Positions 1 to 64,000 of a stretch of 64,000 bases of DNA are shown here, in pieces. The DNA comes from Microbacterium schleiferi. Lineage in GTDB: Bacteria > Actinomycetota > Actinomycetes > Actinomycetales > Microbacteriaceae. Below the pieces are notes generated by a model that was not told the DNA's origin, searched no databases, and saw only the letters and a program-made list of their open reading frames with translations. The stretch covers positions 304,786 to 368,785 of the forward strand of contig NZ_JAJGNI010000002.1 of NCBI RefSeq assembly GCF_020781975.1, written 5' to 3'. Within the stretch, counting starts at the first letter, position 1; every line of letters begins with the position of its first letter. The position numbers and the translations under genes were made by a program.

Positions 1-235
1 CGTCGGCATCGGCACTCGAGACATCTGCCCCAGGACGCTGGACGACGAAGACGATGGCCTGCAACCCGCGCTGCCGCAGCGCCTCCCGCAGCGCGCGCGC
101 CTGCTCCCGCGAAACCCCCGGCGGGAGCCCGACGGTGTCGAATCCCGCGTCCGCGATCACCCCGAGCGCGGCATCCCGCTCGGGATGCTCCACGTCGGCG
201 ACCAGGGTGTTGATGTGGCAGCTCAGCACATTCAC
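1..235 (-). CDS. Partial protein, 5' end only; possibly a TIM-barrel isomerase/epimerase
   Basis: Only the first 78 codons lie inside the window; the gene runs off the left edge. I place the start at the GTG at 235 because GAGGAGG sits 8 bases upstream (244-250). The peptide begins VNVLSCHINTLVADVEHP and alternates hydrophobic strands (LGVIADAGFDTVGLPPG, LQAIVFVV) with a helix (REQARALREALRQRG). That looks like the first beta-alpha units of a TIM barrel, as in sugar-phosphate isomerase/epimerase families, but no diagnostic motif is visible. The function is therefore a guess from fold pattern. It faces the same way as the neighbouring FAD oxidoreductase but is 145 bases downstream of it. Confidence 0.5.
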   Translation of the reverse strand, partial: MNVLSCHINTLVADVEHPERDAALGVIADAGFDTVGLPPGVSREQARALREALRQRGLQAIVFVVQRPGADVSSADAD

Positions 236-380
236 GATCAGGGCCTCCTCGCCCGTCGCCGCTCCGGGTCGAGGGGGCGACCTTCCAGAGTTTACATACG
301 AACGGTCGCGGCATCCGCGGACTCATGCCGTCGATGCCAGCGGGTGCGCCGCGCTGCTCGCGGTCCCTCCTGCTACCCGA

Positions 381-1808
381 CTACGAATCGAATCCCACGC
401 CAAACAGTCCTGCGAGCTTCAGCAGAATCCCGTCTTTCCCGCCGTTACGGTCCGACTTTGCTACGGCTCTGCGCATCATTTGGATGAGGGGGTAGGCCAA
501 GGGCTCCGGCGGAATCGGGATCGGGAGCCGGCGCGACATCTTCAGCCTCGTGCGCTCGGTATCGCGGCACTCGAGCAGGTCGAGCATGACATCAGCTCCG
601 AACCGCGTTGCTCCGACGCCGAGCCCGGTGTATCCCGCGCTATAGGCGACGCGCCCGCCGCGAGCCGACCCGTGGAATGCGACGAGCTGGGTGGACATGT
701 CGATCGCGCCGCCCCACTTGTGCGAGAACCGGATGCCGGACAGTTGCGGAAACGTGCTGTAGAAGTGATCGGCGAGCCGCTCGAAGGTCTCGGGGCGTTG
801 GTCCTGCGCCGCCTTCACACGCCTGCCGCGGTGGTAGACCGCGTCATACCCGCCGAACAGAATCCTGTTGTCAGACGACTTTCGGTAGTAGTGGAACTCG
901 CGCGACGAGTCGGTGATTCCGTGACGCTCGGTCCAGCCGATGGCGGCGAGCTGGTCGGCGCTCAGCGGCTCCGTCATGAGCACATAGTCGTAGATCGGCA
1001 CCGTGAACAGGCGCAGTTCGGGCAGCAGCGACGCGAACACGTTCGTAGCAAGGGCCACCCGGCTCGCGCGGATCTCGCCGTGCGCCGTCTGCGCGACCAT
1101 GACATCGCCGTCGGTGCGCAGGCGGGTCACCCGCGTGTGCTCGTAGATCTCGACGCCAAGACGCTCGGCAGCCGCAGCGAGCCCCCACGCGAGCTTGGCG
1201 GGGTTCACATAGGCGACACCGTCGGTTCCGAACAGTCCCGCGCGGTAGAGCGGGGAGTTCCCCTTCTCGCGAAGGCTCTCGCCCTCGAGGAACGTCTCGC
1301 TCGGGGAGCGCTCCGCAGCCTCCCGGAGCCAGCTGATCTGGTGCGGCTCGGTGGCCACCGTCAGGACGCCGGTCTCCTCCCACTCTGCGTCGATCCCGTA
1401 CCGCTCGATCGCCGCACGGATGGCAACGAAGTTCTCGTCGGCGAGGCGATTCAGCACCGGCATCTCGTCGGCGAAATGCAGTTCCCCGTTCTCCCATCCG
1501 TGAGTGAGGCTCGCTTCGCAGAAGCCCCCGTTTCGGCCACTCGCGGCCCAGCCGACGCGGTTTCCCTCGACGAGGACGACGCGCCGCTTCGGGTCGCGCT
1601 CCTTGGCGATCAGTGCTGTCCAGAGCCCGGCGAACCCCCCGCCCACCACGAGCAGATCGGTGGACACCCGCCCCGAGACTGCACCGCGCGGGGCGGGACG
1701 ATCGGGGTTGTCGAGCCAAAACGGGGTGGTGGATGCCTCCGCCAACGCGCCACGAATGGTGCCGAGGTCAGTGCGTATCTCGTGGCCGTAGGCCGTGGTC
1801 GCGCTCAT
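381..1808 (-). CDS. FAD-dependent amine/amino-acid oxidoreductase (DAO family)
   Basis: A 475-residue flavoprotein of the D-amino-acid oxidase fold, closest in layout to gamma-glutamylputrescine oxidoreductases (PuuB/OrdL type). It probably oxidises a primary or secondary amine to an aldehyde or imine, with release of ammonia and peroxide. A Rossmann FAD-binding loop, GGGFAGLW, is at about residue 56. It is followed by the acidic strand end VVLVEGNRVGWAASGRNGGF, and the second FAD contact GYTGLGVGATR is near the C-terminus. I chose the ATG at 1808 because AAAGAGGA lies 6 bases upstream. It is the last gene of a minus-strand set with a cupin and a class III aminotransferase, which suggests polyamine or omega-amino acid breakdown. 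The substrate is not visible in the sequence. Confidence 0.85.
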   Translation of the reverse strand: MSATTAYGHEIRTDLGTIRGALAEASTTPFWLDNPDRPAPRGAVSGRVSTDLLVVGGGFAGLWTALIAKERDPKRRVVLVEGNRVGWAASGRNGGFCEASLTHGWENGELHFADEMPVLNRLADENFVAIRAAIERYGIDAEWEETGVLTVATEPHQISWLREAAERSPSETFLEGESLREKGNSPLYRAGLFGTDGVAYVNPAKLAWGLAAAAERLGVEIYEHTRVTRLRTDGDVMVAQTAHGEIRASRVALATNVFASLLPELRLFTVPIYDYVLMTEPLSADQLAAIGWTERHGITDSSREFHYYRKSSDNRILFGGYDAVYHRGRRVKAAQDQRPETFERLADHFYSTFPQLSGIRFSHKWGGAIDMSTQLVAFHGSARGGRVAYSAGYTGLGVGATRFGADVMLDLLECRDTERTRLKMSRRLPIPIPPEPLAYPLIQMMRRAVAKSDRNGGKDGILLKLAGLFGVGFDS

Positions 1809-1860
1809 GGGCATCCTCTTTCGATGGTGGTCGGGGACCCACCCGCAGTCGGGAGGCGGA

Positions 1861-2238
1861 TCATGGTTCCGGTTCGGGATCTGGCACGACGTAGATCTTT
1901 CGCAGCGCCGTGGGCACATGCCACCTCGTCAGCATCCCTGACTCGAGTCGACACAGAGAACCAGCGCGCAGCTCGATCGTTCGCGCGACCCGTCCGTCCT
2001 CCCCGATGAGTTCCACGGTCGCCTCACCCGAAAGGACGACGAATACCTCGTCAGCCTCGATGTCGCGCATCGAACCGGCAGTCATCTCCCAGATTCCGAC
2101 CGTCGCGCCGCCGACCACGGCAACATCGATGAAGCCCGTGCTGGGCTCTCCCTCGAGTCGAAGGTCGTCGGGAACCGAAGTCCCCACAACGCCCAGATCC
2201 GCCACATCGAGCGGCTGGAAGGGTTCGAGGGTGGTCAT
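1861..2238 (-). CDS. Cupin domain protein
   Basis: A small 125-residue single-domain cupin. It shows the typical beta-barrel pattern with GIWEMTAGSMRDIEADEVFVVLSGEATVE around residues 45-75 and a second motif RAGSLCRLESGMLTRWHV. The first motif has few histidines, so it may not bind metal like classical cupins. Such small cupins often accompany FAD amine oxidases and aminotransferases in amine catabolic operons, where their role is not known. The start is the ATG at 2238, only 10 bases after the aminotransferase stop, so translation is probably coupled. The gap to the FAD oxidoreductase is 52 bases. Confidence 0.75.
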   Translation of the reverse strand: MTTLEPFQPLDVADLGVVGTSVPDDLRLEGEPSTGFIDVAVVGGATVGIWEMTAGSMRDIEADEVFVVLSGEATVELIGEDGRVARTIELRAGSLCRLESGMLTRWHVPTALRKIYVVPDPEPEP

Positions 2239-2248
2239 CGCGGCATCC

Positions 2249-3562
2249 TCAGCCGAGGCGACCCAGCGCCGCATCGATGATCGTGAGCCCTCGGTCAAGT
2301 TCCGATTCGGTGACGACAGCCGGTGGCACGACGTGGAGGCGGTTCTCGGCGAAGAACCCGAGGAGCCCTTGGTCGAGGAGATCTTTCTTGAGCGCTGCCA
2401 TGCGCTCGGCTGCAAGGGGTTCGCGCGTCTCGCGGTCGGCAACGAGTTCAACGGCCCAGAAGACACCGCGCCCTCGGACCTCGCCCACCACAGCATGGCG
2501 CTCGGCGATCTCGCGCAGGCGCGGACCCAAGATGTCGGTACCCATGCGCGCCGCGTGTTCGACGATCTTCTCGTCGGCCATCGCCTCGATCGTCGCGACG
2601 GCTGAGGCAGCGGCAAGCGGATGACCGGAATAGGTGAGGCCGCCGGGGAAGACCCGGTCATCGAAGGTGCGCGCGATCTCATCCGAGATGACCACTCCCC
2701 CCAGCGGCACGTAGCCGGAGTTCACACCCTTTGCGAACGTGATGAGGTCGGGCGTCACGTCGAAGGCGTCGAAGGCGAACCACTCCCCGGCGCGCGCGAA
2801 GCCTGCCATCACCTCATCGAGGATGAAGACGATGCCGTACCGGTCGGCGATCTCTCGGACTCCGGCGAGGTATCCGGGGGGCGGAACCAGCACGCCGGCG
2901 GTTCCGGGGATCGTCTCAAGCAGAATCGCGGCAACGGAGTCGGGGCCCTCTGCCTGGATGGTTCGTTCGAGGTGCCGCAGCGCTCGCTCGCTCTCCTGTT
3001 CGGGAGTGGTCGCCCAGAACTCTGTGCGGTAGAGGTAGGGGCCGAACACGTGCACGTGTCCACGCGAGAATTCGTTGGGGATACGACGCCAGTCGCCGGT
3101 AGCCACGATCGCCGCACCCGTGTTGCCGTGGTACGAGCGGTAGGTCGAGATGACCTTGTCGCGTCCCGTGAAAAGCCGCGCCATGCGGATCGCGTTCTCG
3201 TTGGCATCAGCCCCACCATTGGTGAAGAAGACCTTGGTGAAGCCCTCCGGCGCGCGCTCCAGGATCAACTCGGCGGCGCGCGCACGAGTGGCGTTCGCGT
3301 GAGCGGGTGCGACTGTCGTGAGCTGCGCCGCCTGCTTCTGGATGGCTTCGACGACCCGCGGATGCTGGTGCCCGATGTTCACGTTGACGAGCTGGCTCGA
3401 GAAGTCGAGGTAGCGGCGACCGTCGACGTCCCAGACCTCGCTCCCGCTGCCACCGGCAAGGGGCAGAGGAGCAAGGGAGCGCTGGGCGGACCAGGAGTGG
3501 AAGACGCTCGATCGGTCGCGTTCGCTGATGCTCGCGTTCGTGTCGTCAGGTGTGAGAGCCAT
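2249..3562 (-). CDS. Class III aminotransferase (omega-amino acid/aspartate aminotransferase family)
   Basis: A 437-residue PLP-dependent class III transaminase. Features seen are VFFTNGGADANENAIRMAR (cofactor phosphate region), YRSYHGNTGAA, FILDEVMAGFARAGEW with the PLP-contacting Asp, and FAKGVNSGYVPLGGVVIS with the Schiff-base Lys. The family moves an amino group from an omega-amino acid or amine to pyruvate or 2-oxoglutarate. I place the start at the ATG at 3562 (MALTPDDTN), weakly preceded by AGGGG, and not at the open frame's first codon 11 residues upstream. It is the first gene of the minus-strand set. It is divergent from a PucR-type activator, a common arrangement in which the regulator controls the catabolic operon. 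Confidence 0.88.
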   Translation of the reverse strand: MALTPDDTNASISERDRSSVFHSWSAQRSLAPLPLAGGSGSEVWDVDGRRYLDFSSQLVNVNIGHQHPRVVEAIQKQAAQLTTVAPAHANATRARAAELILERAPEGFTKVFFTNGGADANENAIRMARLFTGRDKVISTYRSYHGNTGAAIVATGDWRRIPNEFSRGHVHVFGPYLYRTEFWATTPEQESERALRHLERTIQAEGPDSVAAILLETIPGTAGVLVPPPGYLAGVREIADRYGIVFILDEVMAGFARAGEWFAFDAFDVTPDLITFAKGVNSGYVPLGGVVISDEIARTFDDRVFPGGLTYSGHPLAAASAVATIEAMADEKIVEHAARMGTDILGPRLREIAERHAVVGEVRGRGVFWAVELVADRETREPLAAERMAALKKDLLDQGLLGFFAENRLHVVPPAVVTESELDRGLTIIDAALGRLG

Positions 3563-3595
3563 GCCCCTAGTGTGCTCCGCCGAACCGGCTCGCAT

Positions 3596-3614
3596 AGTTC
3601 ACAATTGTCGTACC
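3596..3614. promoter_or_regulatory. Short divergent control region with an 8-bp palindrome
   Basis: Only about 40 bases separate the aminotransferase start from the start of the PucR-type gene. They contain the perfect palindrome ACAATTGT at 3601-3608, unusually AT-rich for this region. A regulator binding here could act on both promoters. This is position-based inference and no clear -35/-10 pair is seen. Confidence 0.25.
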
Positions 3615-5161
3615 GCGAACTCTTCGATCGACAGATTGGCACGACGATTCCGACGACCCTGCGCTCCCTTCTGGCCGTTCGGGCGTTCAGCCTGCGTGCC
3701 GTGGGCGAGCTCGATGCCGATCACCTCGACCGAACCATCTCGTGGGTTCACAACTCCGACCTGCCCGATCCCACGCCGTGGCTCGAAGCCGGTCAGCTGC
3801 TGTTGACCGACGGCGGGCAGTTCGCCGGACAGACTCCCACCTCTCCCGAGGCCTACTGCCTCCGACTCCGCCAGCGCGGGGTGGCTGGATTGGGGTTCGC
3901 GACGGACGTCATTCACCCGGAGGTTCCCACCGAGCTCATCGATGCGTGCCGCCGCCTCGAGATCCCCCTGATCGAGGTGCCCGGCACGACGCCGTTCATC
4001 GGCATCATCCGGCACGTCGCGGATGCCGAAGCCGCCGATCGCAGCGCACGGCTGTCGTGGACGCTGGAGTCGCAGCGAGCACTGGCCCGGGCAGCCGTGC
4101 GCCAAGACGGCCTGCGTGCGATTTTGCGAACCCTCTCCTCCCGGCTTGGCACCTGGGTGGCACTTTTCGATGCTGCAGGACGACCCCTCAGCCTTCCGGG
4201 AATCGCTGAGGTCCCGGCATCCGTCGAGCCCGCAGTCGTCGAGCGGGCCCGGATGCTGCTGCGCAAGTCGACACCGGCAAGCATCCGCGTCGCCGAGCCC
4301 CATGCTGCGACGCTGCAGACGATAGGTCAGAGCGGGCGACTCGGGGGCGTCCTCGCCGTGGGAGCCGACACCCCGCTGGACTCCGCCCACAGTGATCTGG
4401 TCGAGTCGGTCATCGCCCTGGCGAGCATCTCGCTGGAGCAACAGCGAGCAGTCTCGGACGCGCGCCTGCGAGTGCGGACCGGGGTCATCGAGCTGTTGCT
4501 GGCTGGCCGCGCAGAAGAAGCTTCCCGGTCAGCGACGGCGCTGTGGGGACGGATGCCGACGCCGCCGCTGCTGGCGGGTCAGGTCGTCGGGTTCACCGGC
4601 AGTCAGTCGCTTCTCGACGAGCTTGAACTATCCGCAACGGCGGAACCAGGCATCCTCTTCTTCGCCGAACGCGAGGAGGATCTGCTGATCCTGGTCGCTC
4701 GCGAGGGACTCGCGGGGGTCGCTGAGCTGCTGCAGAAGCATGACGCGGCCGCGGGCTTCGCCGAGCTCCATCGATGGGAAGATCTCAGCCGCGCGCTGGC
4801 CGAGGCAGCCCACGCCGCCGGGCAGTCGAGCGAGCCCGGGGTCATCGAGTTCTCCGCCATCGCCGACCGCGGCGTGATCGGAATGCTGCGAAACAACGGC
4901 GGTCCACTCGTCGCCCGCCGCATGCTCGCGCCGCTGGATCAGCTGGCTCCCGCGCACCGTGAACGTCTGCTTGCCGCGGCGACTGCCTGGTTCGCCGCCA
5001 ATACCGCGTGGGACCCGGCTGCCCGCACCCTCGACATCCATCGACACACCCTGCGCGCCCGCATCGATGAGCTGGGAGAACTCCTCGGCCTGGATCTGTC
5101 GACCTTCGACGGTCGCGCTCAGCTGTGGGCAGCGATGGAACTGTCCTCCGCCGGAGACTGA
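3605..5161 (+). CDS. PucR-family transcriptional regulator
   Basis: About 518 residues. An N-terminal PucR domain (TTLRSLLAVRAFSLRAVG, then LLLTDGGQF and GVAGLGFATDVIHPEVP) is followed by a middle linker region. The C-terminal helix-turn-helix of the PucR/CdaR group includes LDIHRHTLRARIDELGELLGLDL. Family members activate purine, amine or amino-acid catabolism genes in response to a metabolite. The start is uncertain: TTG at 3605 gives a normal N-terminus, while GTG at 3572 would overlap the start of the divergent aminotransferase. No good ribosome site is seen for either. It lies between the amine-catabolism operon and the convergent dehydrogenase, so it probably regulates one or both. Confidence 0.85.
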   Translation: MSYRELFDRQIGTTIPTTLRSLLAVRAFSLRAVGELDADHLDRTISWVHNSDLPDPTPWLEAGQLLLTDGGQFAGQTPTSPEAYCLRLRQRGVAGLGFATDVIHPEVPTELIDACRRLEIPLIEVPGTTPFIGIIRHVADAEAADRSARLSWTLESQRALARAAVRQDGLRAILRTLSSRLGTWVALFDAAGRPLSLPGIAEVPASVEPAVVERARMLLRKSTPASIRVAEPHAATLQTIGQSGRLGGVLAVGADTPLDSAHSDLVESVIALASISLEQQRAVSDARLRVRTGVIELLLAGRAEEASRSATALWGRMPTPPLLAGQVVGFTGSQSLLDELELSATAEPGILFFAEREEDLLILVAREGLAGVAELLQKHDAAAGFAELHRWEDLSRALAEAAHAAGQSSEPGVIEFSAIADRGVIGMLRNNGGPLVARRMLAPLDQLAPAHRERLLAAATAWFAANTAWDPAARTLDIHRHTLRARIDELGELLGLDLSTFDGRAQLWAAMELSSAGD

Positions 5162-5175
5162 GACGCGACGCGTCC

Positions 5176-6696
5176 TCAGGTGTTCTGCGGGAAGCCGAGG
5201 TTGATTCCGCCGTGCGTTGCCGGGTCGAGCCAGCGCGCGGTCACCGCCTTCTCGCGGGTGAAGAAGTCGAACCCGTGAACGCCGTAGGCCTTGGCGTCGC
5301 CGAACAGTGACTTCTTCCATCCGCCGAAAGAGTGGTACGCGACGGGAACCGGGATCGGCACGTTGATACCGATCATGCCGACCTGCACCTCGTTCTGGAA
5401 TCGTCGGGCTGCACCCCCGTCGTTCGTGAAAATGGCAGTTCCGTTGCCGAACTCGCCCGAGTTGATCAGCGCGACTCCCTCTTCGAAGCTCCCGACCCGC
5501 ACGACCGAGAGGACGGGACCAAAGATCTCTTCGGTGTAAGCACGGCTGGTGGTCGGAAGGCCATCGATGAGCGTCGGCCCGAAGAAGAATCCGTCCTCGT
5601 GCCCCTCGACGACGAGCGAGCGACCGTCGACGACGATCGTCGCGCCATCAGCCTCGGCGATATCGACGTATCCGGCCACCTTCTGGCGGTGCTGGTCGGT
5701 GATGAGCGGCCCCATGTCGGGTTCGGCATCGCCGGTCTGCGCTCCGTTGCCGACGGTGAGCCGCGCGATGCGGTCCGTGATCTTTGCGATCAGCTCATCG
5801 GCGACGGGCTCCACTGCGAGCACCACACTGATCGCCATACACCGCTCACCCGCCGCCCCGTAGCCGGCATTGACTGCCTGGTCGGCGACGAGGTCAAGGT
5901 CGGCATCCGGCAGCACGAGCATGTGGTTCTTGGCCCCACCGAGCGCCTGAACCCGCTTCCCGTTGCGGGCAGCGGTCTCGTAGATATACTGCGCGATCGG
6001 GGTGGAACCGACGAAGCTGATGGACTCGACGGTGGGCGAGTTCAGCAGCCCATCCACAGCCAGCTTGTCGCCCTGCAGGACGGTGAAGGCGCCGTCGGGA
6101 AGGCCCGCTTCCTTCCACAACCCCGCGAGCCAGAGCGCGGCCGACGGGTCCTTTTCGCTGGGCTTGAGAACGACGGCGTTGCCAGCTGCGATGGCGATGG
6201 GGGCGAACCACAGCGGCACCATCGCGGGGAAGTTGAAGGGGCTGATGACACCCACGACGCCGAGCGGCTGCTTGAGAGAGTAGACATCGATCCCGCTCGA
6301 GGCGTTCTCGGAGTATGCGCCCTTGATCAGGTGCGGGAAACCGGTGGCAAGTTCCACCACTTCCTGGCCGCGCAGGATCTCACCCATTGCGTCGGAGAGC
6401 ACCTTGCCGTGCTCGGCGGTGATGATCGCCGCCAGCTCCGGCTTTCGCGCGTTGAGCAACTCGCGGAAGGCGAAGAGCACGCCCTGGCGCTTGGCGATCG
6501 ACCACGACGACCACTCCTCGAACCCGCGTCGCGCCGAGGCAATGGCAGCATCGGTTTCCGCCTGGTCGGCCAGCGCGACGGTGGCCGCGACCACACCGGT
6601 AGCGGGGTTGAAGACCGGTGCCGTGCGCCCCGATGGCGACGCCGTCGGTGCGCCGTCGATCCAGTGAGGGATGGTCGGGATGTCGAGTTCAGCCAT
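5176..6696 (-). CDS. mmsA: CoA-acylating methylmalonate-semialdehyde dehydrogenase
   Basis: A 506-residue aldehyde dehydrogenase, full length for the family. The catalytic cysteine is in GERCMAIS (Cys286). The segment ALGGAKNHM (about 252-260) carries Asn where ordinary aldehyde dehydrogenases have the general-base Glu. That is the signature of the CoA-dependent MmsA/IolA branch, which converts malonate or methylmalonate semialdehyde to acetyl- or propionyl-CoA. The NAD-binding SFVGSTPIA and ISPFNFPAMVPLW segments are present. Beside an omega-aminotransferase, it fits beta-alanine or beta-aminoisobutyrate breakdown, where the aminotransferase makes the semialdehyde. It converges on the PucR gene with only 14 bases between stops. 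Confidence 0.9.
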   Translation of the reverse strand: MAELDIPTIPHWIDGAPTASPSGRTAPVFNPATGVVAATVALADQAETDAAIASARRGFEEWSSWSIAKRQGVLFAFRELLNARKPELAAIITAEHGKVLSDAMGEILRGQEVVELATGFPHLIKGAYSENASSGIDVYSLKQPLGVVGVISPFNFPAMVPLWFAPIAIAAGNAVVLKPSEKDPSAALWLAGLWKEAGLPDGAFTVLQGDKLAVDGLLNSPTVESISFVGSTPIAQYIYETAARNGKRVQALGGAKNHMLVLPDADLDLVADQAVNAGYGAAGERCMAISVVLAVEPVADELIAKITDRIARLTVGNGAQTGDAEPDMGPLITDQHRQKVAGYVDIAEADGATIVVDGRSLVVEGHEDGFFFGPTLIDGLPTTSRAYTEEIFGPVLSVVRVGSFEEGVALINSGEFGNGTAIFTNDGGAARRFQNEVQVGMIGINVPIPVPVAYHSFGGWKKSLFGDAKAYGVHGFDFFTREKAVTARWLDPATHGGINLGFPQNT

Positions 6697-6803
6697 GTCG
6701 TCAGGTTAGGTCACCTGCCACGCTCGATCGATCGACAATCTGTCACGCGAGTTCGACGCGGATGCCACACCGGCACGGCATGTTCCCCGTCCATGACTAT
6801 GCA

Positions 6804-7541
6804 TCAGATGAGCAGGTATACGGCTCCGATGATCGTGAGGGCGATCACCAGGTACTCGAACACGCGTTGGCTGATGGCGGATGCGATCTGGCGGCCCACG
6901 AGCGCACCGAGGACGACCGCGGGCACGAGGATCAGATCGATCAGCAGGCCTTGCGGTGTGATGAGCCCGAGGCCGATCGAGAACGGAACCTTCGCGACAT
7001 TCACGGCCGCAAAAAACCACGCCGCAGTGCCGAGAAACACGTGAACCGGAAGCCGAGCGGCGAGGAAGTACATCGACATCACGGGTCCAGCGGCGTTGGC
7101 GACCATCGTCGTGAATCCGCCCATCACCCCGTAGAAACCCGCCGCCACCGTGCCCGGAACCGCGTCGGCATCCGCGCGGGATCTACGCCGCCAGAGCGTG
7201 AACGCGATAACCACCAGCAGGATGATGCCGATCGTCCGCCGGACCCACTCGTCGGATGAGACCGCAAGAAACAGAGTGCCGACGAGGATGCCCGCGATCA
7301 CCGTCGGGATCAACCGCAGCAACGTGCGAACATCCGCGTGCCGCCGATACAGAAGCAGCGCCAGCGCGTCGCCGACGATCAACAGCAGGAGGATCGTTCC
7401 CGTCGACTGCTTGGCAGGAAGCGCGGCGGCGAACAGCACGACGGCGATCGTTCCCGCGCCCGGCAGTGCTGCTTTGGACAGCCCGATGACGAGCGCGCCC
7501 GCCGCGAGCACGACCCACGCGAGAGCACTTAGCTCGGGCAC
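6804..7541 (-). CDS. TauE/SafE-family membrane transporter
   Basis: A 245-residue integral membrane protein with about eight hydrophobic segments from residue 8 to the C-terminus, including ALAWVVLAAGALVIGLSKAA and TIGIILLVVIAFTLWRR. The N-terminal GLSKAALPGAG and the mid-protein GVMGGFTTMVANAAGPVMSMYFL are the paired conserved loops of the TauE/SafE (formerly DUF81) family. Members export sulfite, sulfonates or organic anions across the cytoplasmic membrane. It starts with GTG at 7541; the Shine-Dalgarno sequence is weak (GAAGAC). It lies 107 bases downstream of the mmsA start in the same direction. The substrate is unknown. Confidence 0.85.
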   Translation of the reverse strand: MPELSALAWVVLAAGALVIGLSKAALPGAGTIAVVLFAAALPAKQSTGTILLLLIVGDALALLLYRRHADVRTLLRLIPTVIAGILVGTLFLAVSSDEWVRRTIGIILLVVIAFTLWRRRSRADADAVPGTVAAGFYGVMGGFTTMVANAAGPVMSMYFLAARLPVHVFLGTAAWFFAAVNVAKVPFSIGLGLITPQGLLIDLILVPAVVLGALVGRQIASAISQRVFEYLVIALTIIGAVYLLI

Positions 7542-7658
7542 GGCACGTCTTCGACAGTCACCATCGGCACGCTACCGGAGGCTTGCCCTCTCCGCTTCGC
7601 ACCGGCTGTCGGAGCAAGGCTGCACACCACGTCTATCTCTCCCCACCCCATCACCCTC

Positions 7659-7687
7659 TTGCGTGCCATCGCCGATACCGGTACGGT
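7659..7687 (+). promoter_or_regulatory. Candidate sigma-70 promoter of the FAD monooxygenase gene
   Basis: TTGCGT at 7659-7664 and TACGGT at 7682-7687 are separated by 17 bases, about 80 bases upstream of the monooxygenase start. The spacing is ideal and the hexamers are moderate matches. A short AT-rich stretch (CTAAATACGAACCATAG) follows. Confidence 0.35.
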
Positions 7688-7768
7688 CTAAATACGAACC
7701 ATAGCTCGGATTCGAATATTCGCGCTGCGCACCGGTGCGCACCCGACGGCTGCTCAGAGAGGACTGCC

Positions 7769-8932
7769 ATGGCAGAGCCGATGAAGATCCTGATCGTCGG
7801 TGCCGGTATCGGCGGCTTGACAACCGCCTCGGCCCTGGCCCGAATCGGCGCGCAGGTCGAGGTCATCGACATCAAGCCCGACAACAGCGTCGCCGGCGTC
7901 GGCTTCGGGCTGCGCATCAACGGGCTGCGCGCGCTGCGCGAGGTCGGTCTGCTGGAGAAGTTTCTCGAGCTCGGGCATCCCGCCCCGGGGATCGACAACT
8001 ACGACTCCGAGGGCAACTTCCTCAGCAACATGAGCTACGGCACGCAGGACGAAGGTCTCCCGGGCTGCGTGACCATGGCGCGAGTGGCCTTCCTCGAGAT
8101 GGCGGCTCAGCACGCTACCGACAACGGCTGCACCATCCGGATGAGCACGACCGTGACCGATCTGGTGCAGGACGACAGCAAGGTCTCGGTCACCTTCAGT
8201 ACCGGAGACCACGGTGACTACGACCTGGTTCTCGGCTTCGATGGCATCAACTCGCAGATGCGCCACGATCACTTCGGCGAGAAGTACGCTCCCCGCCCGG
8301 TGGGTGGCGTGGCGTGGCGTGCGGCCCTTCCGAATCGGCGCACACTCATGCAGCCGATCATCTGCCAGGGCTATGGGGGCAAGATCATGCTCACACCGCT
8401 GTCGGCGGAGACCATGTACATGGTTCTCACCGTCGCCGAGGAGGGGCGTCCTCGCTACGACACGACCAAGATGGCCGGAATCATGCACGATCGAGCCGTC
8501 GCTCTGACGGGAGGCTCCGAGTTTCTGGCCGATGCTCTCGAGGACGTCCGTCACTCCGAGAACGTCGCGTACACACCGTATTCGACCGTGTGGGTGCCGT
8601 ACCCGTGGTTCCGAGGCCGCGTGATGATCATGGGCGACGCCGCGCACGCCATGACGCCGTACCTCGGATCCGGCGCAGCGATGAGCATCGAGGACGGGGT
8701 CGTGCTCGCCCAGGAGCTCGCGAAGGATCAGTCGCTCGTGGATGCGCAGCTGAACGTCATGAAGCGGCGCCTGCCGCGCGTGCGCGCTGTCCACGATCGC
8801 TCAATCGAGTCGATGCTCGAGGAGTTCGACTCGGTGACACCAGAGGCATACCGCGCCCGCATCGAGTACCTCCGCCACGACGAACCGATCGCAAACGAGT
8901 ACGCCAACCGCCTGTTGCGGATGCCGTACTGA
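7769..8932 (+). CDS. FAD-dependent aromatic hydroxylase/monooxygenase (UbiH/PHBH type)
   Basis: A 387-residue class A flavoprotein monooxygenase. The N-terminal dinucleotide-binding motif ILIVGAGIGGLTTASAL is at residues 7-23. The second FAD motif GDAAHAMTPYLGSGAAMSIED lies near residue 290, and VLGFDGINSQMR resembles the family's DG motif. These enzymes use NAD(P)H and oxygen to hydroxylate aromatic rings; the particular substrate cannot be told. The ATG at 7769 is preceded by AGAGAGG at 7756-7762. The glycosidase-like gene follows after 38 bases on the same strand and may be co-transcribed. Confidence 0.85.
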   Translation: MAEPMKILIVGAGIGGLTTASALARIGAQVEVIDIKPDNSVAGVGFGLRINGLRALREVGLLEKFLELGHPAPGIDNYDSEGNFLSNMSYGTQDEGLPGCVTMARVAFLEMAAQHATDNGCTIRMSTTVTDLVQDDSKVSVTFSTGDHGDYDLVLGFDGINSQMRHDHFGEKYAPRPVGGVAWRAALPNRRTLMQPIICQGYGGKIMLTPLSAETMYMVLTVAEEGRPRYDTTKMAGIMHDRAVALTGGSEFLADALEDVRHSENVAYTPYSTVWVPYPWFRGRVMIMGDAAHAMTPYLGSGAAMSIEDGVVLAQELAKDQSLVDAQLNVMKRRLPRVRAVHDRSIESMLEEFDSVTPEAYRARIEYLRHDEPIANEYANRLLRMPY

Positions 8933-8970
8933 GCGGCCCACCCCGCCCCTTCACCGTCGAGGAGATACTC

Positions 8971-10449
8971 GTGTCGCACCCTGATGACTCATCCCCTGCC
9001 GTCACTCCGGCGGCGGATTCTTCACCCCGAACGATCGTCATCGACGCGGGAGACGAGCGCGCGTTCCGGCCGCTGAACGGCGTGGGCGGCATCCCCGGGC
9101 CCGTGGACGGCTACCCCCAGTTCCCGGACATGACACCCCTGTGGCGTGACGCGGGAGTGACCGTGGTGCGCTCGTTCGACTGGGTCTCCCGCCTGGACAC
9201 GCGCAACAATCCGACGAGCCTCTTCCCGGACTGGAGCGCCGACGTCGACGATCCGGCGAGCTACAACTTCGCGCCGACCGACCAGTGGGTGGAGGCGGTG
9301 CATTCCCTCGGCGCCGACGTCATGTTCACGATCGCCAGCTCCATCCCCTCGAACAAGCTGCCGGCAGAGGATCTCGAGGTGTACGGGCGCGTCGTCGAGC
9401 ACATCGTGCGCCACTACTCACAAGGGTGGGCAGGCGGTCCCGCCAAGCCCATCCGCATCTACGAGTTCGGCGACCAGCCCGACTTCGGACCACTGCACTT
9501 CGCGGGACGCCCCGAGGAGTTCTACGACATGTACCGCGCATTCTGCGAGGCCGTGCACCGTGTCGACCCTTCGCTGACCGTCGGGGGCCCGGCCACCGCC
9601 TTCCCCCTCGAGGTCGACGCACCCTATCGCGAGGGCTTCCTCGAGTTCGTGCGCAGCAAGGACCTGCCCCTGGATTTCTTCTCGTTCCTCTGGTTCACCG
9701 ATGCAAGCCGCGACCCTCTCGACTATCGATACGTGGCCGAGCAGATGCGCGCACTACTCGACCGGCACGGATTCACCGACACCGACCTGACGCTCAGCTA
9801 CTGGAACTACCTCGCCGTCCCCAGCTCCACCGCCCCGGCTGCCGAAAAGGGCGCGTTCCAGGCGGCGACGGCGATCTACCTCCAGGACACGGTCATCGAC
9901 CATGCCTTTTTTTTCCGCGCCGATAGCGGGCTGGACCCGCACTACGGTTTCGTCGATCCCGCAGGAGTCGGCGCGGCGGACGGCAGTCCCGACGAGCGGT
10001 CCCGCGCGCTCGCGATGGCTGGGCGCGCATTGACGGGGCGCCGACTTGCCGTCACCGGCGGCGACGAGTCCGGTCTCGCCTGTGCGGCAAGTCGCGATGG
10101 AGACGTGGTGCGCGTGCTGGTTGCCAACTACGTCGCCCCCGACACGGCACTGGCCGAGCGCGCGGAGGACCGGTTCACCTTCCGCATCCCGATCGGCGAG
10201 CACCGTATCGAACTCGGCCTCACGCTCCCGCCGCAACGCCCTGACGTGGCGTCGGCAGGAGTGGGGTCCGCCCGCGTCGAGATCACCAACCTCCCCTGGG
10301 CTGGGCGCACCGTGAGCGTCACGCGCACCTCGTCGGCAGGAGCGGTCGAGGGGCCACACGATGCCGCGGTCTCCGACGCTGGAGGCATCCAGCTAGACCT
10401 CGACCTCGCGCCTCAATCGGTGTTCCTCGTCGAGGTGGAGGCGCGGTAG
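8971..10449 (+). CDS. GH39-like glycosidase fold protein, apparently lacking catalytic glutamates
   Basis: A 492-residue protein with the layout of clan A glycoside hydrolases such as GH39 beta-xylosidases. It has a (beta/alpha)8 barrel in residues about 35-340 and a beta-sandwich tail. Conserved framework pieces are visible: NPTSLFPDW, EEFYDMYRAFCEAVHRVDPSLTVGGPA and DFFSFLWFTD. In active members a WNEP motif carries the acid/base Glu. Here the segment is YEFGDQPDFGP, with Gln at about residue 169. The nucleophile Glu of the later TEWN-type motif is replaced in LTLSYWNY (Tyr277). If this by-eye alignment holds, the protein is a non-catalytic sugar-binding relative or uses other residues. GTG start at 8971 with GAGGAG upstream. 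No signal peptide is seen. A run of eight T lies at 9907-9914. Confidence 0.65.
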   Translation: MSHPDDSSPAVTPAADSSPRTIVIDAGDERAFRPLNGVGGIPGPVDGYPQFPDMTPLWRDAGVTVVRSFDWVSRLDTRNNPTSLFPDWSADVDDPASYNFAPTDQWVEAVHSLGADVMFTIASSIPSNKLPAEDLEVYGRVVEHIVRHYSQGWAGGPAKPIRIYEFGDQPDFGPLHFAGRPEEFYDMYRAFCEAVHRVDPSLTVGGPATAFPLEVDAPYREGFLEFVRSKDLPLDFFSFLWFTDASRDPLDYRYVAEQMRALLDRHGFTDTDLTLSYWNYLAVPSSTAPAAEKGAFQAATAIYLQDTVIDHAFFFRADSGLDPHYGFVDPAGVGAADGSPDERSRALAMAGRALTGRRLAVTGGDESGLACAASRDGDVVRVLVANYVAPDTALAERAEDRFTFRIPIGEHRIELGLTLPPQRPDVASAGVGSARVEITNLPWAGRTVSVTRTSSAGAVEGPHDAAVSDAGGIQLDLDLAPQSVFLVEVEAR

Positions 10450-10507
10450 AGCCAGGGCGGGTGGTTACACTCCCGACGAGAGAAGACGACTCGCGAACGG
10501 AGCGACG

Positions 10508-11158
10508 ATGGCGACACGATCGACCGTCAACGGCGTGGCGGAGCCGAAGCAGCGACGTAGCCGCGACTCCTTCGCCAAAGTGCGCTCCGCTGTGCTTCAG
10601 CTTCTGCAGGAGCGAGGCAACGGGCAGTTCTCCATCGCCGAAGTGAGCGCCGCTGCTGGGCTCTCGATCGGTTCCATCTACGGCCGGGTCGCGAGCAAAG
10701 CCGACCTGCTGCGCGTCGTGCAGAGCGAAGAGTTCGATCGCCTCGATACCGAAACTGAGGGTCGCGTCAGCAACGCCGGCGTGGGCGCGCAGACCTTCGA
10801 GCACGCGACGACCGCGATCGTGACCGCCTATGCCGAGATCCTGCGGGAGAATCGCGAACTGCTGTCACCGTTCTTCCTGCTCGGCGTCGAAGATCGGGCT
10901 ATCCGCGATCGGGGGCGACAGTCCGGCGACGCGGGGCAGGCAGTCTTCGTCCGAGCCCTGACGACCGCGGCCGCTGAGCACCGCATCGAGCTTCCCGCAG
11001 AGCGCGCGGAGTGGGCGTTCGAGGTCTTCTACAGCCTGAGCGTGCGGTATCTCGGCCTCGGCGTCGCGGCGACGGTCAGTCCCGAAAGCGACTATGACTG
11101 GAACGACGTCCTGGGGCGTCTCGCCGACACCGTCCACCTGATCCTCACATCGAGCTGA
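10508..11158 (+). CDS. TetR-family transcriptional regulator
   Basis: A 216-residue regulator. An N-terminal TetR helix-turn-helix spans about residues 22-65 (AVLQLLQERGNGQFSIAEVS, AAGLSIGSIYGRVASKADLL). A helical ligand-binding domain follows, with no close relative recognisable. TetR proteins usually repress a neighbouring gene until a small ligand binds. The likely targets are itself and the upstream monooxygenase/glycosidase-like pair, 58 bases away on the same strand. The ATG start is at 10508, with GGAGCG just upstream. Its last 14 bases overlap the SDR remnant on the opposite strand. Confidence 0.85.
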   Translation: MATRSTVNGVAEPKQRRSRDSFAKVRSAVLQLLQERGNGQFSIAEVSAAAGLSIGSIYGRVASKADLLRVVQSEEFDRLDTETEGRVSNAGVGAQTFEHATTAIVTAYAEILRENRELLSPFFLLGVEDRAIRDRGRQSGDAGQAVFVRALTTAAAEHRIELPAERAEWAFEVFYSLSVRYLGLGVAATVSPESDYDWNDVLGRLADTVHLILTSS

Positions 11159-11444
11159 CGGCCACGCCCTTCGTCTCGGGCGCGGAGTCAGCGGGAGCCC
11201 CGCCTTCGACGCCGGCCATCGACGCAATGTTGATGATCCGCCCATAGCGCTGTCGACGCATCACGGGGACCGCAGCTAGACACATGAGGTATGTCCCGCG
11301 AAGGTTGATGGCAACGATCCGGTCGAATGTCGACACCGGCACCTCTTCGATGTCTGCCCGATCATCGCCCTGCGGCGCTGCCGCGTTGTTCACCAGCACG
11401 TCGAGGCGGCCGAATCTGTCGACGGTCTCGGGCGCGCCCGTCAC
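11145..11444 (-). pseudogene. Short-chain dehydrogenase remnant
   Basis: About 99 codons recognisable as the central part of a short-chain dehydrogenase/reductase. DRFGRLDVLVNNAAAPQGDD contains the NNA motif, and AINLRGTYLMCLAAVPVMRR and YGRIINIASMAGVEGGAPAD include the catalytic-Ser strand. The N-terminal TGxxxGxG nucleotide-binding loop is absent. After PADSA the expected YxxxK reads PETK, and the frame ends a few codons later. About half of a 250-residue SDR is therefore missing at both ends. It is squeezed between the TetR gene and tRNA-Ser and is best read as decayed; a functional small protein is unlikely. Confidence 0.75.
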
Positions 11445-11465
11445 CGAGCCGATTGGCGAATGACG

Positions 11466-11507
11466 AAGGCCCCGATTCCCGCGTTATTCCGCGGATCTCG
11501 GGGCCTT
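11466..11507 (-). terminator. Hairpin downstream of tRNA-Ser
   Basis: The perfect 10-bp inverted repeat AAGGCCCCGA (11466-11475) / TCGGGGCCTT (11498-11507) lies just beyond the tRNA 3' end on the minus strand. No long U-tract follows, so it is a stable processing or termination hairpin rather than a textbook terminator. Confidence 0.6.
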
Positions 11508-11515
11508 GCACATGG

Positions 11516-11603
11516 CGGTGACGGTGGGATTTGAACCCACGGTAGGGGGTTACCCTACACAACTTTTCGAGAGTTGCACCTTCGGCCGCTCGGACACGTC
11601 ACC
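11516..11603 (-). tRNA. tRNA-Ser(CGA)
   Basis: An 88-nt class II tRNA. The acceptor stem GGTGACG pairs with CGTCACC, followed by discriminator G and an encoded CCA (11513-11515). The anticodon arm CAACT-CTCGAAA-AGTTG gives anticodon CGA, reading UCG. A long variable arm (GGGTAACCCCC region) and a T-arm with GGGTTCAAATCCC are present. Confidence 0.95.
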
Positions 11604-11759
11604 GTCGTCCAGCTTACGACACGCCGCGGCCCCGCAGAAATCCTGGTCGCGGCGGCATCCGGCACGCGGTACACCCCGTCGAAACCGCGCCGACATGAAC
11701 CGGCGATAGCGTCGCGGGCAGCGAGCGTCGCCATCGGTTGCGGCGCCAGAACGGAAGCC

Positions 11760-13130
11760 ATGAGCGTGCACCTCCTCACCGCCGACATCCTCGTTCCGAT
11801 GGATGCCTCTCGCAGCGTCCTCACAGATGCGGGCGTGGCGATTGACGGCGACGCCATCGTCAGCGTCGGGGTTCGCGAGAAACTGCTGCAGCTGCATCCG
11901 GATGCCGCGCACACGCACCTCGCCGACCGGGTGCTGATGCCGGGCCTGATCAACGGCCACCACCATTCAGGTCTCTTGCGCGGCACCGCCGAGCACCTGC
12001 CGGTGTACGAGTGGCTGCGCGTGCACATCGATCCGATGCACCGGGTGCTTGAGCCGGCCGACGCCGCGGCTGCCGCGTGGCTTTGCTACGCCGAGGGTCT
12101 GCTTTCGGGCACGACGACGGTCGTGGACATGTGGCGGTACATGGATCGAGCTGCGAGCGCCGCGGTCGAACTCGGCAACCGGCTCGTGACCGTCAACTAT
12201 GTCGGCGAGCACCCGGATTTCGACTACTTCGACACCCTCGACGACAACGAGCGGATGCTGCGCGATTGGACGGGCGCCGGCGGCGGGCGCATCATGCCCT
12301 GGGTCGGGCTGGAGCATCCGTTCTACGCCGACGACGCCGGCCGCGCCCGCGCCGTCGCGATGGCCCGCGACTATGGAGCCGGCATCTACACCCACTGCAG
12401 CGAGTCCGAGTTGGATGTGGGGATCTTCGCCGAGCGCACCGGCCTGCGACCGATGCATGCCCTCGAGCGCATGGGCTTCTTCGACACGCCCCGCGCCATG
12501 ATCGCTCACGCCGTCTGGCTGGACGCCGACGAGATCGAGCTGGTCGCTGAGCGCGGAGTCGGCGTCTCCCACAACCCCGTCAGCAACATGAAGCTCGCCA
12601 GCGGCATCGCGCCGATCGCCGAGATGCTCGAGGCCGGGGTGAACGTCGCCATCGGCACCGATGGCGAGAAAGAGAACAACAACCTCGACATGTTCGAGGA
12701 GATGAAAGTCGCCTCCCTGCTCGGCAAACTGCGAAAGATGGATGCCGCAGCCATGGACTCGTGGCAGGTCCTCGAAATGGCCACGATCGGCGGGGCGCGG
12801 GCCATCGGTCAGGGGGACCGGCTCGGCTCCCTCGAACCCGGCAAGCAGGCCGATCTGATCGCGGTGCGGACCGATACACCACGGATGACTCCCCTGTTGC
12901 CGGCCGGATCGCACGCCAACATCCACCACAACCTCGTGCACGCCGTCCGCGGCAGCGACGTCGATCGGGTGGTCGTCGCCGGTCGCACTGTCGTCGCCGA
13001 CGGCATCCTCACCACCGCCGATCTCGGCGAACTCATCGCGGAGGTCCGCGACCGCGTCCCCGCACTGTTCGCGCGCCGCGCCGCCTACCTCGCATCGGTC
13101 GGCGACCCCGCCGGACTGTTCTCGCAGTAG
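11760..13130 (+). CDS. Amidohydrolase-family deaminase/hydrolase (ATZ/TRZ type)
   Basis: A 456-residue metal-dependent amidohydrolase. The first metal-binding cluster is in LINGHHHSGLLRG (about residue 65). Further ligands sit in YTHCSESELD, IAHAVWLDADEIE and the late aspartate of IGTDGEKENNNLDMFEEM. This pattern matches the chlorohydrolase/S-adenosylhomocysteine deaminase/SsnA-like group, which removes amino or chloro groups from heterocycles. The GEKENNN after the metal Asp is like aminohydrolases acting on N-heterocycles. The substrate is unknown. The ATG start at 11760 is chosen over the longer open frame, which would run through tRNA-Ser. It is a single-gene unit followed by ferritin 50 bases later. 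Confidence 0.85.
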   Translation: MSVHLLTADILVPMDASRSVLTDAGVAIDGDAIVSVGVREKLLQLHPDAAHTHLADRVLMPGLINGHHHSGLLRGTAEHLPVYEWLRVHIDPMHRVLEPADAAAAAWLCYAEGLLSGTTTVVDMWRYMDRAASAAVELGNRLVTVNYVGEHPDFDYFDTLDDNERMLRDWTGAGGGRIMPWVGLEHPFYADDAGRARAVAMARDYGAGIYTHCSESELDVGIFAERTGLRPMHALERMGFFDTPRAMIAHAVWLDADEIELVAERGVGVSHNPVSNMKLASGIAPIAEMLEAGVNVAIGTDGEKENNNLDMFEEMKVASLLGKLRKMDAAAMDSWQVLEMATIGGARAIGQGDRLGSLEPGKQADLIAVRTDTPRMTPLLPAGSHANIHHNLVHAVRGSDVDRVVVAGRTVVADGILTTADLGELIAEVRDRVPALFARRAAYLASVGDPAGLFSQ

Positions 13131-13180
13131 CGCACTCTGCCAGGATGGGAGGGAGAGTTTCGCGACCCGATCGGAGTGTC

Positions 13181-13705
13181 ATGACCACGTTCGACCAACT
13201 GCTGTCAGAGCAGATCGGCCACGAGTTCGCCGCCAGCCAGCAGTACATCGCCATCGCCGTTTGGTACGACGACCACGACCTGCCGCAGCTCGCGCGCCAC
13301 TTCTACCGCCAGTCCGTCGAAGAGCGCAACCACGCGATGATGCTCATCCAGTACCGCCTCGACCGCGACATGGGCGTGACCATCCCCGGCGTTCCAGCTG
13401 TGCGCACCGACTTCGCCGACCACGCCGAGCCGATCCGCCTGGCACTCGAGCAGGAGAAGCGCGTTTCGTCACAGATCGAGGCGCTCTTCGCCGCGGCCCG
13501 CGCCGAGAGCGACGGACTGGGCGAGCAGGCGATGCTGTGGTTCCTGAAGGAGCAGGTCGAGGAGGTCGCGTCGATGACCACGCTCCTCAACATCGCGGAG
13601 CGCACCACGAACCTCTTCGACATCGAGAACTTCGTCGCGCGCGACATGCCCAACGGCGACTCGACCGAAGCCGACGCCCCGCCCGCTGCCGGCGGCGCGC
13701 TCTAG
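13181..13705 (+). CDS. ftn: Ferritin, non-haem iron storage protein
   Basis: A 174-residue ferritin that forms a 24-subunit cage, oxidises Fe(II) and stores it as ferric mineral. The ferroxidase ligands are visible: Glu17 in GHEFAASQQY, Glu50 and His53 in VEERNHAMM, Glu94 in EQEKRVSSQIE and Gln in LKEQVEEV. No haem-binding Met of bacterioferritin stands out, so it is of the FtnA/BfrB type. The tail after residue 155 is acidic and disordered. The ATG is at 13181, with an only moderate GGAG upstream. A strong hairpin follows the gene. Confidence 0.92.
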   Translation: MTTFDQLLSEQIGHEFAASQQYIAIAVWYDDHDLPQLARHFYRQSVEERNHAMMLIQYRLDRDMGVTIPGVPAVRTDFADHAEPIRLALEQEKRVSSQIEALFAAARAESDGLGEQAMLWFLKEQVEEVASMTTLLNIAERTTNLFDIENFVARDMPNGDSTEADAPPAAGGAL

Positions 13706-13720
13706 CCCGACCTTCCATCC

Positions 13721-13783
13721 GTCGAACCCACACCTTCGGCCGCCAACCCACAGGATCCGGCCGCGAAAAGGTGTGGGTTCGAC
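13721..13783. repeat. Long perfect hairpin after ferritin (intergenic repeat type C)
   Basis: The 16-bp arms GTCGAACCCACACCTT (13721-13736) and AAGGTGTGGGTTCGAC (13768-13783) are perfect complements. The 31-base loop itself contains a CCGGCC-type inner repeat. A partial third copy (AGGTGTGGGCTC) follows at 13789-13800. It may terminate ferritin transcription and looks like a dispersed REP-type element; only one full copy is in this window. Confidence 0.75.
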
Positions 13784-13875
13784 GCGCGAGGTGTGGGCTC
13801 GGCGAGCGCGGGCTGATCGGATCGCGGGCCGATCTGAGCGACCCCACCGCCGCGCGAAGCGCGTAGCGTGACGGT

Positions 13876-15273
13876 GTGGCATCTCGCATGAGTCGATCGC
13901 AGCGACTCATCCTCACGATTGCGATCCTGGCATCGTTCGTCGCGTTCCTCGACGGCACGCTCATCAACGTCGCCCTTCCCGCGATCGAGACCGAGCTCGG
14001 CGGCGGACTCACGACCCAGCAGTGGGTGGTGGACGCCTACCTCATCACCCTCGGATCACTCATCCTGCTCGCCGGTTCGATCTCGGATGCCTTCGGCAGG
14101 CTGCTCGTGCTGCGCATCGGCCTCTACGGATTCGCCGCGGCATCCGTCGTGATCGCGATCGCGCCAGACCCCGTCATCCTGATCATCGCCCGCGCCGTGC
14201 AGGGTGCGGCGGGCGCGTTCCTCGTTCCCAGCTCGCTGGCGCTCATCACCTCGCGCTTCGACGGCGCGATGCGCGGCCGGGCGATCGGCATCTGGACGGC
14301 CATGACCACCGGCGCCATGATCGTCGGGCCCCTCATCGGCGGCGTCTTCGTCGACTACCTGTCGTGGCGGTTCGCGTTCGTCATCAACGTCGTACCGATC
14401 GGCATCACCCTGTGGCTCCTCCACACCCTCGGCGAGCGCGACGAGCGCCGCCCCGACGCTCGCATCGACTGGATCGGCGCCGCCCTGTGCACCTTCGGAC
14501 TCGGCGGGGCGGTCTTCGCGCTGATCGAACAACCGAACCTCGGATGGGGATCGCCCGTGATCTGGGGGACGTTCGCGGCCGGCATCCTTCTGTTCGCGCT
14601 CTTCCTCTGGCGTCAGCGGTCGGCGACGGCGCCGATGTTGCCGCTTGACCTCTTCCGCATCCGCAACTTCTGGACCGGGAACATCGCGACCCTGTTCGTG
14701 TACGCAGCGCTCTCGCTCAACGGCTTCGTCGTCACGGTCTACCTGCAGCAGGAGGCTGGGTTCTCGGCGACTCTCGCGGGGCTTGCGAGCCTGCCGACCA
14801 CCGTCATGATGGTGCTGCTGAGCGCATCGATGGGGTCCCTGTCCGACCGCTTCGGGCCGCGGATCTTCATGACCGTCGGACCGCTCGTGATGGCCGGCGG
14901 ATCGCTGCTGCTTCTCACGGTCACCGACCCCGTCAACTACTGGCTCCAACTCCTTCCGGGGCTCATCCTCTTCGGACTTGGGCTTGCCATCACGGTCTCG
15001 CCCCTCACCGCGGCGATCCTCGGCGCGGTGGATCCGGCCCGCTCCGGCATCGCCTCCGCCGTGAACAACGCCATCGCGCGCATCGCCGGGCTTCTCATCA
15101 TCGCGACGCTCGCGACGATCGTCGCCGGCAGCCTCGATCTTGACGGATTCCGCCGCGCCGCGATCGTCACCGCCGGACTCATGGTGGCTGGCGGGATCGT
15201 GTCGTTCCTCGGCATCCGGAACTCCGACGTCGCACCAGTCGAGAATCGGGCGGAGCCGGCTACCGGCGCGTAA
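13876..15273 (+). CDS. MFS drug-resistance transporter, DHA2 (14-TM) family
   Basis: A 465-residue major facilitator protein of the EmrB/QacA type, with about 14 hydrophobic segments. Conserved motifs are seen: FVAFLDGTLINVALPAI (motif D1) in TM1, GSISDAFGRLLVLRIGL (motif A) and RAVQGAAGAFLVPSSLALI (motif B). GIWTAMTTGAMIVGPLIGG (motif C, typical of drug/proton antiporters) is also present. It probably exports a toxic compound using proton motive force. GTG at 13876 is taken as start; an ATG four codons in (13888) is equally possible. No adjacent dedicated regulator is apparent. Confidence 0.88.
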   Translation: MASRMSRSQRLILTIAILASFVAFLDGTLINVALPAIETELGGGLTTQQWVVDAYLITLGSLILLAGSISDAFGRLLVLRIGLYGFAAASVVIAIAPDPVILIIARAVQGAAGAFLVPSSLALITSRFDGAMRGRAIGIWTAMTTGAMIVGPLIGGVFVDYLSWRFAFVINVVPIGITLWLLHTLGERDERRPDARIDWIGAALCTFGLGGAVFALIEQPNLGWGSPVIWGTFAAGILLFALFLWRQRSATAPMLPLDLFRIRNFWTGNIATLFVYAALSLNGFVVTVYLQQEAGFSATLAGLASLPTTVMMVLLSASMGSLSDRFGPRIFMTVGPLVMAGGSLLLLTVTDPVNYWLQLLPGLILFGLGLAITVSPLTAAILGAVDPARSGIASAVNNAIARIAGLLIIATLATIVAGSLDLDGFRRAAIVTAGLMVAGGIVSFLGIRNSDVAPVENRAEPATGA

Positions 15274-15297
15274 CACCGACCTGTAAGACTGTCCCTC

Positions 15298-16248
15298 ATG
15301 AGTGTGATCGAGAACTCGAAAGTCACCGTCGTCGGCGCCGGCAGCGTCGGATCAAGCGTCGCCTACGCCGCCCTCATCCGCGGCTCAGCCCGCCATGTCG
15401 CCCTCTACGACATCAATACCGCGAAGGTGGATGCCGAGGTTCTCGATCTCGCTCACGGCACCCTGTTCACCGGCACGAGCGACATCACCGGCGGCAGCGA
15501 CATCTCGGTAGCCGCGGGTTCGCACGTCGTCGTGATCACCGCCGGCGCGAAGCAGAACCCGGGGCAGAGCCGCATCGAGCTTGCGGGCGTGAATGCCGGC
15601 ATCCTGCGAAAGATGCTGCCTCAGCTGCTGGAAGTCGCCCCCGACGCGGTCTACGTGATCGTGACCAACCCGTGCGATGTGCTGACGGTGCTCGCACAGG
15701 AGGAGACCGGGCTTCCTCCGGAGCGACTGTTCGCGTCGGGAACCGTGCTCGACACGTCCCGGCTGCGCTGGAAGCTCGCTCAGCGCGCTGGGGTGGCGAC
15801 CTCGAGCGTTCACGCGCACATCATCGGCGAACATGGGGATACCGAGTTCGCGCTGTGGTCCCACGCGATGATCGGGACGGTTCCGATCCTCGACTGGGAG
15901 TCGGAGGGCCACCCCCGCATGACGGTCGATGAGCTCGACGCGATCACCGTCGATGTTCGGGATGCCGCCTACAAGGTCATCCAGGGCAAGGGCGCGACCA
16001 ACTACGCGATCGGGCTGTCGTCGGCTCGGATCATCGAGGCGATCCTGAGCGATGAGCACGCGGTCCTGCCGGTGAGCACCGTACTGAAGGACTTCCACGG
16101 GATCGATGGCGTCGCTCTCTCCGTGCCCTCGATCGTGAACTCCCGCGGCGCGTTCCCGATCCGCGAGACACCGTTCTCTCTGAATGAACTCGCCCTGCTG
16201 CGCCGCTCCGCCGACGCCCTGCGCGAGGTGGCGACCTCCCTGCGCTGA
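15298..16248 (+). CDS. ldh: L-lactate dehydrogenase
   Basis: A 316-residue NAD-dependent 2-hydroxyacid dehydrogenase that interconverts pyruvate and lactate. It has the Rossmann loop VTVVGAGSVGSSVAYAAL (8-25), the active-site mobile loop AGAKQNPGQSRIEL with Gln before the catalytic Arg (as in lactate rather than malate dehydrogenase), VTNPCDVLT and the catalytic His in IIGEHGDTEFALWS. Full length for the bacterial family. The ATG is at 15298, 24 bases after the transporter stop on the same strand. A type B hairpin repeat follows the stop. Confidence 0.95.
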   Translation: MSVIENSKVTVVGAGSVGSSVAYAALIRGSARHVALYDINTAKVDAEVLDLAHGTLFTGTSDITGGSDISVAAGSHVVVITAGAKQNPGQSRIELAGVNAGILRKMLPQLLEVAPDAVYVIVTNPCDVLTVLAQEETGLPPERLFASGTVLDTSRLRWKLAQRAGVATSSVHAHIIGEHGDTEFALWSHAMIGTVPILDWESEGHPRMTVDELDAITVDVRDAAYKVIQGKGATNYAIGLSSARIIEAILSDEHAVLPVSTVLKDFHGIDGVALSVPSIVNSRGAFPIRETPFSLNELALLRRSADALREVATSLR

Positions 16249-16271
16249 CCTGGATCGGGCGCTCCCGCAGG

Positions 16272-16360
16272 CGTCGCTAACTCCTCACGATCGGCGGAAC
16301 TTCGGCGACTCGGCACAGCAGGAGCGGGCCGATGGCGCCGGTCCTGCTGAGTTGGCGACG
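16272..16360. repeat. Type B intergenic hairpin repeat, copy 1
   Basis: The imperfect inverted repeat has the left end CGTCGCTAACTCCTCA (16272-16287) and right end GCTGAGTTGGCGACG (16346-16360). It shares the AACTC/GAGTT ends with four other copies near 17.9, 18.1, 42.6 and 42.8 kb. It lies between ldh and the GntR remnant and could act as a transcript end or repeat-mobility element. Confidence 0.6.
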
Positions 16361-16426
16361 GATGCCGTGGCGGACCGATAGCGTGTGGTCAGCCCCACTG
16401 CGAACGCGTCCGTGTGAGGAGAACCC

Positions 16427-16937
16427 GTGACCACCTACCTCCCGCTGCCACGCCCGGGTGGCGACGCGGACACGATGCGCGTCCAGCATGGGCTCCTGCG
16501 CTACGTGCGCGAGGCGGCGGCGCTCGGGGCCCCGTTGCCCGGGGAACTGGAGTTGACGGCGCGCCTGGAGTGCAGTCGCCAGCAACTGCGCAACGCGATG
16601 GCCCAGCTCGAGGCGCAGGGGATCGTGCGGCGGCGACAGGGCACGGTGACCACGGTGGATCCGATCGCGCTGCGGTTGAGCGTCCGCCTGGAGGAGCAGT
16701 TCGAACACACCGAGCTCCTCGACCGACTCGGCTACCACGCCGAGGTGGAGGTGCTCGAGTCCCGCACCCTGCCCCTGGGCGCTGAGATCGGCGCCGTGAT
16801 GGAACGGCCTGCAGACACGACTCGACTGGCCGTTCGCAAGCGGTGGCGGGCGGATGGCGCCGTCGCGATGATCGCCGACGACACGGTGCCGATTCCGGAC
16901 GAACTGCCCGCGGAGTTCGACCCTGTCCGCATCGGGG
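16427..16937 (+). pseudogene. GntR/UTRA-family regulator, 3'-truncated
   Basis: It starts with GTG at 16427 behind a good AGGAG. The first about 165 codons read as a GntR regulator: winged helix ALGAPLPGELELTARLECSR, QQLRNAMAQLEAQGIVRRRQG, then part of a UTRA effector domain to PAEFDPVRIG. At about 16930-16940 homology stops and an acyl-CoA dehydrogenase begins in another frame, so about 80 C-terminal residues are gone. The open frame continues to 17104 with a meaningless tail. A deletion fusing two formerly separate genes explains this. A short protein with an intact DNA-binding domain could still be made. Confidence 0.75.
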
Positions 16938-17881
16938 CTGGATGCCGCCTTCCTTCCACCGGAGCATGGCGGCCAGGGCCTGTCCTATGTGACGCTGGCG
17001 CACACCGTCCGCATCCTCGCCTCCCACCACCCCGCCGTCGCCACGGTCTGGCTCATGCACATCGGCGCAGCGCACGCGCTCGTGACGATGTCCGCTCCCG
17101 ATGAGGCTGCCTTCTTCGCAGCCAAACTGCGCGCCGGCGAGCGCTTCGTCAACGCCCTCTCCGAACCCGCGGGCGGCAGGTTCTTCCTCGCACCCCAGCA
17201 GAACGCGACTCCCGCCGGCGAGAACTGGGTGCTCACCGGCCGCAAGGTGTTCGTCTCGGGCTCGGAGGCCGCAGACCACATGCTCGTCAACACGAGCATC
17301 GACGGGACCCCGGCCTTCTTCGGGGTGACGGTCGATGACAGCATCAGCTTCCCGCCCATCGACGAGACCGTCGGGATGCGCGCAACGCGCAGCCGCACTG
17401 TCCTTTTCGAGAACACGCCGCTGCTGGCATCCCGCCCGCCGACTATGCGAACCTCATCACCGTCGGATTCGCGATGCTCTCGATCGGCATCGCCGAGTCT
17501 GCGATGGATGCCTACGCTGCCGCCGCCCGAAAGAGCAAAGGCGGCGCCCCGTCACAGTCCGAGAACCAGTGGGTGCAGATGGAGACCGGCATGCTGTGGA
17601 CGCAGCTGCAGGCAGCACGCCTGTTCGCGGAGCGCGTCGCGTGGCTCGCCGACGAGCGTTCCGAGGAGGCCATGCCCGCCGCCGCCGAATCGACGATGCT
17701 CGCGAACGAGGTCGCCAAGCAGGCTGCAGCGGAGGCACTCCGGGTCGGCGGTGGCGGGAGTTTCCTGCTGAGCTCGCCGATTCAGCGGATCTTCCGCGAC
17801 GCCCAGGCCGGAGCCCTCATGGCGTACTCGGTGCCCCTGGCCCAGCAGGTCGTCGGCGAGGCCGTCCTCACCGCCGACTGA
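16938..17881 (+). pseudogene. Acyl-CoA dehydrogenase-like gene, 5'-deleted and frameshifted
   Basis: Homology begins abruptly at about 16938 (PPEHGGQGLSYVTLAHTVRI) without the first about 60 residues. It runs through ALSEPAGGRFFLAP and VLTGRKVFVSGSEAADHM to VLFENTPLL. Near 17420-17440 the frame shifts (net one-base loss or two-base gain) and continues as DYANLITVGFAMLSIGIAES and AMDAYAAAARKSKGGAP, ending at 17881. The family uses FAD to oxidise acyl-CoA thioesters; this branch resembles DszC-like flavin enzymes. With two independent lesions it is almost certainly dead. Codon use is otherwise like the neighbours, so decay is probably recent. Confidence 0.85.
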
Positions 17882-17892
17882 CCCGCGGCATG

Positions 17893-17977
17893 CGTCACGA
17901 ACTCCTCAATCCTGGCGGCCCTCCCGCCCAGGGCGCTGGTTCCCGGGCTTGGCCGCAGCGGGTGTGAGGAGTTGGCT
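17893..17977. repeat. Type B hairpin repeat, copy 2
   Basis: Left GAACTCCTCA (17899-17908), right TGAGGAGTTGG (17966-17976). Together with copy 3 it fills most of the 302-base gene-free stretch 17882-18183 before radA. Nothing else is recognised there apart from the radA leader. Confidence 0.6.
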
Positions 17978-18042
17978 CCGGGCGGGGTGGCCGCCCCGTC
18001 CGGGGCAGCGACAGAGCCACCCGGCGCGCACCAGCGCGGGCC

Positions 18043-18130
18043 GGCGTCGCCAACTCCTCAAGAACGCCACATCTCCGGCTTCGGTCATGCCGGCTTGGGC
18101 CCGTGCCGGTCGGATGTGAGGAGTTAGCCA
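18043..18130. repeat. Type B hairpin repeat, copy 3
   Basis: Left GGCGTCGCCAACTCCTCA (18043-18060), right TGAGGAGTTAGCCA (18117-18130). The reverse complement of its right end matches the left end of copy 5 at 42.8 kb over about 20 bases, which shows real relatedness and not chance symmetry. Confidence 0.65.
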
Positions 18131-18183
18131 CAGGCGAGGGCGCGCCGGGCGGCGGTGTCGGATGCCGCGGCTAGCCTGATCGC

Positions 18184-19569
18184 ATGGCCAAACGCCCAAC
18201 GACCGCCGCCCCGTACCGGTGCACCGAGTGCGGATGGACGACGGTCAAATGGGTCGGCCGCTGCGGCGAATGCCAGCAGTGGGGAACTGTCGTCGAGGCA
18301 GCCGAGCAGACCGGCATCGTGCGCACGCTCGCCCCGACGGCGCCGAGTTCGGATCGGGCAGCGCAACCGATCACGCGGGTGTCGGCATCCGACGCGCCCC
18401 GTCGCACGACGGGTATCGGTGAGTTCGACCGCGTGCTCGGCGGCGGCCTCGTCCCCGGTGCGGCGATCCTGCTCTCCGGCGAACCGGGGGTCGGAAAGTC
18501 AACGCTGCTGCTGGATGTCGCGGCGCACTCCGCAGCATCCGGTCACCGTGTTCTTTACGCAAGCGCCGAGGAGTCCGTCGCGCAGGTGAGACTGCGGGCA
18601 TCGCGCACGGGCGCCCTGCACGACGAGCTCTACCTTGCGAGTGAGACCGACCTTGCGACGATTCTCGGCAACGTCGACGAAGTACAGCCGAGCCTGCTGA
18701 TCGTCGACTCGGTGCAAACCGTCTCGTCGGCGATGCACGAGGGCGCGGCAGGTCACCCGTCGCAGGTGCGCGAGGTGGCCTCGACCCTCATCCGCGTTGC
18801 CAAGGAACGCGGCCTGCCGGTCATCATCGTGGGGCATGTGACCAAGGACGGCTCGATCGCCGGCCCCCGCATCCTCGAACACCTCGTCGATGTCGTCTGC
18901 CACTTCGAGGGCGACCGCCAAAGCTCGCTGCGCTTCGTTCGAGCCCTGAAGAACCGGTTCGGTCCGACAGATGAAGTCGGATGCTTCGACATGGCCGGCG
19001 ACGGCATCCAGGAAGTGGCAGACCCGAGCGCGCTGTTCCTCGGTCACGGCGACCCGGTCGCCGGGACGTGTGTCACGATCGCGATGGAAGGTCGCCGGGC
19101 CCTACCTGTCGAGGTGCAGGCGCTCACGATCAAAACCTCGGCCCCGAACCCCCGCCGCATCGTCAACGGCGTCGAGGCCTCACGGGTTGCCATGGTGCTC
19201 GCCGTGCTCGAACGCCGAGCGGGCATCGTCGTCAGCGACCACGACGTGTACGTCTCCACCGTCGGTGGGGTGCGCCTGGCCGAGCCGGCCGCGGATCTCG
19301 CCATTGCCGTTGCCGTTGCCAACGCCGTGAGCGAGACCGCCCTCGCCAAGGGGACTGCAGCGATCGGTGAGCTGAGCCTCGCGGGCGAGATTCGACCCGT
19401 GATGCAGGCAGCCCAGCGGCGGGCCGAGGCCGAACGCCTCGGGTACCGGACCGTCGTCGATGCCGCATCCAAGAACCTGCGGGGCGCCCTCGGCGACCTG
19501 AGTCTGCACACCGTGCGTCCGGGACGACGGCCCGCTGCCGGAGGCCCCGACGACGAGCCGGGCTTCTAG
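18184..19569 (+). CDS. radA: DNA repair protein RadA (branch-migration helicase)
   Basis: A 461-residue RadA/Sms. The N-terminal zinc finger has Cys13, Cys16, Cys27 and Cys30 (CTECGWT, CGECQQW). The RecA-like ATPase has Walker A GEPGVGKST and Walker B LLIVDSVQT, followed by the RadA-specific RALKNRFGPTDEVG. The C-terminal Lon-protease-like domain is LAIAVAVANAVSE, GELSLAGEIRPV. It processes recombination intermediates with RecA. The ATG start at 18184 is close to the right end of a type B hairpin. Full length and intact; its position beside clpC and lysS is the usual actinobacterial neighbourhood. Confidence 0.97.
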   Translation: MAKRPTTAAPYRCTECGWTTVKWVGRCGECQQWGTVVEAAEQTGIVRTLAPTAPSSDRAAQPITRVSASDAPRRTTGIGEFDRVLGGGLVPGAAILLSGEPGVGKSTLLLDVAAHSAASGHRVLYASAEESVAQVRLRASRTGALHDELYLASETDLATILGNVDEVQPSLLIVDSVQTVSSAMHEGAAGHPSQVREVASTLIRVAKERGLPVIIVGHVTKDGSIAGPRILEHLVDVVCHFEGDRQSSLRFVRALKNRFGPTDEVGCFDMAGDGIQEVADPSALFLGHGDPVAGTCVTIAMEGRRALPVEVQALTIKTSAPNPRRIVNGVEASRVAMVLAVLERRAGIVVSDHDVYVSTVGGVRLAEPAADLAIAVAVANAVSETALAKGTAAIGELSLAGEIRPVMQAAQRRAEAERLGYRTVVDAASKNLRGALGDLSLHTVRPGRRPAAGGPDDEPGF

Positions 19570-19578
19570 ACGACCGCG

Positions 19579-19989
19579 TCAGTCCTCGGGGTTGACCTCC
19601 AGAGCGACAAGCACGTCCGCCGGGCTCGCCTGCATCGGGTGAGGTCCCGCCAGATCGAAGAAGACCGTCGTGATCTCGTCACGGTGCACCTCGAGGAAGG
19701 TCTTGAGACTCGCCGGCGGCATGAGCGCGACAGCTGGCGGGAGGGTCGCGGGCTTGTTCACCGCGTCGCTGAAGAGGAGGAGCGCCACCTGGCCGGTGTT
19801 CGGGTCACGGAAGGTCCACACCTCGCCGACGTCGAGCGGGTTGTCGCGCTGGCCAGGCTTCATCAGCGGAACCACGGTCGGACCATGCCGCAGCGCGAAC
19901 GCCACTGCTGCCATGTCCTGCGTCTGGAGCGCGTCAGCCAGCTGCGTATTGCGGAACTCCAGCGGCTTCGCGCCTTTCTTCCCAGCCAT
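19579..19989 (-). CDS. Conserved hypothetical protein, possibly SseB-like
   Basis: A 136-residue soluble protein. The N-terminus is basic (MAGKKGAKPLEFRN), followed by NTQLADALQTQDMAAVAFAL, a turn-rich core with VPLMKPGQRD, FRDPNTGQVALLLFSD and a C-terminal alpha/beta part ending acidic. The pattern of a short helical start and a beta core reading GQVALLLFSD is reminiscent of SseB N-terminal domains, but I cannot assign it firmly. It converges on radA with 9 bases between the stops. No function is proposed. Confidence 0.6.
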   Translation of the reverse strand: MAGKKGAKPLEFRNTQLADALQTQDMAAVAFALRHGPTVVPLMKPGQRDNPLDVGEVWTFRDPNTGQVALLLFSDAVNKPATLPPAVALMPPASLKTFLEVHRDEITTVFFDLAGPHPMQASPADVLVALEVNPED

Positions 19990-20036
19990 CCTTCCAGGGT
20001 AGATGAGCAGCCGACGCCTCCCGGAATCCGGTCAGC

Positions 20037-20720
20037 TCAGTAGAGGAAGAACTGCTTCGTCTGACTCGATGCGACGCCGCCGATCTCGACGGCGAGATGG
20101 TACGACGCACCGCCCCCGCCTGCCGTGGGCCGAGACTCGGAGTCGCAGGTACTCACAGAGGAACGAGTGCGGTCCCACGTCAGCGGTGTCGAACTGTCGA
20201 CAGTCTGGCCCGCCTCAAGCGTGACGATCATGTCACTCGGTTCCGTCTGGCAGTCGGTCGAGCGCCACCACGTGTCGCTGCCGCTGGTAATCGTGAACGA
20301 CTGCGTGGTGGTTCCCACGTTCATCGTGCACGACGAATCCGAGGTGTTCGTCAGCCGAATCGACAGTTGCGGGTTCTGACCCGAGCCGTATTCATCCTGA
20401 TCCGTGAGGGCCTCGACAATCACGTCGCCACGCGTACACGTCGGGGGCGCTGTCTCGAGCGGCCCGGGTTCGGTGGTCGCCGCAGCATCGGGTGTCGGCG
20501 AGTCGGTCGGGGCGGGCGTCGACATGCTCGGGCTCGGAGCGGCGGATGACGTGCGTGTCGACTTTGGGTCGGCATCCGGCTGCGCTGCACTCGACCACGG
20601 TTGAGCCACGAACAACCAGACAATCGCGGCGATGATCGCTATCAGTGCGAGGAGCACGATGAGCCGGCGGCGCCGGTACACACCCGGCGACGGGCGACGG
20701 CGCGGGGGCTGAGTGCTCAT
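20037..20720 (-). CDS. Single-pass membrane protein with Ser/Thr/Pro-rich linker (DUF4232-like)
   Basis: 227 residues. A short basic cytoplasmic start (RRRPSPGVYRRRR) and one transmembrane helix (about 19-40, LIVLLALIAIIAAIVWLFVA) precede a low-complexity Ser/Thr/Pro/Ala linker to about residue 90. An extracellular beta-rich domain follows with four cysteines (CTRGD, SSCTMN, TDCQTE, STCDSE) that could form two disulfides. The domain resembles secreted DUF4232-type proteins of actinobacteria. It overlaps the preceding membrane-protein gene by 4 bases, so the two are co-translated. Confidence 0.7.
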   Translation of the reverse strand: MSTQPPRRRPSPGVYRRRRLIVLLALIAIIAAIVWLFVAQPWSSAAQPDADPKSTRTSSAAPSPSMSTPAPTDSPTPDAAATTEPGPLETAPPTCTRGDVIVEALTDQDEYGSGQNPQLSIRLTNTSDSSCTMNVGTTTQSFTITSGSDTWWRSTDCQTEPSDMIVTLEAGQTVDSSTPLTWDRTRSSVSTCDSESRPTAGGGGASYHLAVEIGGVASSQTKQFFLY

Positions 20721-21517
20721 GCCTCCAGGGTAGGCGTGGTGCCGTTCGACCCCTGATCGGCGCGCCCGTGGTCACTCGAGGAGCCGGTGGGCTCGTCGAG
20801 TACGGGCGCGACAAGCTCCGCGACGCTCACGCCACGGCGGCGAGCCGTTTCGAGAAGGTGGTTCGCGACATCGGCGGGAAAGTCCCGCGGCACGCTTGTG
20901 GCCGGGCTGTCCCGCAGCAGGAGCGCGAGCACGGGAACGACCACGACGCCCAGCGCACTGAGGATGCCGAGCGTGCCGAGCGCTCGCGGATAGATATCGG
21001 CATCCGCGATGGCATCCCACCACACCCCGGCTACCGCGAGCGCCGTTGTGACCCCCAGGGCGACCAGCGTGGCTGCGAGTCCGATTCGGATGATGGGACG
21101 ATGCCGTTGCGAGAGCAGGAGCATCAGTGCGGCCAGCGCCCAGACTGCGGAGATGATCAGCCCGCTCACGAGGAGCCGATTGAGTATCCTCCAGAAGTCG
21201 TCCGAGCCCTGCTCGGCCCACGCGCTGATCAGGGCAACGACGGCAGAAGCAGCGTTCACGCCAGCGCCGGCGACGCCGAACGAATGCGCGGGGCGTCCCC
21301 ACAGGGCCAGACACGATAGGGCGCCGATGCTAAACCCCCCGACGATCAGCGTCGTCACGAGGACGCGGCTCATCAGATCGCCCTCCGGCCCGATCAGCAG
21401 CACGGTGATCCCGGCCACGGCGGCGATCGCGAACGAGATGACGATCACCGCGACGAGGGCAGTGAGGACAGTCCGTCGCGTTGCGCGGCTGGGGTCAGGC
21501 TGCGAGAAACGTGCCAT
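20717..21517 (-). CDS. Multi-pass membrane protein, unknown function
   Basis: 266 residues with about six hydrophobic segments between residues 15 and 205 (VLTALVAVIVISFAIAAVAG, LVSGLIISAVWALAALMLLL, LGILSALGVVVVPVLALLL). A soluble C-terminal tail follows with ADVANHLLETARRRGVSVAELV. No transporter or enzyme motif is recognised. Its stop overlaps the next gene's ATG, which implies a two-gene operon with the DUF4232-like surface protein. Possibly a cell-envelope pair, but that is inference from arrangement only. Confidence 0.65.
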   Translation of the reverse strand: MARFSQPDPSRATRRTVLTALVAVIVISFAIAAVAGITVLLIGPEGDLMSRVLVTTLIVGGFSIGALSCLALWGRPAHSFGVAGAGVNAASAVVALISAWAEQGSDDFWRILNRLLVSGLIISAVWALAALMLLLSQRHRPIIRIGLAATLVALGVTTALAVAGVWWDAIADADIYPRALGTLGILSALGVVVVPVLALLLRDSPATSVPRDFPADVANHLLETARRRGVSVAELVAPVLDEPTGSSSDHGRADQGSNGTTPTLEA

Positions 21518-21565
21518 GACGGCACAGTCCCACGCACGCCGGGTGCGCGCAAGGGTCGATGCGCC

Positions 21566-22072
21566 CTACCCGAAGGTTTTCAGCATCCGGGTGTTGCCGA
21601 GCGTGTTCGGCTTCACATGCGCGAGATCCAGGAATTCGGCGACGCCCTCATCGGGGGAGCGGATGAGCTGGGAGTAGACATCCGGGTCGACGACCTGCTC
21701 GCCGATCACCTCAAAACCGCGGGCCGAGAAGAACTCCACCTCGAAGGTCAGGCAGAACAGCCGGCGCAGCCCCAGGGCGCGGGCGTTCTCCTCTAGACGG
21801 TCGACGATCGCGCGACCCACACCGTGATGCAGCCACTCATCGGCGACGATGAGCGTACGGATCTCACCGAGGTCGTCCCACATGACGTGCAGCGCACCAC
21901 AGCCGATCAGGTTGCCCTCGGCATCCTCTGCGACGGTGAACTGCTGCACCGACTCGAACAGCACCACGAGGTCCTTGCCGAGGAGCACTCGCCGCTGCAC
22001 CCAGGGCTCCAGAAGGGCCTGGATGCCGCGCACGTCCCCCGTGCGGGCGGGGCGGACGCTGAAACCGGTCAT
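21566..22072 (-). CDS. argA: Amino-acid N-acetyltransferase (N-acetylglutamate synthase, actinobacterial type)
   Basis: A 168-residue GNAT enzyme. It shows the acetyl-CoA loop VADEWLHHGVGRAIVDRLEENA (about residue 77-98), GCGALHVMWDDLGEIRTL before it and RLFCLTFEVEFFSARGF after it. The length and the LTFEVEFFxxxGF segment fit the short single-domain NAGS of mycobacteria, which starts arginine synthesis by acetylating glutamate. A broader GNAT assignment remains possible because no arg genes are adjacent. The ATG at 22072 directly follows GGGAGG, too close for an ideal ribosome site, so translation may be weak or leaderless. Confidence 0.75.
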   Translation of the reverse strand: MTGFSVRPARTGDVRGIQALLEPWVQRRVLLGKDLVVLFESVQQFTVAEDAEGNLIGCGALHVMWDDLGEIRTLIVADEWLHHGVGRAIVDRLEENARALGLRRLFCLTFEVEFFSARGFEVIGEQVVDPDVYSQLIRSPDEGVAEFLDLAHVKPNTLGNTRMLKTFG

Positions 22073-22257
22073 CCTCCCAGCCTAGAGCGCGAACACTCCG
22101 AGGACTCTGCCAGGCAGGCCCCTTCCCTGAATCGCCCGCGCGGCAGATGATCGAGGCAACACCACCGATCGCGCGGTGATGTCAAGCCCCCATCGTTTCG
22201 CCCGGTGAGGGTGGACCCTTCAGGAGCAGATCCATCCCTCTTACGGGAGGAGCCACC

Positions 22258-22515
22258 ATGGTCCCCACGACATCGAGCACCACACCGGCAGCCGCGCCAC
22301 GCGCCACCGCGCCCCCACCCGAGTCGGTAGTCCTCATCGGCCCGACCACGTACGAAGTGCACCGGGCAGATGAGGTCGTGGGCTACATCGACATCGTCGG
22401 CGGGGTCTATGTCGCCCTCGCCGGAGCCCGCTACGACCATGCAGTCGAAGTGCGGCAGTCGATCGTGCTCGACATTGCCGTTGCGGCGCTCGTCGTTCCT
22501 GCCGCGGCGGCCTGA
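22258..22515 (+). CDS. Small protein of unknown function (85 aa)
   Basis: A short frame with one of the best ribosome sites in the window (GGGAGGAG, 7 bases before the ATG). The first 22 residues are Thr/Pro/Ala-rich and disordered. Then follows a compact predicted beta domain SVVLIGPTTYEVHRADEVVG / YIDIVGGVYVALAGARYDHA and a hydrophobic helix ending VVPAAAA. It stands alone between argA and the clpC terminator. No relative is recognised. It is likely real because of the start signal and normal codon use. Confidence 0.7.
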   Translation: MVPTTSSTTPAAAPRATAPPPESVVLIGPTTYEVHRADEVVGYIDIVGGVYVALAGARYDHAVEVRQSIVLDIAVAALVVPAAAA

Positions 22516-22527
22516 GCGTAACGAGGA

Positions 22528-22557
22528 AGGGGACGGATGCCGAAGCATCCGTCCCCC
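22528..22557. terminator. Bidirectional hairpin between the small protein gene and clpC
   Basis: The perfect 12-bp stem GGGGACGGATGC / GCATCCGTCCCC has a CGAA tetraloop (22529-22556). It sits between two converging genes, so it can end both transcripts. Confidence 0.8.
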
Positions 22558-22575
22558 TCTCAGCCTGTGCCGGGA

Positions 22576-25104
<2,529 letters not shown>

Positions 25105-25187
25105 CCGCTTACTCCTTCGGCCGGTGAGTCGCTGGATGCTGACCCACTGCTGGCGTCGTACATCGAGAGTAACGATCGGGCGCGCAG

Positions 25188-25216
25188 GGTATGCCGCTGT
25201 TCGCTGGGGGCATACC
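25188..25216. promoter_or_regulatory. Palindrome upstream of clpC with ClgR-like core
   Basis: GGTATGCC (25188-25195) and GGCATACC (25209-25216) form perfect 8-bp arms. The 13-base loop contains GTTCGC (25199-25204), and CGC-N5-GCA spans 25202-25212. In actinobacteria ClgR activates clp genes through CGC-N5-GCG-type sites, so this is a plausible but slightly off-consensus operator. Confidence 0.35.
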
Positions 25217-25243
25217 GGGGCGGACCTTTGACGGAACCTCTCG

Positions 25244-25302
25244 CTCGTTTGCCGCAACACGCCGCGGCCACCGCAGTCACACCGCAGATTGCGGCAAGCG
25301 AG
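25244..25302. repeat. Type A hairpin repeat, copy 1 (divergent)
   Basis: The arms CTCGTTTGCCGCAA (25244-25257) and TTGCGGCAAGCGAG (25289-25302) match at 13 of 14 positions. It belongs to the same family as the three copies at 26.4-27.7 kb but has a different loop and outer ends. Confidence 0.65.
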
Positions 25303-25330
25303 TCGCCTACGTGCCTATCCCGCACCGCAG

Positions 25331-25385
25331 TTGACGGCTGGCGCGACCCGTCTTATCGTTTACCGATAACAACGATATTCGATAA
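25331..25385 (+). promoter_or_regulatory. Promoter with overlapping TTATCG/CGATAA operators
   Basis: TTGACG at 25331-25336 and TATCGT at 25354-25359 are 17 bases apart. The -10 lies inside the palindrome TTATCG-N5-CGATAA (25353-25369). CGATA-TTCGATAA follows at 25373-25385, just before the AAGGAG ribosome site. The Xre-type regulator two genes downstream is the natural candidate to bind here. Confidence 0.55.
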
Positions 25386-25395
25386 GGAGTCGAGC

Positions 25396-26016
25396 ATGGC
25401 AGTCTCTCCGGATGCAGTAGTCATGCCCGCGCGGCCTGATCGCATCACTATTCGCGTGATCGCCGTCATCACCGCGCTACTGGGCGTTGCCCTCGCAACC
25501 GCACAGGTTTCTCGCGCGGTGTGGATGCTCACCTCACCCGAGGTCACGGTGAACCTCCTGGCCAACGGGGCCACCCCAGTTGCCAGCGATGCTGCCGTGT
25601 CAGCATCCATCGACACGGTAGCGGTTACGACAGACCTCGTTGCATCTTCACGGGTTCTCTTCGCCGTCGGTGCGATCATGCTCGCCCTCACGGCGATCAT
25701 CGTGGCGCTGGCGGTGACATGGCTCCTCTGGTCCATCTCCTCGGAGATGCGCTTTCCGGTCGCGCTGCACCGGTTCACGTTTGCGGCCGGATTCGCTCTC
25801 GTGCTGGGACCACTGATCGGCACCGCCGCGCAGGGCTTCGGCTCGATGGAGGCTGCCCGTGCGACCAACGATGCCCTCGGCGGCATCCTGCTTGTCGGGT
25901 TCGGGGTCGACGGTTGGGGGTTCGCCGTCCCCCTCGTCGGGTTCGCCGTCCTGGCTCTCGGCTACGTCTTCCAGGCGATGCGCAGGATGCAGCGCGACAC
26001 CGAGGGCCTCGTATGA
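25396..26016 (+). CDS. Membrane protein, DUF2975-like
   Basis: A 206-residue protein with four predicted membrane helices (about 20-45 IRVIAVITALLGVALATAQV; 90-115 FAVGAIMLALTAIIVALAVT; 125-150; 165-185). It ends in a charged tail RRMQRDTEGLV. The topology and the following small Cro/CI-type regulator are characteristic of DUF2975 membrane protein/Xre pairs. Their role is unknown; envelope sensing has been suggested by association only. The ATG is at 25396, preceded by AAGGAG. The 3' end has been partly duplicated 100 bases downstream. Confidence 0.75.
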   Translation: MAVSPDAVVMPARPDRITIRVIAVITALLGVALATAQVSRAVWMLTSPEVTVNLLANGATPVASDAAVSASIDTVAVTTDLVASSRVLFAVGAIMLALTAIIVALAVTWLLWSISSEMRFPVALHRFTFAAGFALVLGPLIGTAAQGFGSMEAARATNDALGGILLVGFGVDGWGFAVPLVGFAVLALGYVFQAMRRMQRDTEGLV

Positions 26017-26138
26017 GTCGTGACGCAACCGAAGGACGTTTCTCGTGACCGTTGCGTGGACCGACCTGGGCTCGCGGCTCTGGCCGTGATCTTCCGCTAC
26101 GGTTCACGCATGCAGCGCGACACCGAGGGACTGGTGTG
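25988..26138 (+). repeat. Duplicated 3' end of the DUF2975-like gene
   Basis: The bases around ATGCAGCGCGACACCGAGGG occur at the end of the membrane-protein gene (from about 25988) and again from 26110. The second copy encodes a nine-codon frame reading MQRDTEGLV and stop, with synonymous differences near its end. Its GTGTGA overlaps the GTG start of the regulator, so the ancestral gene-to-gene overlap seems to have been separated by about 100 inserted bases. Confidence 0.7.
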
Positions 26139-26381
26139 AGCCCCGCCGAAGCCGAGGACGACGGAGCGAGCGGGATCCACTGTCGTCTCGACGAGTTGCT
26201 CGCCGAACGCGGGATGACGCTCACCCGACTGTCCGAGCTTGTCGGCGTCTCGGTGGTGAATCTCTCGATCCTCAAGAACGATCGCGCTCGCGCCATCCGC
26301 TACTCGACTCTGTCGGCGATCTGCCACGCGCTGGATTGCGAAGTCGGCGACCTCCTCGTCCGTGCCGACGGATCGGACTAG
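26136..26381 (+). CDS. Xre-family (Cro/CI) small transcriptional regulator
   Basis: An 81-residue DNA-binding protein. The helix-turn-helix covers most of it: LDELLAERGMTLTRLSELVG, VSVVNLSILKNDRARAIRYS and TLSAICHALDCEVGDLLV. This is the YozG/HTH_26 type commonly paired with DUF2975 membrane proteins. GTG at 26136 is chosen because GAGGGA lies just upstream. The longer open frame from 26052 has no homology. It probably represses its own operon through the TTATCG/CGATAA sites upstream. Confidence 0.8.
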   Translation: MSPAEAEDDGASGIHCRLDELLAERGMTLTRLSELVGVSVVNLSILKNDRARAIRYSTLSAICHALDCEVGDLLVRADGSD

Positions 26382-26405
26382 GCATCCGCCCGCGCGCTAG
26401 TATCC

Positions 26406-26466
26406 GTTCGTTTGCCCCAAACCGTGCGCGGGCGCCGTCGCTCACGGCGTGTTGCGGCAAGTGAAC
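26406..26466. repeat. Type A hairpin repeat, copy 2
   Basis: Left GTTCGTTTGCCCCAA (26406-26420), right TTGCGGCAAGTGAAC (26452-26466). The conserved CACGGCGTG precedes the right arm as in copies 3 and 4. Confidence 0.75.
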
Positions 26467-26470
26467 ATGG

Positions 26471-27433
26471 TCAGTCTCGGGCAGCGAGGGCGAGACGGAT
26501 ACGGGTGAACAGCTCCTCGCGGTGGCGGTAGAGATCGTCCTTCGTGACCCTCACGATCCGCCAACCCCGTTCGACGAGCATCTCGTGGCGCCGAATGTCC
26601 CGCGCCCACTGCTCCGGGTCGCGGAGGTGATGCTCTCCCTCGTATTCGAAGCACACACCTGCGCCGGGGTAAGCGAGGTCGAGAAGTGCGAGCAGTCGAT
26701 CCCCGTCCAAGACCGGCCAGTTGCACTCAGGCTCCAGCAACCCCGCCTCAACGAACGCGAGCCTGAGGTGTGTCTCGGGCCGAGATCTCGAGCGCGTACG
26801 AACCAGCGGGCGCGCTGCTCGCAACCGGTCCACCCCGAGCCGGCGGCCCGCCCCCAGAGCGCGGTCCAGATCCGCAACGGATGCCAGAGCTGCGGCATCC
26901 GTCTCCCACATCGGCTCGCGCACCGCGGCGTCGCCGACAGCGACGAGATCTTCCAGCGCGAGCTCAGTGGCAAGTTCTGCCCACACCGCCGCGGGCGTCG
27001 ATACCCTCAGGCCGGTCAGGGGATGGATGCTCACCTCAGCCAGATGCGGCGAGATCGACCGGCCCCGGATGCCGCGAGCTCGTCCCGCCCGCGCCGGGAG
27101 CCTGACCGCAACATCCAGGGGGCGCGCCATCGCAGCATCACCGCGGCTTCGCGCGAGCAGGCTCTGCGGCGGCAGTGGCAGCCCCCACAGGACGGCGGCG
27201 GTGACGTGACTGAAGAACTCCTCCTCGCGCATCCGCCGGGAGTACTCGATGGCGCGCCGCACGATCGACTCTTCGCCGTCATCCGCTTCGACGTGGTCGA
27301 CCGAACGCACACCGTGGAACGGACGGGAGAGGTCCTTCCGTCGCAGGCGGGAATCTGACATGCCGAAATGCCGTGCGGTAGCGACAGAAAACGGAGGCAC
27401 GAGCCCATCGGGAAGCGGTGTCGCCTGCGGCAT
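26471..27433 (-). CDS. DUF559-type putative endonuclease with AbiEi-like N-terminus
   Basis: 320 residues. The N-terminal half resembles the winged-helix/AbiEi-like antitoxin layout common in actinobacteria (ATARHFGMSDSRLRRKDL, HVTAAVLWGLPLP). The C-terminal 110 residues are a Vsr-like DUF559 domain of the PD-(D/E)xK fold: RPETHLRLAFVEAGL, LDLAYPGAGVCFEYEGEHH, IRRHEMLVERGWRIVRVTK. Related proteins are abundant in Microbacteriaceae and their function is not established. It is flanked on both sides by type A hairpin repeats. The ATG is at 27433. Confidence 0.8.
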   Translation of the reverse strand: MPQATPLPDGLVPPFSVATARHFGMSDSRLRRKDLSRPFHGVRSVDHVEADDGEESIVRRAIEYSRRMREEEFFSHVTAAVLWGLPLPPQSLLARSRGDAAMARPLDVAVRLPARAGRARGIRGRSISPHLAEVSIHPLTGLRVSTPAAVWAELATELALEDLVAVGDAAVREPMWETDAAALASVADLDRALGAGRRLGVDRLRAARPLVRTRSRSRPETHLRLAFVEAGLLEPECNWPVLDGDRLLALLDLAYPGAGVCFEYEGEHHLRDPEQWARDIRRHEMLVERGWRIVRVTKDDLYRHREELFTRIRLALAARD

Positions 27434-27544
27434 CCGTTCACGATTCCTCGCGCCCGCCTGCCCCAGCGTGTAAGAAACTCGACCGGGGAGAAGTCGCGCG
27501 GGTTACTGAGTGGGGAGGACCACTGTCAGGGCGCGGCTAACGCC

Positions 27545-27604
27545 TTCGTTTGCCGCAAACCGAGCCTCGGGGCCGTCGCCCACGGCGTGTTGCGGCAAGT
27601 GAAC
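27545..27604. repeat. Type A hairpin repeat, copy 3
   Basis: Left TTCGTTTGCCGCAA (27545-27558), right TTGCGGCAAGTGAA (27590-27603), with CACGGCGTG before the right arm. It is only 25 bases from copy 4, in the same orientation. Confidence 0.8.
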
Positions 27605-27628
27605 GGATGCCTCAGCCAGCGAGCACAG

Positions 27629-27689
27629 GTTCGTTTGCCGCAAACCGCATGGTGCCGGGTTGGCGCACGGCGTGTTGCGGCAAATGAAT
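27629..27689. repeat. Type A hairpin repeat, copy 4
   Basis: Left GTTCGTTTGCCGCAA (27629-27643), right TTGCGGCAAATGAAT (27675-27689), again with CACGGCGTG. It ends 24 bases before the lipoprotein stop and may terminate that transcript. Confidence 0.8.
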
Positions 27690-27713
27690 GCGCGCGGAGC
27701 GCGGCGCGATGGG

Positions 27714-28409
27714 TCAGTCGCTGGTGCCGTAGATCGGGATCGTCTGGTCGAACGAGTCGCCGCTCAGCACGAGCTGCACGTCCGCGACGCCCGACAGCCC
27801 GTCGGCGAAACCGAAGTTCGTGCGCGGCGCCATGTCCATCGTGCACGCCTGGTTAGCCGGCGGCTCCTGGAACGTGACTGTCACCTCGGCATCCGCGGTG
27901 ACCTCGCTCGTCTCGACGACCGGCACGCAGCTCGACGACCCCCAGGTGAGGATGACGAACTGGCCCTGCTGCTGAGTCCAACCCGCGGTCGGCTCGTAGT
28001 CGGTCGATCCACCCGGGCCGGCGAGGCCCGAGACTCCAGGAAGCGTCACATCGCCGTAGTAGCCCTCGCCGGTCGCCCATATCACGAGGTCCTGAGACGG
28101 ATCGACGCCCTCGGGTACCGGCACGAGCGTCGCGCGCGGCGCAAGGTCCGCGGTGCAGGGCTGGTCGGCATCCGGCAACGAGAGCTCGACAGCGAGTGCG
28201 CCGTCCTGGTTGATCTCGGCGCTGTCGGCAACCGGCACGCAACTGCTTGATCCGGTGGTCACGAGCGCGATGATTCGACCGTCGTCAAGCCAGGCGGCGT
28301 TCACGTCGGTCTCCTGGCCCGCGGGTGCATCGGAGCCACTGAGGCACCCGGTGAGGCTGAGCGCGGCGGCGGAGCCGAGAACAACTGATGCAAGGATGCG
28401 GCGCTTCAT
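27714..28409 (-). CDS. Lipoprotein with two repeated extracellular domains
   Basis: 231 residues. Type II signal peptide MKRRILASVVLGSAAALSLTGC has lipobox LTGC at Cys22. Two halves repeat the same pattern: GSSSCVPVADSAEI / CTADLAPRATLVPV then GSSSCVPVVETSEV / CTMDMAPRTNFGFA. Each repeat has two cysteines that probably pair. It is anchored to the outer face of the membrane; no catalytic motif is seen. The ATG at 28409 is preceded by AAGGAG. It is 22 bases downstream of the cardiolipin synthase stop and may be co-transcribed. Confidence 0.8.
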   Translation of the reverse strand: MKRRILASVVLGSAAALSLTGCLSGSDAPAGQETDVNAAWLDDGRIIALVTTGSSSCVPVADSAEINQDGALAVELSLPDADQPCTADLAPRATLVPVPEGVDPSQDLVIWATGEGYYGDVTLPGVSGLAGPGGSTDYEPTAGWTQQQGQFVILTWGSSSCVPVVETSEVTADAEVTVTFQEPPANQACTMDMAPRTNFGFADGLSGVADVQLVLSGDSFDQTIPIYGTSD

Positions 28410-28431
28410 GAGGCTCCTTGGGGCAACGCTG

Positions 28432-29949
28432 CTACTGGAGTGCAGAGGTGAGTCGGGCGAGGTTATCCAACACCGTGGACCTGAGTGGTTGCTTGAGCCA
28501 CTCCTCAAGCGTGAGTTCGCGGCTGAGGGATCGGTACTCGGCCTCGACGCGGCGCATGTCGGCGACGAACTCCTCGCCACGCACCATCATCGAGATCTCC
28601 ATGTTGAGGCCGAAGGAGCGCATGTCCATGTTGCTCGAGCCGATGACGGCGACCTCGTCATCGATCGTGAGGCTCTTCGAGTGCAGGATGAAGGGTCTCT
28701 TGTACATCCAGATCGTGACCCCGGCGCGAAGAAGGGCTTCGTAGTAGCTGCGCTGGGCGTGGTAGACCATCGCCTGGTCGCCCTCTTCGGAAACGAACAG
28801 TTCGACGTGGATGCCGCGTTGGCAGGCGGTGACGAGCGAGAGCAGCAGCGACTCTTCGGGAACGAAGTAGGGGCTGACGATGATGATCTTCTCGCGTGCC
28901 GCGAACAGCAGACCCATGAAGAGCTTCAGATTGTTCTGGTATTCGAACCCGGGACCGGACGGGACGATCTGGCAGTCGAGATTCCCGTCTGAGCTGGCAA
29001 CCGAGGCCAGATCGACCTGGTCGGTGAGGATTTCGCCGGTCTCGCTGTACCAGTCAGAGAGGAACACGACGTCGATCGACGAGACCACCGGCCCTTCGAC
29101 GCGGGCCATGAGGTCGACCCAGTGCAGGCCTCGCTTGATGTTCTTCTTCAGGTTGTAGGTCGAGTCAGTAACGTTCTGCGAACCGACGAAGGCTACCTCG
29201 CCGTCGACGACCAGCAGCTTACGGTGGTTGCGCAGATCGGGTCGCTGCCACTTACCCTTCAGCGGCTGCACGGGCAGCATCAGGTGCCAGGCCGCACCCA
29301 TGCGATCGAGCCGTTGCAGCGTCTTCTTGTAGAACGGCTTGCCGCGGTTGGCCCAGTGGTCCAGCAACACACGGACCGTAACGCCGCGTGCGGCGACCTC
29401 TTCGAGGGCTGCGAAGAAGTTGTCGGTCGATGCGTCAGTTTGCAGGATGTAGAACTCGACGTGCACGTAGCTCCGGGCGCCGCGAATGGCCTCGGCCATG
29501 GCGTCCAGGCTCACCTGATACTCGGAGATGAGGGTGGCCTGATTGTCGCCGGTGAGCGGCATCGCGCCCAGGTTGGTGTTCAAGTCGACGAGCCCCGTGA
29601 ACCAGGCTGGCGCTCCGGGCCGGAGCGTTCCGACCGAGACGTTCTCGCCGTTCTCGCGCAGCGCGGTGTTGATCTGCTCCTGCTGCTGACGCTTCTTGCG
29701 CGGCAGTCGCGGGTTTCCGATCAGCAGGAACAGCAGCACGCCGACGATCGGGATGAAGTAGATGGCGAGCAACCACGCCATCGCCGAGGTGGGGCGGCGG
29801 TTGCGCGGGATGATGATGATCGCCGCGATGCGGATGCTGAGATCGAACAGGAAGAGGGCGAGCAGCCACCAGAACGCGATGTCGGGGAGGTCTAGCGTCA
29901 CATCGACGTCTCCGCCGGACGTCGACGGCACAAGTCCGGCAAGCACCAT
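28432..29949 (-). CDS. cls: Cardiolipin synthase (phospholipase D type)
   Basis: 505 residues. Two N-terminal transmembrane helices (about 25-48 and 57-80) are followed by a PLD nuclease N domain and two HKD catalytic motifs. These are RNHRKLLVVDGEVAFVGSQN (about 230) and LHSKSLTIDDEVAVIGSSN (about 420), the second reading HxKxxxxD as required. It joins two phosphatidylglycerols, or PG and PE, into cardiolipin at the membrane. Full length for the bacterial ClsA-like family. The start at 29949 (ATG) is accepted, though conservation begins about residue 20. Confidence 0.93.
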   Translation of the reverse strand: MVLAGLVPSTSGGDVDVTLDLPDIAFWWLLALFLFDLSIRIAAIIIIPRNRRPTSAMAWLLAIYFIPIVGVLLFLLIGNPRLPRKKRQQQEQINTALRENGENVSVGTLRPGAPAWFTGLVDLNTNLGAMPLTGDNQATLISEYQVSLDAMAEAIRGARSYVHVEFYILQTDASTDNFFAALEEVAARGVTVRVLLDHWANRGKPFYKKTLQRLDRMGAAWHLMLPVQPLKGKWQRPDLRNHRKLLVVDGEVAFVGSQNVTDSTYNLKKNIKRGLHWVDLMARVEGPVVSSIDVVFLSDWYSETGEILTDQVDLASVASSDGNLDCQIVPSGPGFEYQNNLKLFMGLLFAAREKIIIVSPYFVPEESLLLSLVTACQRGIHVELFVSEEGDQAMVYHAQRSYYEALLRAGVTIWMYKRPFILHSKSLTIDDEVAVIGSSNMDMRSFGLNMEISMMVRGEEFVADMRRVEAEYRSLSRELTLEEWLKQPLRSTVLDNLARLTSALQ

Positions 29950-30002
29950 GCGTCAGCTCCCTCCACGGTGGCGTTCTCACGCCAGCGTAGTGGGAAGTGG
30001 CG

Positions 30003-30191
30003 TCACTGCTCGGTTGCGGCGGGCGCCGGAGGAAGCCCGCGTGCCGCGCGTTCCTCGGCTTCGATGCGCGCGTACTCGCGGCGCTCGTTGCGGTCGGCAC
30101 GGATGATGCTGCGCAGGACCCAGAAGAACAGAGTCAGCACCACGATGGTAGGCAGGATCGCCCATAGCGCTGCCACCCAGAAGCTGTCCAC
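30003..30191 (-). CDS. Small single-pass membrane protein (62 aa)
   Basis: The N-terminal membrane helix (about 4-27, VAALWAILPTIVVLTLFFWV) is followed by a charged helical tail rich in Arg and Glu (RADRNERREYARIEAEERAA). Such small proteins sit beside cls in many Micrococcales; the role is unknown. The gene lies 53 bases upstream of cls on the same strand and is probably co-transcribed. Confidence 0.75.
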   Translation of the reverse strand: MDSFWVAALWAILPTIVVLTLFFWVLRSIIRADRNERREYARIEAEERAARGLPPAPAATEQ

Positions 30192-30300
30192 TCATCCAGG
30201 ATACGCGGCGCCATCTCCCCAGGTCGCCTCGAGAGTCACCTATCCCCGTCCCGCCGGTGATCCTGCCGCGCAGCGTGGCGCCACTCGCATGCTCGGATGC

Positions 30301-31410
30301 ATGACTCCGATCATTCATGCGACCTCACCCGCCGAGTTCCTGACCGTCGTCCCGCGCCTCCTCGGATTCGTTCCGCAACGCAGTGTCGTATTGGTGCCGT
30401 TCCGGCGTGGTCGAAGCCGCGGCGCCATGCGCCTGGACCTCCCACCCGATGACGACCGCGCCGACGAGATCGCCGCGACCATGATCGGGCTGGTGTGCCG
30501 GGTGCCCGAGGCCGACGGCTGCGCGATCGTCGTCTACGGCGACACTGATGCTCCTGCTCGCACCCTTGTCGAGGGAATCGAGCGTCGAGCCGAGGCCTGC
30601 GGGGTGCTGATCGTGGAGGCATTGTGGGTCGCAGGACGGCGGTGGGGGTCCTACGCGCGGTCTGACTCGGGTTCGGTGCCGACTGCCGATGACCTCCCGC
30701 CAGGCATCGAGGACGTCGCAGCACCGGAGGCGAATCAGTACGCTGGCGCAGATCTGCTCCCCCTCGATGCGAGTAGGTCGACCGCGGTCGAGGCCGCCTG
30801 TGAGGCGCTCGACGCCGCCATCCGCGGGCTCGTGCTCGCCGACGCAGATCATCCGACAACCGACCCCGCACGCATCGATCCCCGCGCCTTCGCGGCCGCG
30901 TGTCTGCTCGATGACCTTCCGGCATTCGTGGAGCGGCTCCTGGGTTCGGATGCCGCAGCACTCGATCCGTTCGAGATCGCCGCCGCCGCGTGGGCGCTCG
31001 GAAGGCCGTCACTGCGCGACATCGCCCTCATCTGCTGGGTCGACGGGATCGACGCGGGAGACGAAGCCGCGCAGGCGCAGGCTTGCTGGGAAGACGGCGC
31101 AGAGTATCCGAGCGAGATCGCGATGCGCCTGTGGGGCGAGGGCCCGAGGCCCTCACCCGAACGGCTCGGACGTGCGCTACTGCTGGCGCGACACATCGCC
31201 AGCGCCGTCCCTGCCTCCAGGCGCCCGGGACCGCTGGCGGTCGCGGCGTGGTTCTCGTGGGCACTCGGCCGGTCAACCCACGCTGACCTCTTCGCCCAAC
31301 AGGCGACAGCGATAGAGCCCGAACACGGCCTCGCCGAGATCGTGCGCTCGTTCGTGGGCGCGGGTCACCTGCCCGATTGGGCGTTCCGGCTCGACGAGCC
31401 GGAACAGTGA
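30301..31410 (+). CDS. DUF4192 family protein
   Basis: 369 residues. It shows the typical opening of DUF4192 proteins, PAEFLTVVPRLLGFVPQRSVVLVPF, then a Rossmann-like core and WGSYARSDSG (with an ALWVAGRRW lead-in). The helical C-terminal half (ALDAAIRGLVLADADH, AAAWFSWALGRS) completes the family length. Widespread and of unknown function in actinobacteria. I take the ATG at 30301; another ATG four codons upstream (30289) is possible and neither has a clear ribosome site. It converges on lysS with a 15-base gap. Confidence 0.8.
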   Translation: MTPIIHATSPAEFLTVVPRLLGFVPQRSVVLVPFRRGRSRGAMRLDLPPDDDRADEIAATMIGLVCRVPEADGCAIVVYGDTDAPARTLVEGIERRAEACGVLIVEALWVAGRRWGSYARSDSGSVPTADDLPPGIEDVAAPEANQYAGADLLPLDASRSTAVEAACEALDAAIRGLVLADADHPTTDPARIDPRAFAAACLLDDLPAFVERLLGSDAAALDPFEIAAAAWALGRPSLRDIALICWVDGIDAGDEAAQAQACWEDGAEYPSEIAMRLWGEGPRPSPERLGRALLLARHIASAVPASRRPGPLAVAAWFSWALGRSTHADLFAQQATAIEPEHGLAEIVRSFVGAGHLPDWAFRLDEPEQ

Positions 31411-31425
31411 CCGGCGGCGGCCGCC

Positions 31426-32985
31426 CTACTTCACGAGCGGGAAGAGAATGGTTTCACGGATGCCGAGACCCGTGATCGCCATGAGGAGCCGGTCGATTCC
31501 CATCCCCATGCCACCGGTGGGCGGCATCCCGTGCTCGAGGGCACGCAGGAACTCCTCGTCGATCCGCATGGCCTCGTCGTCACCGCGGGCCGCGAGCTTG
31601 GCCTGCTCTTCGAAGCGCTGGCGCTGGATGACCGGGTCCACGAGCTCGGAGTAGCCGGTCGCCAGCTCGAAGCCCCGGACGTAGAGGTCCCACTTCTCCA
31701 CGACACCGGGAATGGACCGGTGCTCACGCACGAGCGGGCTCGTGTCGAGGGGGAAGTCCATGACGAACGTGGGACGCACGAGCGTCGGCTTGACGAAGTG
31801 CTCCCACAGCTCTTCGACGAGCTTTCCGGGAATCGGGTGCGCAGGCACATCGACGCCGAAGCGCTCCGCGATCGTCGTCAGGTCGGCGAGCGGTGTTGCG
31901 GCGTCGATGCGGGGAGCGGCATCCGCGCCCTCCCACGCGTCGGCAAGAGCGTCGTTGAGCGAGTCGTACATCGACATCCGCTCCCACTCGCCGCCGAGGT
32001 CATAGACCGTGCCGTCGGCCCAGGTCACCTCGGTCGAGCCGGTCACGGCGATCGCGGCGTTCTGGATGAGCTCCTGCGTGAGGTCGGCGATGCCGTTGTA
32101 ATCGCTGTAGGCCTGGTAGGCCTCGAGCATCGCGAACTCGGGGCTGTGGGTCGAGTCGGCGCCCTCGTTGCGGAAGTTGCGGTTGATTTCGAAGACGCGG
32201 TCGATGCCACCGACCACGGCGCGCTTGAGGAACAGCTCGGGCGCAATGCGCAGATAGAGCTCGGTGTCGAATGCGTTGGAGTGGGTGATGAAGGGACGGG
32301 CTGATGCCCCGCCGTGCTGCACCTGCAGCATGGGCGTCTCGACCTCGACGAAACCGTGGGCGGCGAACGTGTCGCGCAGGCTCCGGTTGACCCCGGCGCG
32401 GGCGAGCACGGTCTGGCGCGCCTGATCGCGGGCGATGAGATCGAGGAACCGGCTGCGGACGCGGCTCTCCTCGCTCAGTTCCGCATAGAGGTTCGGCAGG
32501 GGCAGCAGCGCCTTGGCGGCGATCGTCCACTCGGCCACCATGATCGACAGTTCACCCCGCCGGCTCGAGATCACCTCGCCGGTCACCGCGACGTGGTCGC
32601 CGAGGTCGACGAGTTCCTTCCAGCGCTGCAGAGACTCCTCGCCCACCGCGGCAAGCGACACCATGGCCTGGATGCGACTGCCGTCCCCCGCCTGCAGCGC
32701 GGCGAAACACAGCTTGCCGGTGTTGCGGCTGAAGACGACCCGTCCCGCAACCGAGACTGTCTCTCCCGTCTCGTCGCCGGCCTCGAGGTGGGCGAAGCGT
32801 TCGCGAACCTCAGCGATCGAGGCGGTGACCGGGACACTCACCGGATAGGCGCCGCCCGCGGCATCCGTTCGCTCTGCCAGCAGCCGCTCGCGCTTGGCCA
32901 GCCGCACCGCCTTCTGCTCGAAGACGTCCTCGTCGGATGCTTCGGGGGCGGCGTCCGCGGGCACGGCGGCAGAGGTGTCGGTCAT
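31426..32985 (-). CDS. lysS: Lysyl-tRNA synthetase, class II
   Basis: 519 residues. The N-terminal OB-fold anticodon-binding domain is at about 60-175 (VSVAGRVVFSRNTGKLCFAAL). The class II core has motif 1 (FVEVETPMLQVQHGGASARPF), motif 2 (FEINRNFRNEGADSTHSPEF) and motif 3 (GMGIDRLLMAITG). It charges tRNA-Lys using ATP. The first about 35 residues are a charged extension. The ATG at 32985 follows AAGGAG. In related genomes panC and panD separate lysS from the next upstream gene; here they are absent. Confidence 0.97.
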   Translation of the reverse strand: MTDTSAAVPADAAPEASDEDVFEQKAVRLAKRERLLAERTDAAGGAYPVSVPVTASIAEVRERFAHLEAGDETGETVSVAGRVVFSRNTGKLCFAALQAGDGSRIQAMVSLAAVGEESLQRWKELVDLGDHVAVTGEVISSRRGELSIMVAEWTIAAKALLPLPNLYAELSEESRVRSRFLDLIARDQARQTVLARAGVNRSLRDTFAAHGFVEVETPMLQVQHGGASARPFITHSNAFDTELYLRIAPELFLKRAVVGGIDRVFEINRNFRNEGADSTHSPEFAMLEAYQAYSDYNGIADLTQELIQNAAIAVTGSTEVTWADGTVYDLGGEWERMSMYDSLNDALADAWEGADAAPRIDAATPLADLTTIAERFGVDVPAHPIPGKLVEELWEHFVKPTLVRPTFVMDFPLDTSPLVREHRSIPGVVEKWDLYVRGFELATGYSELVDPVIQRQRFEEQAKLAARGDDEAMRIDEEFLRALEHGMPPTGGMGMGIDRLLMAITGLGIRETILFPLVK

Positions 32986-33062
32986 GAGGGGAGCTCCTTG
33001 AAAATCGTCGCCCAGTCTATCCGCGAGGCCATCGTGACTCCGCGGGCGCGGAAGCTCTGGAC

Positions 33063-33758
33063 TCAGTCCGCGGGCGGGCGGATGTCGTCGACCCCCGCCT
33101 CCACGAGCGCGTGGTCGACTGTCGTGTGCATGAGCGCCGCGAGGTAGCGGCCCGGCTCGGTGACGCCGGCCGCATGCAGCAGGTCGGTGGCCTGGCGGAT
33201 GATGGATCTCGAGAAGTCGGTAGCGGTCGCGATCCCCTCGGCATAGGCGGGTCGGTCAGCCTCGGCGATGATCACAGGCTCGCAGCCCAGCTCGACCGCG
33301 AGCGCCTGTGCGATCGGCAGCACGGGGGCGGGGGCCGTGACCGCGGCATACGCCCCGATCAGTGTCCGCAGGTCTATCGAGGTGCCCGTGAACGCGATAG
33401 CCGGATGGATCGCCAGCGGAATCGCGCCGCGCGCCATCGCCGGTGCGAGCACTCCGGTGCCGAACGCCGGATCGGTGTGCACCACGAGTTGGCCGGCCTG
33501 CCAGGCGTCGAGCTCCGCGAGTCCGGTCACGAGTCCGTCGATCTGATCGTGGGGAACGGCGATAACGACGAGCTGGCTCTCGCGCACAACGTCCTGCGGG
33601 TCCCTGATGGGAACTCCCGGAAGGATCGCGGCGACACGGTCGTCATCCGATCCGCTCGTGATCGAGACGATCGCGTGCCCGGCGCCAGCCAGCGCGGCAC
33701 CGATCACGGGTCCGACTCTGCCGGCACCCACGATCCCGACGCGCAGCCGGTCGCTCAC
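33063..33758 (-). CDS. Rossmann-like/DUF2520 domain protein
   Basis: 231 residues. The N-terminal NAD(P)-binding fold is RVGIVGAGRVGPVIGAALAG, with VVIAVPHDQIDGLV. The DUF2520 dimerisation helices follow (HPAIAFTGTSIDLRTL, YAEGIATATDFSRSIIRQAT). It resembles ketopantoate-reductase-like dehydrogenases and is normally adjacent to panC, which suggests a link to pantothenate synthesis, but its reaction is unproven. Its ATG overlaps the stop of the PH-domain gene by 4 bases. It ends the folate/PH operon. Confidence 0.85.
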   Translation of the reverse strand: MSDRLRVGIVGAGRVGPVIGAALAGAGHAIVSITSGSDDDRVAAILPGVPIRDPQDVVRESQLVVIAVPHDQIDGLVTGLAELDAWQAGQLVVHTDPAFGTGVLAPAMARGAIPLAIHPAIAFTGTSIDLRTLIGAYAAVTAPAPVLPIAQALAVELGCEPVIIAEADRPAYAEGIATATDFSRSIIRQATDLLHAAGVTEPGRYLAALMHTTVDHALVEAGVDDIRPPAD

Positions 33759-35323
33759 TCGTCCCCCGCCCAGCGGTGCGAGCGGTCGGTCGCGACAGCG
33801 CCGATAGCGGCTCGCTCACCGTCATCGAACAGGCGCAGCGCATCGTCTCGGTCGAGGATGCCGAGGCTCCCCGACACGCGACCGGCGACCGTGTGGGCGC
33901 GGATGTTCGCCACCCGCAGCGCGCGGTCGACCGGGCCCTGGCTCACCTCAAGGCTCTGCATCCGAGCCAGCGGCACGACCGCGAGGGTCCGCCAGATCCG
34001 ACCCCGCCGCAGGAACAGCGCGTCAGTTCCGAGCCAGAATCCGTTGCGGCGCCACGAGAGGGGTCGAAGCAGCCGTGCCCGCTTCGGCGTGGTCGTATAG
34101 GGGTCGTCGGCGACGGGACCGAGGGCGCCGTTGTCGACGATCATCGGCCAGTCATCTTCGGCGATCGTCGGCAGGATGAGCCGCAGGACCCGCTCGACAT
34201 CGGCGCGGTTACCCACCGGCAGCACGGTGCCGAACTGGTCGTTGGCCCCATCGCTCATGCTGCGGCCCGACAGCCGGTTGATGCGGATCGCCCACCAGCC
34301 GAACGGGCGCCACATGAGCGGCTGGGTGACCTCGACGGCGTGGATGCGTCCCGGCGGAATGATCTCGGTGATCGTCGTCAGCAGCCCGTAGGTGATTCGA
34401 ACACCGCTGGGCGTCGGGGCGATCGAGTATCGGAGCGAGCGGGTGATCGAGCGGATCCAGTAGGCACCGAAACCGAGGACTGCCGGGACCACGCCGAACA
34501 GCACCCACCCGGTCGTCGTGACCGCCCCGGTGACGATCGCGGCGATCGCCGCCACCAGAAAGATCGTCGTACCCGACAGGGTCTGCGAGGCGACCAGTCG
34601 TCCGACCGGAATCGAAACTACCGACTCCGGTTCGGCAACGGGCGCCTCCGCTCCCGCGATCAGCCCGGTGATTCCTGCCGACACGGTTTCGGATGCCGTC
34701 GCGCGCCGCCCGGCCTCACCGCGCGCGCCCAACTGGCGGCCCGACGCCAACCGCAGGATGTCGCCACGAATCGCCTCGGCATTCGCGGTCGACAGGTACT
34801 CCAGCTTGACGTTCGCGTCGAGGCCCGCTCCCACAACCTCGAGTTTGGCCAGGCCGAACAGGCGCGCGATCGTCGGGCGGGTCAGGTTCACGCCCTGCAC
34901 CCGGTCGAGCGGTGCGCGCCGGTGCGACCGGAAGACCACACCCGAGCGCACCTCGACGTCGTCATCCGTGATGCGGAAGCTGTGGAAGCGCCAGCCGAGA
35001 TAGAAGAGCCCGACCAGCACGATCACGACTCCGAGCACCACGAGGGTCGCAACCAGGATCAGGTTGTGCGAGACGACGTAGTCGACGGGGTCTCCGGGGA
35101 TCTGCTCTCCCTCGAAGCCGGGAGCCAGCCACGGCAGGAAGATCGCGATCAGCCGGTCGCGCATGTTCGCGATGATCACGCCCGCGACGATCACCAACAC
35201 CAGTCCACCCCGGAACAGCGGGGTGAGGGGGTGCATCCGATGCCACTCGCCGTCGCTGAGCGGCGAACGCACCTCCGCAGCGGGAGGCGGGGTGGCAGGC
35301 GAGGCGGGGGTGGGGTCGGTCAC
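33755..35323 (-). CDS. PH-domain membrane protein (YdbT-like)
   Basis: 522 residues. After a Pro-rich start it has two membrane helices (about 45-65 and 90-115) and then three bacterial PH (bPH_2) modules. Each module has a GLAKLEV/GRIHAVEVTQPL/LARMQSLEVSQGP type strand. A second helix pair is at about 260-310. It starts with GTG at 35323, sharing GTGA with the stop of the upstream PH gene, and ends overlapping the DUF2520 gene. YdbS/YdbT pairs are implicated in envelope stress or bacteriocin resistance in Bacillus; here the role is inferred only from family. Confidence 0.85.
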   Translation of the reverse strand: MTDPTPASPATPPPAAEVRSPLSDGEWHRMHPLTPLFRGGLVLVIVAGVIIANMRDRLIAIFLPWLAPGFEGEQIPGDPVDYVVSHNLILVATLVVLGVVIVLVGLFYLGWRFHSFRITDDDVEVRSGVVFRSHRRAPLDRVQGVNLTRPTIARLFGLAKLEVVGAGLDANVKLEYLSTANAEAIRGDILRLASGRQLGARGEAGRRATASETVSAGITGLIAGAEAPVAEPESVVSIPVGRLVASQTLSGTTIFLVAAIAAIVTGAVTTTGWVLFGVVPAVLGFGAYWIRSITRSLRYSIAPTPSGVRITYGLLTTITEIIPPGRIHAVEVTQPLMWRPFGWWAIRINRLSGRSMSDGANDQFGTVLPVGNRADVERVLRLILPTIAEDDWPMIVDNGALGPVADDPYTTTPKRARLLRPLSWRRNGFWLGTDALFLRRGRIWRTLAVVPLARMQSLEVSQGPVDRALRVANIRAHTVAGRVSGSLGILDRDDALRLFDDGERAAIGAVATDRSHRWAGDE

Positions 35324-36078
35324 AGGCCGGTCCGGCGGGTCTCTGCTACCGCGATGAGGGTGTCGCGCAGCTGCTCGGCGGCGTCTTGACGGATGCCGGG
35401 AATGGCGACCCCGGTGGTGGCTGCCGCGGTCACGAGCTTGAGCTGCGCGATTCCGAACCCCCGATCGAGCGGACCGTGCGTGATGTCGACCAGCTGCATC
35501 CGTCCGTAGGGCACGGCGACAACCCGCTGCCAGAGGATGCCCTTGCGAAAGACCAGGTCGTCCTCGCGCAACTGGTAGCCGTAGGCGCGGGCCTGCCGCG
35601 GCGTGATCGCGAGCGTGAACGCGAGGATCACCAGCAGGATGCCGGCCGGAATCCAGACCCACCACGCCCCGACGATCAACGAGATCGCGAGCGCTGCGCC
35701 GAGCACGAGGAGAAACACGATGCCCGACGAGATCAGCTGCACCCAGACGTACTGCCGGGCGAGTTGGTGCCAGGTTCCGTCGCCGAGCGGGAGCCGGTTC
35801 TCGGAGCGCGGCTCGAGGATCTGCGTGAACGTGCCTTCATCGTCGATCACGTCGCGCGTGACGTGAGCCGAGCGGTCGTGGGCGATCGCCGACTCGACGG
35901 TCTCACCATCTGCCACCGCCGAAGTCTTCGTGTCCTCAGTGGCTGTGGCGTCAGCGCCTCTGCCGTCAGTGGCTGGACCCTCAGTGGCTGGACCCTCAGT
36001 GGCTGGACCCTCAGTGCCTGTGCCGTCAGTGACTGTGGGCTCCGAATCCGGGGTCGACGCCTCCGGGCTGTTCGTCAT
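35320..36078 (-). CDS. PH-domain membrane protein (YdbS-like) with repeated N-terminal tail
   Basis: 252 residues. A disordered acidic N-terminus of about 70 residues contains the pentapeptide TEGPA three times, encoded by the 15-bp tandem repeats at 35956-36030. Two helices follow (about 120-165, SSGIVFLLVLGAALAISLI and VWIPAGILLVILAFTLAI). One bPH_2 domain comes next: YGYQLREDDLVFRKGILWQ and GRMQLVDITHGPLDRGFG. I place the start at the ATG at 36078, with AAGG seven bases upstream. This makes a 53-base overlap with the DUF3180 gene, unusually long. Partner of the YdbT-like protein. Confidence 0.8.
   Translation of the reverse strand: MTNSPEASTPDSEPTVTDGTGTEGPATEGPATEGPATDGRGADATATEDTKTSAVADGETVESAIAHDRSAHVTRDVIDDEGTFTQILEPRSENRLPLGDGTWHQLARQYVWVQLISSGIVFLLVLGAALAISLIVGAWWVWIPAGILLVILAFTLAITPRQARAYGYQLREDDLVFRKGILWQRVVAVPYGRMQLVDITHGPLDRGFGIAQLKLVTAAATTGVAIPGIRQDAAEQLRDTLIAVAETRRTGL
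35941..36030. repeat. 15-bp tandem repeat inside the YdbS-like gene
   Basis: Three perfect units of GGCTGGACCCTCAGT (35971-36015) are flanked by imperfect units at 35941-35955, 35956-35970 and 36016-36030. The unit length is a multiple of three, so changes in copy number lengthen or shorten the TEGPA-type tail without shifting the frame. Confidence 0.85.
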
Positions 36079-36517
36079 CGTCATCCTTCCGGATCGTGCA
36101 CAGATACTCGGCCACAAGCCCCGCCGCCACCAGCAGGAGCCCGGCGACGAGCGTTGCCAACTGGGTCGCCATCGAGCCTAACGGCGGCACGACGGGTCGC
36201 GTCAGGAGGAAAACCACCAGTCCTCCCGAGAAGCCCACGGATGCCGCGCCGAGCAGGCTCGATGCCTTCGCAAGCATCGCGATGCGCAGCGCCCGGAACG
36301 GGTTGATCGCGGCGCGCGTGTGCCCGCGGGATGCGCGCCACACCGGGATCGCGAAAGCTACCACGATGGCCCCCAACGCGATCAGCAGAACGGGAAGCGT
36401 GATCAGCGGCGTGAAGGTTGCACGGCCCGTTGCCGTGAGCAGTTGGTTCACAAGGAACCCGCCGGCGAGCGCGATAGCGGCGGTGACGATCAGGATGCCG
36501 GCACCGGTGCGCCTCAC
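36026..36517 (-). CDS. DUF3180 membrane protein
   Basis: 163 residues with four transmembrane helices (about 7-27, 40-60, 85-107, 118-138). A polar tail KDDDDEQPGGVDPGFG follows. Conserved in actinobacteria directly after folK (Rv3605c position in mycobacteria); function unknown. Its start overlaps the folK stop by 4 bases. Its last 53 bases overlap the start of the PH-domain gene. Confidence 0.85.
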   Translation of the reverse strand: MRRTGAGILIVTAAIALAGGFLVNQLLTATGRATFTPLITLPVLLIALGAIVVAFAIPVWRASRGHTRAAINPFRALRIAMLAKASSLLGAASVGFSGGLVVFLLTRPVVPPLGSMATQLATLVAGLLLVAAGLVAEYLCTIRKDDDDEQPGGVDPGFGAHSH

Positions 36518-37047
36518 GACGAAGCCCCGAGTCGCTCGAGGAGGTCGGCAACCCGCCCGGCACCGACGAGGGAAGCATCCGGATCAATGCTGAGCCACGG
36601 TGCGAGCACGAAGTCGCGCTCGGCAGCGCGCGGATGGGGAAGCGTCAGTGTCGGGGTGTCGCAGACCACGTCGCCGTAGGCGATGAGATCCAGATCCAGG
36701 GTGCGGTCTCCCCAGCGTTCGCGGCGCACCCGTCCGTGCCAGTCCTCGATGGTGTGCAGGTAGCTCAGCAGGACGGTCGGTGCGAGGCGCGTCGTGACGA
36801 TGGCGACGGCGTTGAGGTATCCGGGTGCGTCGGGATCGGGCCCGTCGAGAGTGACCGCGACCGACTCGATCGGCTCCGACATCCTCACCGCCGACACCAG
36901 CGGCAGGTGCTCGAGTGCGGCTGCTGCAGCTGCCAGCGTCTCGTGCCGGTCACCGAGGTTCGCACCCAGCGCCACCACCGCGTCGACGGCAGGAGCGGCA
37001 TCCGTGTGTGTGCCGCCCTGCATGCCCTCGGCCAGGCGTCGACTCAT
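36514..37047 (-). CDS. folK: 2-amino-4-hydroxy-6-hydroxymethyldihydropteridine diphosphokinase
   Basis: 177 residues. Catalyses pyrophosphate transfer from ATP to hydroxymethyl-dihydropterin, the step before dihydropteroate synthase. Diagnostic segments are VVALGANLGDRHETL near residue 25, and RVRRERWGDRTLDLDLIAYG, the HPPK signature with its catalytic Asp pair. LTLPHPRAAERDFVLAPW follows. The start at 37047 overlaps folB by 4 bases. The 20-residue N-terminal extension before VDAVVALG is unconserved, so a later start is conceivable. Part of the folE-folP-folB-folK operon. Confidence 0.95.
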   Translation of the reverse strand: MSRRLAEGMQGGTHTDAAPAVDAVVALGANLGDRHETLAAAAAALEHLPLVSAVRMSEPIESVAVTLDGPDPDAPGYLNAVAIVTTRLAPTVLLSYLHTIEDWHGRVRRERWGDRTLDLDLIAYGDVVCDTPTLTLPHPRAAERDFVLAPWLSIDPDASLVGAGRVADLLERLGASS

Positions 37048-37424
37048 TCGCCGGCCTCCGCGCGTTCGCGGGTGATCGTCACCGAGACGTCAGTGAACTG
37101 CTGCTGGATCGGAGCCTGCGGCTTGTGCACCGTCACCCGCACCACGAAGACACCGGGGAAGGCGAGCACGCGATCGGCGATGTGCTCGGCGAGCGTCTCG
37201 ATGAGGTTCACCGGATCGCCGGCGACGATCTGCGCAACAGCGTCAGCTACCTCGCCGTAGTGGACAGTATCGGCGACGTCGTCCGTCTGGGCGGCCCGCT
37301 CGGCGCTCACGCTCAGGACGAGGTCGATGACGAAGTCCTGGCCGTTCTCGCGCTCATGATCGAAGACGCCATGGTGGCCGAAGACGCGAAGCCCCTCGAG
37401 CCGGATCTCATCGAGCTGCGGCAT
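37044..37424 (-). CDS. folB: Dihydroneopterin aldolase
   Basis: 126 residues, the usual length. Cleaves dihydroneopterin to hydroxymethyl-dihydropterin and glycolaldehyde. The motif LRVFGHHGVFDHERENGQDFVIDL (split by one His-His) and the Glu in NLIETLAEHIADRVL are visible. The C-terminal VRVTVHKPQAPI carries the catalytic Lys. The start ATG at 37424 follows GGGAGG. It overlaps folP by 17 bases upstream and folK by 4 bases downstream, so the three are translationally coupled. Confidence 0.95.
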   Translation of the reverse strand: MPQLDEIRLEGLRVFGHHGVFDHERENGQDFVIDLVLSVSAERAAQTDDVADTVHYGEVADAVAQIVAGDPVNLIETLAEHIADRVLAFPGVFVVRVTVHKPQAPIQQQFTDVSVTITRERAEAGE

Positions 37425-38313
37425 CCGAACCTCCCCACAGCTCCACAACCCGCAGAGCGTCGCGCGTGGCGGCCACGTCGTGCACCCGCACGCCCCATAC
37501 GCCGGCGCGCGCGGCGAGGGCACTCGTGACAGCCGTGGCGCCATCGCGCCGGCCTTCGGTGACCGCGCCTACCGTGTCGCCTGACGGGTCCTCGCCGCCG
37601 GCTCGCGTTGCCGCGGCTCCGGTCCGCTGTGTGAAGCGACGCTCGGCGTCGACGGATGCCTCGGCCAGCGCCTCAGCCAGGAAGCGCTTGCGGCTCGTGC
37701 CGAGCAGCACCCGCTGGCCCGCCGCGACAAGCTGCGGAAGCGCCCGGAGAACTTCCCAGTTCTGCTCCGGGCGCTTGCCAAACCCGATGCCGGGATCGAC
37801 GATGATCCGATCCGCGCCGATGCCGGCATCCCGGGCAGCCGCGACCCGCTCGGCGAGTTCGGCTGTCACCTCGGCTGCCACGTCGGCGTACTGCGCCGGC
37901 GCGTACATCTCCCGCGAGGGCCCGCGCCAGTGCCCGAGGATGATCTCGGCGTCGGTCTCGGCGACGGCAGGGAGCATCGCGGCATCCGCGAGCCCACCCG
38001 AGACGTCGTTGACGATCCGCGCGCCCGAGTCGACAGCGGCAAGTGCCGTCGATGCGTTCATCGTGTCGATGCTGATCCAAGCGCCGCGCTGCGCGAGGGC
38101 ACGGATGACGGGCACCACCCTGTCGCGTTCGATCGAGGGGTCAACCCGTTCGGCACCCGGGCGGGTCGATTCGCCGCCGACGTCGAGGATGTCGGCACCG
38201 GCAGCCCACAGCGCCAGGCCGTGCGAGATCGCAGCTCCCGTGTCGAGGTAGCGCCCGCCGTCGCTGAACGAATCGGTCGTGACGTTCACGACCCCCATTA
38301 CGAGCGTCGACAT
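37408..38313 (-). CDS. folP: Dihydropteroate synthase
   Basis: 301 residues. Condenses hydroxymethyl-dihydropterin pyrophosphate with p-aminobenzoate; the target of sulfonamides. The TIM barrel begins MGVVNVTTDSFSDGGRYLD, the loop-1/2 region reads ILDVGGESTRPGAERV, and RIIVDPGIGFGKRPEQNWEVL and GTSRKRFL follow. The C-terminal segment between about 225 and 265 (AGGEDPSGDTVGAVTEGRRD) is longer than in many homologues. The gene starts one base downstream of the folE stop. Confidence 0.96.
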   Translation of the reverse strand: MSTLVMGVVNVTTDSFSDGGRYLDTGAAISHGLALWAAGADILDVGGESTRPGAERVDPSIERDRVVPVIRALAQRGAWISIDTMNASTALAAVDSGARIVNDVSGGLADAAMLPAVAETDAEIILGHWRGPSREMYAPAQYADVAAEVTAELAERVAAARDAGIGADRIIVDPGIGFGKRPEQNWEVLRALPQLVAAGQRVLLGTSRKRFLAEALAEASVDAERRFTQRTGAAATRAGGEDPSGDTVGAVTEGRRDGATAVTSALAARAGVWGVRVHDVAATRDALRVVELWGGSDAAAR

Positions 38314-38314
38314 C

Positions 38315-38899
38315 TCAGTTCGCTCCGATGAGTGCGATCAGCTCGGCGCGAGCGACCGGCTCTTCGTAGGCCCCGCGGGCGGCGATCGTCACGGTGGATG
38401 CGTCGGTCTGCCGGCCGCCGCGCATCGTGACGCACTCGTGGGTGGCATCCAGCACGACGAGCACCCCACGCGCATCGAGCGCGTCAGAGATGGTGTCGGC
38501 GATCTGCTCGGCAAGGCGCTCCTGCACCTGCGGCCGGGCCGCGAGCACGTCGACGACCTTGGGAAGCGCACCGAGTCCCACGACCTTCTCGCCGGGAAGG
38601 TACGCGATGTGGGCGTGCCCGCGGAAGGGGAGCAGGTGGTGTTCGCAGACGGAGCGGAACAGGATGTCGCGCAGCATCACCGCACCCGAGGGCAGCGTCT
38701 CTGGTGCCGGGCCGCGCGAAATCGAGATCGTGTGGGCAAGCGGCGCAGCCGGGTCCTCGCCGATGCCGCTGAAGAACTCAGAGTAGGCATCCGCCACCCG
38801 TTCGGGGGTCAGCTTCAATCCGGGGCGATCAGGGTCTTCCCCGATCGCCTCGAGCAGTTCGCGCACCAGTGCGGCGACGCGTTCACGATCAACGGCCAC
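38315..38899 (-). CDS. folE: GTP cyclohydrolase I
   Basis: 194 residues. Converts GTP to dihydroneopterin triphosphate, the first step of folate synthesis. Zinc and active-site residues are present: SVCEHHLLPFRGHAHIAY (Cys and His) and DATHECVTMRGGRQTDAST (His, second Cys). The standard tunnel-fold segment GLGALPKVVDVLAARPQVQERL is there. The start at 38899 (ATG, MAVDRERV) lies 9 bases after the ftsH stop, so folE is probably on the ftsH transcript, as in mycobacteria. Confidence 0.97.
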   Translation of the reverse strand: MAVDRERVAALVRELLEAIGEDPDRPGLKLTPERVADAYSEFFSGIGEDPAAPLAHTISISRGPAPETLPSGAVMLRDILFRSVCEHHLLPFRGHAHIAYLPGEKVVGLGALPKVVDVLAARPQVQERLAEQIADTISDALDARGVLVVLDATHECVTMRGGRQTDASTVTIAARGAYEEPVARAELIALIGAN

Positions 38900-38908
38900 C
38901 AGGCGAGC

Positions 38909-40915
38909 CTACGCGGTTGCGGGACGCGCCTGTCCGGTCGGCCGCCGTCGCGGCGCCTTCTCGGCAGACCCCGCGTCAGCCTCCGTCGAGGCGGCAACGC
39001 CGGCCGGCGCGGGACGACGCGGAACCTCGACCGGGGGCAGCACCGAGACCGGACGCTGCTCGCTCGAAAGCCACTGCGGGCGCTCGGGCAGCTTCTTGAC
39101 GTCCTTGAAGATCTCTTCGATCTCGAGGTGGTCGAGCGTCTCCTTCTCGAGCAGCTCGAGAGCAAGCTTGTCGAGGATGTCGCGGTTGTCGTTGATGACC
39201 TGGTAGGCCTCGTTGTGGGCTTGCTCGATGAGCGCCCGCACTTCGGCATCCACTCGCTCGGCGATCCGCTCGCTGTAGTCACGACCGTGACCCATGTCGC
39301 GGCCCATGAAGACCTCACCCGAGCCCTGACCGAGCTTGACGGGTCCGACATCCGTGGTCATGCCGTACTCGGTGACCATCTTGCGGGCGATGCCGGTCGC
39401 CTTCTCGATGTCGTTGGAGGCGCCCGTGGTGGGGTCGTGGAAGACGATCTCTTCGGCCACGCGGCCGCCCATCGCGTACGCGAGCTGGTCTTGCAGTTCG
39501 TTGCGGGTGACCGAGTACTTGTCATCGATCGGCATGACCATCGTGTAGCCGAGGGCCCGGCCGCGCGGGAGGATCGTGATCTTCGTGACGGGGTCGGTGT
39601 AGTTCATCGCCGCCGCGGCAAGGGCGTGTCCGCCCTCGTGGTAGGCGGTGATGAGCTTCTCCTTGTCCTTCATGATTCGGGTGCGGCGCTGGGGACCGGC
39701 CAGCACGCGGTCGATCGCCTCGTCGAGCGCGCGGTTGTCGATCAGCTGCGCGTTCGAGCGCGCCGTCAGAAGCGCTGCTTCATTCAGGACGTTCGCGAGG
39801 TCGGCACCCGTGAAGCCGGGGGTCTTGCGGGCGACGACCTCAAGGTCGACACCGTCGGCGAGAGGCTTGCCGCGGCCGTGCACCTCGAGGATGCGCTTGC
39901 GACCCTGCAGGTCAGGGGCGTCCACACCGATCTGACGGTCGAAACGGCCGGGGCGCAGCAGCGCCGGGTCGAGGATGTCGGGACGGTTCGTCGCCGCGAT
40001 GACGATGACGTTGGCCTTGGGGTCGAACCCGTCCATCTCGACGAGCATCTGGTTCAGTGTCTGCTCGCGCTCGTCGTGGCCGCCGCCCATACCGGCACCG
40101 CGGTGACGACCGACAGCGTCGATCTCGTCGATGAAGATGATCGCCGGCGCGCTTTCCTTGGCCTGGTTGAACAAGTCACGCACGCGGCTCGCGCCGACAC
40201 CGACGAACATCTCGACGAAGTCCGAGCCCGAGATCGAGTAGAACGGCACGCCAGCCTCGCCGGCCACCGCGCGGGCAAGCAGGGTCTTGCCGGTTCCGGG
40301 AGGGCCGTACAGCAACACGCCCTTCGGGATGCGAGCACCGACAGCCTGGAACTTCGCGGGCTCCTTCAGGAAGTCCTTAATCTCCTGGAGCTCTTCGATC
40401 GCCTCATCCGAGCCGGCGACATCGTCGAACGTGACGGTCGGGCTCTCCTTCGTGACGAGCTTGGCGCGGGAGCGGCCGAACTGCATGACCTTGCTGCCAC
40501 CGCCCTGCGCGGAGGAGAGCAGGAACCAGAACAGCACACCGAGCAACAGGATCGGGAGGAACAGCGACAGGAAGCCGTCGAACCACGTAGCCCGGGGGAC
40601 GACGTCGTTGTATCCGTCGGCGGGGTTTGCCGCGTCGATCGCGTTCACGACCTCTTCGGCCCGCGCCGTCACGTAATAGAACTGCACGTCGGTGGCGCCT
40701 TCGTACGGCGTCGACAGCGTCATGTCGACCCGCTGGTCGCCGTCGGTGTTCACGACCTCGGTGACCGTGTTCCCAGCCAGCAGATCAAGCCCCTGCTGGG
40801 TCGTGATCTGCTTGGCACCGCCCAGGGTCGACATGAGCGTGAATCCGATGATGAGGAACACCGCGATGAGCGCGACGTACAGCAGCGGGTTGCGTGTGAG
40901 CTTCTTGAAATCCAT
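38909..40915 (-). CDS. ftsH: ATP-dependent zinc metalloprotease FtsH
   Basis: A 668-residue membrane AAA+ protease that degrades misfolded membrane and regulatory proteins. Two N-terminal transmembrane helices (about 10-30 and 110-130) flank an external domain. The AAA module has [32 protein letters not shown] and the second region of homology [12 protein letters not shown]. The zinc protease motif is [11 protein letters not shown], with the third ligand in the helix near DIEKAT. The tail is Pro/Arg-rich. The ATG at 40915 has no close ribosome site; GGAGG is about 20 bases away, so translation initiation may be unusual. Confidence 0.97.
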
Positions 40916-41048
40916 GGTTCGGGGCGAACCCGGTCCCTCCGTCGTTCAGGCGCCGATCCGCGCGGGAACGCAGAAACGGTGCAGACAGGGTATCGCGGGG
41001 TTGCTATGCCACGACTGAGCATTCGCCCACGGCGTACCCCGAAAGGCC

Positions 41049-41600
<552 letters not shown>

Positions 41601-41622
41601 GCATCCGAGCATAGGCCGACCA

Positions 41623-42618
41623 CTAGCGCGCGGTGAACTCGATCCGGCCGTTGACCCGGGCTGCGCGGCATCCGGGCAGATCGATCGGGCCCTGCCCGCG
41701 CCAGTCGGTCACCAGGCGGGCGACATCGAGGGTCTGCGAGCGCGTGAGACTCTGCCCGAACTCAGCGGCAACGACATGGCGGATGAGGCGATGCCGCAAA
41801 GCCGCCGGATTGGCAGCGAGCACCCCGACCGAGAGCGAGATGCCTGCTTCGGCGTGCTCGACGACATCTTCGATGATCTCGTCGATCATCTCCGCAAAGG
41901 CCTCCGCGTCCTCGCGCAACTGCGCCGCCGTGCGCGCGAGCGCTTCGGCCACCCCCGGGCCGAGCTCGCGTTCGAGGGTCGGCAGCACCGTTTCACGAAC
42001 CCGAACCCGGGTGTACCGTGGGTCGGCATTGTGGGGGTCGAGCCACGGGTCCAGGCCTTGCGCGGCGCACGCAGCATGTGTCGTGGCGCGCCGAATCTCG
42101 AGCAGGGGGCGCAGGATGCGGCATCCGTCCTCGCGCTCGGCCACCGGAGCCATTCCTTGCAGGCTTGTTGCGCCGGAACCGCGGGCAAGCCCGAGTAGCA
42201 CCGTCTCTGCCTGATCGTCGAGGGTGTGGCCGACCAGAATGGCCGCCGCGCCGACCTCCCGGGCGAGGGCATCGAGCGCTTCGTATCGCGCGTCCCGTGC
42301 TGCGGCCTCGGGTCCGCCGCCCGCGCGCACGACAGCCCTGACGACCCGGGCGGACAGGCCGAGGCTCTCTGCCGTGGCCGCGGCGGTCGCAGCGATCTCG
42401 GCCGACCCGTCCTGCAGACCGTGGTCGACGGTGACGGCGACGCCCCTGATCCCGCGCTTCGGTGCTTCGAAAGCCGTTGCCGCCGCGAGGGCCAGGGAAT
42501 CCGCCCCGCCCGACAGCGCCACGATGACCGTTGCGCCCTCGGGAAGAGCCTGGAGGGCAGCTCGCACCGCCCGCCGCACCTCTGCGACGGCCGAATCCAG
42601 GCCCGGTCGAACGTCCAC
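41623..42618 (-). CDS. tilS: tRNA(Ile)-lysidine synthase
   Basis: 331 residues. Modifies C34 of the AUA-reading tRNA-Ile with lysine and ATP. The PP-loop [12 protein letters not shown] is at about 35-46, and the family segments [35 protein letters not shown] and [23 protein letters not shown] are seen. A short C-terminal part shows that it is the compact actinobacterial form. GTG start at 42618. It precedes hpt and follows two type B hairpins. Confidence 0.93.
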
Positions 42619-42641
42619 GCCGCCACGCTACCGGCCATCCG

Positions 42642-42721
42642 CCGTCGCTAACTCCTGCAGTTCCCCTGCCATCCACCTCGCCAACATGCGGAACGGCCAA
42701 TATTGCAGGAGTTACGGTCGC
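42642..42721. repeat. Type B hairpin repeat, copy 4
   Basis: TAACTCCTGCA (42649-42659) and TGCAGGAGTTA (42704-42714) are perfect 11-bp arms. With copy 5 it occupies most of the 334-base gene-free gap between the divergent tilS and ppa. The ppa leader is the only other feature seen there. Confidence 0.7.
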
Positions 42722-42784
42722 AGACGGCGCGGATCGGCGGTCCGGTGTACGAGTCGGCGGCCTTGCCTCCGCCGCCCGCCGGCT

Positions 42785-42870
42785 GTGGCTAACTCCTCAC
42801 ATCCGCGCCGCCGCCCCGACCCAACGGCCCGATCGGGCGCAAGCCGTGCCGGATTAGAGGAGTTACCGAC
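42785..42870. repeat. Type B hairpin repeat, copy 5
   Basis: Left GTGGCTAACTCCTCACATCC (42785-42804), right GGATTAGAGGAGTTACCGAC (42851-42870). The arms are complementary at most positions. The left end is identical to the complement of the right end of copy 3 at 18.1 kb. Confidence 0.7.
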
Positions 42871-42952
42871 GCCGCAGGCACGGGCTCGGGCGGACGAACC
42901 CGGCGCACTAGGCTGGTCGGCGGCATCCGTCATCGACAAAGGAGCACAGAGC

Positions 42953-43486
42953 ATGGGCGCGTACGACGCCGTCATCGAGATCCCGCGTGGCAGCCGCGTG
43001 AAGTACGAGGTCGACCACGGCACCGGCCGCGTCTTCCTCGACCGCATCCTCTATACCGTCTTCGGTTACCCCGCGAACTACGGCTTCTTCGAGAACACCC
43101 TCGGCGAGGACGGCGACCCGCTCGACGTCCTGATCCTGCTCGACCGCGACCTCTACCCCGGCATCCTCGCCAAGGTCCGCCCGGTCGGCGTGCTGAAGAT
43201 GAGCGATGAGGCAGGCGGCGACGACAAGGTCGTGGCTGTCCTCGCGAAAGACCCGCGGTGGGACCACATCCAGGATGTCGCCGACATCCCCGACTACACG
43301 AAGAAAGAGATCGCGCACTTCTTCGAGCACTACAAGGACCTGGAGCCCGGCAAGTGGGTCAAGGTCGACGACTGGGCGGATGCCGCCGAGGCCGAGCGCC
43401 TGATCACCGAGGCCGCCGAGCGCTTCGACGCCCATGAGGGCGAGACCCGCACGCAGGGTGAGGGCGAAGCCCCCAACACGCTCTGA
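42953..43486 (+). CDS. ppa: Inorganic pyrophosphatase
   Basis: 177 residues. Hydrolyses pyrophosphate to drive biosynthesis. The family signature with metal-binding Asp residues is [15 protein letters not shown], with YGFFENTL before it and [17 protein letters not shown] after. It is the soluble family I enzyme, slightly long at the C-terminus. The ATG at 42953 has AAAGGAG 8 bases upstream. It is transcribed divergently from tilS and ends at a strong hairpin. Confidence 0.97.
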
Positions 43487-43499
43487 GCTCATCACGCGA

Positions 43500-43528
43500 G
43501 CCGCGGTATCCGTCACGGATGCCGCGGC
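43500..43528. terminator. Hairpin between ppa and the M23 peptidase gene
   Basis: The stem GCCGCGGTATCCG / CGGATGCCGCGGC (43500-43528) has one G-T pair and a 3-base loop. TTCGTGTTTCTC follows on the plus strand. It separates two converging genes. Confidence 0.75.
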
Positions 43529-43555
43529 TTCGTGTTTCTCGGGTGGCGGGCCGGC

Positions 43556-44890
43556 CTAGAAGTAGACGCCGCGGGCTGCCATGAAACCGGACGGGTTGAC
43601 GGCTGCGCCGTTCACGTAGGTCTCGAAGTGCAGATTGCAGCCGAAGGAGTTTCCGGTGTTTCCGGTGGCAGCGATCGCCTGGCCGGCGCCGACCCACTGG
43701 CCGTACCCCACCCAGAAGCCGCCGTCGACGATGTGCGCGTAGCCGGTGCCGATGCCGCCGCCGTGGTCGATCTTGATGTAGTTGCCGTAGCCGCCGTTTC
43801 GTCCGACGTAGACCACGCGACCGGCGCCAGCGGCGTAGATCGCTGCGCCGCATCCGGGAGCGAAGTCGTAGCCATAGTGGAAGCTCGAGGAGCAATAGTT
43901 CGCGTTGCACACGCTCGAGCGACGTCCATAGCCCGAGGACACGTACCCGGATGACGGGCGGGCCCATCCGCCGCCGGTGACAGCACCACCGTTGCCGCCG
44001 CCGTTGGCAGCCTGCTCGCGAGCGATTCGTTCGGCCTCTTCGCGGGCCTTGCGCTCCCGCTCTTCGCGAGCCTTACGTTCTGCTTCCACACCGGCCTGGT
44101 AACCGGCGACGGTCTTCGCGGTCTCATCCTTGAGCGCCGCCAGCTGGGCTTGCAGGTTGCCGAGGTGGGTCGTCTGGTTGTCGAGGGCGACCTGCGCTGC
44201 CGCGGCAGCCTCTTGGGCCGCGATCATCTTCTGCTCGGCCTCTTGCTGCAGCTTGTCGCGCTCATTGCGCGCCTGCACTGCCTGATCGCTGTAGCTCTGC
44301 GCGGCATCCCGGGCCGTGACGGCGTCTTCGTACACCGTCTGGTTGCGCTCGAGGAGCTTGTCCATCGTTCCCAGGCGCGCGAGCAGTTCGTCTGCCCCGA
44401 CCGCGGATCCCGAGAAGAACAACTGCATCGCGGTGTCGTCGCCGCCGTCGCGGTAGAGCTGCGCGGCGACGCGCCCAGCCTTCTGTGCGGCTTCATCCGC
44501 TGCTGCGGCCTGCTCATCAGCCTGCGCCTGCAGGTCATCGGCGCGCTTGGCGGCGTCGAAGTACGCCTGCTGCGCGACATAGAACTCGTCCGAGAGCCGC
44601 TGCGCTTCGGCCTGCGTACGCTCGACCTCGGCCGTGAGGCTTTGAATCAGCCCCTCGATGCGGGTGACCTCACGCGACTTGGCGGCTTCGTTCGCCTTCG
44701 CGTTCTGGACGTCGTCCCAGCTGGGATATGACTCAGCGAAGGCGGGAGCGAGGCTGAAGGCCGAGGCGCCACCGAACAGGAGGAGTCCGCCGGCAACGCC
44801 GATCCCCAGGGCGGAGCGGCGCGAGAGCGCGCGAAGCTCCCGGGGCGTAGGCGCGCAGCCGCACTCCTCAGCGCTCGATTCGAGCTCCAC
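43556..44890 (-). CDS. Secreted M23-family peptidoglycan endopeptidase with coiled coil
   Basis: 444 residues. The N-terminal export signal has a twin-arginine-like SRRSALGIGVAGG and likely cleavage after AFA (about 53). A long coiled coil covers residues about 60-300 (Glu/Ala/Gln-rich; AQADEQAAAADEAAQKAGRV). The C-terminal LytM/M23 domain has zinc ligands in HYGYDFAPG and CNLHFET. It has the architecture of EnvC/RipA-type cell-separation hydrolases, so it probably cuts peptide cross-links during division. The promoter carries three GTCACAC-type direct repeats resembling MtrA sites. Confidence 0.9.
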   Translation of the reverse strand: MELESSAEECGCAPTPRELRALSRRSALGIGVAGGLLLFGGASAFSLAPAFAESYPSWDDVQNAKANEAAKSREVTRIEGLIQSLTAEVERTQAEAQRLSDEFYVAQQAYFDAAKRADDLQAQADEQAAAADEAAQKAGRVAAQLYRDGGDDTAMQLFFSGSAVGADELLARLGTMDKLLERNQTVYEDAVTARDAAQSYSDQAVQARNERDKLQQEAEQKMIAAQEAAAAAQVALDNQTTHLGNLQAQLAALKDETAKTVAGYQAGVEAERKAREERERKAREEAERIAREQAANGGGNGGAVTGGGWARPSSGYVSSGYGRRSSVCNANYCSSSFHYGYDFAPGCGAAIYAAGAGRVVYVGRNGGYGNYIKIDHGGGIGTGYAHIVDGGFWVGYGQWVGAGQAIAATGNTGNSFGCNLHFETYVNGAAVNPSGFMAARGVYF

Positions 44891-44901
44891 CAGTTCCTCC
44901 T

Positions 44902-44943
44902 GTCACACAGAACGTATTCACACTAACAACATCAGTCACACAA
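44902..44943 (-). promoter_or_regulatory. Three direct GTCACAC-type repeats upstream of the M23 gene (MtrA-like)
   Basis: GTCACACAG (44902-44910), TTCACACTA (44917-44925) and GTCACACAA (44935-44943) lie in direct orientation, 15 and 18 bases apart, immediately before the start of a cell-wall hydrolase gene. MtrA of mycobacteria binds direct GTCACA-type repeats at division and wall-hydrolase promoters. The match is by eye. Confidence 0.45.
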
Positions 44944-44982
44944 ACAACAGGTTTCGCAGCCGAAGTCGCGTTCGGCATCCGG

Positions 44983-46734
44983 TCACGGCGCCTTCTCGAG
45001 CCATGGTTCGCCGGGCGATCCGGCTGGCGGCCTGTGCCCCAGCAGCAGCGACGACGGATGCTCCGGACCGGTGTGGATGATCGCCGTACCGCCCCGACGG
45101 CGCACGTACCCGGCGGGGAAGCTCCCCGTGACGGGGTTGCGGCTGTGCACCCAACGGCCGCGGACGACGAGTCTCAGCTCCTCGCCCGCGCGGAACCGCG
45201 TGGCGTGCTCGCGCAGCTCGATATCGACCGGGATGACCTCGCCCGGGCGAATCGGCACTCGACGCTCGAAGGTGTGGACGGGATGCAGGTCGGTCGTGAG
45301 GTCCGGGTCGAGATCGCGGAACCCCACACGCTGCCAGCCATACGACATCCAGGCGCGATCGAAACCGTACGACCCCTCGAACGGCACGACAGCACCCTCC
45401 GCTATCTTGCGGACGCCGACGAACAGTGTGAGATCGTCGGCCGCCCGCGCTGAAACGTGCAGGCGCAGCGACATCGGGCCGATGATGTCGAGGGCTTCGG
45501 GGATGCGCCACGTCCATTCGAGGCCCGGGCCGTTCATCGCGAAGCCGGTCTGCACCGTCACGCGTGAGGGGCCGTCGCCAAGGCAACCGTCCATGCCGTC
45601 GAGGAACAGGCGGCGCATGCGCAGGTCTGCGGGCGGCCACTCGGACTCCGCGGTGACGGCGACCGGGGTCGGTCCGCTTTCGTACACGGCCAGGCGCACC
45701 GGGGGAAGTGCGTCCCAGCCGTTGTCGAGGTCGCGGAGGGTGTGATCGAAGAAGCGGGCACGGATGCTGGCGGCATCCGTGCTGTAGTACGTGGCCCACT
45801 TGCCGCCGCGATGGGTGTAGAGCCAGCGGCGGGGGCGCTCGGGACGCGCCTGACCCGCGCGTCGGAAGACTTCGAAGGAGCCGCGAGTGTGGAGGTTGTG
45901 GTCCGAGAAGCTGCCACACACGAGCACGGGAACGCCGATGCGGTCGATGTCGGGGGTGCGGTCGCGGTACCACTGGTCGCGCGTGGTGTGCCGTGCGAGC
46001 TCCCGGCGCAGCGGCGGCGGTGCGACCCGAGCCGCGCGGGCGGTGAGGGTCGACCACAGCACCGCGAACCCGTTCTCACGGATGCCGCCGGGCCACGCGA
46101 AGTCGCGGTAGAGGTCGCTGAAGCCCTCCCACGGGCAGATCGCAGCAAGCTGCTCGGGCGCCCGGGCCGCGACCGCGTACTGCGAGAGTGCGAGGTAGGA
46201 GACGCCGTCGAGCCCGACCTTGCCGGTGGACCAGGGTTGCGTTCCTGCCCACGCGATGAGGTCTTCGTAGTCGTCTGCCTCCTGCGCCTCGAACAGATGC
46301 GCCTGTCCCTCGGAGGTGCCGCCGCCCCGAGCATCCGCGTTCACGACGGCGTAGCCGCGCGGCACCCAGAAGGCGGGGTCCGGCGCCTCCCACCCGGTCC
46401 ACGCCGAGATCCCGACCCGGTCGGGCTGCGGCATGATCCGGTACTGCGGATTCAGCGCGCGGCCGCTGCGCGAGCGCCCAGGCACGGCGTCCTTCCCGTA
46501 CGGATGCGCCGACATAATGACCGGCACCGGCTCATCGCCGCGCGGCCGGAACACATTGACGCGCAGCACGGTTCCATCGCGCATCGTGACCGGGACGTCG
46601 CGCTCGAGAATCCAGTCGGGTTCGGCCGTGGCGACATCCACACGCGGCTTCGCGAACAGACGGATGCGGCGTGCGACGCGACCGAGAAACCACGCGGGCG
46701 AGTGGCGAAATCTCTGCGGGGGTGGCACCGGCAC
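44983..46734 (-). CDS. CocE/NonD-family hydrolase
   Basis: About 583 residues. An alpha/beta hydrolase of the cocaine esterase/glutaryl-7-ACA acylase group. An early strand region reads RVNVFRPRGDEPVPVIMSAHPYG, and the nucleophile elbow is GLDGVSYLALSQ. The cap is helical, the likely catalytic Asp is in GSFSDHNLHTRGSFE and the His in YTHRGGKWATYY. The C-terminal jelly-roll domain (MSLRLHVSARAADDLTLFVG) is typical of X-Pro dipeptidyl-peptidase-like enzymes. It cleaves an ester or acyl group; substrate unknown. The start is uncertain: GTG at 46734 or 46728, or a GTG at 46815. Confidence 0.85.
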   Translation of the reverse strand: MPVPPPQRFRHSPAWFLGRVARRIRLFAKPRVDVATAEPDWILERDVPVTMRDGTVLRVNVFRPRGDEPVPVIMSAHPYGKDAVPGRSRSGRALNPQYRIMPQPDRVGISAWTGWEAPDPAFWVPRGYAVVNADARGGGTSEGQAHLFEAQEADDYEDLIAWAGTQPWSTGKVGLDGVSYLALSQYAVAARAPEQLAAICPWEGFSDLYRDFAWPGGIRENGFAVLWSTLTARAARVAPPPLRRELARHTTRDQWYRDRTPDIDRIGVPVLVCGSFSDHNLHTRGSFEVFRRAGQARPERPRRWLYTHRGGKWATYYSTDAASIRARFFDHTLRDLDNGWDALPPVRLAVYESGPTPVAVTAESEWPPADLRMRRLFLDGMDGCLGDGPSRVTVQTGFAMNGPGLEWTWRIPEALDIIGPMSLRLHVSARAADDLTLFVGVRKIAEGAVVPFEGSYGFDRAWMSYGWQRVGFRDLDPDLTTDLHPVHTFERRVPIRPGEVIPVDIELREHATRFRAGEELRLVVRGRWVHSRNPVTGSFPAGYVRRRGGTAIIHTGPEHPSSLLLGHRPPAGSPGEPWLEKAP

Positions 46735-46821
46735 GGGCCCGACGCTACCGCCGCCGCGGTCGCGCCGGGGGCAGACCCGCGCGGGAGGCTGCAGGTCGGC
46801 ATCCGTGTGTCGCACCGTCGA

Positions 46822-46851
46822 TTGGCGGATCCCTCAAGTATTGCGTATGCT
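46822..46851 (+). promoter_or_regulatory. Candidate promoter of the tRNA cluster
   Basis: TTGGCG at 46822-46827 and TATGCT at 46846-46851 are 18 bases apart and about 58 bases before tRNA-Glu. This is a reasonable sigma-70-type site for stable RNA. Confidence 0.45.
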
Positions 46852-46909
46852 TGACCGTCGGTAAGCGTGAGCCCCCGGAGTCCTTTTCGAAGGATGCTGG
46901 AGTTCATCC

Positions 46910-46982
46910 GGCCCCATCGTTTAGCGGCCTAGGACGCCGCCCTTTCACGGCGGTAGCACGGGTTCGAATCCCGTTGGGGTCA
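46910..46982 (+). tRNA. tRNA-Glu(UUC)
   Basis: 73 nt. Acceptor GGCCCCA pairs with TGGGGTC. The anticodon arm CCGCC-CTTTCAC-GGCGG gives anticodon TTC, and the T-loop reads GGGTTCGAATCCC. CCA is not encoded. Confidence 0.95.
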
Positions 46983-47002
46983 CCCTACAATTGAATAAGC
47001 AT

Positions 47003-47076
47003 GGCCCTGTAGCGCAGTTGGTTAGCGTGCCGCCCTGTCACGGCGGAGGTCGCGGGTTCAAGTCCCGTCAGGGTCG
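47003..47076 (+). tRNA. tRNA-Asp(GUC)
   Basis: 74 nt. Acceptor GGCCCTG pairs with CAGGGTC plus discriminator G. The anticodon arm CCGCC-CTGTCAC-GGCGG gives anticodon GTC, and the T-loop reads GGGTTCAAGTCCC. It is only 20 bases after tRNA-Glu. Confidence 0.95.
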
Positions 47077-47100
47077 CTCCGAAAGCGACGGGCCCTTTTT
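47073..47100 (+). terminator. Terminator after tRNA-Asp
   Basis: The hairpin GTCGCT-CCGAA-AGCGAC, whose left arm uses the tRNA 3' end, is followed by GGGCCCTTTTT at 47090-47100. The T-run supports intrinsic termination. Confidence 0.6.
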
Positions 47101-47145
47101 CGGAAGGGCTCTTCGTATAGGACGCGGCAACTTCGGCTGCCGTGC

Positions 47146-47218
47146 GGCTCTGTAGCTCAGTTGGTAGAGCGCACGACTGAAAATCGTGAGGTCACGGGAT
47201 CGACGCCCGTCGGAGCCA
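47146..47218 (+). tRNA. tRNA-Phe(GAA), integration target
   Basis: 73 nt. Acceptor GGCTCTG pairs with CGGAGCC, and the anticodon arm CACGA-CTGAAAA-TCGTG gives anticodon GAA. The T-loop reads ATCGACG, so position 54 is A and not the nearly universal T. Bases 47175-47208 (anticodon arm to T-arm) are repeated exactly at 63890-63923, so this gene is the left junction of the integrated element and stays intact. Confidence 0.95.
47175..47208 (+). other. attL core of the integrative element
   Basis: A 34-base segment within tRNA-Phe, beginning GACTGAAAATCGTG and ending GATCGACGCCC. It is identical to 63890-63923. Location in a tRNA 3' half is typical for tyrosine-integrase attachment sites of actinomycete elements. 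Confidence 0.85.
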
Positions 47219-47248
47219 CAAGGACCGTCGTTACAACGGCCCCAGAAA

Positions 47249-47286
47249 CCCTCGCCTAGCTTCTACATGGCGGGGGTTTTGCTTTG
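47249..47286 (+). terminator. Terminator after tRNA-Phe
   Basis: The hairpin CCCTCGCC (47249-47256) / GGCGGGGG (47269-47276) is followed by TTTTGCTTT. It is a good intrinsic terminator for the tRNA transcript, and it lies inside the integrated element. Confidence 0.75.
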
Positions 47287-47331
47287 CCCAGGTGAGGGGT
47301 GGTTTCTACCGGCACATAGTTGGCGCCTCTC

Positions 47332-47362
47332 CGGTCGCTGAGCGAGCGAAGCGAGTCGAAAC
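47332..47362. repeat. REP-like sequence (GGTCGCTGAGCGAGCGAAGC type)
   Basis: Positions 47333-47362 match the ribosome-independent dispersed motif GGTCGCTGAGCGAGCGAAGC followed by GAGTCGAAAC. I recognise it as a common intergenic repeat of Microbacteriaceae and relatives. Its presence just inside the element could reflect local recombination. Confidence 0.5.
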
Positions 47363-47448
47363 GGCCCCTCCCGAGAAGGCCGGTTCACTGGCCCCGTCGG
47401 CGGCTTGGGCCGGTCTGGGGCCGGTTCGCGCTCCGATACGGTGCAAAT

Positions 47449-48162
47449 ATGGACGCCTCATTGCTTACTGTTCGACAGCTCGCCGACGAACTAGACGTCG
47501 ACCCGAAGGCTGTTCGCGCGTGGATGCGGCGACAGAACTGGCGGCACCCGGTAGAAGCCGGCACGGCTTGGGTCATGAAAGATGGACAGGCTGAACTCGT
47601 CCGCCAGCATTTCGCGCGCAGCGGCGTTCAGTCAGCGACAACACTCCCGACGGACGTCAGCGATGAGCTCGCCCAGATCACTGTAGGTCAGCTGCTCCGC
47701 CGCTATGCCGATATCCTCGCGGAGCTCCGTCACCGCGGGCTCGTCCGTACCAACAACGCACCGATTGGCGACCTGGCCGAGTACTGCGCGGCGATCGTGT
47801 ACGACGGACTCCTCGCTCCCAACTCCGAGAAGTCCTACGATCTTGTCGCCGATGATGGACGCAAAGTGCAGGTGAAGGTCCGCGCCATTCGTTCAGACAC
47901 CAGCCCGTCCGCGGTGTTCTCGCCGATTCGCTCCTTCGGCTTCGACGTGTGCATCTTCCTGCTCGTAGACGGCGACAACGACGGAATCATCGCCGCACGC
48001 GAGTGGACAGCCAGCGAGGTGCAAGAGGCTGGCAAGCACCGCGCCCACACGAACGGCGTAGTGGTGCGCGTAGGCCAGGTGAGATCCGCTTCCGCCCGCG
48101 GACTCGATCGCGTCGAGGAGTTTCAGCGAGCTTGGCAGGAACTAAGCGAGCAGACCCGCTGA
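47449..48162 (+). CDS. HTH protein with C-terminal nuclease-like (DUF6998-type) domain
   Basis: 237 residues. The N-terminal 40 residues form a MerR/excisionase-like helix-turn-helix (LLTVRQLADELDVDPKAVRA, WMRRQNWRHP). The C-terminal part reads IGDLAEYCAAIVYDGLLAPN, KSYDLVADDGRKVQVKVRAI and GFDVCIFLLVDGD. The spacing of an acidic residue in YDLV and K-V-Q-V-K-V strongly resembles the D-xQxK core of PD-(D/E)xK nucleases such as DUF6998 proteins. It may be a DNA-binding nuclease or a site-specific regulator. First gene of the left cargo; ATG at 47449. It converges on the GIY-YIG gene with a 15-base gap. Confidence 0.7.
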   Translation: MDASLLTVRQLADELDVDPKAVRAWMRRQNWRHPVEAGTAWVMKDGQAELVRQHFARSGVQSATTLPTDVSDELAQITVGQLLRRYADILAELRHRGLVRTNNAPIGDLAEYCAAIVYDGLLAPNSEKSYDLVADDGRKVQVKVRAIRSDTSPSAVFSPIRSFGFDVCIFLLVDGDNDGIIAAREWTASEVQEAGKHRAHTNGVVVRVGQVRSASARGLDRVEEFQRAWQELSEQTR

Positions 48163-48177
48163 CACAGCGTCGGCGAG

Positions 48178-49038
48178 TCAGTTCAAGTTCATGCCATGAG
48201 CGCGCGAGTCGAGCGCTTGCTTCCAGAAGGCCTCGCGCTTGAGGATGACCTCGTCCTTCGTCTTCGGATCGAAGATCTCAAGGATCGAGTACTGGAAGTT
48301 GCCGACGATGTGTCCGTCGCCGAGATCGAGTCGCATCCTCTCGAGTTCTCGGTTGCCGCCCGTGAGGTTCTTCAGGTGGGCGTATGCCGCCCACCGCTGC
48401 CACAGACCGTTCGCCTCGCCCGACGCGGATCCAACGTAGAGGCGGCCGTCGCTGAGATCGGTGATCACGTATACACCCTTGACGCTCGAGAGCGCGTCGC
48501 GCCAGCTCGGTTCGTCATTGGCGATGATCCGCTGCAGCTCGTGATGCCGAAGTCTGACGTTCTGGTAGCCGGGGAACGTTCCGAGTTTCGTGTCTGGTGC
48601 GAGCTCGTATACTTCCGGCCCAAGTTGATCCTGAACACTCTCGTACTTGCGGAGATAGACGTTTCGGCCGATCGGACGCTCAAGCTTGATGATCAACCGT
48701 TTGATGAACTCCGAATGCAACGGCAGAGGCTCAAGCTCGTACCCGTACGCGTTGATCGCCGCCGGAACGATCGGTGTGACTTTGAAGAATCCGCCGAAGA
48801 TGAAGTATTGCGGGCCGTAGGGGTAGTACTGCGCCCAAGCGAGCAGGTACCGGGAGCTCCCGAGATTGTTGTTCGTCTGCTTGGTGCGCCAACGACTCAT
48901 GTTGAGCCACTCCTCGTGGTCGTCCATGAGGAGGTCCCACGCTTCCCCACCACCTCCACCTGCTCGCATGTTGAACTTGAGCTTGGTCGAGGAAGGCTCG
49001 GGTACCGGCAGGAAATCGGTCAGTCTGATCATCGTCAC
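48178..49038 (-). CDS. GIY-YIG nuclease-family protein
   Basis: 286 residues. The N-terminal about 180 residues are a novel-looking domain (SSRYLLAWAQYYPYGPQYFI, VPAAINAYGYELEPLPLHSE) with no family I can name. The C-terminal 100 residues are a GIY-YIG nuclease: KGVYVITDLSDGRLYVGSAS, GLWQRWAAYAHLKN and the catalytic Glu in VILKREAFWKQAL. It cuts DNA with a divalent metal. Such fusions occur in phage-defence and mobile contexts. Its start overlaps the stop of the 106-residue gene by 4 bases, which shows co-translation. Confidence 0.8.
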   Translation of the reverse strand: MTMIRLTDFLPVPEPSSTKLKFNMRAGGGGGEAWDLLMDDHEEWLNMSRWRTKQTNNNLGSSRYLLAWAQYYPYGPQYFIFGGFFKVTPIVPAAINAYGYELEPLPLHSEFIKRLIIKLERPIGRNVYLRKYESVQDQLGPEVYELAPDTKLGTFPGYQNVRLRHHELQRIIANDEPSWRDALSSVKGVYVITDLSDGRLYVGSASGEANGLWQRWAAYAHLKNLTGGNRELERMRLDLGDGHIVGNFQYSILEIFDPKTKDEVILKREAFWKQALDSRAHGMNLN

Positions 49039-49355
49039 CTCGTTGAACCTCTACGACCGAAGGTTATCGGCGACGCCTGGAGGACAGGGCTCGATCCGCG
49101 CATTCGGCCGTTCGCACTCGATTCCGCAGTCGGCGCTGCCTCCACGATGGCGGCGTAATCCTCGTCTGTGAGCAGATTGGAGATGTACGCGAACTCAACC
49201 GCGTCGAAGCTGTTCGGCACCGACTCCCAGTCATCGGCGAGCCCAGTTGTCTTGTACTGCGGCTCGTAGTGCCAGGTCTTGAGAATGCGGACCAATTCGT
49301 CGTGATCGATCTCGCCCTCGGCAGCCCGCCTCACGACGTCCATTGCGGTATCCAT
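49035..49355 (-). CDS. Unknown small acidic protein (106 aa) coupled to the GIY-YIG gene
   Basis: It starts at the ATG at 49355 with GAGGAGG upstream. The N-terminal about 75 residues form a helical acidic unit (MDTAMDVVRRAAEGEIDHDE, VEFAYISNLLTDEDYAAIVE). The last about 28 residues are basic and of different character (RMRGSSPVLQASPITFGRRG). Its stop overlaps the start of the nuclease gene by 4 bases. A role as partner or inhibitor of the nuclease is possible from the coupling alone; no relative is recognised. Confidence 0.6.
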   Translation of the reverse strand: MDTAMDVVRRAAEGEIDHDELVRILKTWHYEPQYKTTGLADDWESVPNSFDAVEFAYISNLLTDEDYAAIVEAAPTAESSANGRMRGSSPVLQASPITFGRRGSTR

Positions 49356-49407
49356 GCCGACCTCCTCTCCCTCCACATTTGCACGAACGCAGGACACCGC
49401 GCAGCGT

Positions 49408-50046
49408 TCAGGCCTCACCTACAGCACCGCGCGCGAGGGCCGCGAGCCACGCATCGATCACGTCGAAGCGGATAGGCGCGAACCCCGAGGCATCGACACC
49501 GACGTGGAACTCGTGCGAGCCGTGAGCGCCGAACGCTCGATCGTGAGTGTGCCCGTGGAGAAGGGGAACACCGGTATCGGCCGGGCGGTGCGAGCTGTGG
49601 CGTTCGACGCCAGTCGTGTCGCCCTCGAATGGGTAGTGGGATGCGATCAGCCGCACACCGCCGCGCTGGCCCTCGACGATCTCCGGCAGCACCGCCCATC
49701 CAGCCGCCTCGTACATCGGTAGGAAACGCTCGATCGCCCGCTTCGACTGCGTCGCCGGCGAGACTCGGTCGTGGTTGCCCGGCACCAGCAGTCGGCGCCC
49801 GTTGAGCTGCGACGTCAGCCCAACGCTCTCCTCGATCGGTCCGAGCGCCAGGTCGCCGAGATGGAGAACGACGTCGTCGGGACCGACGATTGCGTTCCAT
49901 CGGTCGATCATCGCCGCGTTCATCTCATCGACCGAGCCGAATGGCCGGCCAGCGAGCTCGCTGATGCGAGCGTGCCCGAAGTGGTGATCGCTCGTCACGA
50001 AGTCGACGGCGTCGAAGCCGAACTCCCTTGCGGGTTGGCCTGTCAT
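49408..50046 (-). CDS. Calcineurin-like metallophosphoesterase
   Basis: 212 residues. All five metal-binding blocks are present: SDHHFGHARI (residues 19-28), VVLHLGDLALG, LLVPGNHDRV, LIASHYPFEG and LLHGHTHDRAFG. These proteins hydrolyse phosphodiesters or nucleotides; compact versions like this are frequent in phages and mobile elements. The substrate is unknown. It lies directly downstream of the antitoxin-like gene and overlaps its 3' end by 122 bases. The next gene starts 52 bases after its stop. Confidence 0.85.
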   Translation of the reverse strand: MTGQPAREFGFDAVDFVTSDHHFGHARISELAGRPFGSVDEMNAAMIDRWNAIVGPDDVVLHLGDLALGPIEESVGLTSQLNGRRLLVPGNHDRVSPATQSKRAIERFLPMYEAAGWAVLPEIVEGQRGGVRLIASHYPFEGDTTGVERHSSHRPADTGVPLLHGHTHDRAFGAHGSHEFHVGVDASGFAPIRFDVIDAWLAALARGAVGEA

Positions 50047-50263
50047 GCCACCCTCCCTGTATCTCGACGTTCAGCGCTTCAATCACCGACGCGACGTCAC
50101 CAAGTTTGATGCAGTCGATCGGACGGCGGCCCTCCAGGTGCGCATTGTGGCCCAGAAGCCACCCTCTGCTCGCCTGGGGCAAGTAGAACTGACGCAGCAG
50201 CTCCGCTACGTCAGCAGGAATCTCAACCGCATCGGGATCATCCGCAAGCCGATCGTCGCTCAT
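49925..50263 (-). CDS. Xre/MbcA/ParS-like (DUF2384) small protein
   Basis: 112 residues. The core VAELLRQFYLPQASRGWLLG, HNAHLEGRRPIDCIKLGDVA and SVIEALNVEIQGGW resembles the C-terminal toxin-binding domain of MbcA/ParS-type antitoxins, with the GRRPID motif. The last about 40 residues overlap the metallophosphoesterase gene and are Arg-rich noise, so the original stop has probably been lost. Its ATG overlaps the stop of the upstream DUF7662 gene by 4 bases. No RES toxin is next to it, so the partner could be the neighbouring nuclease-like protein. Confidence 0.6.
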   Translation of the reverse strand: MSDDRLADDPDAVEIPADVAELLRQFYLPQASRGWLLGHNAHLEGRRPIDCIKLGDVASVIEALNVEIQGGWHDRPTRKGVRLRRRRLRDERSPLRARSHQRARWPAIRLGR

Positions 50264-51012
50264 GCGGGGGTCCGATAGACGCTGACATCCCAGCCCGGCA
50301 GGCTCGTGTCGTCGTCAAGTGAATCGAGGATGGTCGACAGCGGCGGCGGGACGAGCCAGTCATTCCACCTCTCGGTCTCCCCTTTGTCGCCGGCGGCGAA
50401 CCGATCCGGGCGTTCCCAAGCGTCCCAGGCGAGGTCAAGCACGTGATGCTCGATCACCAACGCCGCCCACCGGTTCGCCAAGGTCATACGATCGACGACC
50501 GTCGCAGAGGCACCGCCGACCGCGATGACCCGCTTGCTTCCCACCCGAGTCAAGCCGACCTTGAACTGTCCGAGTCGCGGAAGGTGAAGAAGGTACGTGT
50601 CATGAGGCTCCCACCAACGCTGCTCGACGTGCGGATCGTCGACGGAGCGAGGCGGGTTCGCCAGACTCGTTCGGGCGTATCCCAACCAGTCTGATCGGAT
50701 TCGCTGAATGCGCTCGAGCGGGTTGTTCCGAACGAAGACCTCCCACACGAACGTGACCGTTTCTGCAGCCAGGTCTGCTTCTGCGCGACGATCGGCGCGG
50801 AGCCATGCCCGGCTTTGGGGCTGCCGCGGAATGGATTGCCACCAGTAGGGCATCAAGCGCGCCTGGGTGGGCAAGTCCCGGCCAATCATGGCCTCGATGT
50901 CAGTGAACGACAGGACGGCGTCTTCCGCCGGGTCAACCTGACGCAGGTAGTCTCCGAGCGGCGTGTACATGAGTTCGAGCCGCGACAACGGCTGATCAGA
51001 TTCTGTCGACAT
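50260..51012 (-). CDS. DUF7662 domain protein with GIY-YIG/T5orf172-like C-terminus
   Basis: 250 residues. The N-terminal segment reads YTPLGDYLRQVDPAEDAVLS, FTDIEAMIGRDLPTQARLMP and WWQSIPRQPQSRAWLRADRR, the pattern of DUF7662. The C-terminal domain has DTYLLHLPRLGQFKVGLTRV and LANRWAALVIEHHVLDLAWD. There KVGLT takes the place of the second strand of GIY-YIG/T5orf172 nucleases, and a helix carries the Glu. It probably binds or cuts DNA. ATG at 51012 with AAGGA upstream. It starts an operon with the DUF2384-like gene. Confidence 0.65.
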   Translation of the reverse strand: MSTESDQPLSRLELMYTPLGDYLRQVDPAEDAVLSFTDIEAMIGRDLPTQARLMPYWWQSIPRQPQSRAWLRADRRAEADLAAETVTFVWEVFVRNNPLERIQRIRSDWLGYARTSLANPPRSVDDPHVEQRWWEPHDTYLLHLPRLGQFKVGLTRVGSKRVIAVGGASATVVDRMTLANRWAALVIEHHVLDLAWDAWERPDRFAAGDKGETERWNDWLVPPPLSTILDSLDDDTSLPGWDVSVYRTPA

Positions 51013-51100
51013 GGGCATTCCTTTCGGGTGTTGGAAGCGATCTCGCCTCATACGTATAGGCCTCGGTTTGGCTGCTTCGCGGACAATCCAATTTCGAGAA

Positions 51101-51301
51101 TCATGGCCAGCGCTCGAAGACGTCGTCGAGAGCATCCAGGTGCGCGACCGAGCGCTCGATGTGCGCCAGCTCGAACTCGTCCGCGAAGTCGTCGGCGTTA
51201 CGGTGCAGCAGGCTGCGGTACTCCCCCAGCGCGTTCACGAGGATGGCGTGGCACTCCGGGTTGGCGAGCAGCTCGTCGAGCTCCTTGTGGGCGCCCATCA
51301 C
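51101..51301 (-). CDS. Small protein downstream of the integrase (66 aa)
   Basis: A helical acidic protein (LDELLANPECHAILVNALGE, FADEFELAHIERSVAHLDAL). Its GTG start overlaps the integrase stop (GTGATG), so translation is coupled; an ATG one codon later is equally possible. No family recognised. Position suggests a role in integration or excision control. Confidence 0.6.
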   Translation of the reverse strand: MMGAHKELDELLANPECHAILVNALGEYRSLLHRNADDFADEFELAHIERSVAHLDALDDVFERWP

Positions 51302-52431
51302 TCCCCCTCACCGAACAGCGAGTCGATGGCGGCCGCCGCGCGGCGGGCAACGTCAGAACGGGCGCGGCTGTAGCGCTCAGTCATCTGCATGCTCGAGTGG
51401 CCGAGCACCGCCTGGACGTCGTTCGCCGAAGCGCCGGCGTCGAAGAGCATCGTCGCGAGCGTGTGACGCAGGTCGTGGATGCGGAGATCCTCGCGGTGCA
51501 GCGTCGCGCGGAGCATCTTCCAGTCGATCGCGCGCCGCACGTTGGAGGCGTTGATCCGACCGCCGCGAGGGCCCGTGAACACGAGGTCACCGCGGTGCTT
51601 GCCGGCCATGGCCTCGGTCAGCGGAGCGACGAGCGGTGTCGGTATCGGGACGTCCCGCTCCTTGTGGCTTTTCGGCGTCAGCTCGACCCCGCGTCCGTCC
51701 GCGCCGATGCTGAATGCCCGGCGCACGTGGATCGTCCGATGCGCAAGATCGACGTCTTCTATGCGCAATGCCGTCGCCTCATTGGCGCGCATACCGGTGT
51801 AGACAAGAGCGGCGATGTAGCGGCGATAGTGCGCATCATCGATCGCTGCAAGCAGCGTCGGCACCTCCGCAGCCGTGAGCGCGCGAGAGCGCAGACTCGT
51901 CGCCGACTCTGACTTCGGACGACGCGCGAGACGCGCCTGGTTCAGCGGCACAAGGTGCGCACGAACAGCACCATCGAGCAGGCGGCTCAGTACCGAGAGT
52001 GCATCGATCCGCGTGGATGTGCTCCCCTCCCACCCGGCGATCGCCTCCTCGATGACTCCCGCCGTGAGCTTCTCGAGCTTCACGTGGCCCAGCCACGGCT
52101 TCACCCGCAGCCGCCAGCCGCGCTCGTACGCCCGCGCAGTCGATGCGCGCACGCTGCCCTCGATGACCGACCAGTGCCGCGAGTGCCATTGGGTGAGCGT
52201 CATGTCACCATCGGGATAGCGGCGAGTGAGGGTCTCCGCGCGGAGCTTCTTCGCCTCCGCGAGCGTCTCGACATAGGTCGACCGTTCGCGCTGCGCGCCG
52301 TTCAAACCGATGGCCCAGACGCGCACCTGGTACTTGCCGCGGTCCTTGCGGAAGCGGATACCCTCGGGCAGCGGACGCCGGGTCTTCGGGTCTATCCGCT
52401 CCCCTCGTTCAGCCGACACCGCGGGTACCAC
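51298..52431 (-). CDS. int: Tyrosine recombinase/integrase
   Basis: About 377 residues. The N-terminal arm- and core-binding SAM-like domain is at about 25-170 (MTLTQWHSRHWSVIEGSVRA). The catalytic domain has all six active-site residues: Arg in VYTGMRANEATAL, a beta-hairpin Lys, HDLRHTLATMLFDAG with His and Arg, His in LGHSSMQMT and the nucleophile Tyr in ERYSRA. It integrates the element at tRNA-Phe and, with Xis, excises it. The start is GTG at 52431 or 52419, overlapping the end of xis in either case. It is unusually far (about 4 kb) from either junction. Confidence 0.95.
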   Translation of the reverse strand: MVPAVSAERGERIDPKTRRPLPEGIRFRKDRGKYQVRVWAIGLNGAQRERSTYVETLAEAKKLRAETLTRRYPDGDMTLTQWHSRHWSVIEGSVRASTARAYERGWRLRVKPWLGHVKLEKLTAGVIEEAIAGWEGSTSTRIDALSVLSRLLDGAVRAHLVPLNQARLARRPKSESATSLRSRALTAAEVPTLLAAIDDAHYRRYIAALVYTGMRANEATALRIEDVDLAHRTIHVRRAFSIGADGRGVELTPKSHKERDVPIPTPLVAPLTEAMAGKHRGDLVFTGPRGGRINASNVRRAIDWKMLRATLHREDLRIHDLRHTLATMLFDAGASANDVQAVLGHSSMQMTERYSRARSDVARRAAAAIDSLFGEGE

Positions 52432-52651
52432 CGGCCTCGAGGAACGCTGCGACGGTCGACGCCCGCCACAGCATGTGCTTGCCCATGTGCGCGTCGGGGA
52501 ACGGGAACCGGTTCTGACGCCGCAGCGAGTCGAAGGTCGACAGCGGCACGCGGCAGAGCGAGGCCGCCTCACGGCGCGTCAGGTACTCATTCGGCTCGGC
52601 GTGGTCGGCGATGTCGATCTCGGGGTCGTCGACGAGAGTGTGAGTGGTCAT
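52409..52651 (-). CDS. xis: Excisionase (HTH_17/AlpA-like)
   Basis: 80 residues. A MerR-like winged helix EYLTRREAASLCRVPLSTFD, then RFPFPDAHMGKHMLWRASTV, matches excisionases that bend DNA at att sites. The ATG at 52651 has AAAGGAG upstream. It overlaps rep by 4 bases and int by about 20, the compact rep-xis-int order typical of AICEs. Confidence 0.88.
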   Translation of the reverse strand: MTTHTLVDDPEIDIADHAEPNEYLTRREAASLCRVPLSTFDSLRRQNRFPFPDAHMGKHMLWRASTVAAFLEAGGTRGVG

Positions 52652-54015
52652 GTCGTGCTCCTTTCGGTGGGTGGGGTGTTGCGATCTCGTGCGCGATCGT
52701 GGCGCCACTGGCGGGCGGCATCCGCGGCTTCTCTCGCGAGTGCTTTGTCGCCGTCGGTGAGCCAGCCCATGCCCGCATATGCCCATGAGCCAATGACGAG
52801 CACCTCGTCGGGGTTGATCTCCTCGGTCGGCTTCGTCTTCGCGAGCAGGTGCTTGAGGCGCCAGGTCCGTCGTGCGCCACGTAGTGATCCGAGCGTCACG
52901 GAGTATCGCCGCGACTTCGTCGAGAAGTGACCTCGGAAGCCGAGCATGCCGTCCCAGCGATGCAACTGCTCGTACGGTCCTTCGGAATCAACGACGGTCG
53001 CCAGCTCGCGCACGGTCGATTTGATGCGCTTGATGTGGTCACGGCCGGAGCCCGTCGGCTCAAGCTCTTCGGTCGCTTTGGTGGCGTACTTCGCGATGTA
53101 GGCGGCCACAGCGCGGTCAGACAGTGCGCCGTCAAGACCCTCGCGACGCACGATCGGCCGCACGTCGAACTGCTTGCCCCAAGCGAGCGTGCGAGTCCTG
53201 GCGTCGCCAGGAAGTGGAGCCGCAGCGACGCTCGTCTTCCTCACGGCGGACTGGATCGCCGTCACCAAGTGATCGGTCGTCACTGCGGCCGGCGGCGCCG
53301 GGAAAGGGAGCTCGGGATGGATGCCGTCGAGCCGGATGATGGCGTGGAAGTGGACGACTCCCCGGCGCTGGAACTCGGCGACCTTCGCGAACTGCAGCCG
53401 TACGACGCGGGCCGCTGCGCGCTGCGTCATGCCGAGCGATCGAGCCAGCTCGCGGCGCAGCCGGATCGTGAACCGACGCCACAACTCGGGCGCGTGGTAC
53501 TGCCAGACGACGTGACCGACGTAGTCGTAGCACTCGGCGCACACCGCATCGCCCCGCTGCGGATCGTCGTCGTCATGGTGGCAGCGGCATCCTCTCGGCT
53601 TGCCGTGTTCGCAGACGCCGGTGCGACGGTCGACGGCGGTCGTGTGAACGGCTCCGAACGACGGGGCTGTGAGCGTGAGGAAGACCATCGGGTGCTCGGC
53701 GACCTCCTCTGGCACCTCCTTCATCCCACCCGCAGCGCCGGCCATGATCATGTGCCAGGTGTCGCCCTTGTACTCGTGACTGCAGGACTCGCAGCGTGTG
53801 GCGCGTCGATTGCCGCACCGAGTGAAGGTGACGCCGTCAGGTTCGCTCGTCGACGAGTACTCCGAGAGGATCTCGCCGGATGCCTCGTGGAGCGTCGTCG
53901 AGGATCCGACGAGACGCACCGGGTTGAGGCAGTAGCCCGTCGAGGCGACGTTGTGCATCCAACGGTCGTACTCCTCGCTGCGGAGCCGCCGCGCGACGGA
54001 CTCATCGAGACGCAT
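52648..54015 (-). CDS. repSA: RepSA-like rolling-circle replication initiator
   Basis: 455 residues. Rolling-circle motifs are seen: FLTLTAPSFGAVH (motif I), RGVVHFHAIIRLDG with HUH-type histidines (motif II) and YIAKYATKATEEL with the candidate nicking Tyr (motif III). A Cys-rich region (CGNRRATRCESCSHEYKGDT; HGKPRGCRCHHDDDD; CAECYDYV) probably binds zinc. This is the actinobacterial replication initiator of AICEs and pSAM2-like plasmids. Its start at 54015 overlaps the lipoprotein stop by 14 bases. Confidence 0.9.
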   Translation of the reverse strand: MRLDESVARRLRSEEYDRWMHNVASTGYCLNPVRLVGSSTTLHEASGEILSEYSSTSEPDGVTFTRCGNRRATRCESCSHEYKGDTWHMIMAGAAGGMKEVPEEVAEHPMVFLTLTAPSFGAVHTTAVDRRTGVCEHGKPRGCRCHHDDDDPQRGDAVCAECYDYVGHVVWQYHAPELWRRFTIRLRRELARSLGMTQRAAARVVRLQFAKVAEFQRRGVVHFHAIIRLDGIHPELPFPAPPAAVTTDHLVTAIQSAVRKTSVAAAPLPGDARTRTLAWGKQFDVRPIVRREGLDGALSDRAVAAYIAKYATKATEELEPTGSGRDHIKRIKSTVRELATVVDSEGPYEQLHRWDGMLGFRGHFSTKSRRYSVTLGSLRGARRTWRLKHLLAKTKPTEEINPDEVLVIGSWAYAGMGWLTDGDKALAREAADAARQWRHDRARDRNTPPTERSTT

Positions 54016-54430
54016 CGGTCACCACCATCACGGGCACCGCGCAGCCGATCGGGTAGGTCAGGCCCATGAACGGGTCGTCGTACCAGGTAATGCGGCAGAT
54101 CTCATCGCTCTCGCCGGTTTCGCGGCGCAGCTCCTGCCAGTTGATGATCGCTGCGTCCGAGCAGGAGTTGTTCGCGATGGTCGGCCCGTAGTCGTCGAGC
54201 AAGCTGTCGTCGACAGCGGGCGCGTCGTATCGTGCGACTTTGAGGATGGCGGCGCGGTCCCACTTCTCCCCCAGGTTGCAGGGCGCAAGAACGTCAGCGG
54301 GGCGCGTCACGGTCGTCTGGCGGCTTGGGGTGGGTGACGGGCTCCCAGTCGGCGCCGCACAGCCCGACAGGACGAGCGCCGCGACGAGGCCACCGATGGC
54401 GGCCGATGCGAGACCACGGATGCTGTTCAT
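54002..54430 (-). CDS. Lipoprotein of the transfer operon
   Basis: 142 residues. Signal peptide with lipobox LVLSGC at Cys24, a Pro/Thr/Ser linker and then a small globular domain with three cysteines (APCNLGEKW, NNSCSDAAI, DEICRITWY). It is surface-anchored. Being translated between the translocase and Rep, it may help mating-pair contact or block re-entry of the same element. That is inference; no homologue is recognised. It overlaps the translocase stop by 4 bases. Confidence 0.75.
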   Translation of the reverse strand: MNSIRGLASAAIGGLVAALVLSGCAAPTGSPSPTPSRQTTVTRPADVLAPCNLGEKWDRAAILKVARYDAPAVDDSLLDDYGPTIANNSCSDAAIINWQELRRETGESDEICRITWYDDPFMGLTYPIGCAVPVMVVTDASR

Positions 54431-55845
54431 GATGCGGTTTCCTTTCGTGAGGTGCGTCGCGGGGTTCGCGGCGCACGGGGTGAGCGCGGCTGACGCTCTT
54501 CGGAGGCGGGTGGTTCGGGGATGACGACAGGCACCTGCCGCGGTGCGGCATACCGTGACGAGACGTCGCGGATCATGTCGTCGGTGATCAGTCCGGCGCG
54601 GACACGCTCGGGAGGGCGGCCATCTTCGGGCAGGACATAGGCGACGCCGGGAGTGGTCGGCGAGATCTCGTGACAGCGTGCACCTGCCGCCACGGCTCCG
54701 TCGCCGAGGACCATCGCGGTCTCCATGCGGTCGCGCAGTCGGAGCCCGACCGTCTGAGTGAAGAGGCCGCGCGCCGGCAACGTCTCCTTGCGCGGATCCT
54801 GGAGACAGGCGAACACGATGAACCCGACAGCGCGGCCCTGTGAGGCGAGAGTCGCGAGCGCCGAGTTTGCCCGGCGGAGCAGATCTCGATCGGTCTCGTA
54901 GGCGGTGAGCGCCGCGAGCTCGTCGATCAGCACGACGATCGTCGGGATGTCGAGGGTCGCGACATGCTGTCGGGTCTTGCCCGCGAGATCCTTCGCTCGC
55001 TGCTGCATCGCGGCGACGGCATCCTCGAGCAGAATCACCGAGCGCTCAGCGTCGGCGGCAAATCTCGTCAGCAGCGAGCGCCCGAGAGCGAGTTCCATGC
55101 CGCCCTTGCGGTCAATGCCCCAGACCTCGACGAGGCCGGTGTGGATGGGTTCGGCGAGTCCCAGGAGCAGACCCCAAACCAGCGACGCCTTACCACTGCC
55201 AGACGCGCCGGCCACAAGGGTGTGCGGGCCGAGGCGAAGCGACCACAGTGCGCCCGTTGTGTCTCGACCCATCGGGACCGTCCTGCCATCCCATGTCGCC
55301 GGCAGGTCGAGAGAGAACGCGAGCTCGAGCGCATCCACGAACTCCAGCCGCAGCGCCATGGCGCCGATGTGCTCGCCGTGGACCGTCGCGCGGCGCGCAC
55401 CGAAGGCCTGCGCGAGAAGATCCGCCTGAGCCTGCAGGTGCTCACGGCCGAGTCCTTGCGGAAGGGCGACGCCGACCGCACAAGTCCAGCCCTCCCACAC
55501 GGGGGTGCTGATTGCGGGAACCACCATGCCGCGCGTGCCATAGCTGGGGACGCCGAGGCCAACGCGCATCGAGACGCCGGGCCAACTCGCGAGGATGTTG
55601 CGCGAGACATCGCGCCTCCACTTGTCCTCGGGACGGCGCGGCATCCGGAGCGCCGTCACCGTCAGCCAAAGGCCGAGCAGGAGGACAAGCGCCAGGCATC
55701 CGACGTTGAACGCAACCTGCACGGCCGGCACCGGCGGCAGCCATGAGATGACTACGACGATCGCCGCGACCCACCACCAGCGACGCAGGAGAATGCCGAA
55801 CTCGTCGCCCCAGCTACGCAGTTCGCGCGGCACGGTGATCCGCAT
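54427..55845 (-). CDS. FtsK/SpoIIIE-type DNA translocase (TraB/TraSA-like)
   Basis: 472 residues. Two N-terminal membrane helices (about 24-60) precede the ATPase domain. The nucleotide loop reads AGASGSGKASLVWGLLLGL (about 215-233). The canonical Ser/Thr after the Lys is Ala, then Ser, a variant seen in actinomycete transfer proteins. Walker B is IVVLIDELAALTA, and TVGLRLRDRMETAMVLGDGA follows. It is the single protein that moves double-stranded DNA between cells in AICE transfer. The C-terminal 50 residues are basic. It starts at 55845, sharing one base with the upstream stop. Confidence 0.88.
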   Translation of the reverse strand: MRITVPRELRSWGDEFGILLRRWWWVAAIVVVISWLPPVPAVQVAFNVGCLALVLLLGLWLTVTALRMPRRPEDKWRRDVSRNILASWPGVSMRVGLGVPSYGTRGMVVPAISTPVWEGWTCAVGVALPQGLGREHLQAQADLLAQAFGARRATVHGEHIGAMALRLEFVDALELAFSLDLPATWDGRTVPMGRDTTGALWSLRLGPHTLVAGASGSGKASLVWGLLLGLAEPIHTGLVEVWGIDRKGGMELALGRSLLTRFAADAERSVILLEDAVAAMQQRAKDLAGKTRQHVATLDIPTIVVLIDELAALTAYETDRDLLRRANSALATLASQGRAVGFIVFACLQDPRKETLPARGLFTQTVGLRLRDRMETAMVLGDGAVAAGARCHEISPTTPGVAYVLPEDGRPPERVRAGLITDDMIRDVSSRYAAPRQVPVVIPEPPASEERQPRSPRAPRTPRRTSRKETAS

Positions 55846-56243
55846 TACTCGGCACCCCGCGGCTTCGGTGCCGGCCTCATCTCGCGGGCGCGGAGCGAGT
55901 AGGCGACACGCGGACGCCCCTGCCCCTCCTTGACGTACGGCGTCACGGTGAGCCCCTCGAAGACAGCGGGGCGGAACGGCAGACCGTTCAGCTCAGGCGG
56001 CAGCTGCGGCTCGGAGATGCTCGCGATCTTGACGGTGACCTCGCCCTGACCCTTCTTGGCGTCGGGGTCGGCGTCGATCACACGGACCTGCCAGAGCGGG
56101 TGGCCGGAGTTCTTGTCGAGGTCCTGCCCCTGCCGCTCGCCGTCGTCCGACCACTTGACGATCGGCTCGACCTCACCAACGACGAACGCACCGCGTGGGA
56201 AGAACGCGTCGAAGCTGACCGGGATTGCTGACTGGATTGCCAT
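55845..56243 (-). CDS. Conserved AICE accessory protein, first gene of the transfer operon
   Basis: 132 residues, beta-rich and soluble (FPRGAFVVGEVEPIVKWSDD, PLWQVRVIDADPDAKKGQGE, VFEGLTVTPYVKEGQGRP). Proteins of this kind precede the FtsK-like gene in many actinobacterial elements. The OB-fold-like strand pattern would suit nucleic-acid binding, but that is a guess. The start at 56243 follows GAGAGGAA. Transcription of the seven-gene operon must begin in the 154-base divergent gap upstream. Confidence 0.65.
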   Translation of the reverse strand: MAIQSAIPVSFDAFFPRGAFVVGEVEPIVKWSDDGERQGQDLDKNSGHPLWQVRVIDADPDAKKGQGEVTVKIASISEPQLPPELNGLPFRPAVFEGLTVTPYVKEGQGRPRVAYSLRAREMRPAPKPRGAE

Positions 56244-56262
56244 TACTAGTTCCTCTCAACTG

Positions 56263-56326
56263 GTGAACTTTTTGCTCACAGGAACAGCATCACACTTCCC
56301 GCTCATGCAGTCAACCTTTTTCTCAC
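56263..56326. promoter_or_regulatory. Divergent control region with paired 17-bp operators
   Basis: GTGAACTTTTTGCTCAC (56263-56279) and GTCAACCTTTTTCTCAC (56310-56326) agree at 14 of 17 positions and lie 47 bases apart in the same orientation. On the minus strand the second copy overlaps a TTGACT -35, followed after 16 bases by TGTGAT. This looks like a KorSA/TraR-type repressor-controlled promoter of the transfer operon. Confidence 0.55.
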
Positions 56327-56397
56327 TTTGTGCTTCTGGTGTCTCTACGCGCAGAAAAACGGCACACGAGTAAGCTCGGAGGCGTGGAGGGGTCACC

Positions 56398-56949
56398 ATG
56401 AGCGAACTACCGGCGCTGCCGACGTGGGGCGTTGTTCCCGACCCGGTTCGCAACGTCCTCCAGCGACTCAAGGAGCGAGCCGCCGCCGGGGTCGAGGCAA
56501 TGGACACTCAGAAGATCAGCGGCGAGACCCCGCAGAACCACGACGAAGCGTTCCTGCAGATGTCGTGGGCAGCCGAAGCCGCCGATCGCGCCACACGGGA
56601 CTATCGCAGCGTCTTCAACGCCTACACGCACAAGTTCCACCAGCCGAAGCCGCCGATCGGCGAACTCGCTGCAATGCAGGGAGCGATCACACAGTCATTC
56701 GCGAAGCGGTACACGCCGAAGACCGTCGAGGCGATCGAGGCATTGCTCTCTGAGGAACCCAACCTCGACGCGATCCGTTCGGGCATCCGCGCCCTCGGCT
56801 TCGAGGATCTCCGCGGTATCTCCGACGCGCTCGACCGAGCGATGGCGGCCGCCGAGTCTGAGCGTGGCTTTCACCCATGGCTGCCGGCGGCCGACAAGGC
56901 TCGTGCCGCGAGCCGCGCCCTACAAGCCTTCGGCGACGACGAGCTGTGA
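56398..56949 (+). CDS. Unknown protein divergent from the transfer operon (183 aa)
   Basis: All-helical, soluble and charged (VRNVLQRLKERAAAGVEAMD, FLQMSWAAEAADRATRDYRS, TVEAIEALLSEEPNLDAIRS). The ATG at 56398 has GGAGGGG at the ideal distance. It is the only plus-strand gene in the backbone and shares the operator region with the transfer operon. It could be a regulator or a spread-type protein, yet it lacks an obvious helix-turn-helix. No family recognised. Confidence 0.65.
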   Translation: MSELPALPTWGVVPDPVRNVLQRLKERAAAGVEAMDTQKISGETPQNHDEAFLQMSWAAEAADRATRDYRSVFNAYTHKFHQPKPPIGELAAMQGAITQSFAKRYTPKTVEAIEALLSEEPNLDAIRSGIRALGFEDLRGISDALDRAMAAAESERGFHPWLPAADKARAASRALQAFGDDEL

Positions 56950-56970
56950 GAACTTTCTTTACTCGTTCAA

Positions 56971-57077
56971 GGCCGGCCTGACGGCCGGCTCGCGAGCGGG
57001 GGGACGTTCGCCTGCGGTGCGTCCGGTCCTCGCTTCGCTGCGGTCCGGGCGCTCCTCGCCGAACGTCCCCCCGCTCG
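56971..57077. repeat. Tandem hairpins: small GCCGGCC stem plus long 18-bp inverted repeat
   Basis: Stem 1 is GCCGGCC-TGAC-GGCCGGC (56972-56989). Stem 2 has perfect arms CGAGCGGGGGGACGTTCG (56993-57010) and CGAACGTCCCCCCGCTCG (57060-57077). Its 49-base loop contains a further inverted repeat GCGTCCGG/CCGGGCGC. It lies between two converging genes, so it may be a terminator. The size and nesting also fit a cis-acting transfer or replication site. Confidence 0.75.
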
Positions 57078-57092
57078 GGTACACGTCGGCGC

Positions 57093-59684
57093 TCAGTAGT
57101 TCGAGGCGACCGTGCCCCGATAGAGATCCTCTGCGCTCGCGGCAGTCTGAATCGCCTCACGGACGTGTTCCTCGGTGAGGTCAAGCACACGTAGCGTCTC
57201 GTCGACCTTCGAGATCGCCTCGATACGGTGGAACGCGCCAGCATGCTCCTCGGCGTAACGCGCGAGACCCCGGAGTTTCGGGAGCGTATCAGGGAGGTCA
57301 TGCCAGTGCGGATCCACAATTGACGGCCGAACCTCCGCGCCAACCTCGTTGAAGAACACCAGGTCAGGAAAAAGCCGGCGCCATGCGCCCTTCTTGTCGG
57401 TATATGCGACCGCGAGCGCATCGTCGGAGCGAGGCGGGTTCCGGTACCAGGCAACTGCGTGAGGCAGCTCTCTATCAAGCACCTCGCGTTCCCAGCTGCC
57501 GAGCGACCCGATCGGAAACTGTCCATCCTCGTCTGCCATCAGGTGTCCGGCGCGCGTCGGCACGAGGTTGCCGTCAGTGTCCCTCGACGACTCGGTACGA
57601 ACCTTGGGTCGCAGGATCGGGATGGTCTGAGGTACGCCGGTCATTGCTGTCAGCTCGGCATAGACAGCGCGCCGTTCGTCCGGGAGCGCCTTGATCGCGA
57701 TCCGATAATCCCGGAGCCAGTCTTCGGCGAGCTTGTTCGCAGCACGATCAAGTTCCTCGCCCACACCGGGGACGCGAGCAAGCGCGGCGACTGTGAGGTG
57801 CGCGGTGAAGAACCCGTCGTCATCGTCTCCGAGGCGATCGGCGATCCGCTCGGCATAGCGCGAAGCGAGTTCGCGGCCAAGGACACGTCCCGCCGCACGG
57901 TACTCAGCTTCGACAGCGCGATCGTCGGCAATCTCAGAGAACTTCTCCGTGCCGGCGATCAGTCCGGTACGAACGGAGGCCACGATGGTGGTTCCGTCGA
58001 CGGTCCGGATGTCGTCGCTCGCGGCCGCCAGTTGCTTCTCGTAGCGCGCTGCGACGCCATCAAGGACGCCGAGCAATTCCGTGTAGGCGGCCTTCGTGGC
58101 ACCGGGAAGAATCCCGTCAAACGCCAGTGCCTGCGCCAGCCCCGACAATCGCGACGTCGGCCGGGCACCCTTACGGGGAAGCGTCTCCGACGGCAATTGA
58201 TCGAAGGCGTCCCAGACGAGGTCGATGACGGTGTCGTTCACGAGCATGTCGACCGGCGCGACAAGCACACGTCGACCCTCGCCGCCGCCAGAGCCGCCGC
58301 TTTGGCCGGTCTCGTCGTCAGGCTCGCTGCCGTCGGTCGTGCCGAGCAATAGTCGGACTACGCGAGAGGCGGTCTGCTTCTCGAAGAACGGCAGAATGCA
58401 CTCGACGGAGTTCAGCAGGTCGTTGCCGGGTACACGGCGTGCGAGGGGCGTGCGCACCATACGTCCCAGCAGCTGCGTGATGTGCGTGTCGTCGCTCGCG
58501 GGGCGGAACGAGACGAGCACCTCGGCGCGAGGACAATCCCATCCGGTGCTGATCGCGTCCTTTGCCAACAGCACGCGGACGGCAGTGCGCTCCTGGACAT
58601 TCTCGGGGCTGATGTACGGAATGACGTGCCCGGCGACGGCGAGGTCGCTGTGCTCACCAAACACGTGAGCGATGTTCGCATCAGACAGCTGCGGCCACTC
58701 CTCCACGATCGCTTGGATTGCATCGGTGAGCATCGCCTGCGTCGGCGTATTCGGCACCTGCACGACCAGCAGCGGAACCACGGGGTCATCCGTGGACGAC
58801 TGCGCCTGGTGGTAGTCCGACCAAAGCTTCGTGGACTCCTTCACCTGGCGCACGCCCCGTCGCAGCAGCACAGTGTCGAACGTGCCCGCCTCCGCCGGGA
58901 AATGCAGACGGATGTCGTCCTTGAGGAGCCCGGATTCCTGCACGCGCCCCGGATCGACTTCCACGTTGGGCAGGATCACCCGCCCCGCTGATTCCGCAAT
59001 CGCCTGGTTGAAGCGATCCACGGTCGCACTGATGCCGAGTACGATCGGTACCGGCGGCGCACCGGCCTCACCGTTGATGAGCTGCCGGACGATCGTCGAC
59101 TTCTCGGCGCGCTCGTTGCGGGACTGCTTCCGCATGCCACGATGAGCCTCATCGAGAATCACGTAGAGCGTGAGCTCAGGATCCTCGATCGTGTTGCGCA
59201 GCACATCCCAGAACGTCTGGGCCTGGTTGTCCGGCGGGATCAACATGTCCTCGGCGTTTGTCTCGGTGCCACCCCGCACGAGCCATGAACGGGCGGACAG
59301 CTTCTGCGAGTTGAGGAAGTAGACATTGCCCGGGTCGAGGCGGGGCTCGGAGAACGTGCTGCCGATCACGCGCAAACGCGAGTATGGGACCTCGTCGGTG
59401 GCCTGCAGGATCCGGAACCTAGTCTGCTCGTTCAGCGACGGATCGCTGGTGAACCACAGTACGACCGCACCCGGGTCTGCGGCGAAGTCGAAGTCCTCGT
59501 TGCCGTTGAAGAGCGCTTCGATGACCGCGGCTGCCATCACGGTCTTGCCTGCACCGGTGACCGCCGAGAGGGAGAACGCGGAGCGTCGCGGCCGCGCACG
59601 GTGGAAGTCCTCGCGGGCGTCAGCAAGGTTGGCCAGGACGTCTCGGACGGCATCTTCCTGGTAGTCCTTCAGGGTGAACTTCAC
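57093..59684 (-). CDS. Type III restriction-like DEAD/DEAH helicase subunit (Res)
   Basis: 863 residues. SF2 motor: motif I SAVTGAGKTVMAAAV (about 42-56), motif II ILDEAHRGM, SAT in ISATVDRF, and motif VI region ITQLLGRMVRTPLARR. The C-terminal nuclease-like region has FPDLVFFNEVGAEV and then SIVDPHWHDLPDTLPKLRGL. The usual ExK of PD-(D/E)xK Res proteins is not seen, so cleavage may be absent or use other residues. GTG start overlaps the stop of the methyltransferase gene (GTGA). It works with Mod to recognise unmethylated DNA and translocate. Confidence 0.85.
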   Translation of the reverse strand: MKFTLKDYQEDAVRDVLANLADAREDFHRARPRRSAFSLSAVTGAGKTVMAAAVIEALFNGNEDFDFAADPGAVVLWFTSDPSLNEQTRFRILQATDEVPYSRLRVIGSTFSEPRLDPGNVYFLNSQKLSARSWLVRGGTETNAEDMLIPPDNQAQTFWDVLRNTIEDPELTLYVILDEAHRGMRKQSRNERAEKSTIVRQLINGEAGAPPVPIVLGISATVDRFNQAIAESAGRVILPNVEVDPGRVQESGLLKDDIRLHFPAEAGTFDTVLLRRGVRQVKESTKLWSDYHQAQSSTDDPVVPLLVVQVPNTPTQAMLTDAIQAIVEEWPQLSDANIAHVFGEHSDLAVAGHVIPYISPENVQERTAVRVLLAKDAISTGWDCPRAEVLVSFRPASDDTHITQLLGRMVRTPLARRVPGNDLLNSVECILPFFEKQTASRVVRLLLGTTDGSEPDDETGQSGGSGGGEGRRVLVAPVDMLVNDTVIDLVWDAFDQLPSETLPRKGARPTSRLSGLAQALAFDGILPGATKAAYTELLGVLDGVAARYEKQLAAASDDIRTVDGTTIVASVRTGLIAGTEKFSEIADDRAVEAEYRAAGRVLGRELASRYAERIADRLGDDDDGFFTAHLTVAALARVPGVGEELDRAANKLAEDWLRDYRIAIKALPDERRAVYAELTAMTGVPQTIPILRPKVRTESSRDTDGNLVPTRAGHLMADEDGQFPIGSLGSWEREVLDRELPHAVAWYRNPPRSDDALAVAYTDKKGAWRRLFPDLVFFNEVGAEVRPSIVDPHWHDLPDTLPKLRGLARYAEEHAGAFHRIEAISKVDETLRVLDLTEEHVREAIQTAASAEDLYRGTVASNY

Positions 59685-61846
59685 CGGTCGCCTCCGACGT
59701 TGATCGTGAAGTTGGTCAGATACGACTCGTACAGCCGCACCGGCTCGACATGCTCAGGAAGCCCTGCACACACGAGCTGAAACGCCCGATCGTCGTCGGT
59801 GACGATGAACGCCATCCTGGCATTCGGCCGAGCGCTGAGCTGGTCCACGAACGGGCGCGACTGGTCGACCTCGAACAGCACCCCGTACACGTCCGCAACG
59901 GCAAAGCCCTCCTCCGCGATCGCATCGATGCGCGCGCCCTCGGCGCCGGCCCGGAGCCACAGCAGCGGGGCAATCGCCGAGAACGCGCGATTGTGCGCGA
60001 CCATCCTGGGCGTCTCGTAGGTGAGCGTGAAGAACTCCACGTTCTCCCCGAGACCGTCAGCCATCGGGAACTCGTCGATGAACTTGTAGTCTCCGTTGAT
60101 CGCCTCGCCGTCCGGTGTCTTGCCTGTAATCGCGGCACGGATTCGAGGCTTGGTGATGTGGTCGCAGATCCCCCACTGTTCCCACTCGGCGTCACCAGGG
60201 CGTAGCCCCTCAGCGCTTAGACGGCTCTGCTCCTCCATGCCCACTTCGTTGTTGGTCACGCTGATGGACGACCTGCTCCCACCGTCCTGCCGGTTTAGAC
60301 GCATAACCGCGTGCGTAGTTGTTCCCGAGCCGGCGAAGAAGTCGAGCACGACAGCGTCCGGCTTGTCGGCGATCACGAACCGCAGCGAGTCCTCTACTGC
60401 GTAGAGAGATTTCGGGAATGGGAACCGCCGACCTGGTAGGAGCTTGCCGATCAGGTTCGAGCCGTGATCTCGAGCGAAGTGACTGGTACGGCTCCATACG
60501 GTGCGAGGCGCCACAGCCTTTGCCCTTTCCCCGAGCCCAAGCTCAAGGGCACCCTCTGCGGTGCGGCCGAGCACCTCAAAGGTGCCGTTAGCGATGTTCG
60601 CCAGAGTGCCGGGCTGCAGATAGGTCACGGGGCGCAGGCCCGTGAGCGGATCCCGCCGACCCAAACGTGCAGTGCCGTTCGCGAAGTGGCGGCGCATCGC
60701 GTCCGCCGAGAATCGCCATCGGTTCTCGCGCCCGTCGGTGGTGAGGGGCCAGATGGCCAGCTCTCCAGGAGCAAGCGGAAAGTCATGCCTCGAGCTTCCG
60801 TGGGGTAGCGGGTCTCCGACCCGGATGAAGGCTCCTGTCTCGGCGTCGATGACAACGGGGTAGAAGCTCGCCTTACCGGACTTCTTGTCCTCACGGGCGG
60901 AGCCGCTGCCTCGCCGGACGGCCGTGAACCACACCGTCGGCATCGGGGTCGTCGCCTCATCTTCACCGAGCATTGTCGACGTCCACGGGGTCACCGCGGC
61001 CTCGCCGATAAAGACGTAGTAGATGTACTCGTCGACGCGTGAGAATCGCCCCGCGCGCGGGGAGCCGGCGCGATTGATGACATCGCTGACCATCTGGATG
61101 TCTGCCTCGGGGAACACCTGCGAGAGCAGCAGGCCGAGGCGGAGGTATTCCTTCTCGTCGATGGTCACAATGAGCACGGAGTCGAGCGGGTTGAGGAGGC
61201 GCTTGGCGAGCTTGAGGCGCCGTTCCATAAAGGCGAGCCACTTGGAGTGCCGGTATATGTCCTCACCGTCGACGTAGTCGTTGTTGTACTTCCAGTCGCG
61301 GGCGCCGGTGTTGTAGGGCGGGTCGATGTAGATCGCGTCGACCTTGCCCTCGTGGGTGTAGAGCAGCGTCTGGAGCGCGTGGAAGTTCTCGGCGTTGATG
61401 ACGGTGTGAAACGGCTTGCCACCGCCGCGTTCGACCTTCCCGGTCGAGACCAGGCCGGGGTATATCGGGTCGCGGAACTCTGCGATGACGACGAGGTCTT
61501 CGACTGCGCGCTGCGCGGTCTCGAGCTCAACCATCTCGTCGGCATCATCGGCGACGTGCAGGACGAGCTGTGCGACCGGCTGGGCGCCCGATCGGTTGAT
61601 GCGCGTGACACGCCAGACTCGTCCGTCGACGGTCGACGCTGCGGCACCGCGCGCGGGAATGAACCGCACCTTGTCGCCTACCCGCACGGGCCGTCCGGGC
61701 AGTTCGACGGTCTCGGGAGCGTGCCGCTCGAAGTTCAGGCCGAAGGCGCGCCGCCCGCTGACGGCGTCATACTCGCGGGCGATATCCGCTGCGAGCTGAG
61801 GGTTGAGCTGTTCGACATGCTTGACCAGCTGAGAGAAGCGCGACAC
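59681..61846 (-). CDS. Type III DNA methyltransferase (Mod), N6-adenine beta class
   Basis: 721 residues. An N-terminal beta domain (about 40-125) precedes the catalytic motif IYIDPPYNTGARDWKYNND (DPPY, about 190). The target-recognition region is in the middle, and the AdoMet motif VVLDFFAGSGTTTHAVMRL comes near residue 505. Motif IV before motif I defines the beta order used by type III Mod proteins. It methylates adenine in an asymmetric site and supplies specificity to Res. GTG start at 61846 with a weak ribosome site. Divergent from the AlbA_2 gene across the 12-bp repeat array. Confidence 0.92.
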   Translation of the reverse strand: MSRFSQLVKHVEQLNPQLAADIAREYDAVSGRRAFGLNFERHAPETVELPGRPVRVGDKVRFIPARGAAASTVDGRVWRVTRINRSGAQPVAQLVLHVADDADEMVELETAQRAVEDLVVIAEFRDPIYPGLVSTGKVERGGGKPFHTVINAENFHALQTLLYTHEGKVDAIYIDPPYNTGARDWKYNNDYVDGEDIYRHSKWLAFMERRLKLAKRLLNPLDSVLIVTIDEKEYLRLGLLLSQVFPEADIQMVSDVINRAGSPRAGRFSRVDEYIYYVFIGEAAVTPWTSTMLGEDEATTPMPTVWFTAVRRGSGSAREDKKSGKASFYPVVIDAETGAFIRVGDPLPHGSSRHDFPLAPGELAIWPLTTDGRENRWRFSADAMRRHFANGTARLGRRDPLTGLRPVTYLQPGTLANIANGTFEVLGRTAEGALELGLGERAKAVAPRTVWSRTSHFARDHGSNLIGKLLPGRRFPFPKSLYAVEDSLRFVIADKPDAVVLDFFAGSGTTTHAVMRLNRQDGGSRSSISVTNNEVGMEEQSRLSAEGLRPGDAEWEQWGICDHITKPRIRAAITGKTPDGEAINGDYKFIDEFPMADGLGENVEFFTLTYETPRMVAHNRAFSAIAPLLWLRAGAEGARIDAIAEEGFAVADVYGVLFEVDQSRPFVDQLSARPNARMAFIVTDDDRAFQLVCAGLPEHVEPVRLYESYLTNFTINVGGDR

Positions 61847-61882
61847 TGCACAAGACTAGGGGAATCGCGTCTCTCAACCACT

Positions 61883-61954
61883 CACATGATGATCCACATG
61901 ATGATCCACATGATGATCCACATGATGATCCACATGATGATCCACATGATGATC
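61883..61954. repeat. Six perfect 12-bp tandem repeats (CACATGATGATC)
   Basis: Units start at 61883, 61895, 61907, 61919, 61931 and 61943 with no mismatch. They fill half of the 142-base gap between the divergent Mod and AlbA_2 genes. The unit contains GATC and ATGATGAT and is much more AT-rich than the surroundings. TATGCT at 61957-61962 could be a -10 for the AlbA_2 gene, with repeats taking the place of a -35. This suggests an operator or activator array. Confidence 0.9.
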
Positions 61955-61988
61955 GCTATGCTCGTCTCTATGTGGAGCAAGAACTGAC

Positions 61989-63755
61989 GTGGACGCGACT
62001 GAACTTACCGAACTGGTTCGACGACTCCGGGCCATCGGCAGCGATCTAACCGACGTCGAGGTGAAGCGCGCAGAGGGTGGCCTCCCTCGATCCCTGCGCG
62101 AGACGCTCTCAGCTTTCTCGAACACCGCGGGCGGCACCGTCATCCTTGGCCTCGACGAGGCTAGCGGGTTCTCTGCCACAGGCCTACACGATCCCGCCGC
62201 TATGGCCGACAACTTTGCATCGATGTGCTCCACGGAGCTCGAGCCCCCAGTACGCGCGATCACGAACGTCGTCGAGTTCGAAGGCGTTCATCTCCTGGTG
62301 GCAGAGATTCCGGAGATCGACGCGTCTCTCAAGCCTTGCTACTATCGCGGTCAGGGGATGAACTCCGGATCGTATGTTCGTGTCAACGACGGAGACCACC
62401 GTCTCACGCCCTACGAGGTCCAGACTCTCGTTGCAAACCGCGGTCAGCCATTGGAGGACACTGCCCCGCTCACCAATCTCACCCTGGATGAGCTCGACGA
62501 GCAGCTCGTCGAGTCCTTCTACGCACGTCTGCGTCGGAGCCGCCCTCATGCCTTCGCATCCCTCGCTCGCGAAGACGCGCTCATCCGTTCGCGGGCAGTT
62601 TCGCGGACGGAGCAAGGCCTCGTACCAACGCTCGGTGGCCTGCTCGCACTTGGCAAATACCCACAGGAGCACTACCCGCAGCTCGCCGCAACGCTCGTCG
62701 TCTACCCAACCGACGACGGACCCGACGTTGCCTCCGGCACTCGCTTCCTTGACAACGTCACACTCGAAGGACCGCTCCCTGTGATTGCCGCCGACGCACT
62801 GACGGCAATCCGGCGCAACATGAAGCGACGCTCGACTGTGGACGGCATAGGCCGGACGGAGTCTTGGGAGTACCCAGAGGCGGCATTGCGCGAAGCAATT
62901 GTGAACGCGCTCGTCCATCGTGATCTTTCGCCTGCCGCCCGAGGAACACAGGTGCAGATCGAGATGTATCCAAGCAAGATCATCGTCCGCAATCCCGGAG
63001 GGCTATTCGGCCCGGTCTCCGTTGATGACCTCGCCGACGACGGCACCTCATCCTCCCGCAACTCCTTCCTCCTCAAAATGCTGGAGGACATCACACTGCC
63101 TGGCGACCCTCGCACCGTCTGCGAGAACCGAGGATCTGGGATTCGAACGATGGTCGAATCGCTGCGAGCCGCAGGAATGTCCGTCCCGCGGTTCGAGGAC
63201 AAGATCTCCTCGTTCTCAGTCACCTTCCCCAATCACACCCTGCTCGACGACGAAACAGTCGCCTGGATCCAGGGCCTTGCAGAACAGGGACTTACCGATT
63301 CCCAGCACATCGGGCTAGCAATGCTCCACAAGAACGGGACCATCGACAACCCCACGTACCGCAATGCCACCGGCGTCGACTCGCGTGTCGCGACAGCCGA
63401 GCTCCAAGACCTCGTGAGCCGTGAGCTCCTGGAGCAAGTCGGCACCCGCCGATGGACCGAGTACCGGCTGAGCGCTCGTAGCCGCACGGCTCCCTCGGAA
63501 CCCGAGCACAAATTGCCGCCGCGGGATCGTAGAAAGCTCATCCTCGACGCGATTGAAAACGACAAGCTCTCTCGGGCGGAGATCTCCGGGCGCACCGGCT
63601 TGAACAAGCAGGTCGTGATCCACTGGCTGCGCATCCTGCGGCAGGAACAGCAGGTTCGCATCGTTGGAGGCGAGTCGCCCCAGAGTCGCAATGTTCGTTA
63701 CGAGCGCACGCCGGATTCCTGGGGTGCCCAGACGCTCGACCTCGACGGACTCTAG
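61989..63755 (+). CDS. AlbA_2/HATPase_c_4 ATP-binding regulator-like protein
   Basis: 588 residues. N-terminal AlbA_2 (Schlafen-like) DNA-binding domain is at about 10-140 (ETLSAFSNTAGGTVILGLDE). The GHKL-type ATP-binding domain follows at about 290-400 (EAALREAIVNALVHRDLSPA, KIIVRNPGGLFGPVSVDDL, CENRGSGIRTMVESL). C-terminal winged helices end the protein (LSRAEISGRTGLNKQVVIHW). GTG start at 61989 with GGAG 12 bases upstream. The layout resembles RecG-like transcriptional regulators. Facing the restriction genes across a repeat array, it is likely their regulator or an accessory defence protein. Confidence 0.85.
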   Translation: MDATELTELVRRLRAIGSDLTDVEVKRAEGGLPRSLRETLSAFSNTAGGTVILGLDEASGFSATGLHDPAAMADNFASMCSTELEPPVRAITNVVEFEGVHLLVAEIPEIDASLKPCYYRGQGMNSGSYVRVNDGDHRLTPYEVQTLVANRGQPLEDTAPLTNLTLDELDEQLVESFYARLRRSRPHAFASLAREDALIRSRAVSRTEQGLVPTLGGLLALGKYPQEHYPQLAATLVVYPTDDGPDVASGTRFLDNVTLEGPLPVIAADALTAIRRNMKRRSTVDGIGRTESWEYPEAALREAIVNALVHRDLSPAARGTQVQIEMYPSKIIVRNPGGLFGPVSVDDLADDGTSSSRNSFLLKMLEDITLPGDPRTVCENRGSGIRTMVESLRAAGMSVPRFEDKISSFSVTFPNHTLLDDETVAWIQGLAEQGLTDSQHIGLAMLHKNGTIDNPTYRNATGVDSRVATAELQDLVSRELLEQVGTRRWTEYRLSARSRTAPSEPEHKLPPRDRRKLILDAIENDKLSRAEISGRTGLNKQVVIHWLRILRQEQQVRIVGGESPQSRNVRYERTPDSWGAQTLDLDGL

Positions 63756-63889
63756 CCCAACGGCGAGGGCCGGTGCCGGGCCGGGAACCCGGTTGAGACT
63801 ACCCGTGACCAGCCATCGCCAACCGGTACACGATCCGCGGAATCACGCGCCAACGAGCGCCAGTGAGCACCTGTCAACCCGCGAGAACG

Positions 63890-63923
63890 GACTGAAAATC
63901 GTGAGGTCACGGGATCGACGCCC
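63890..63923 (+). other. attR core of the integrative element
   Basis: An exact 34-base copy of tRNA-Phe positions 47175-47208. It is preceded by unrelated sequence and followed by CCGCCTTGCCTC, not by the tRNA 3' end, so it is not a functional tRNA and the chromosomal side has changed. Confidence 0.85.
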
Positions 63924-63927
63924 CGCC

Positions 63928-63990
63928 TTGCCTCACGTCAAGATGTCCGGGTGTGATTCGTGGTTGCCTCACGTGAAATGTCCGCGTGGG
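63928..63990. repeat. Direct repeat at the right edge, possible end of an insertion sequence
   Basis: TTGCCTCACGTCAAGATGTCC (shortened: from 63928) and TTGCCTCACGTGAAATGTCC (from 63964) are near-identical copies about 36 bases apart, immediately after attR. Such subterminal repeats occur at insertion-sequence ends. The transposase would lie beyond the window. No gene is seen between 63756 and 64000. Confidence 0.35.
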
Positions 63991-64000
63991 TCATGCGGCG

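Follow-up and report, generated by a model that had tools for sequence, protein, structure and literature searches.

Elements of the AICE type are reported to move as double-stranded DNA, and those that resemble pSAM2 have an accessory set consisting of a Pra activator, a NUDIX Pif protein, a GntR repressor and Spd genes. An early paper on SLP1 reportedly concerned that element and an essential tRNA-Tyr. The available sections of Ghinet 2011 (PMC3218068) name three required components, with NUDIX, GntR and Spd not among them; they allow a tyrosine or a serine integrase (PF00589/PF07508) and treat integration at a tRNA 3' end with repeats as usual but not obligatory. The main text of that paper contains no mention of Micrococcineae, Microbacter-, Clavibacter, Leifsonia, Arthrobacter or testaceum. 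In the portions of other papers available to us, restriction systems are listed among the cargo of Streptomyces AICEs (PMC9513070), AICEs and PADLOC defence genes are reported near diDNase genes (PMC11706625), and AICEs appear in a Microbacteriaceae context only as a cited reference (PMC5526665). The element analysed here is not described in the accessible parts of the AICE literature on Microbacterium or Microbacteriaceae, including PMC5526665 and PMC6868719.

This element, 16.7 kb in length, lies at the end of the window, a 64,000-nt stretch of Microbacterium schleiferi DNA. We are confident that it is an AICE in the only tRNA-Phe gene found, predicted to be mobile, likely fixed in its host by an IS, and with a right-hand slot for exchangeable defence systems. 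The AICE reading with two cargo modules goes back to a preliminary description of this DNA, and gene content and order, att structure, element-free sites in relatives and sister elements all agree with it.

The element is bounded by an exact direct repeat, the left copy of which sits within the intact tRNA-Phe (GAA) gene, as had been stated from the outset (Table 1). Exactly two copies of the 34-bp string occur in the 3.02-Mb assembly, while the reversed control string gave zero. The repeat pair stands as the boundary that was first drawn, but its length of 34 bp does not: the right copy is cut by an IS-like repeat, and once contig C4 is included the identity of the left copy runs on exactly to 47223. 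As the tRNA end resumes on C4 after the IS-like repeat, the exact identity spans no fewer than 49 bp. The 3' half of the intact tRNA-Phe gene appears to have come with the element. Rfam recognised two tRNAs only between 47000 and 64000, and a second tRNA-Phe candidate, on contig C29, was rejected as its match was to tRNA-Met.

Table 1. Features of the element and its boundaries (positions in the window).
Feature	Position	Strand	Evidence or remark
tRNA-Phe (GAA), intact	47146..47219	+	assembly's only full-length tRNA-Phe match
Left att copy, 34 bp in common with right copy of contig	47175..47208	+	repeat analysis
DUF6998 / PADLOC type II methyl-directed restriction enzyme-like	47449..48162	+	PF22522 E 2e-7; mREase_II E 3e-23
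Left-slot GIY-YIG protein, PADLOC UzuA model	48178..49038	-	Pfam E 3e-5; PADLOC E 4e-50
Calcineurin-like phosphoesterase	49408..50046	-	phrog_547, E 1e-39
Left-slot 291-aa protein	50260..51135	-	homologues at equal position in several sisters
Tyrosine integrase (Int), longest ORF, true start uncertain	51298..52572	-	PF00589, E 1e-28
Xis, 80 aa, overlapping rep and int	52409..52651	-	phrog_66, phrog_597
RepSA-type rolling-circle initiator	52648..54015	-	PF20199, 509 bits
Predicted lipoprotein between FtsK and Rep	54002..54430	-	LSGC lipobox, by eye
FtsK/SpoIIIE-type Tra	54427..55845	-	PF01580; P-loop GASGSGKAS
Pra-family protein	55845..56243	-	homologue names; 39% to pMR2 protein
183-aa protein, predicted all-helical, at core/right-slot border	56398..56949	+	structure prediction
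Type III restriction (Res) subunit-like helicase	57093..59684	-	PF04851; Walker A AVTGAGKT, DEAH
Type III DNA methyltransferase (Mod), DPPY motif	59681..61846	-	PF01555; PADLOC
Six 12-bp tandem repeats CACATGATGATC	61883..61954	.	between divergent mod and AlbA_2 genes
Right-slot AlbA_2 / HATPase_c_4 protein	61989..63755	+	domain profiles
Right att copy, cut by IS-like repeat after 34 bp	63890..63923	+	repeat analysis
IS-like repeat, left end; contig stops there	63924..64000	.	repeat comparison

From 63924 onward the window consists of the end of this IS-like repeat, and its last position is also the end of contig C22 (contig position 368785). Contig C4 opens with the missing rest of the tRNA end, as GCCC followed by GTCGGAGCCACAAGG and a terminator, and 89 of 110 columns of this terminator are identical to the one beside tRNA-Phe. 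The IS-like repeat appears to be present in three genome copies, with matching 4-bp duplications at its junctions, one per copy (GCCC, GGGA and CGCT). We infer that C22, the IS and C4 are contiguous, in a draft assembly that has no bridge over the IS between the two contigs. The interior of the repeat was not found, and its 77-bp end, searched in 98 genomes (its own and 97 relatives), matched only its own genome. Among the same-genus loci of 15 relatives, genes of C4 follow tRNA-Phe clearly in five and weakly in one, with none in the stretch read in the other nine, and the true neighbours of tRNA-Phe are the later C4 genes. The first gene of C4 (179 aa) was rejected as the ancestral neighbour: in the seven relatives with this gene and the tRNA-Phe terminator on one contig, the two are 95-310 kb apart.

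The Int, Xis, RepSA-like and FtsK-like genes originally placed between the repeat copies are all borne out by profile matches, those of the ORF holding Xis being weak PHROG matches (phrog_66 and phrog_597, E 4e-8 and 5e-6). Set against the features given in the available sections of Ghinet 2011 (PMC3218068), the locus has an integrase (PF00589), a replication protein of the RepSA/RepAM/Prim-Pol set (PF20199) and an FtsK/SpoIIIE Tra (PF01580), its int does not lie between rep and tra (FtsK-Rep-Xis-Int), and its insertion point is a tRNA 3' end, with a repeat on either side. The core order is FtsK-lipoprotein-RepSA-Xis-Int. The signature residues of the integrase (Arg, HxxR, His, Tyr) were recognised by eye, and RepSA has HUH and tyrosine motifs (HFH at 222, YIAKY at 306). 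FtsK scores 46 bits with PF01580 against a cut-off of 24, and its six best-ranked plasmid matches, pMR2 included, are all actinobacterial. Its P-loop reads GKAS rather than GK[ST], as in all 19 aligned sequences, and that of pMR2 reads GKGS. The NCBIfam equivalog cut-offs were missed, at 401 of 700 bits for RepSA and 28 of 800 bits for plasmid TraB. From the pSAM2-like accessory set, Pra is present as judged from its homologues, which are named plasmid replication, integration and excision activator; NUDIX, GntR and Spd had no match among the element ORFs scanned with Pfam, NCBIfam and PHROG profiles. The lipoprotein gene occupies the position of an SpdD-like gene in a Streptomyces record, and its product is the most divergent of the four core genes compared in the 13 elements that have all four, once badly delimited rows (7 Int, 1 Rep, 1 Pra) had been dropped. 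With mean pLDDT values of 77 for the lipoprotein and 88.5 for the 183-aa protein, the predicted structures had no PDB match at E <=0.001.

Both slots contain candidate defence genes. On the left, the longest form of the DUF6998 ORF begins at 47320, with the ATG at 47449 appearing the likelier start, and the phosphoesterase is common to several sister elements. On the right, an adjacent Mod with DPPY and Res with helicase motifs make up a type III restriction-modification pair: Mod matches its PADLOC model at 845 bits over residues 1-717 of 721, and Res matches REase_III weakly (best E 3.5e-9), its nuclease motif not being clear. Of the 19 elements tested, 18 had a PADLOC match in the right slot and 13 had a DNA methyltransferase there. 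The input, drawn from 18 sister loci, comprised 43 right-slot ORFs picked by length from home-made ORF calls, and 11 of these ORFs had no match; left out were mostly smaller ORFs (in L077, two of five), and no ORF of L068, L076 or L101 entered the count. L054 and L094 duplicate the contigs of L069 and L072, each of which entered the count once, and L096 was judged outside the slot count, via tblastn to the window's Mod and Res. The right att is visible only in G000, L067, L069, L070, L074, L098 and L100 among those tested, and at the other loci right-slot ORFs were those within ~8 kb of the core. Among ten control ORFs (eight on C4 and two in the window, not checked as real genes) one had a PADLOC match, which was strong (best E 3e-34). 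Together, these results suggest that the right slot holds exchangeable defence systems, here the type III pair, which would favour retention of the element.

The AICE reading also survives the refutation that had been set for it, a comparison of tRNA-Phe sites in relatives. At 14 of 15 same-genus tRNA-Phe loci, with 20 kb read, the element is absent, with no Int, Rep or FtsK of its kind (the Xis query comprised 73 of 80 residues, lacking the last ones); one of these 14 bears a different att-bounded stretch, and the remaining locus holds a sister element without the window's cargo genes. The implied rarity of such elements did not hold up in Microbacterium, as 13 of 198 Microbacterium genomes searched have a close integrase. 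The core of ~5.65 kb is 91.5% identical to that of M. testaceum NS220 and 91.9% to that of M. paulum 2C, whose flanking chromosome is 69-81% identical to the window's; in the slots, only short DNA matches to these two were found, and the cargo differs. Sister elements, some of them with two att copies, were found in Microbacterium, Glaciibacter and one Leucobacter MAG, mostly at tRNA-Phe, with five loci beside tRNA-Thr/Met. Matches to FtsK, Rep, Xis and Int (the last at least in part) were obtained in L067, L068, L071-L075, L077, L078, L092, L093 and L095-L100. Their slots have other cargo, with a few left-slot proteins in common with the window. Partial cores only were seen in L069 and L070 (FtsK not found, Rep little or none), L101 (partial Int) and L102 (an FtsK-Int fusion); in addition, Int is cut near the tRNA in L078 and split across two frames in L074. 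The tRNA site of G006/L054 has a third, degenerate att copy and is a case of accretion.

One alternative is that the element is a decayed former AICE, which survives solely as a defence island in the chromosome and has lost the ability to excise or transfer. The decayed or partial members of the family (L069, L070, L074, L078, L101 and L102, and the stop codons within 3 of the 13 close Int matches) and the IS-like repeat in the right att speak for this, but the core ORFs of the window are without interruption, its Int, Rep and FtsK proteins are 93-95% identical to their NS220 counterparts, and the 34-bp repeat, the expected crossover site, is intact at both ends, so we consider decay unlikely. 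There is very little to recommend the idea of a prophage, phage satellite or integrated non-conjugative plasmid: the integrase family does match in phages (1704 records) and FtsK matches phrog_1358, but among the 20 phage matches listed per search identity does not exceed 34% for Int and 31% for FtsK, structural phage genes are absent among the ORFs scanned, and RepSA, Pra and FtsK are arranged in AICE order.

The two remaining alternatives concern the boundaries. Accretion as at G006/L054 could mean that two elements are stacked here, with the 4 kb that separate int from tRNA-Phe belonging to an older insertion, and a 22-nt stretch at 50481-50502 is indeed 82% like the tRNA repeat. This likeness is probably due to chance, no copies of the 34-bp repeat beyond the two were found in the window with up to eight mismatches allowed, and a gap of 1.7-8.3 kb likewise separates tRNA and int in those sisters that have an att pair, which makes stacking quite improbable. 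That the link from C22 through the IS to C4 is coincidental, with the right att a shortened copy at a site that has been rearranged, would fit the unbridged IS and the remote position of C4's first gene in seven relatives, but the GCCC duplication matches, the missing tRNA end was found at exactly that point, and later C4 genes follow tRNA-Phe in five relatives; we regard a coincidence as highly improbable.

Under the AICE reading, a pSAM2/pMR2-type element would have inserted into the 3' half of the assembly's only tRNA-Phe gene found. Its own Int and Xis would excise it, RepSA would replicate the excised form as a rolling circle, and the FtsK-like Tra would pass it to neighbours as double-stranded DNA; excision, circle and transfer are predicted from sequence. 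The IS would split the chromosome-side spare copy of the tRNA-Phe 3' end, and the excised circle would leave the IS behind and keep a whole att site. The working tRNA-Phe probably received its 3' half from the element, and loss of the element would then deprive the cell of tRNA-Phe; ARAGORN recognised no tRNA-Phe in the excision product joined in silico. With the spare tRNA end apparently interrupted by the IS-like repeat, departure of the element would probably destroy an essential gene, and the element is likely locked in its present host. The available parts of the literature on islands locked by an IS or an essential tRNA (including PMC8978831 and PMC9956884) contain no such case. More tentatively, the IS may have created a toxin-free form of addiction, in which cured cells are non-viable and the circle stays infectious, and the slot restriction systems may replace the missing Pif-type immunity as a barrier that excludes sisters, which is conceivable because such elements reportedly travel as double-stranded DNA.

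These results show that the Microbacteriaceae have a compact family of AICEs, in which the core is conserved and the cargo of two slots is interchangeable, and in which conjugation by a single FtsK-type protein could be tested outside mycelial hosts. The recurrence of restriction systems in one slot makes mutual exclusion of AICEs by restriction directly testable, and the chromosomal tRNA copy with its IS offers a natural experiment on how an essential tRNA can make element and host inseparable.

With the Streptomyces AICEs of the RepSA type (the pSAM2 type), the element has in common RepSA (PF20199), the Xis-Int overlap, Pra and the FtsK Tra, and their Rep proteins are 38-50% identical to the window's among the matches listed. 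Two Streptomyces plasmid records have the order hypothetical-FtsK-small genes-Rep-HTH-Int, and no counterpart of the SpdD-like, NUDIX and GntR genes of the Streptomyces records was found in the window. In pMR2 of Micromonospora rosaria (NC_006910) the cargo is unlike the window's. Instead of the single lipoprotein gene that separates FtsK from Rep in the window, pMR2 has a gene for a DUF2637 protein along with several small ORFs, and its Rep gave no BLASTP match at E 1e-2 to the window's Rep, which is of the Pfam RepSA type and does not count as an MR2-type Rep. In contrast, the order FtsK, Rep, Xis, Int is like that of the window, Tra is 39% identical over 355 aa (E 6e-61), the Pra-like protein 39% and Int 30%, and the att of pMR2 is likewise the 3' half of tRNA-Phe, starting in the same anticodon loop as the att described here.

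The element is genuine, and as an AICE-type element it is of an ordinary kind. The exact 34-bp direct repeat claimed in the preliminary description, with one copy inside tRNA-Phe, was recovered by comparison within the window, and the string has exactly two occurrences in the assembly (34 contigs, 3,018,995 bases). The Int, RepSA-like, and FtsK-like genes claimed between the repeats were confirmed by Pfam, and the Xis assignment also held, with weak PHROG matches. The core consists of a 183-aa protein on the forward strand, followed by Pra-FtsK-lipoprotein-RepSA-Xis-Int on the reverse strand. Pra is a 132-aa protein before FtsK, and members of its family are often named by NCBI as plasmid replication, integration and excision activator. 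Two features make the element noteworthy, namely the restriction-rich right slot and the IS in the chromosomal att copy.

Features of the element, its sister loci, and comparison regions (sister right-side systems are PADLOC model names)
Feature	Position	Content
tRNA-Phe	47146-47219	Contains left att copy
Left att	47175-47208	34-bp repeat
Left slot	47449-51135	Methyl-directed restriction enzyme-like, UzuA-like GIY-YIG, phosphoesterase, proteins of unknown function
Predicted lipoprotein	54002-54430	Between FtsK and Rep
FtsK	54427-55845	Putative transfer ATPase
Right slot		Type III Mod/Res, AlbA_2/HATPase_c_4 protein
12-bp repeat	61883-61954	Six copies of CACATGATGATC between divergent mod and AlbA_2 genes
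Right att	63890-63923	34-bp repeat
Large ORF outside element (control)	22576-25260 (-)	PDC-M37B (E 3e-34), DolB (E 5e-29)
L067 right side		Another type III pair
L074, L093 right side		Type II pairs
L092 right side		Type IIG enzyme
L069, L070, L072, L078 right side		Cytosine methyltransferases
L095, L099 right side		Methyltransferase with PbeA
L097 right side		Methyltransferase with PRTase and CARF6 models
L102 right side		Type I
L073 right side		IetAS
L071 right side		MzaC/D
L098 right side		PD-T4-5
L100 right side		PDC-M68B
L075 right side		PD-Lambda-5, partial match
L110 (G011)	2455-16677	14.2-kb att-bounded stretch without the element's core
L047 (G021)	12972-15759	2.7-kb att-bounded stretch

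The final base of the window is the end of contig C22. The ends of C30 and C11 carry the last 77 bases of C22 without a difference, and shared contig ends of this kind are typical of a repeat at which the assembly broke. The tRNA end absent from the right att copy, GTCGGAGCCACA, has one other occurrence, at base 82 of contig C4. This contig starts with 77 bases common to the end of C33 and to the start of C30 (76 of 77), which are followed by GCCC, the tRNA end, and a terminator. Pairwise reading of the flanks gave a 4-bp duplication at each of three insertions: GCCC (C22/C4), GGGA (C11/C30 start), and CGCT (C30 end/C33). We infer that C22 runs through an IS into C4 and that this IS interrupted the right att copy past its 34th base. 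Contiguity would bring the exact identity of the two att copies to at least 49 bp, and a similar terminator lies beyond it, with 89 of 110 columns identical across the tRNA end and terminator. The IS-like repeat, with its three copies and 4-bp target duplications, breaks the assembly at ends of C22, C30, C11, C4, and C33; its interior was not found, and neither was its end in the 97 related genomes searched.

When tRNA-targeting integrases insert into the 3' half of the gene, the working tRNA combines a host 5' part with a 3' part from the element, and the 3' part that the host originally had ends up at the element's far end. Because the repeat starts in the anticodon loop, we infer this arrangement here, with the far att copy being the host's own tRNA-Phe 3' part. 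In that copy, the IS interrupts the tRNA after position 63. Wherever excision fell within the 34 identical bases, the 5' part of the tRNA would be joined to a 3' end consisting of IS sequence, and the excised circle would leave the IS behind. ARAGORN recognised tRNA-Phe before the in-silico join and none after it, and the predicted fold of the joined product loses the acceptor stem. As only one full-length tRNA-Phe match was found in the assembly (two further matches are the cut copy and a tRNA-Met), a cell that lost the element would be expected to die or be severely impaired.

In the right slot, 18 of the 19 elements tested, including that of the window, had a PADLOC match and 13 of 19 a methyltransferase, counts that are based on ORFs selected by length, on broad PADLOC models, and on elements whose right boundary is mostly out of view. 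For elements with the right boundary in view, the counts were 7/7 and 5/7, respectively. Two right-side ORFs of L077 gave no PADLOC match. Among sister right-slot ORFs 32 of 43 matched, compared to 1 of 10 control ORFs, the match of that one being strong (E 3e-34), and in the left slot 2 of 7 did. Cargo of Streptomyces AICEs includes restriction systems, according to parts of PMC9513070, but the constancy of the right slot in this family may be new. The CACATGATGATC repeat is possibly regulatory; as the length of its unit is divisible by three, gain or loss of copies would leave the frame unshifted.

The core is 91.5% identical in nucleotides to M. testaceum NS220 (L067; window 51311 to 56949) and 91.9% to M. 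paulum 2C (L074; from 51298 to 56949). To the left of the tRNAs, the syntenic chromosome of L074 is 69-81% identical, tRNAs aside, and that of L067 has a single 0.7-kb piece at 74%. DNA matches between the slots of these loci and the window are all under 150 bp, with distantly shared proteins (Mod, 27% in L067; a 291-aa protein, 47% in L074). Such a pattern is what a core recently moved between species, with exchange of the cargo on either side, would leave. Not all sisters keep this core constant: in L069 and L070 no FtsK and little, if any, Rep was found, and L101 and L102 are fragments. Of four core proteins compared, the predicted lipoprotein showed the lowest conservation in 76 of the 78 pairs of elements; in the element of the Leucobacter MAG its identity is 48%, versus 90-92% for FtsK and Rep. 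It had no structural match; its named homologues are from Microbacterium, except one labelled Bacteria, and most homologues are nameless. As a guess, it may take part in mate recognition or in exclusion.

The preliminary description had proposed checking relatives for tRNA-Phe sites without the element, and such sites exist: 14 of 15 tRNA-Phe loci in same-genus genomes, compared as 20-kb stretches, show none of its Int, Rep, and FtsK, and only G006 has a sister element. The contig of G006 is that of L069, a named Microbacterium locus, by which the window's genome would also belong to Microbacterium. The C4 genes follow tRNA-Phe in five of the 15 (L058, L060, L062, L063, and L065; tightest in L060, where the first homologue is 0.96 kb past the tRNA), weakly in L061, and were not found within the stretch read in nine. 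Among named genomes, the Int search gave 12 loci, eight at tRNA-Phe, two beside tRNA-Met/Thr, and two without a tRNA on the available piece. At E 1e-80 or better, Int occurred in 13 of 198 Microbacterium genomes (a list sharing two genomes with the former), including that of the window; the other 12 comprise eight at tRNA-Phe, three beside tRNA-Thr/Met, and one with only a right att of tRNA-Phe type. The family is not rare in Microbacterium. Both att copies are in view in L067, L069, L070, L074, L100, and L101 (up to 6 mismatches to the window's tRNA), and all six right copies start with ACTGAA, at the anticodon loop. The tRNA-Phe is also a shared hotspot, as in L110, L047, and L054 (G006), the last a stacked pair with a third, degenerate att copy. 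Related cores with Int identity of about 60-63% lie beside a tRNA-Thr/tRNA-Met pair in L075, L077, L096, L097, and L099, so that the family seems to have switched its integration target.

The closest characterised relative found was pMR2, which has the same FtsK, Rep, Xis, Int order and an att in the same register of tRNA-Phe, with identities of 39% (Tra), 39% (Pra-like), and 30% (Int). Its P-loop is GKGS, in contrast to the element's GKAS, which replaces the usual GK[ST] in all 19 aligned FtsK sequences (the element's and 18 homologues). At the position of the element's lipoprotein, one Streptomyces record carries a DUF2637 gene and an SpdD-like one. The Rep of pMR2 gives no match to that of the element, which belongs to the pSAM2-type Pfam family. 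Judged by its sequence, the element is thus a mix of MR2-like transfer and SAM2-like replication; exchange of parts between AICE sub-families is described in parts of Ghinet 2011 (PMC3218068).
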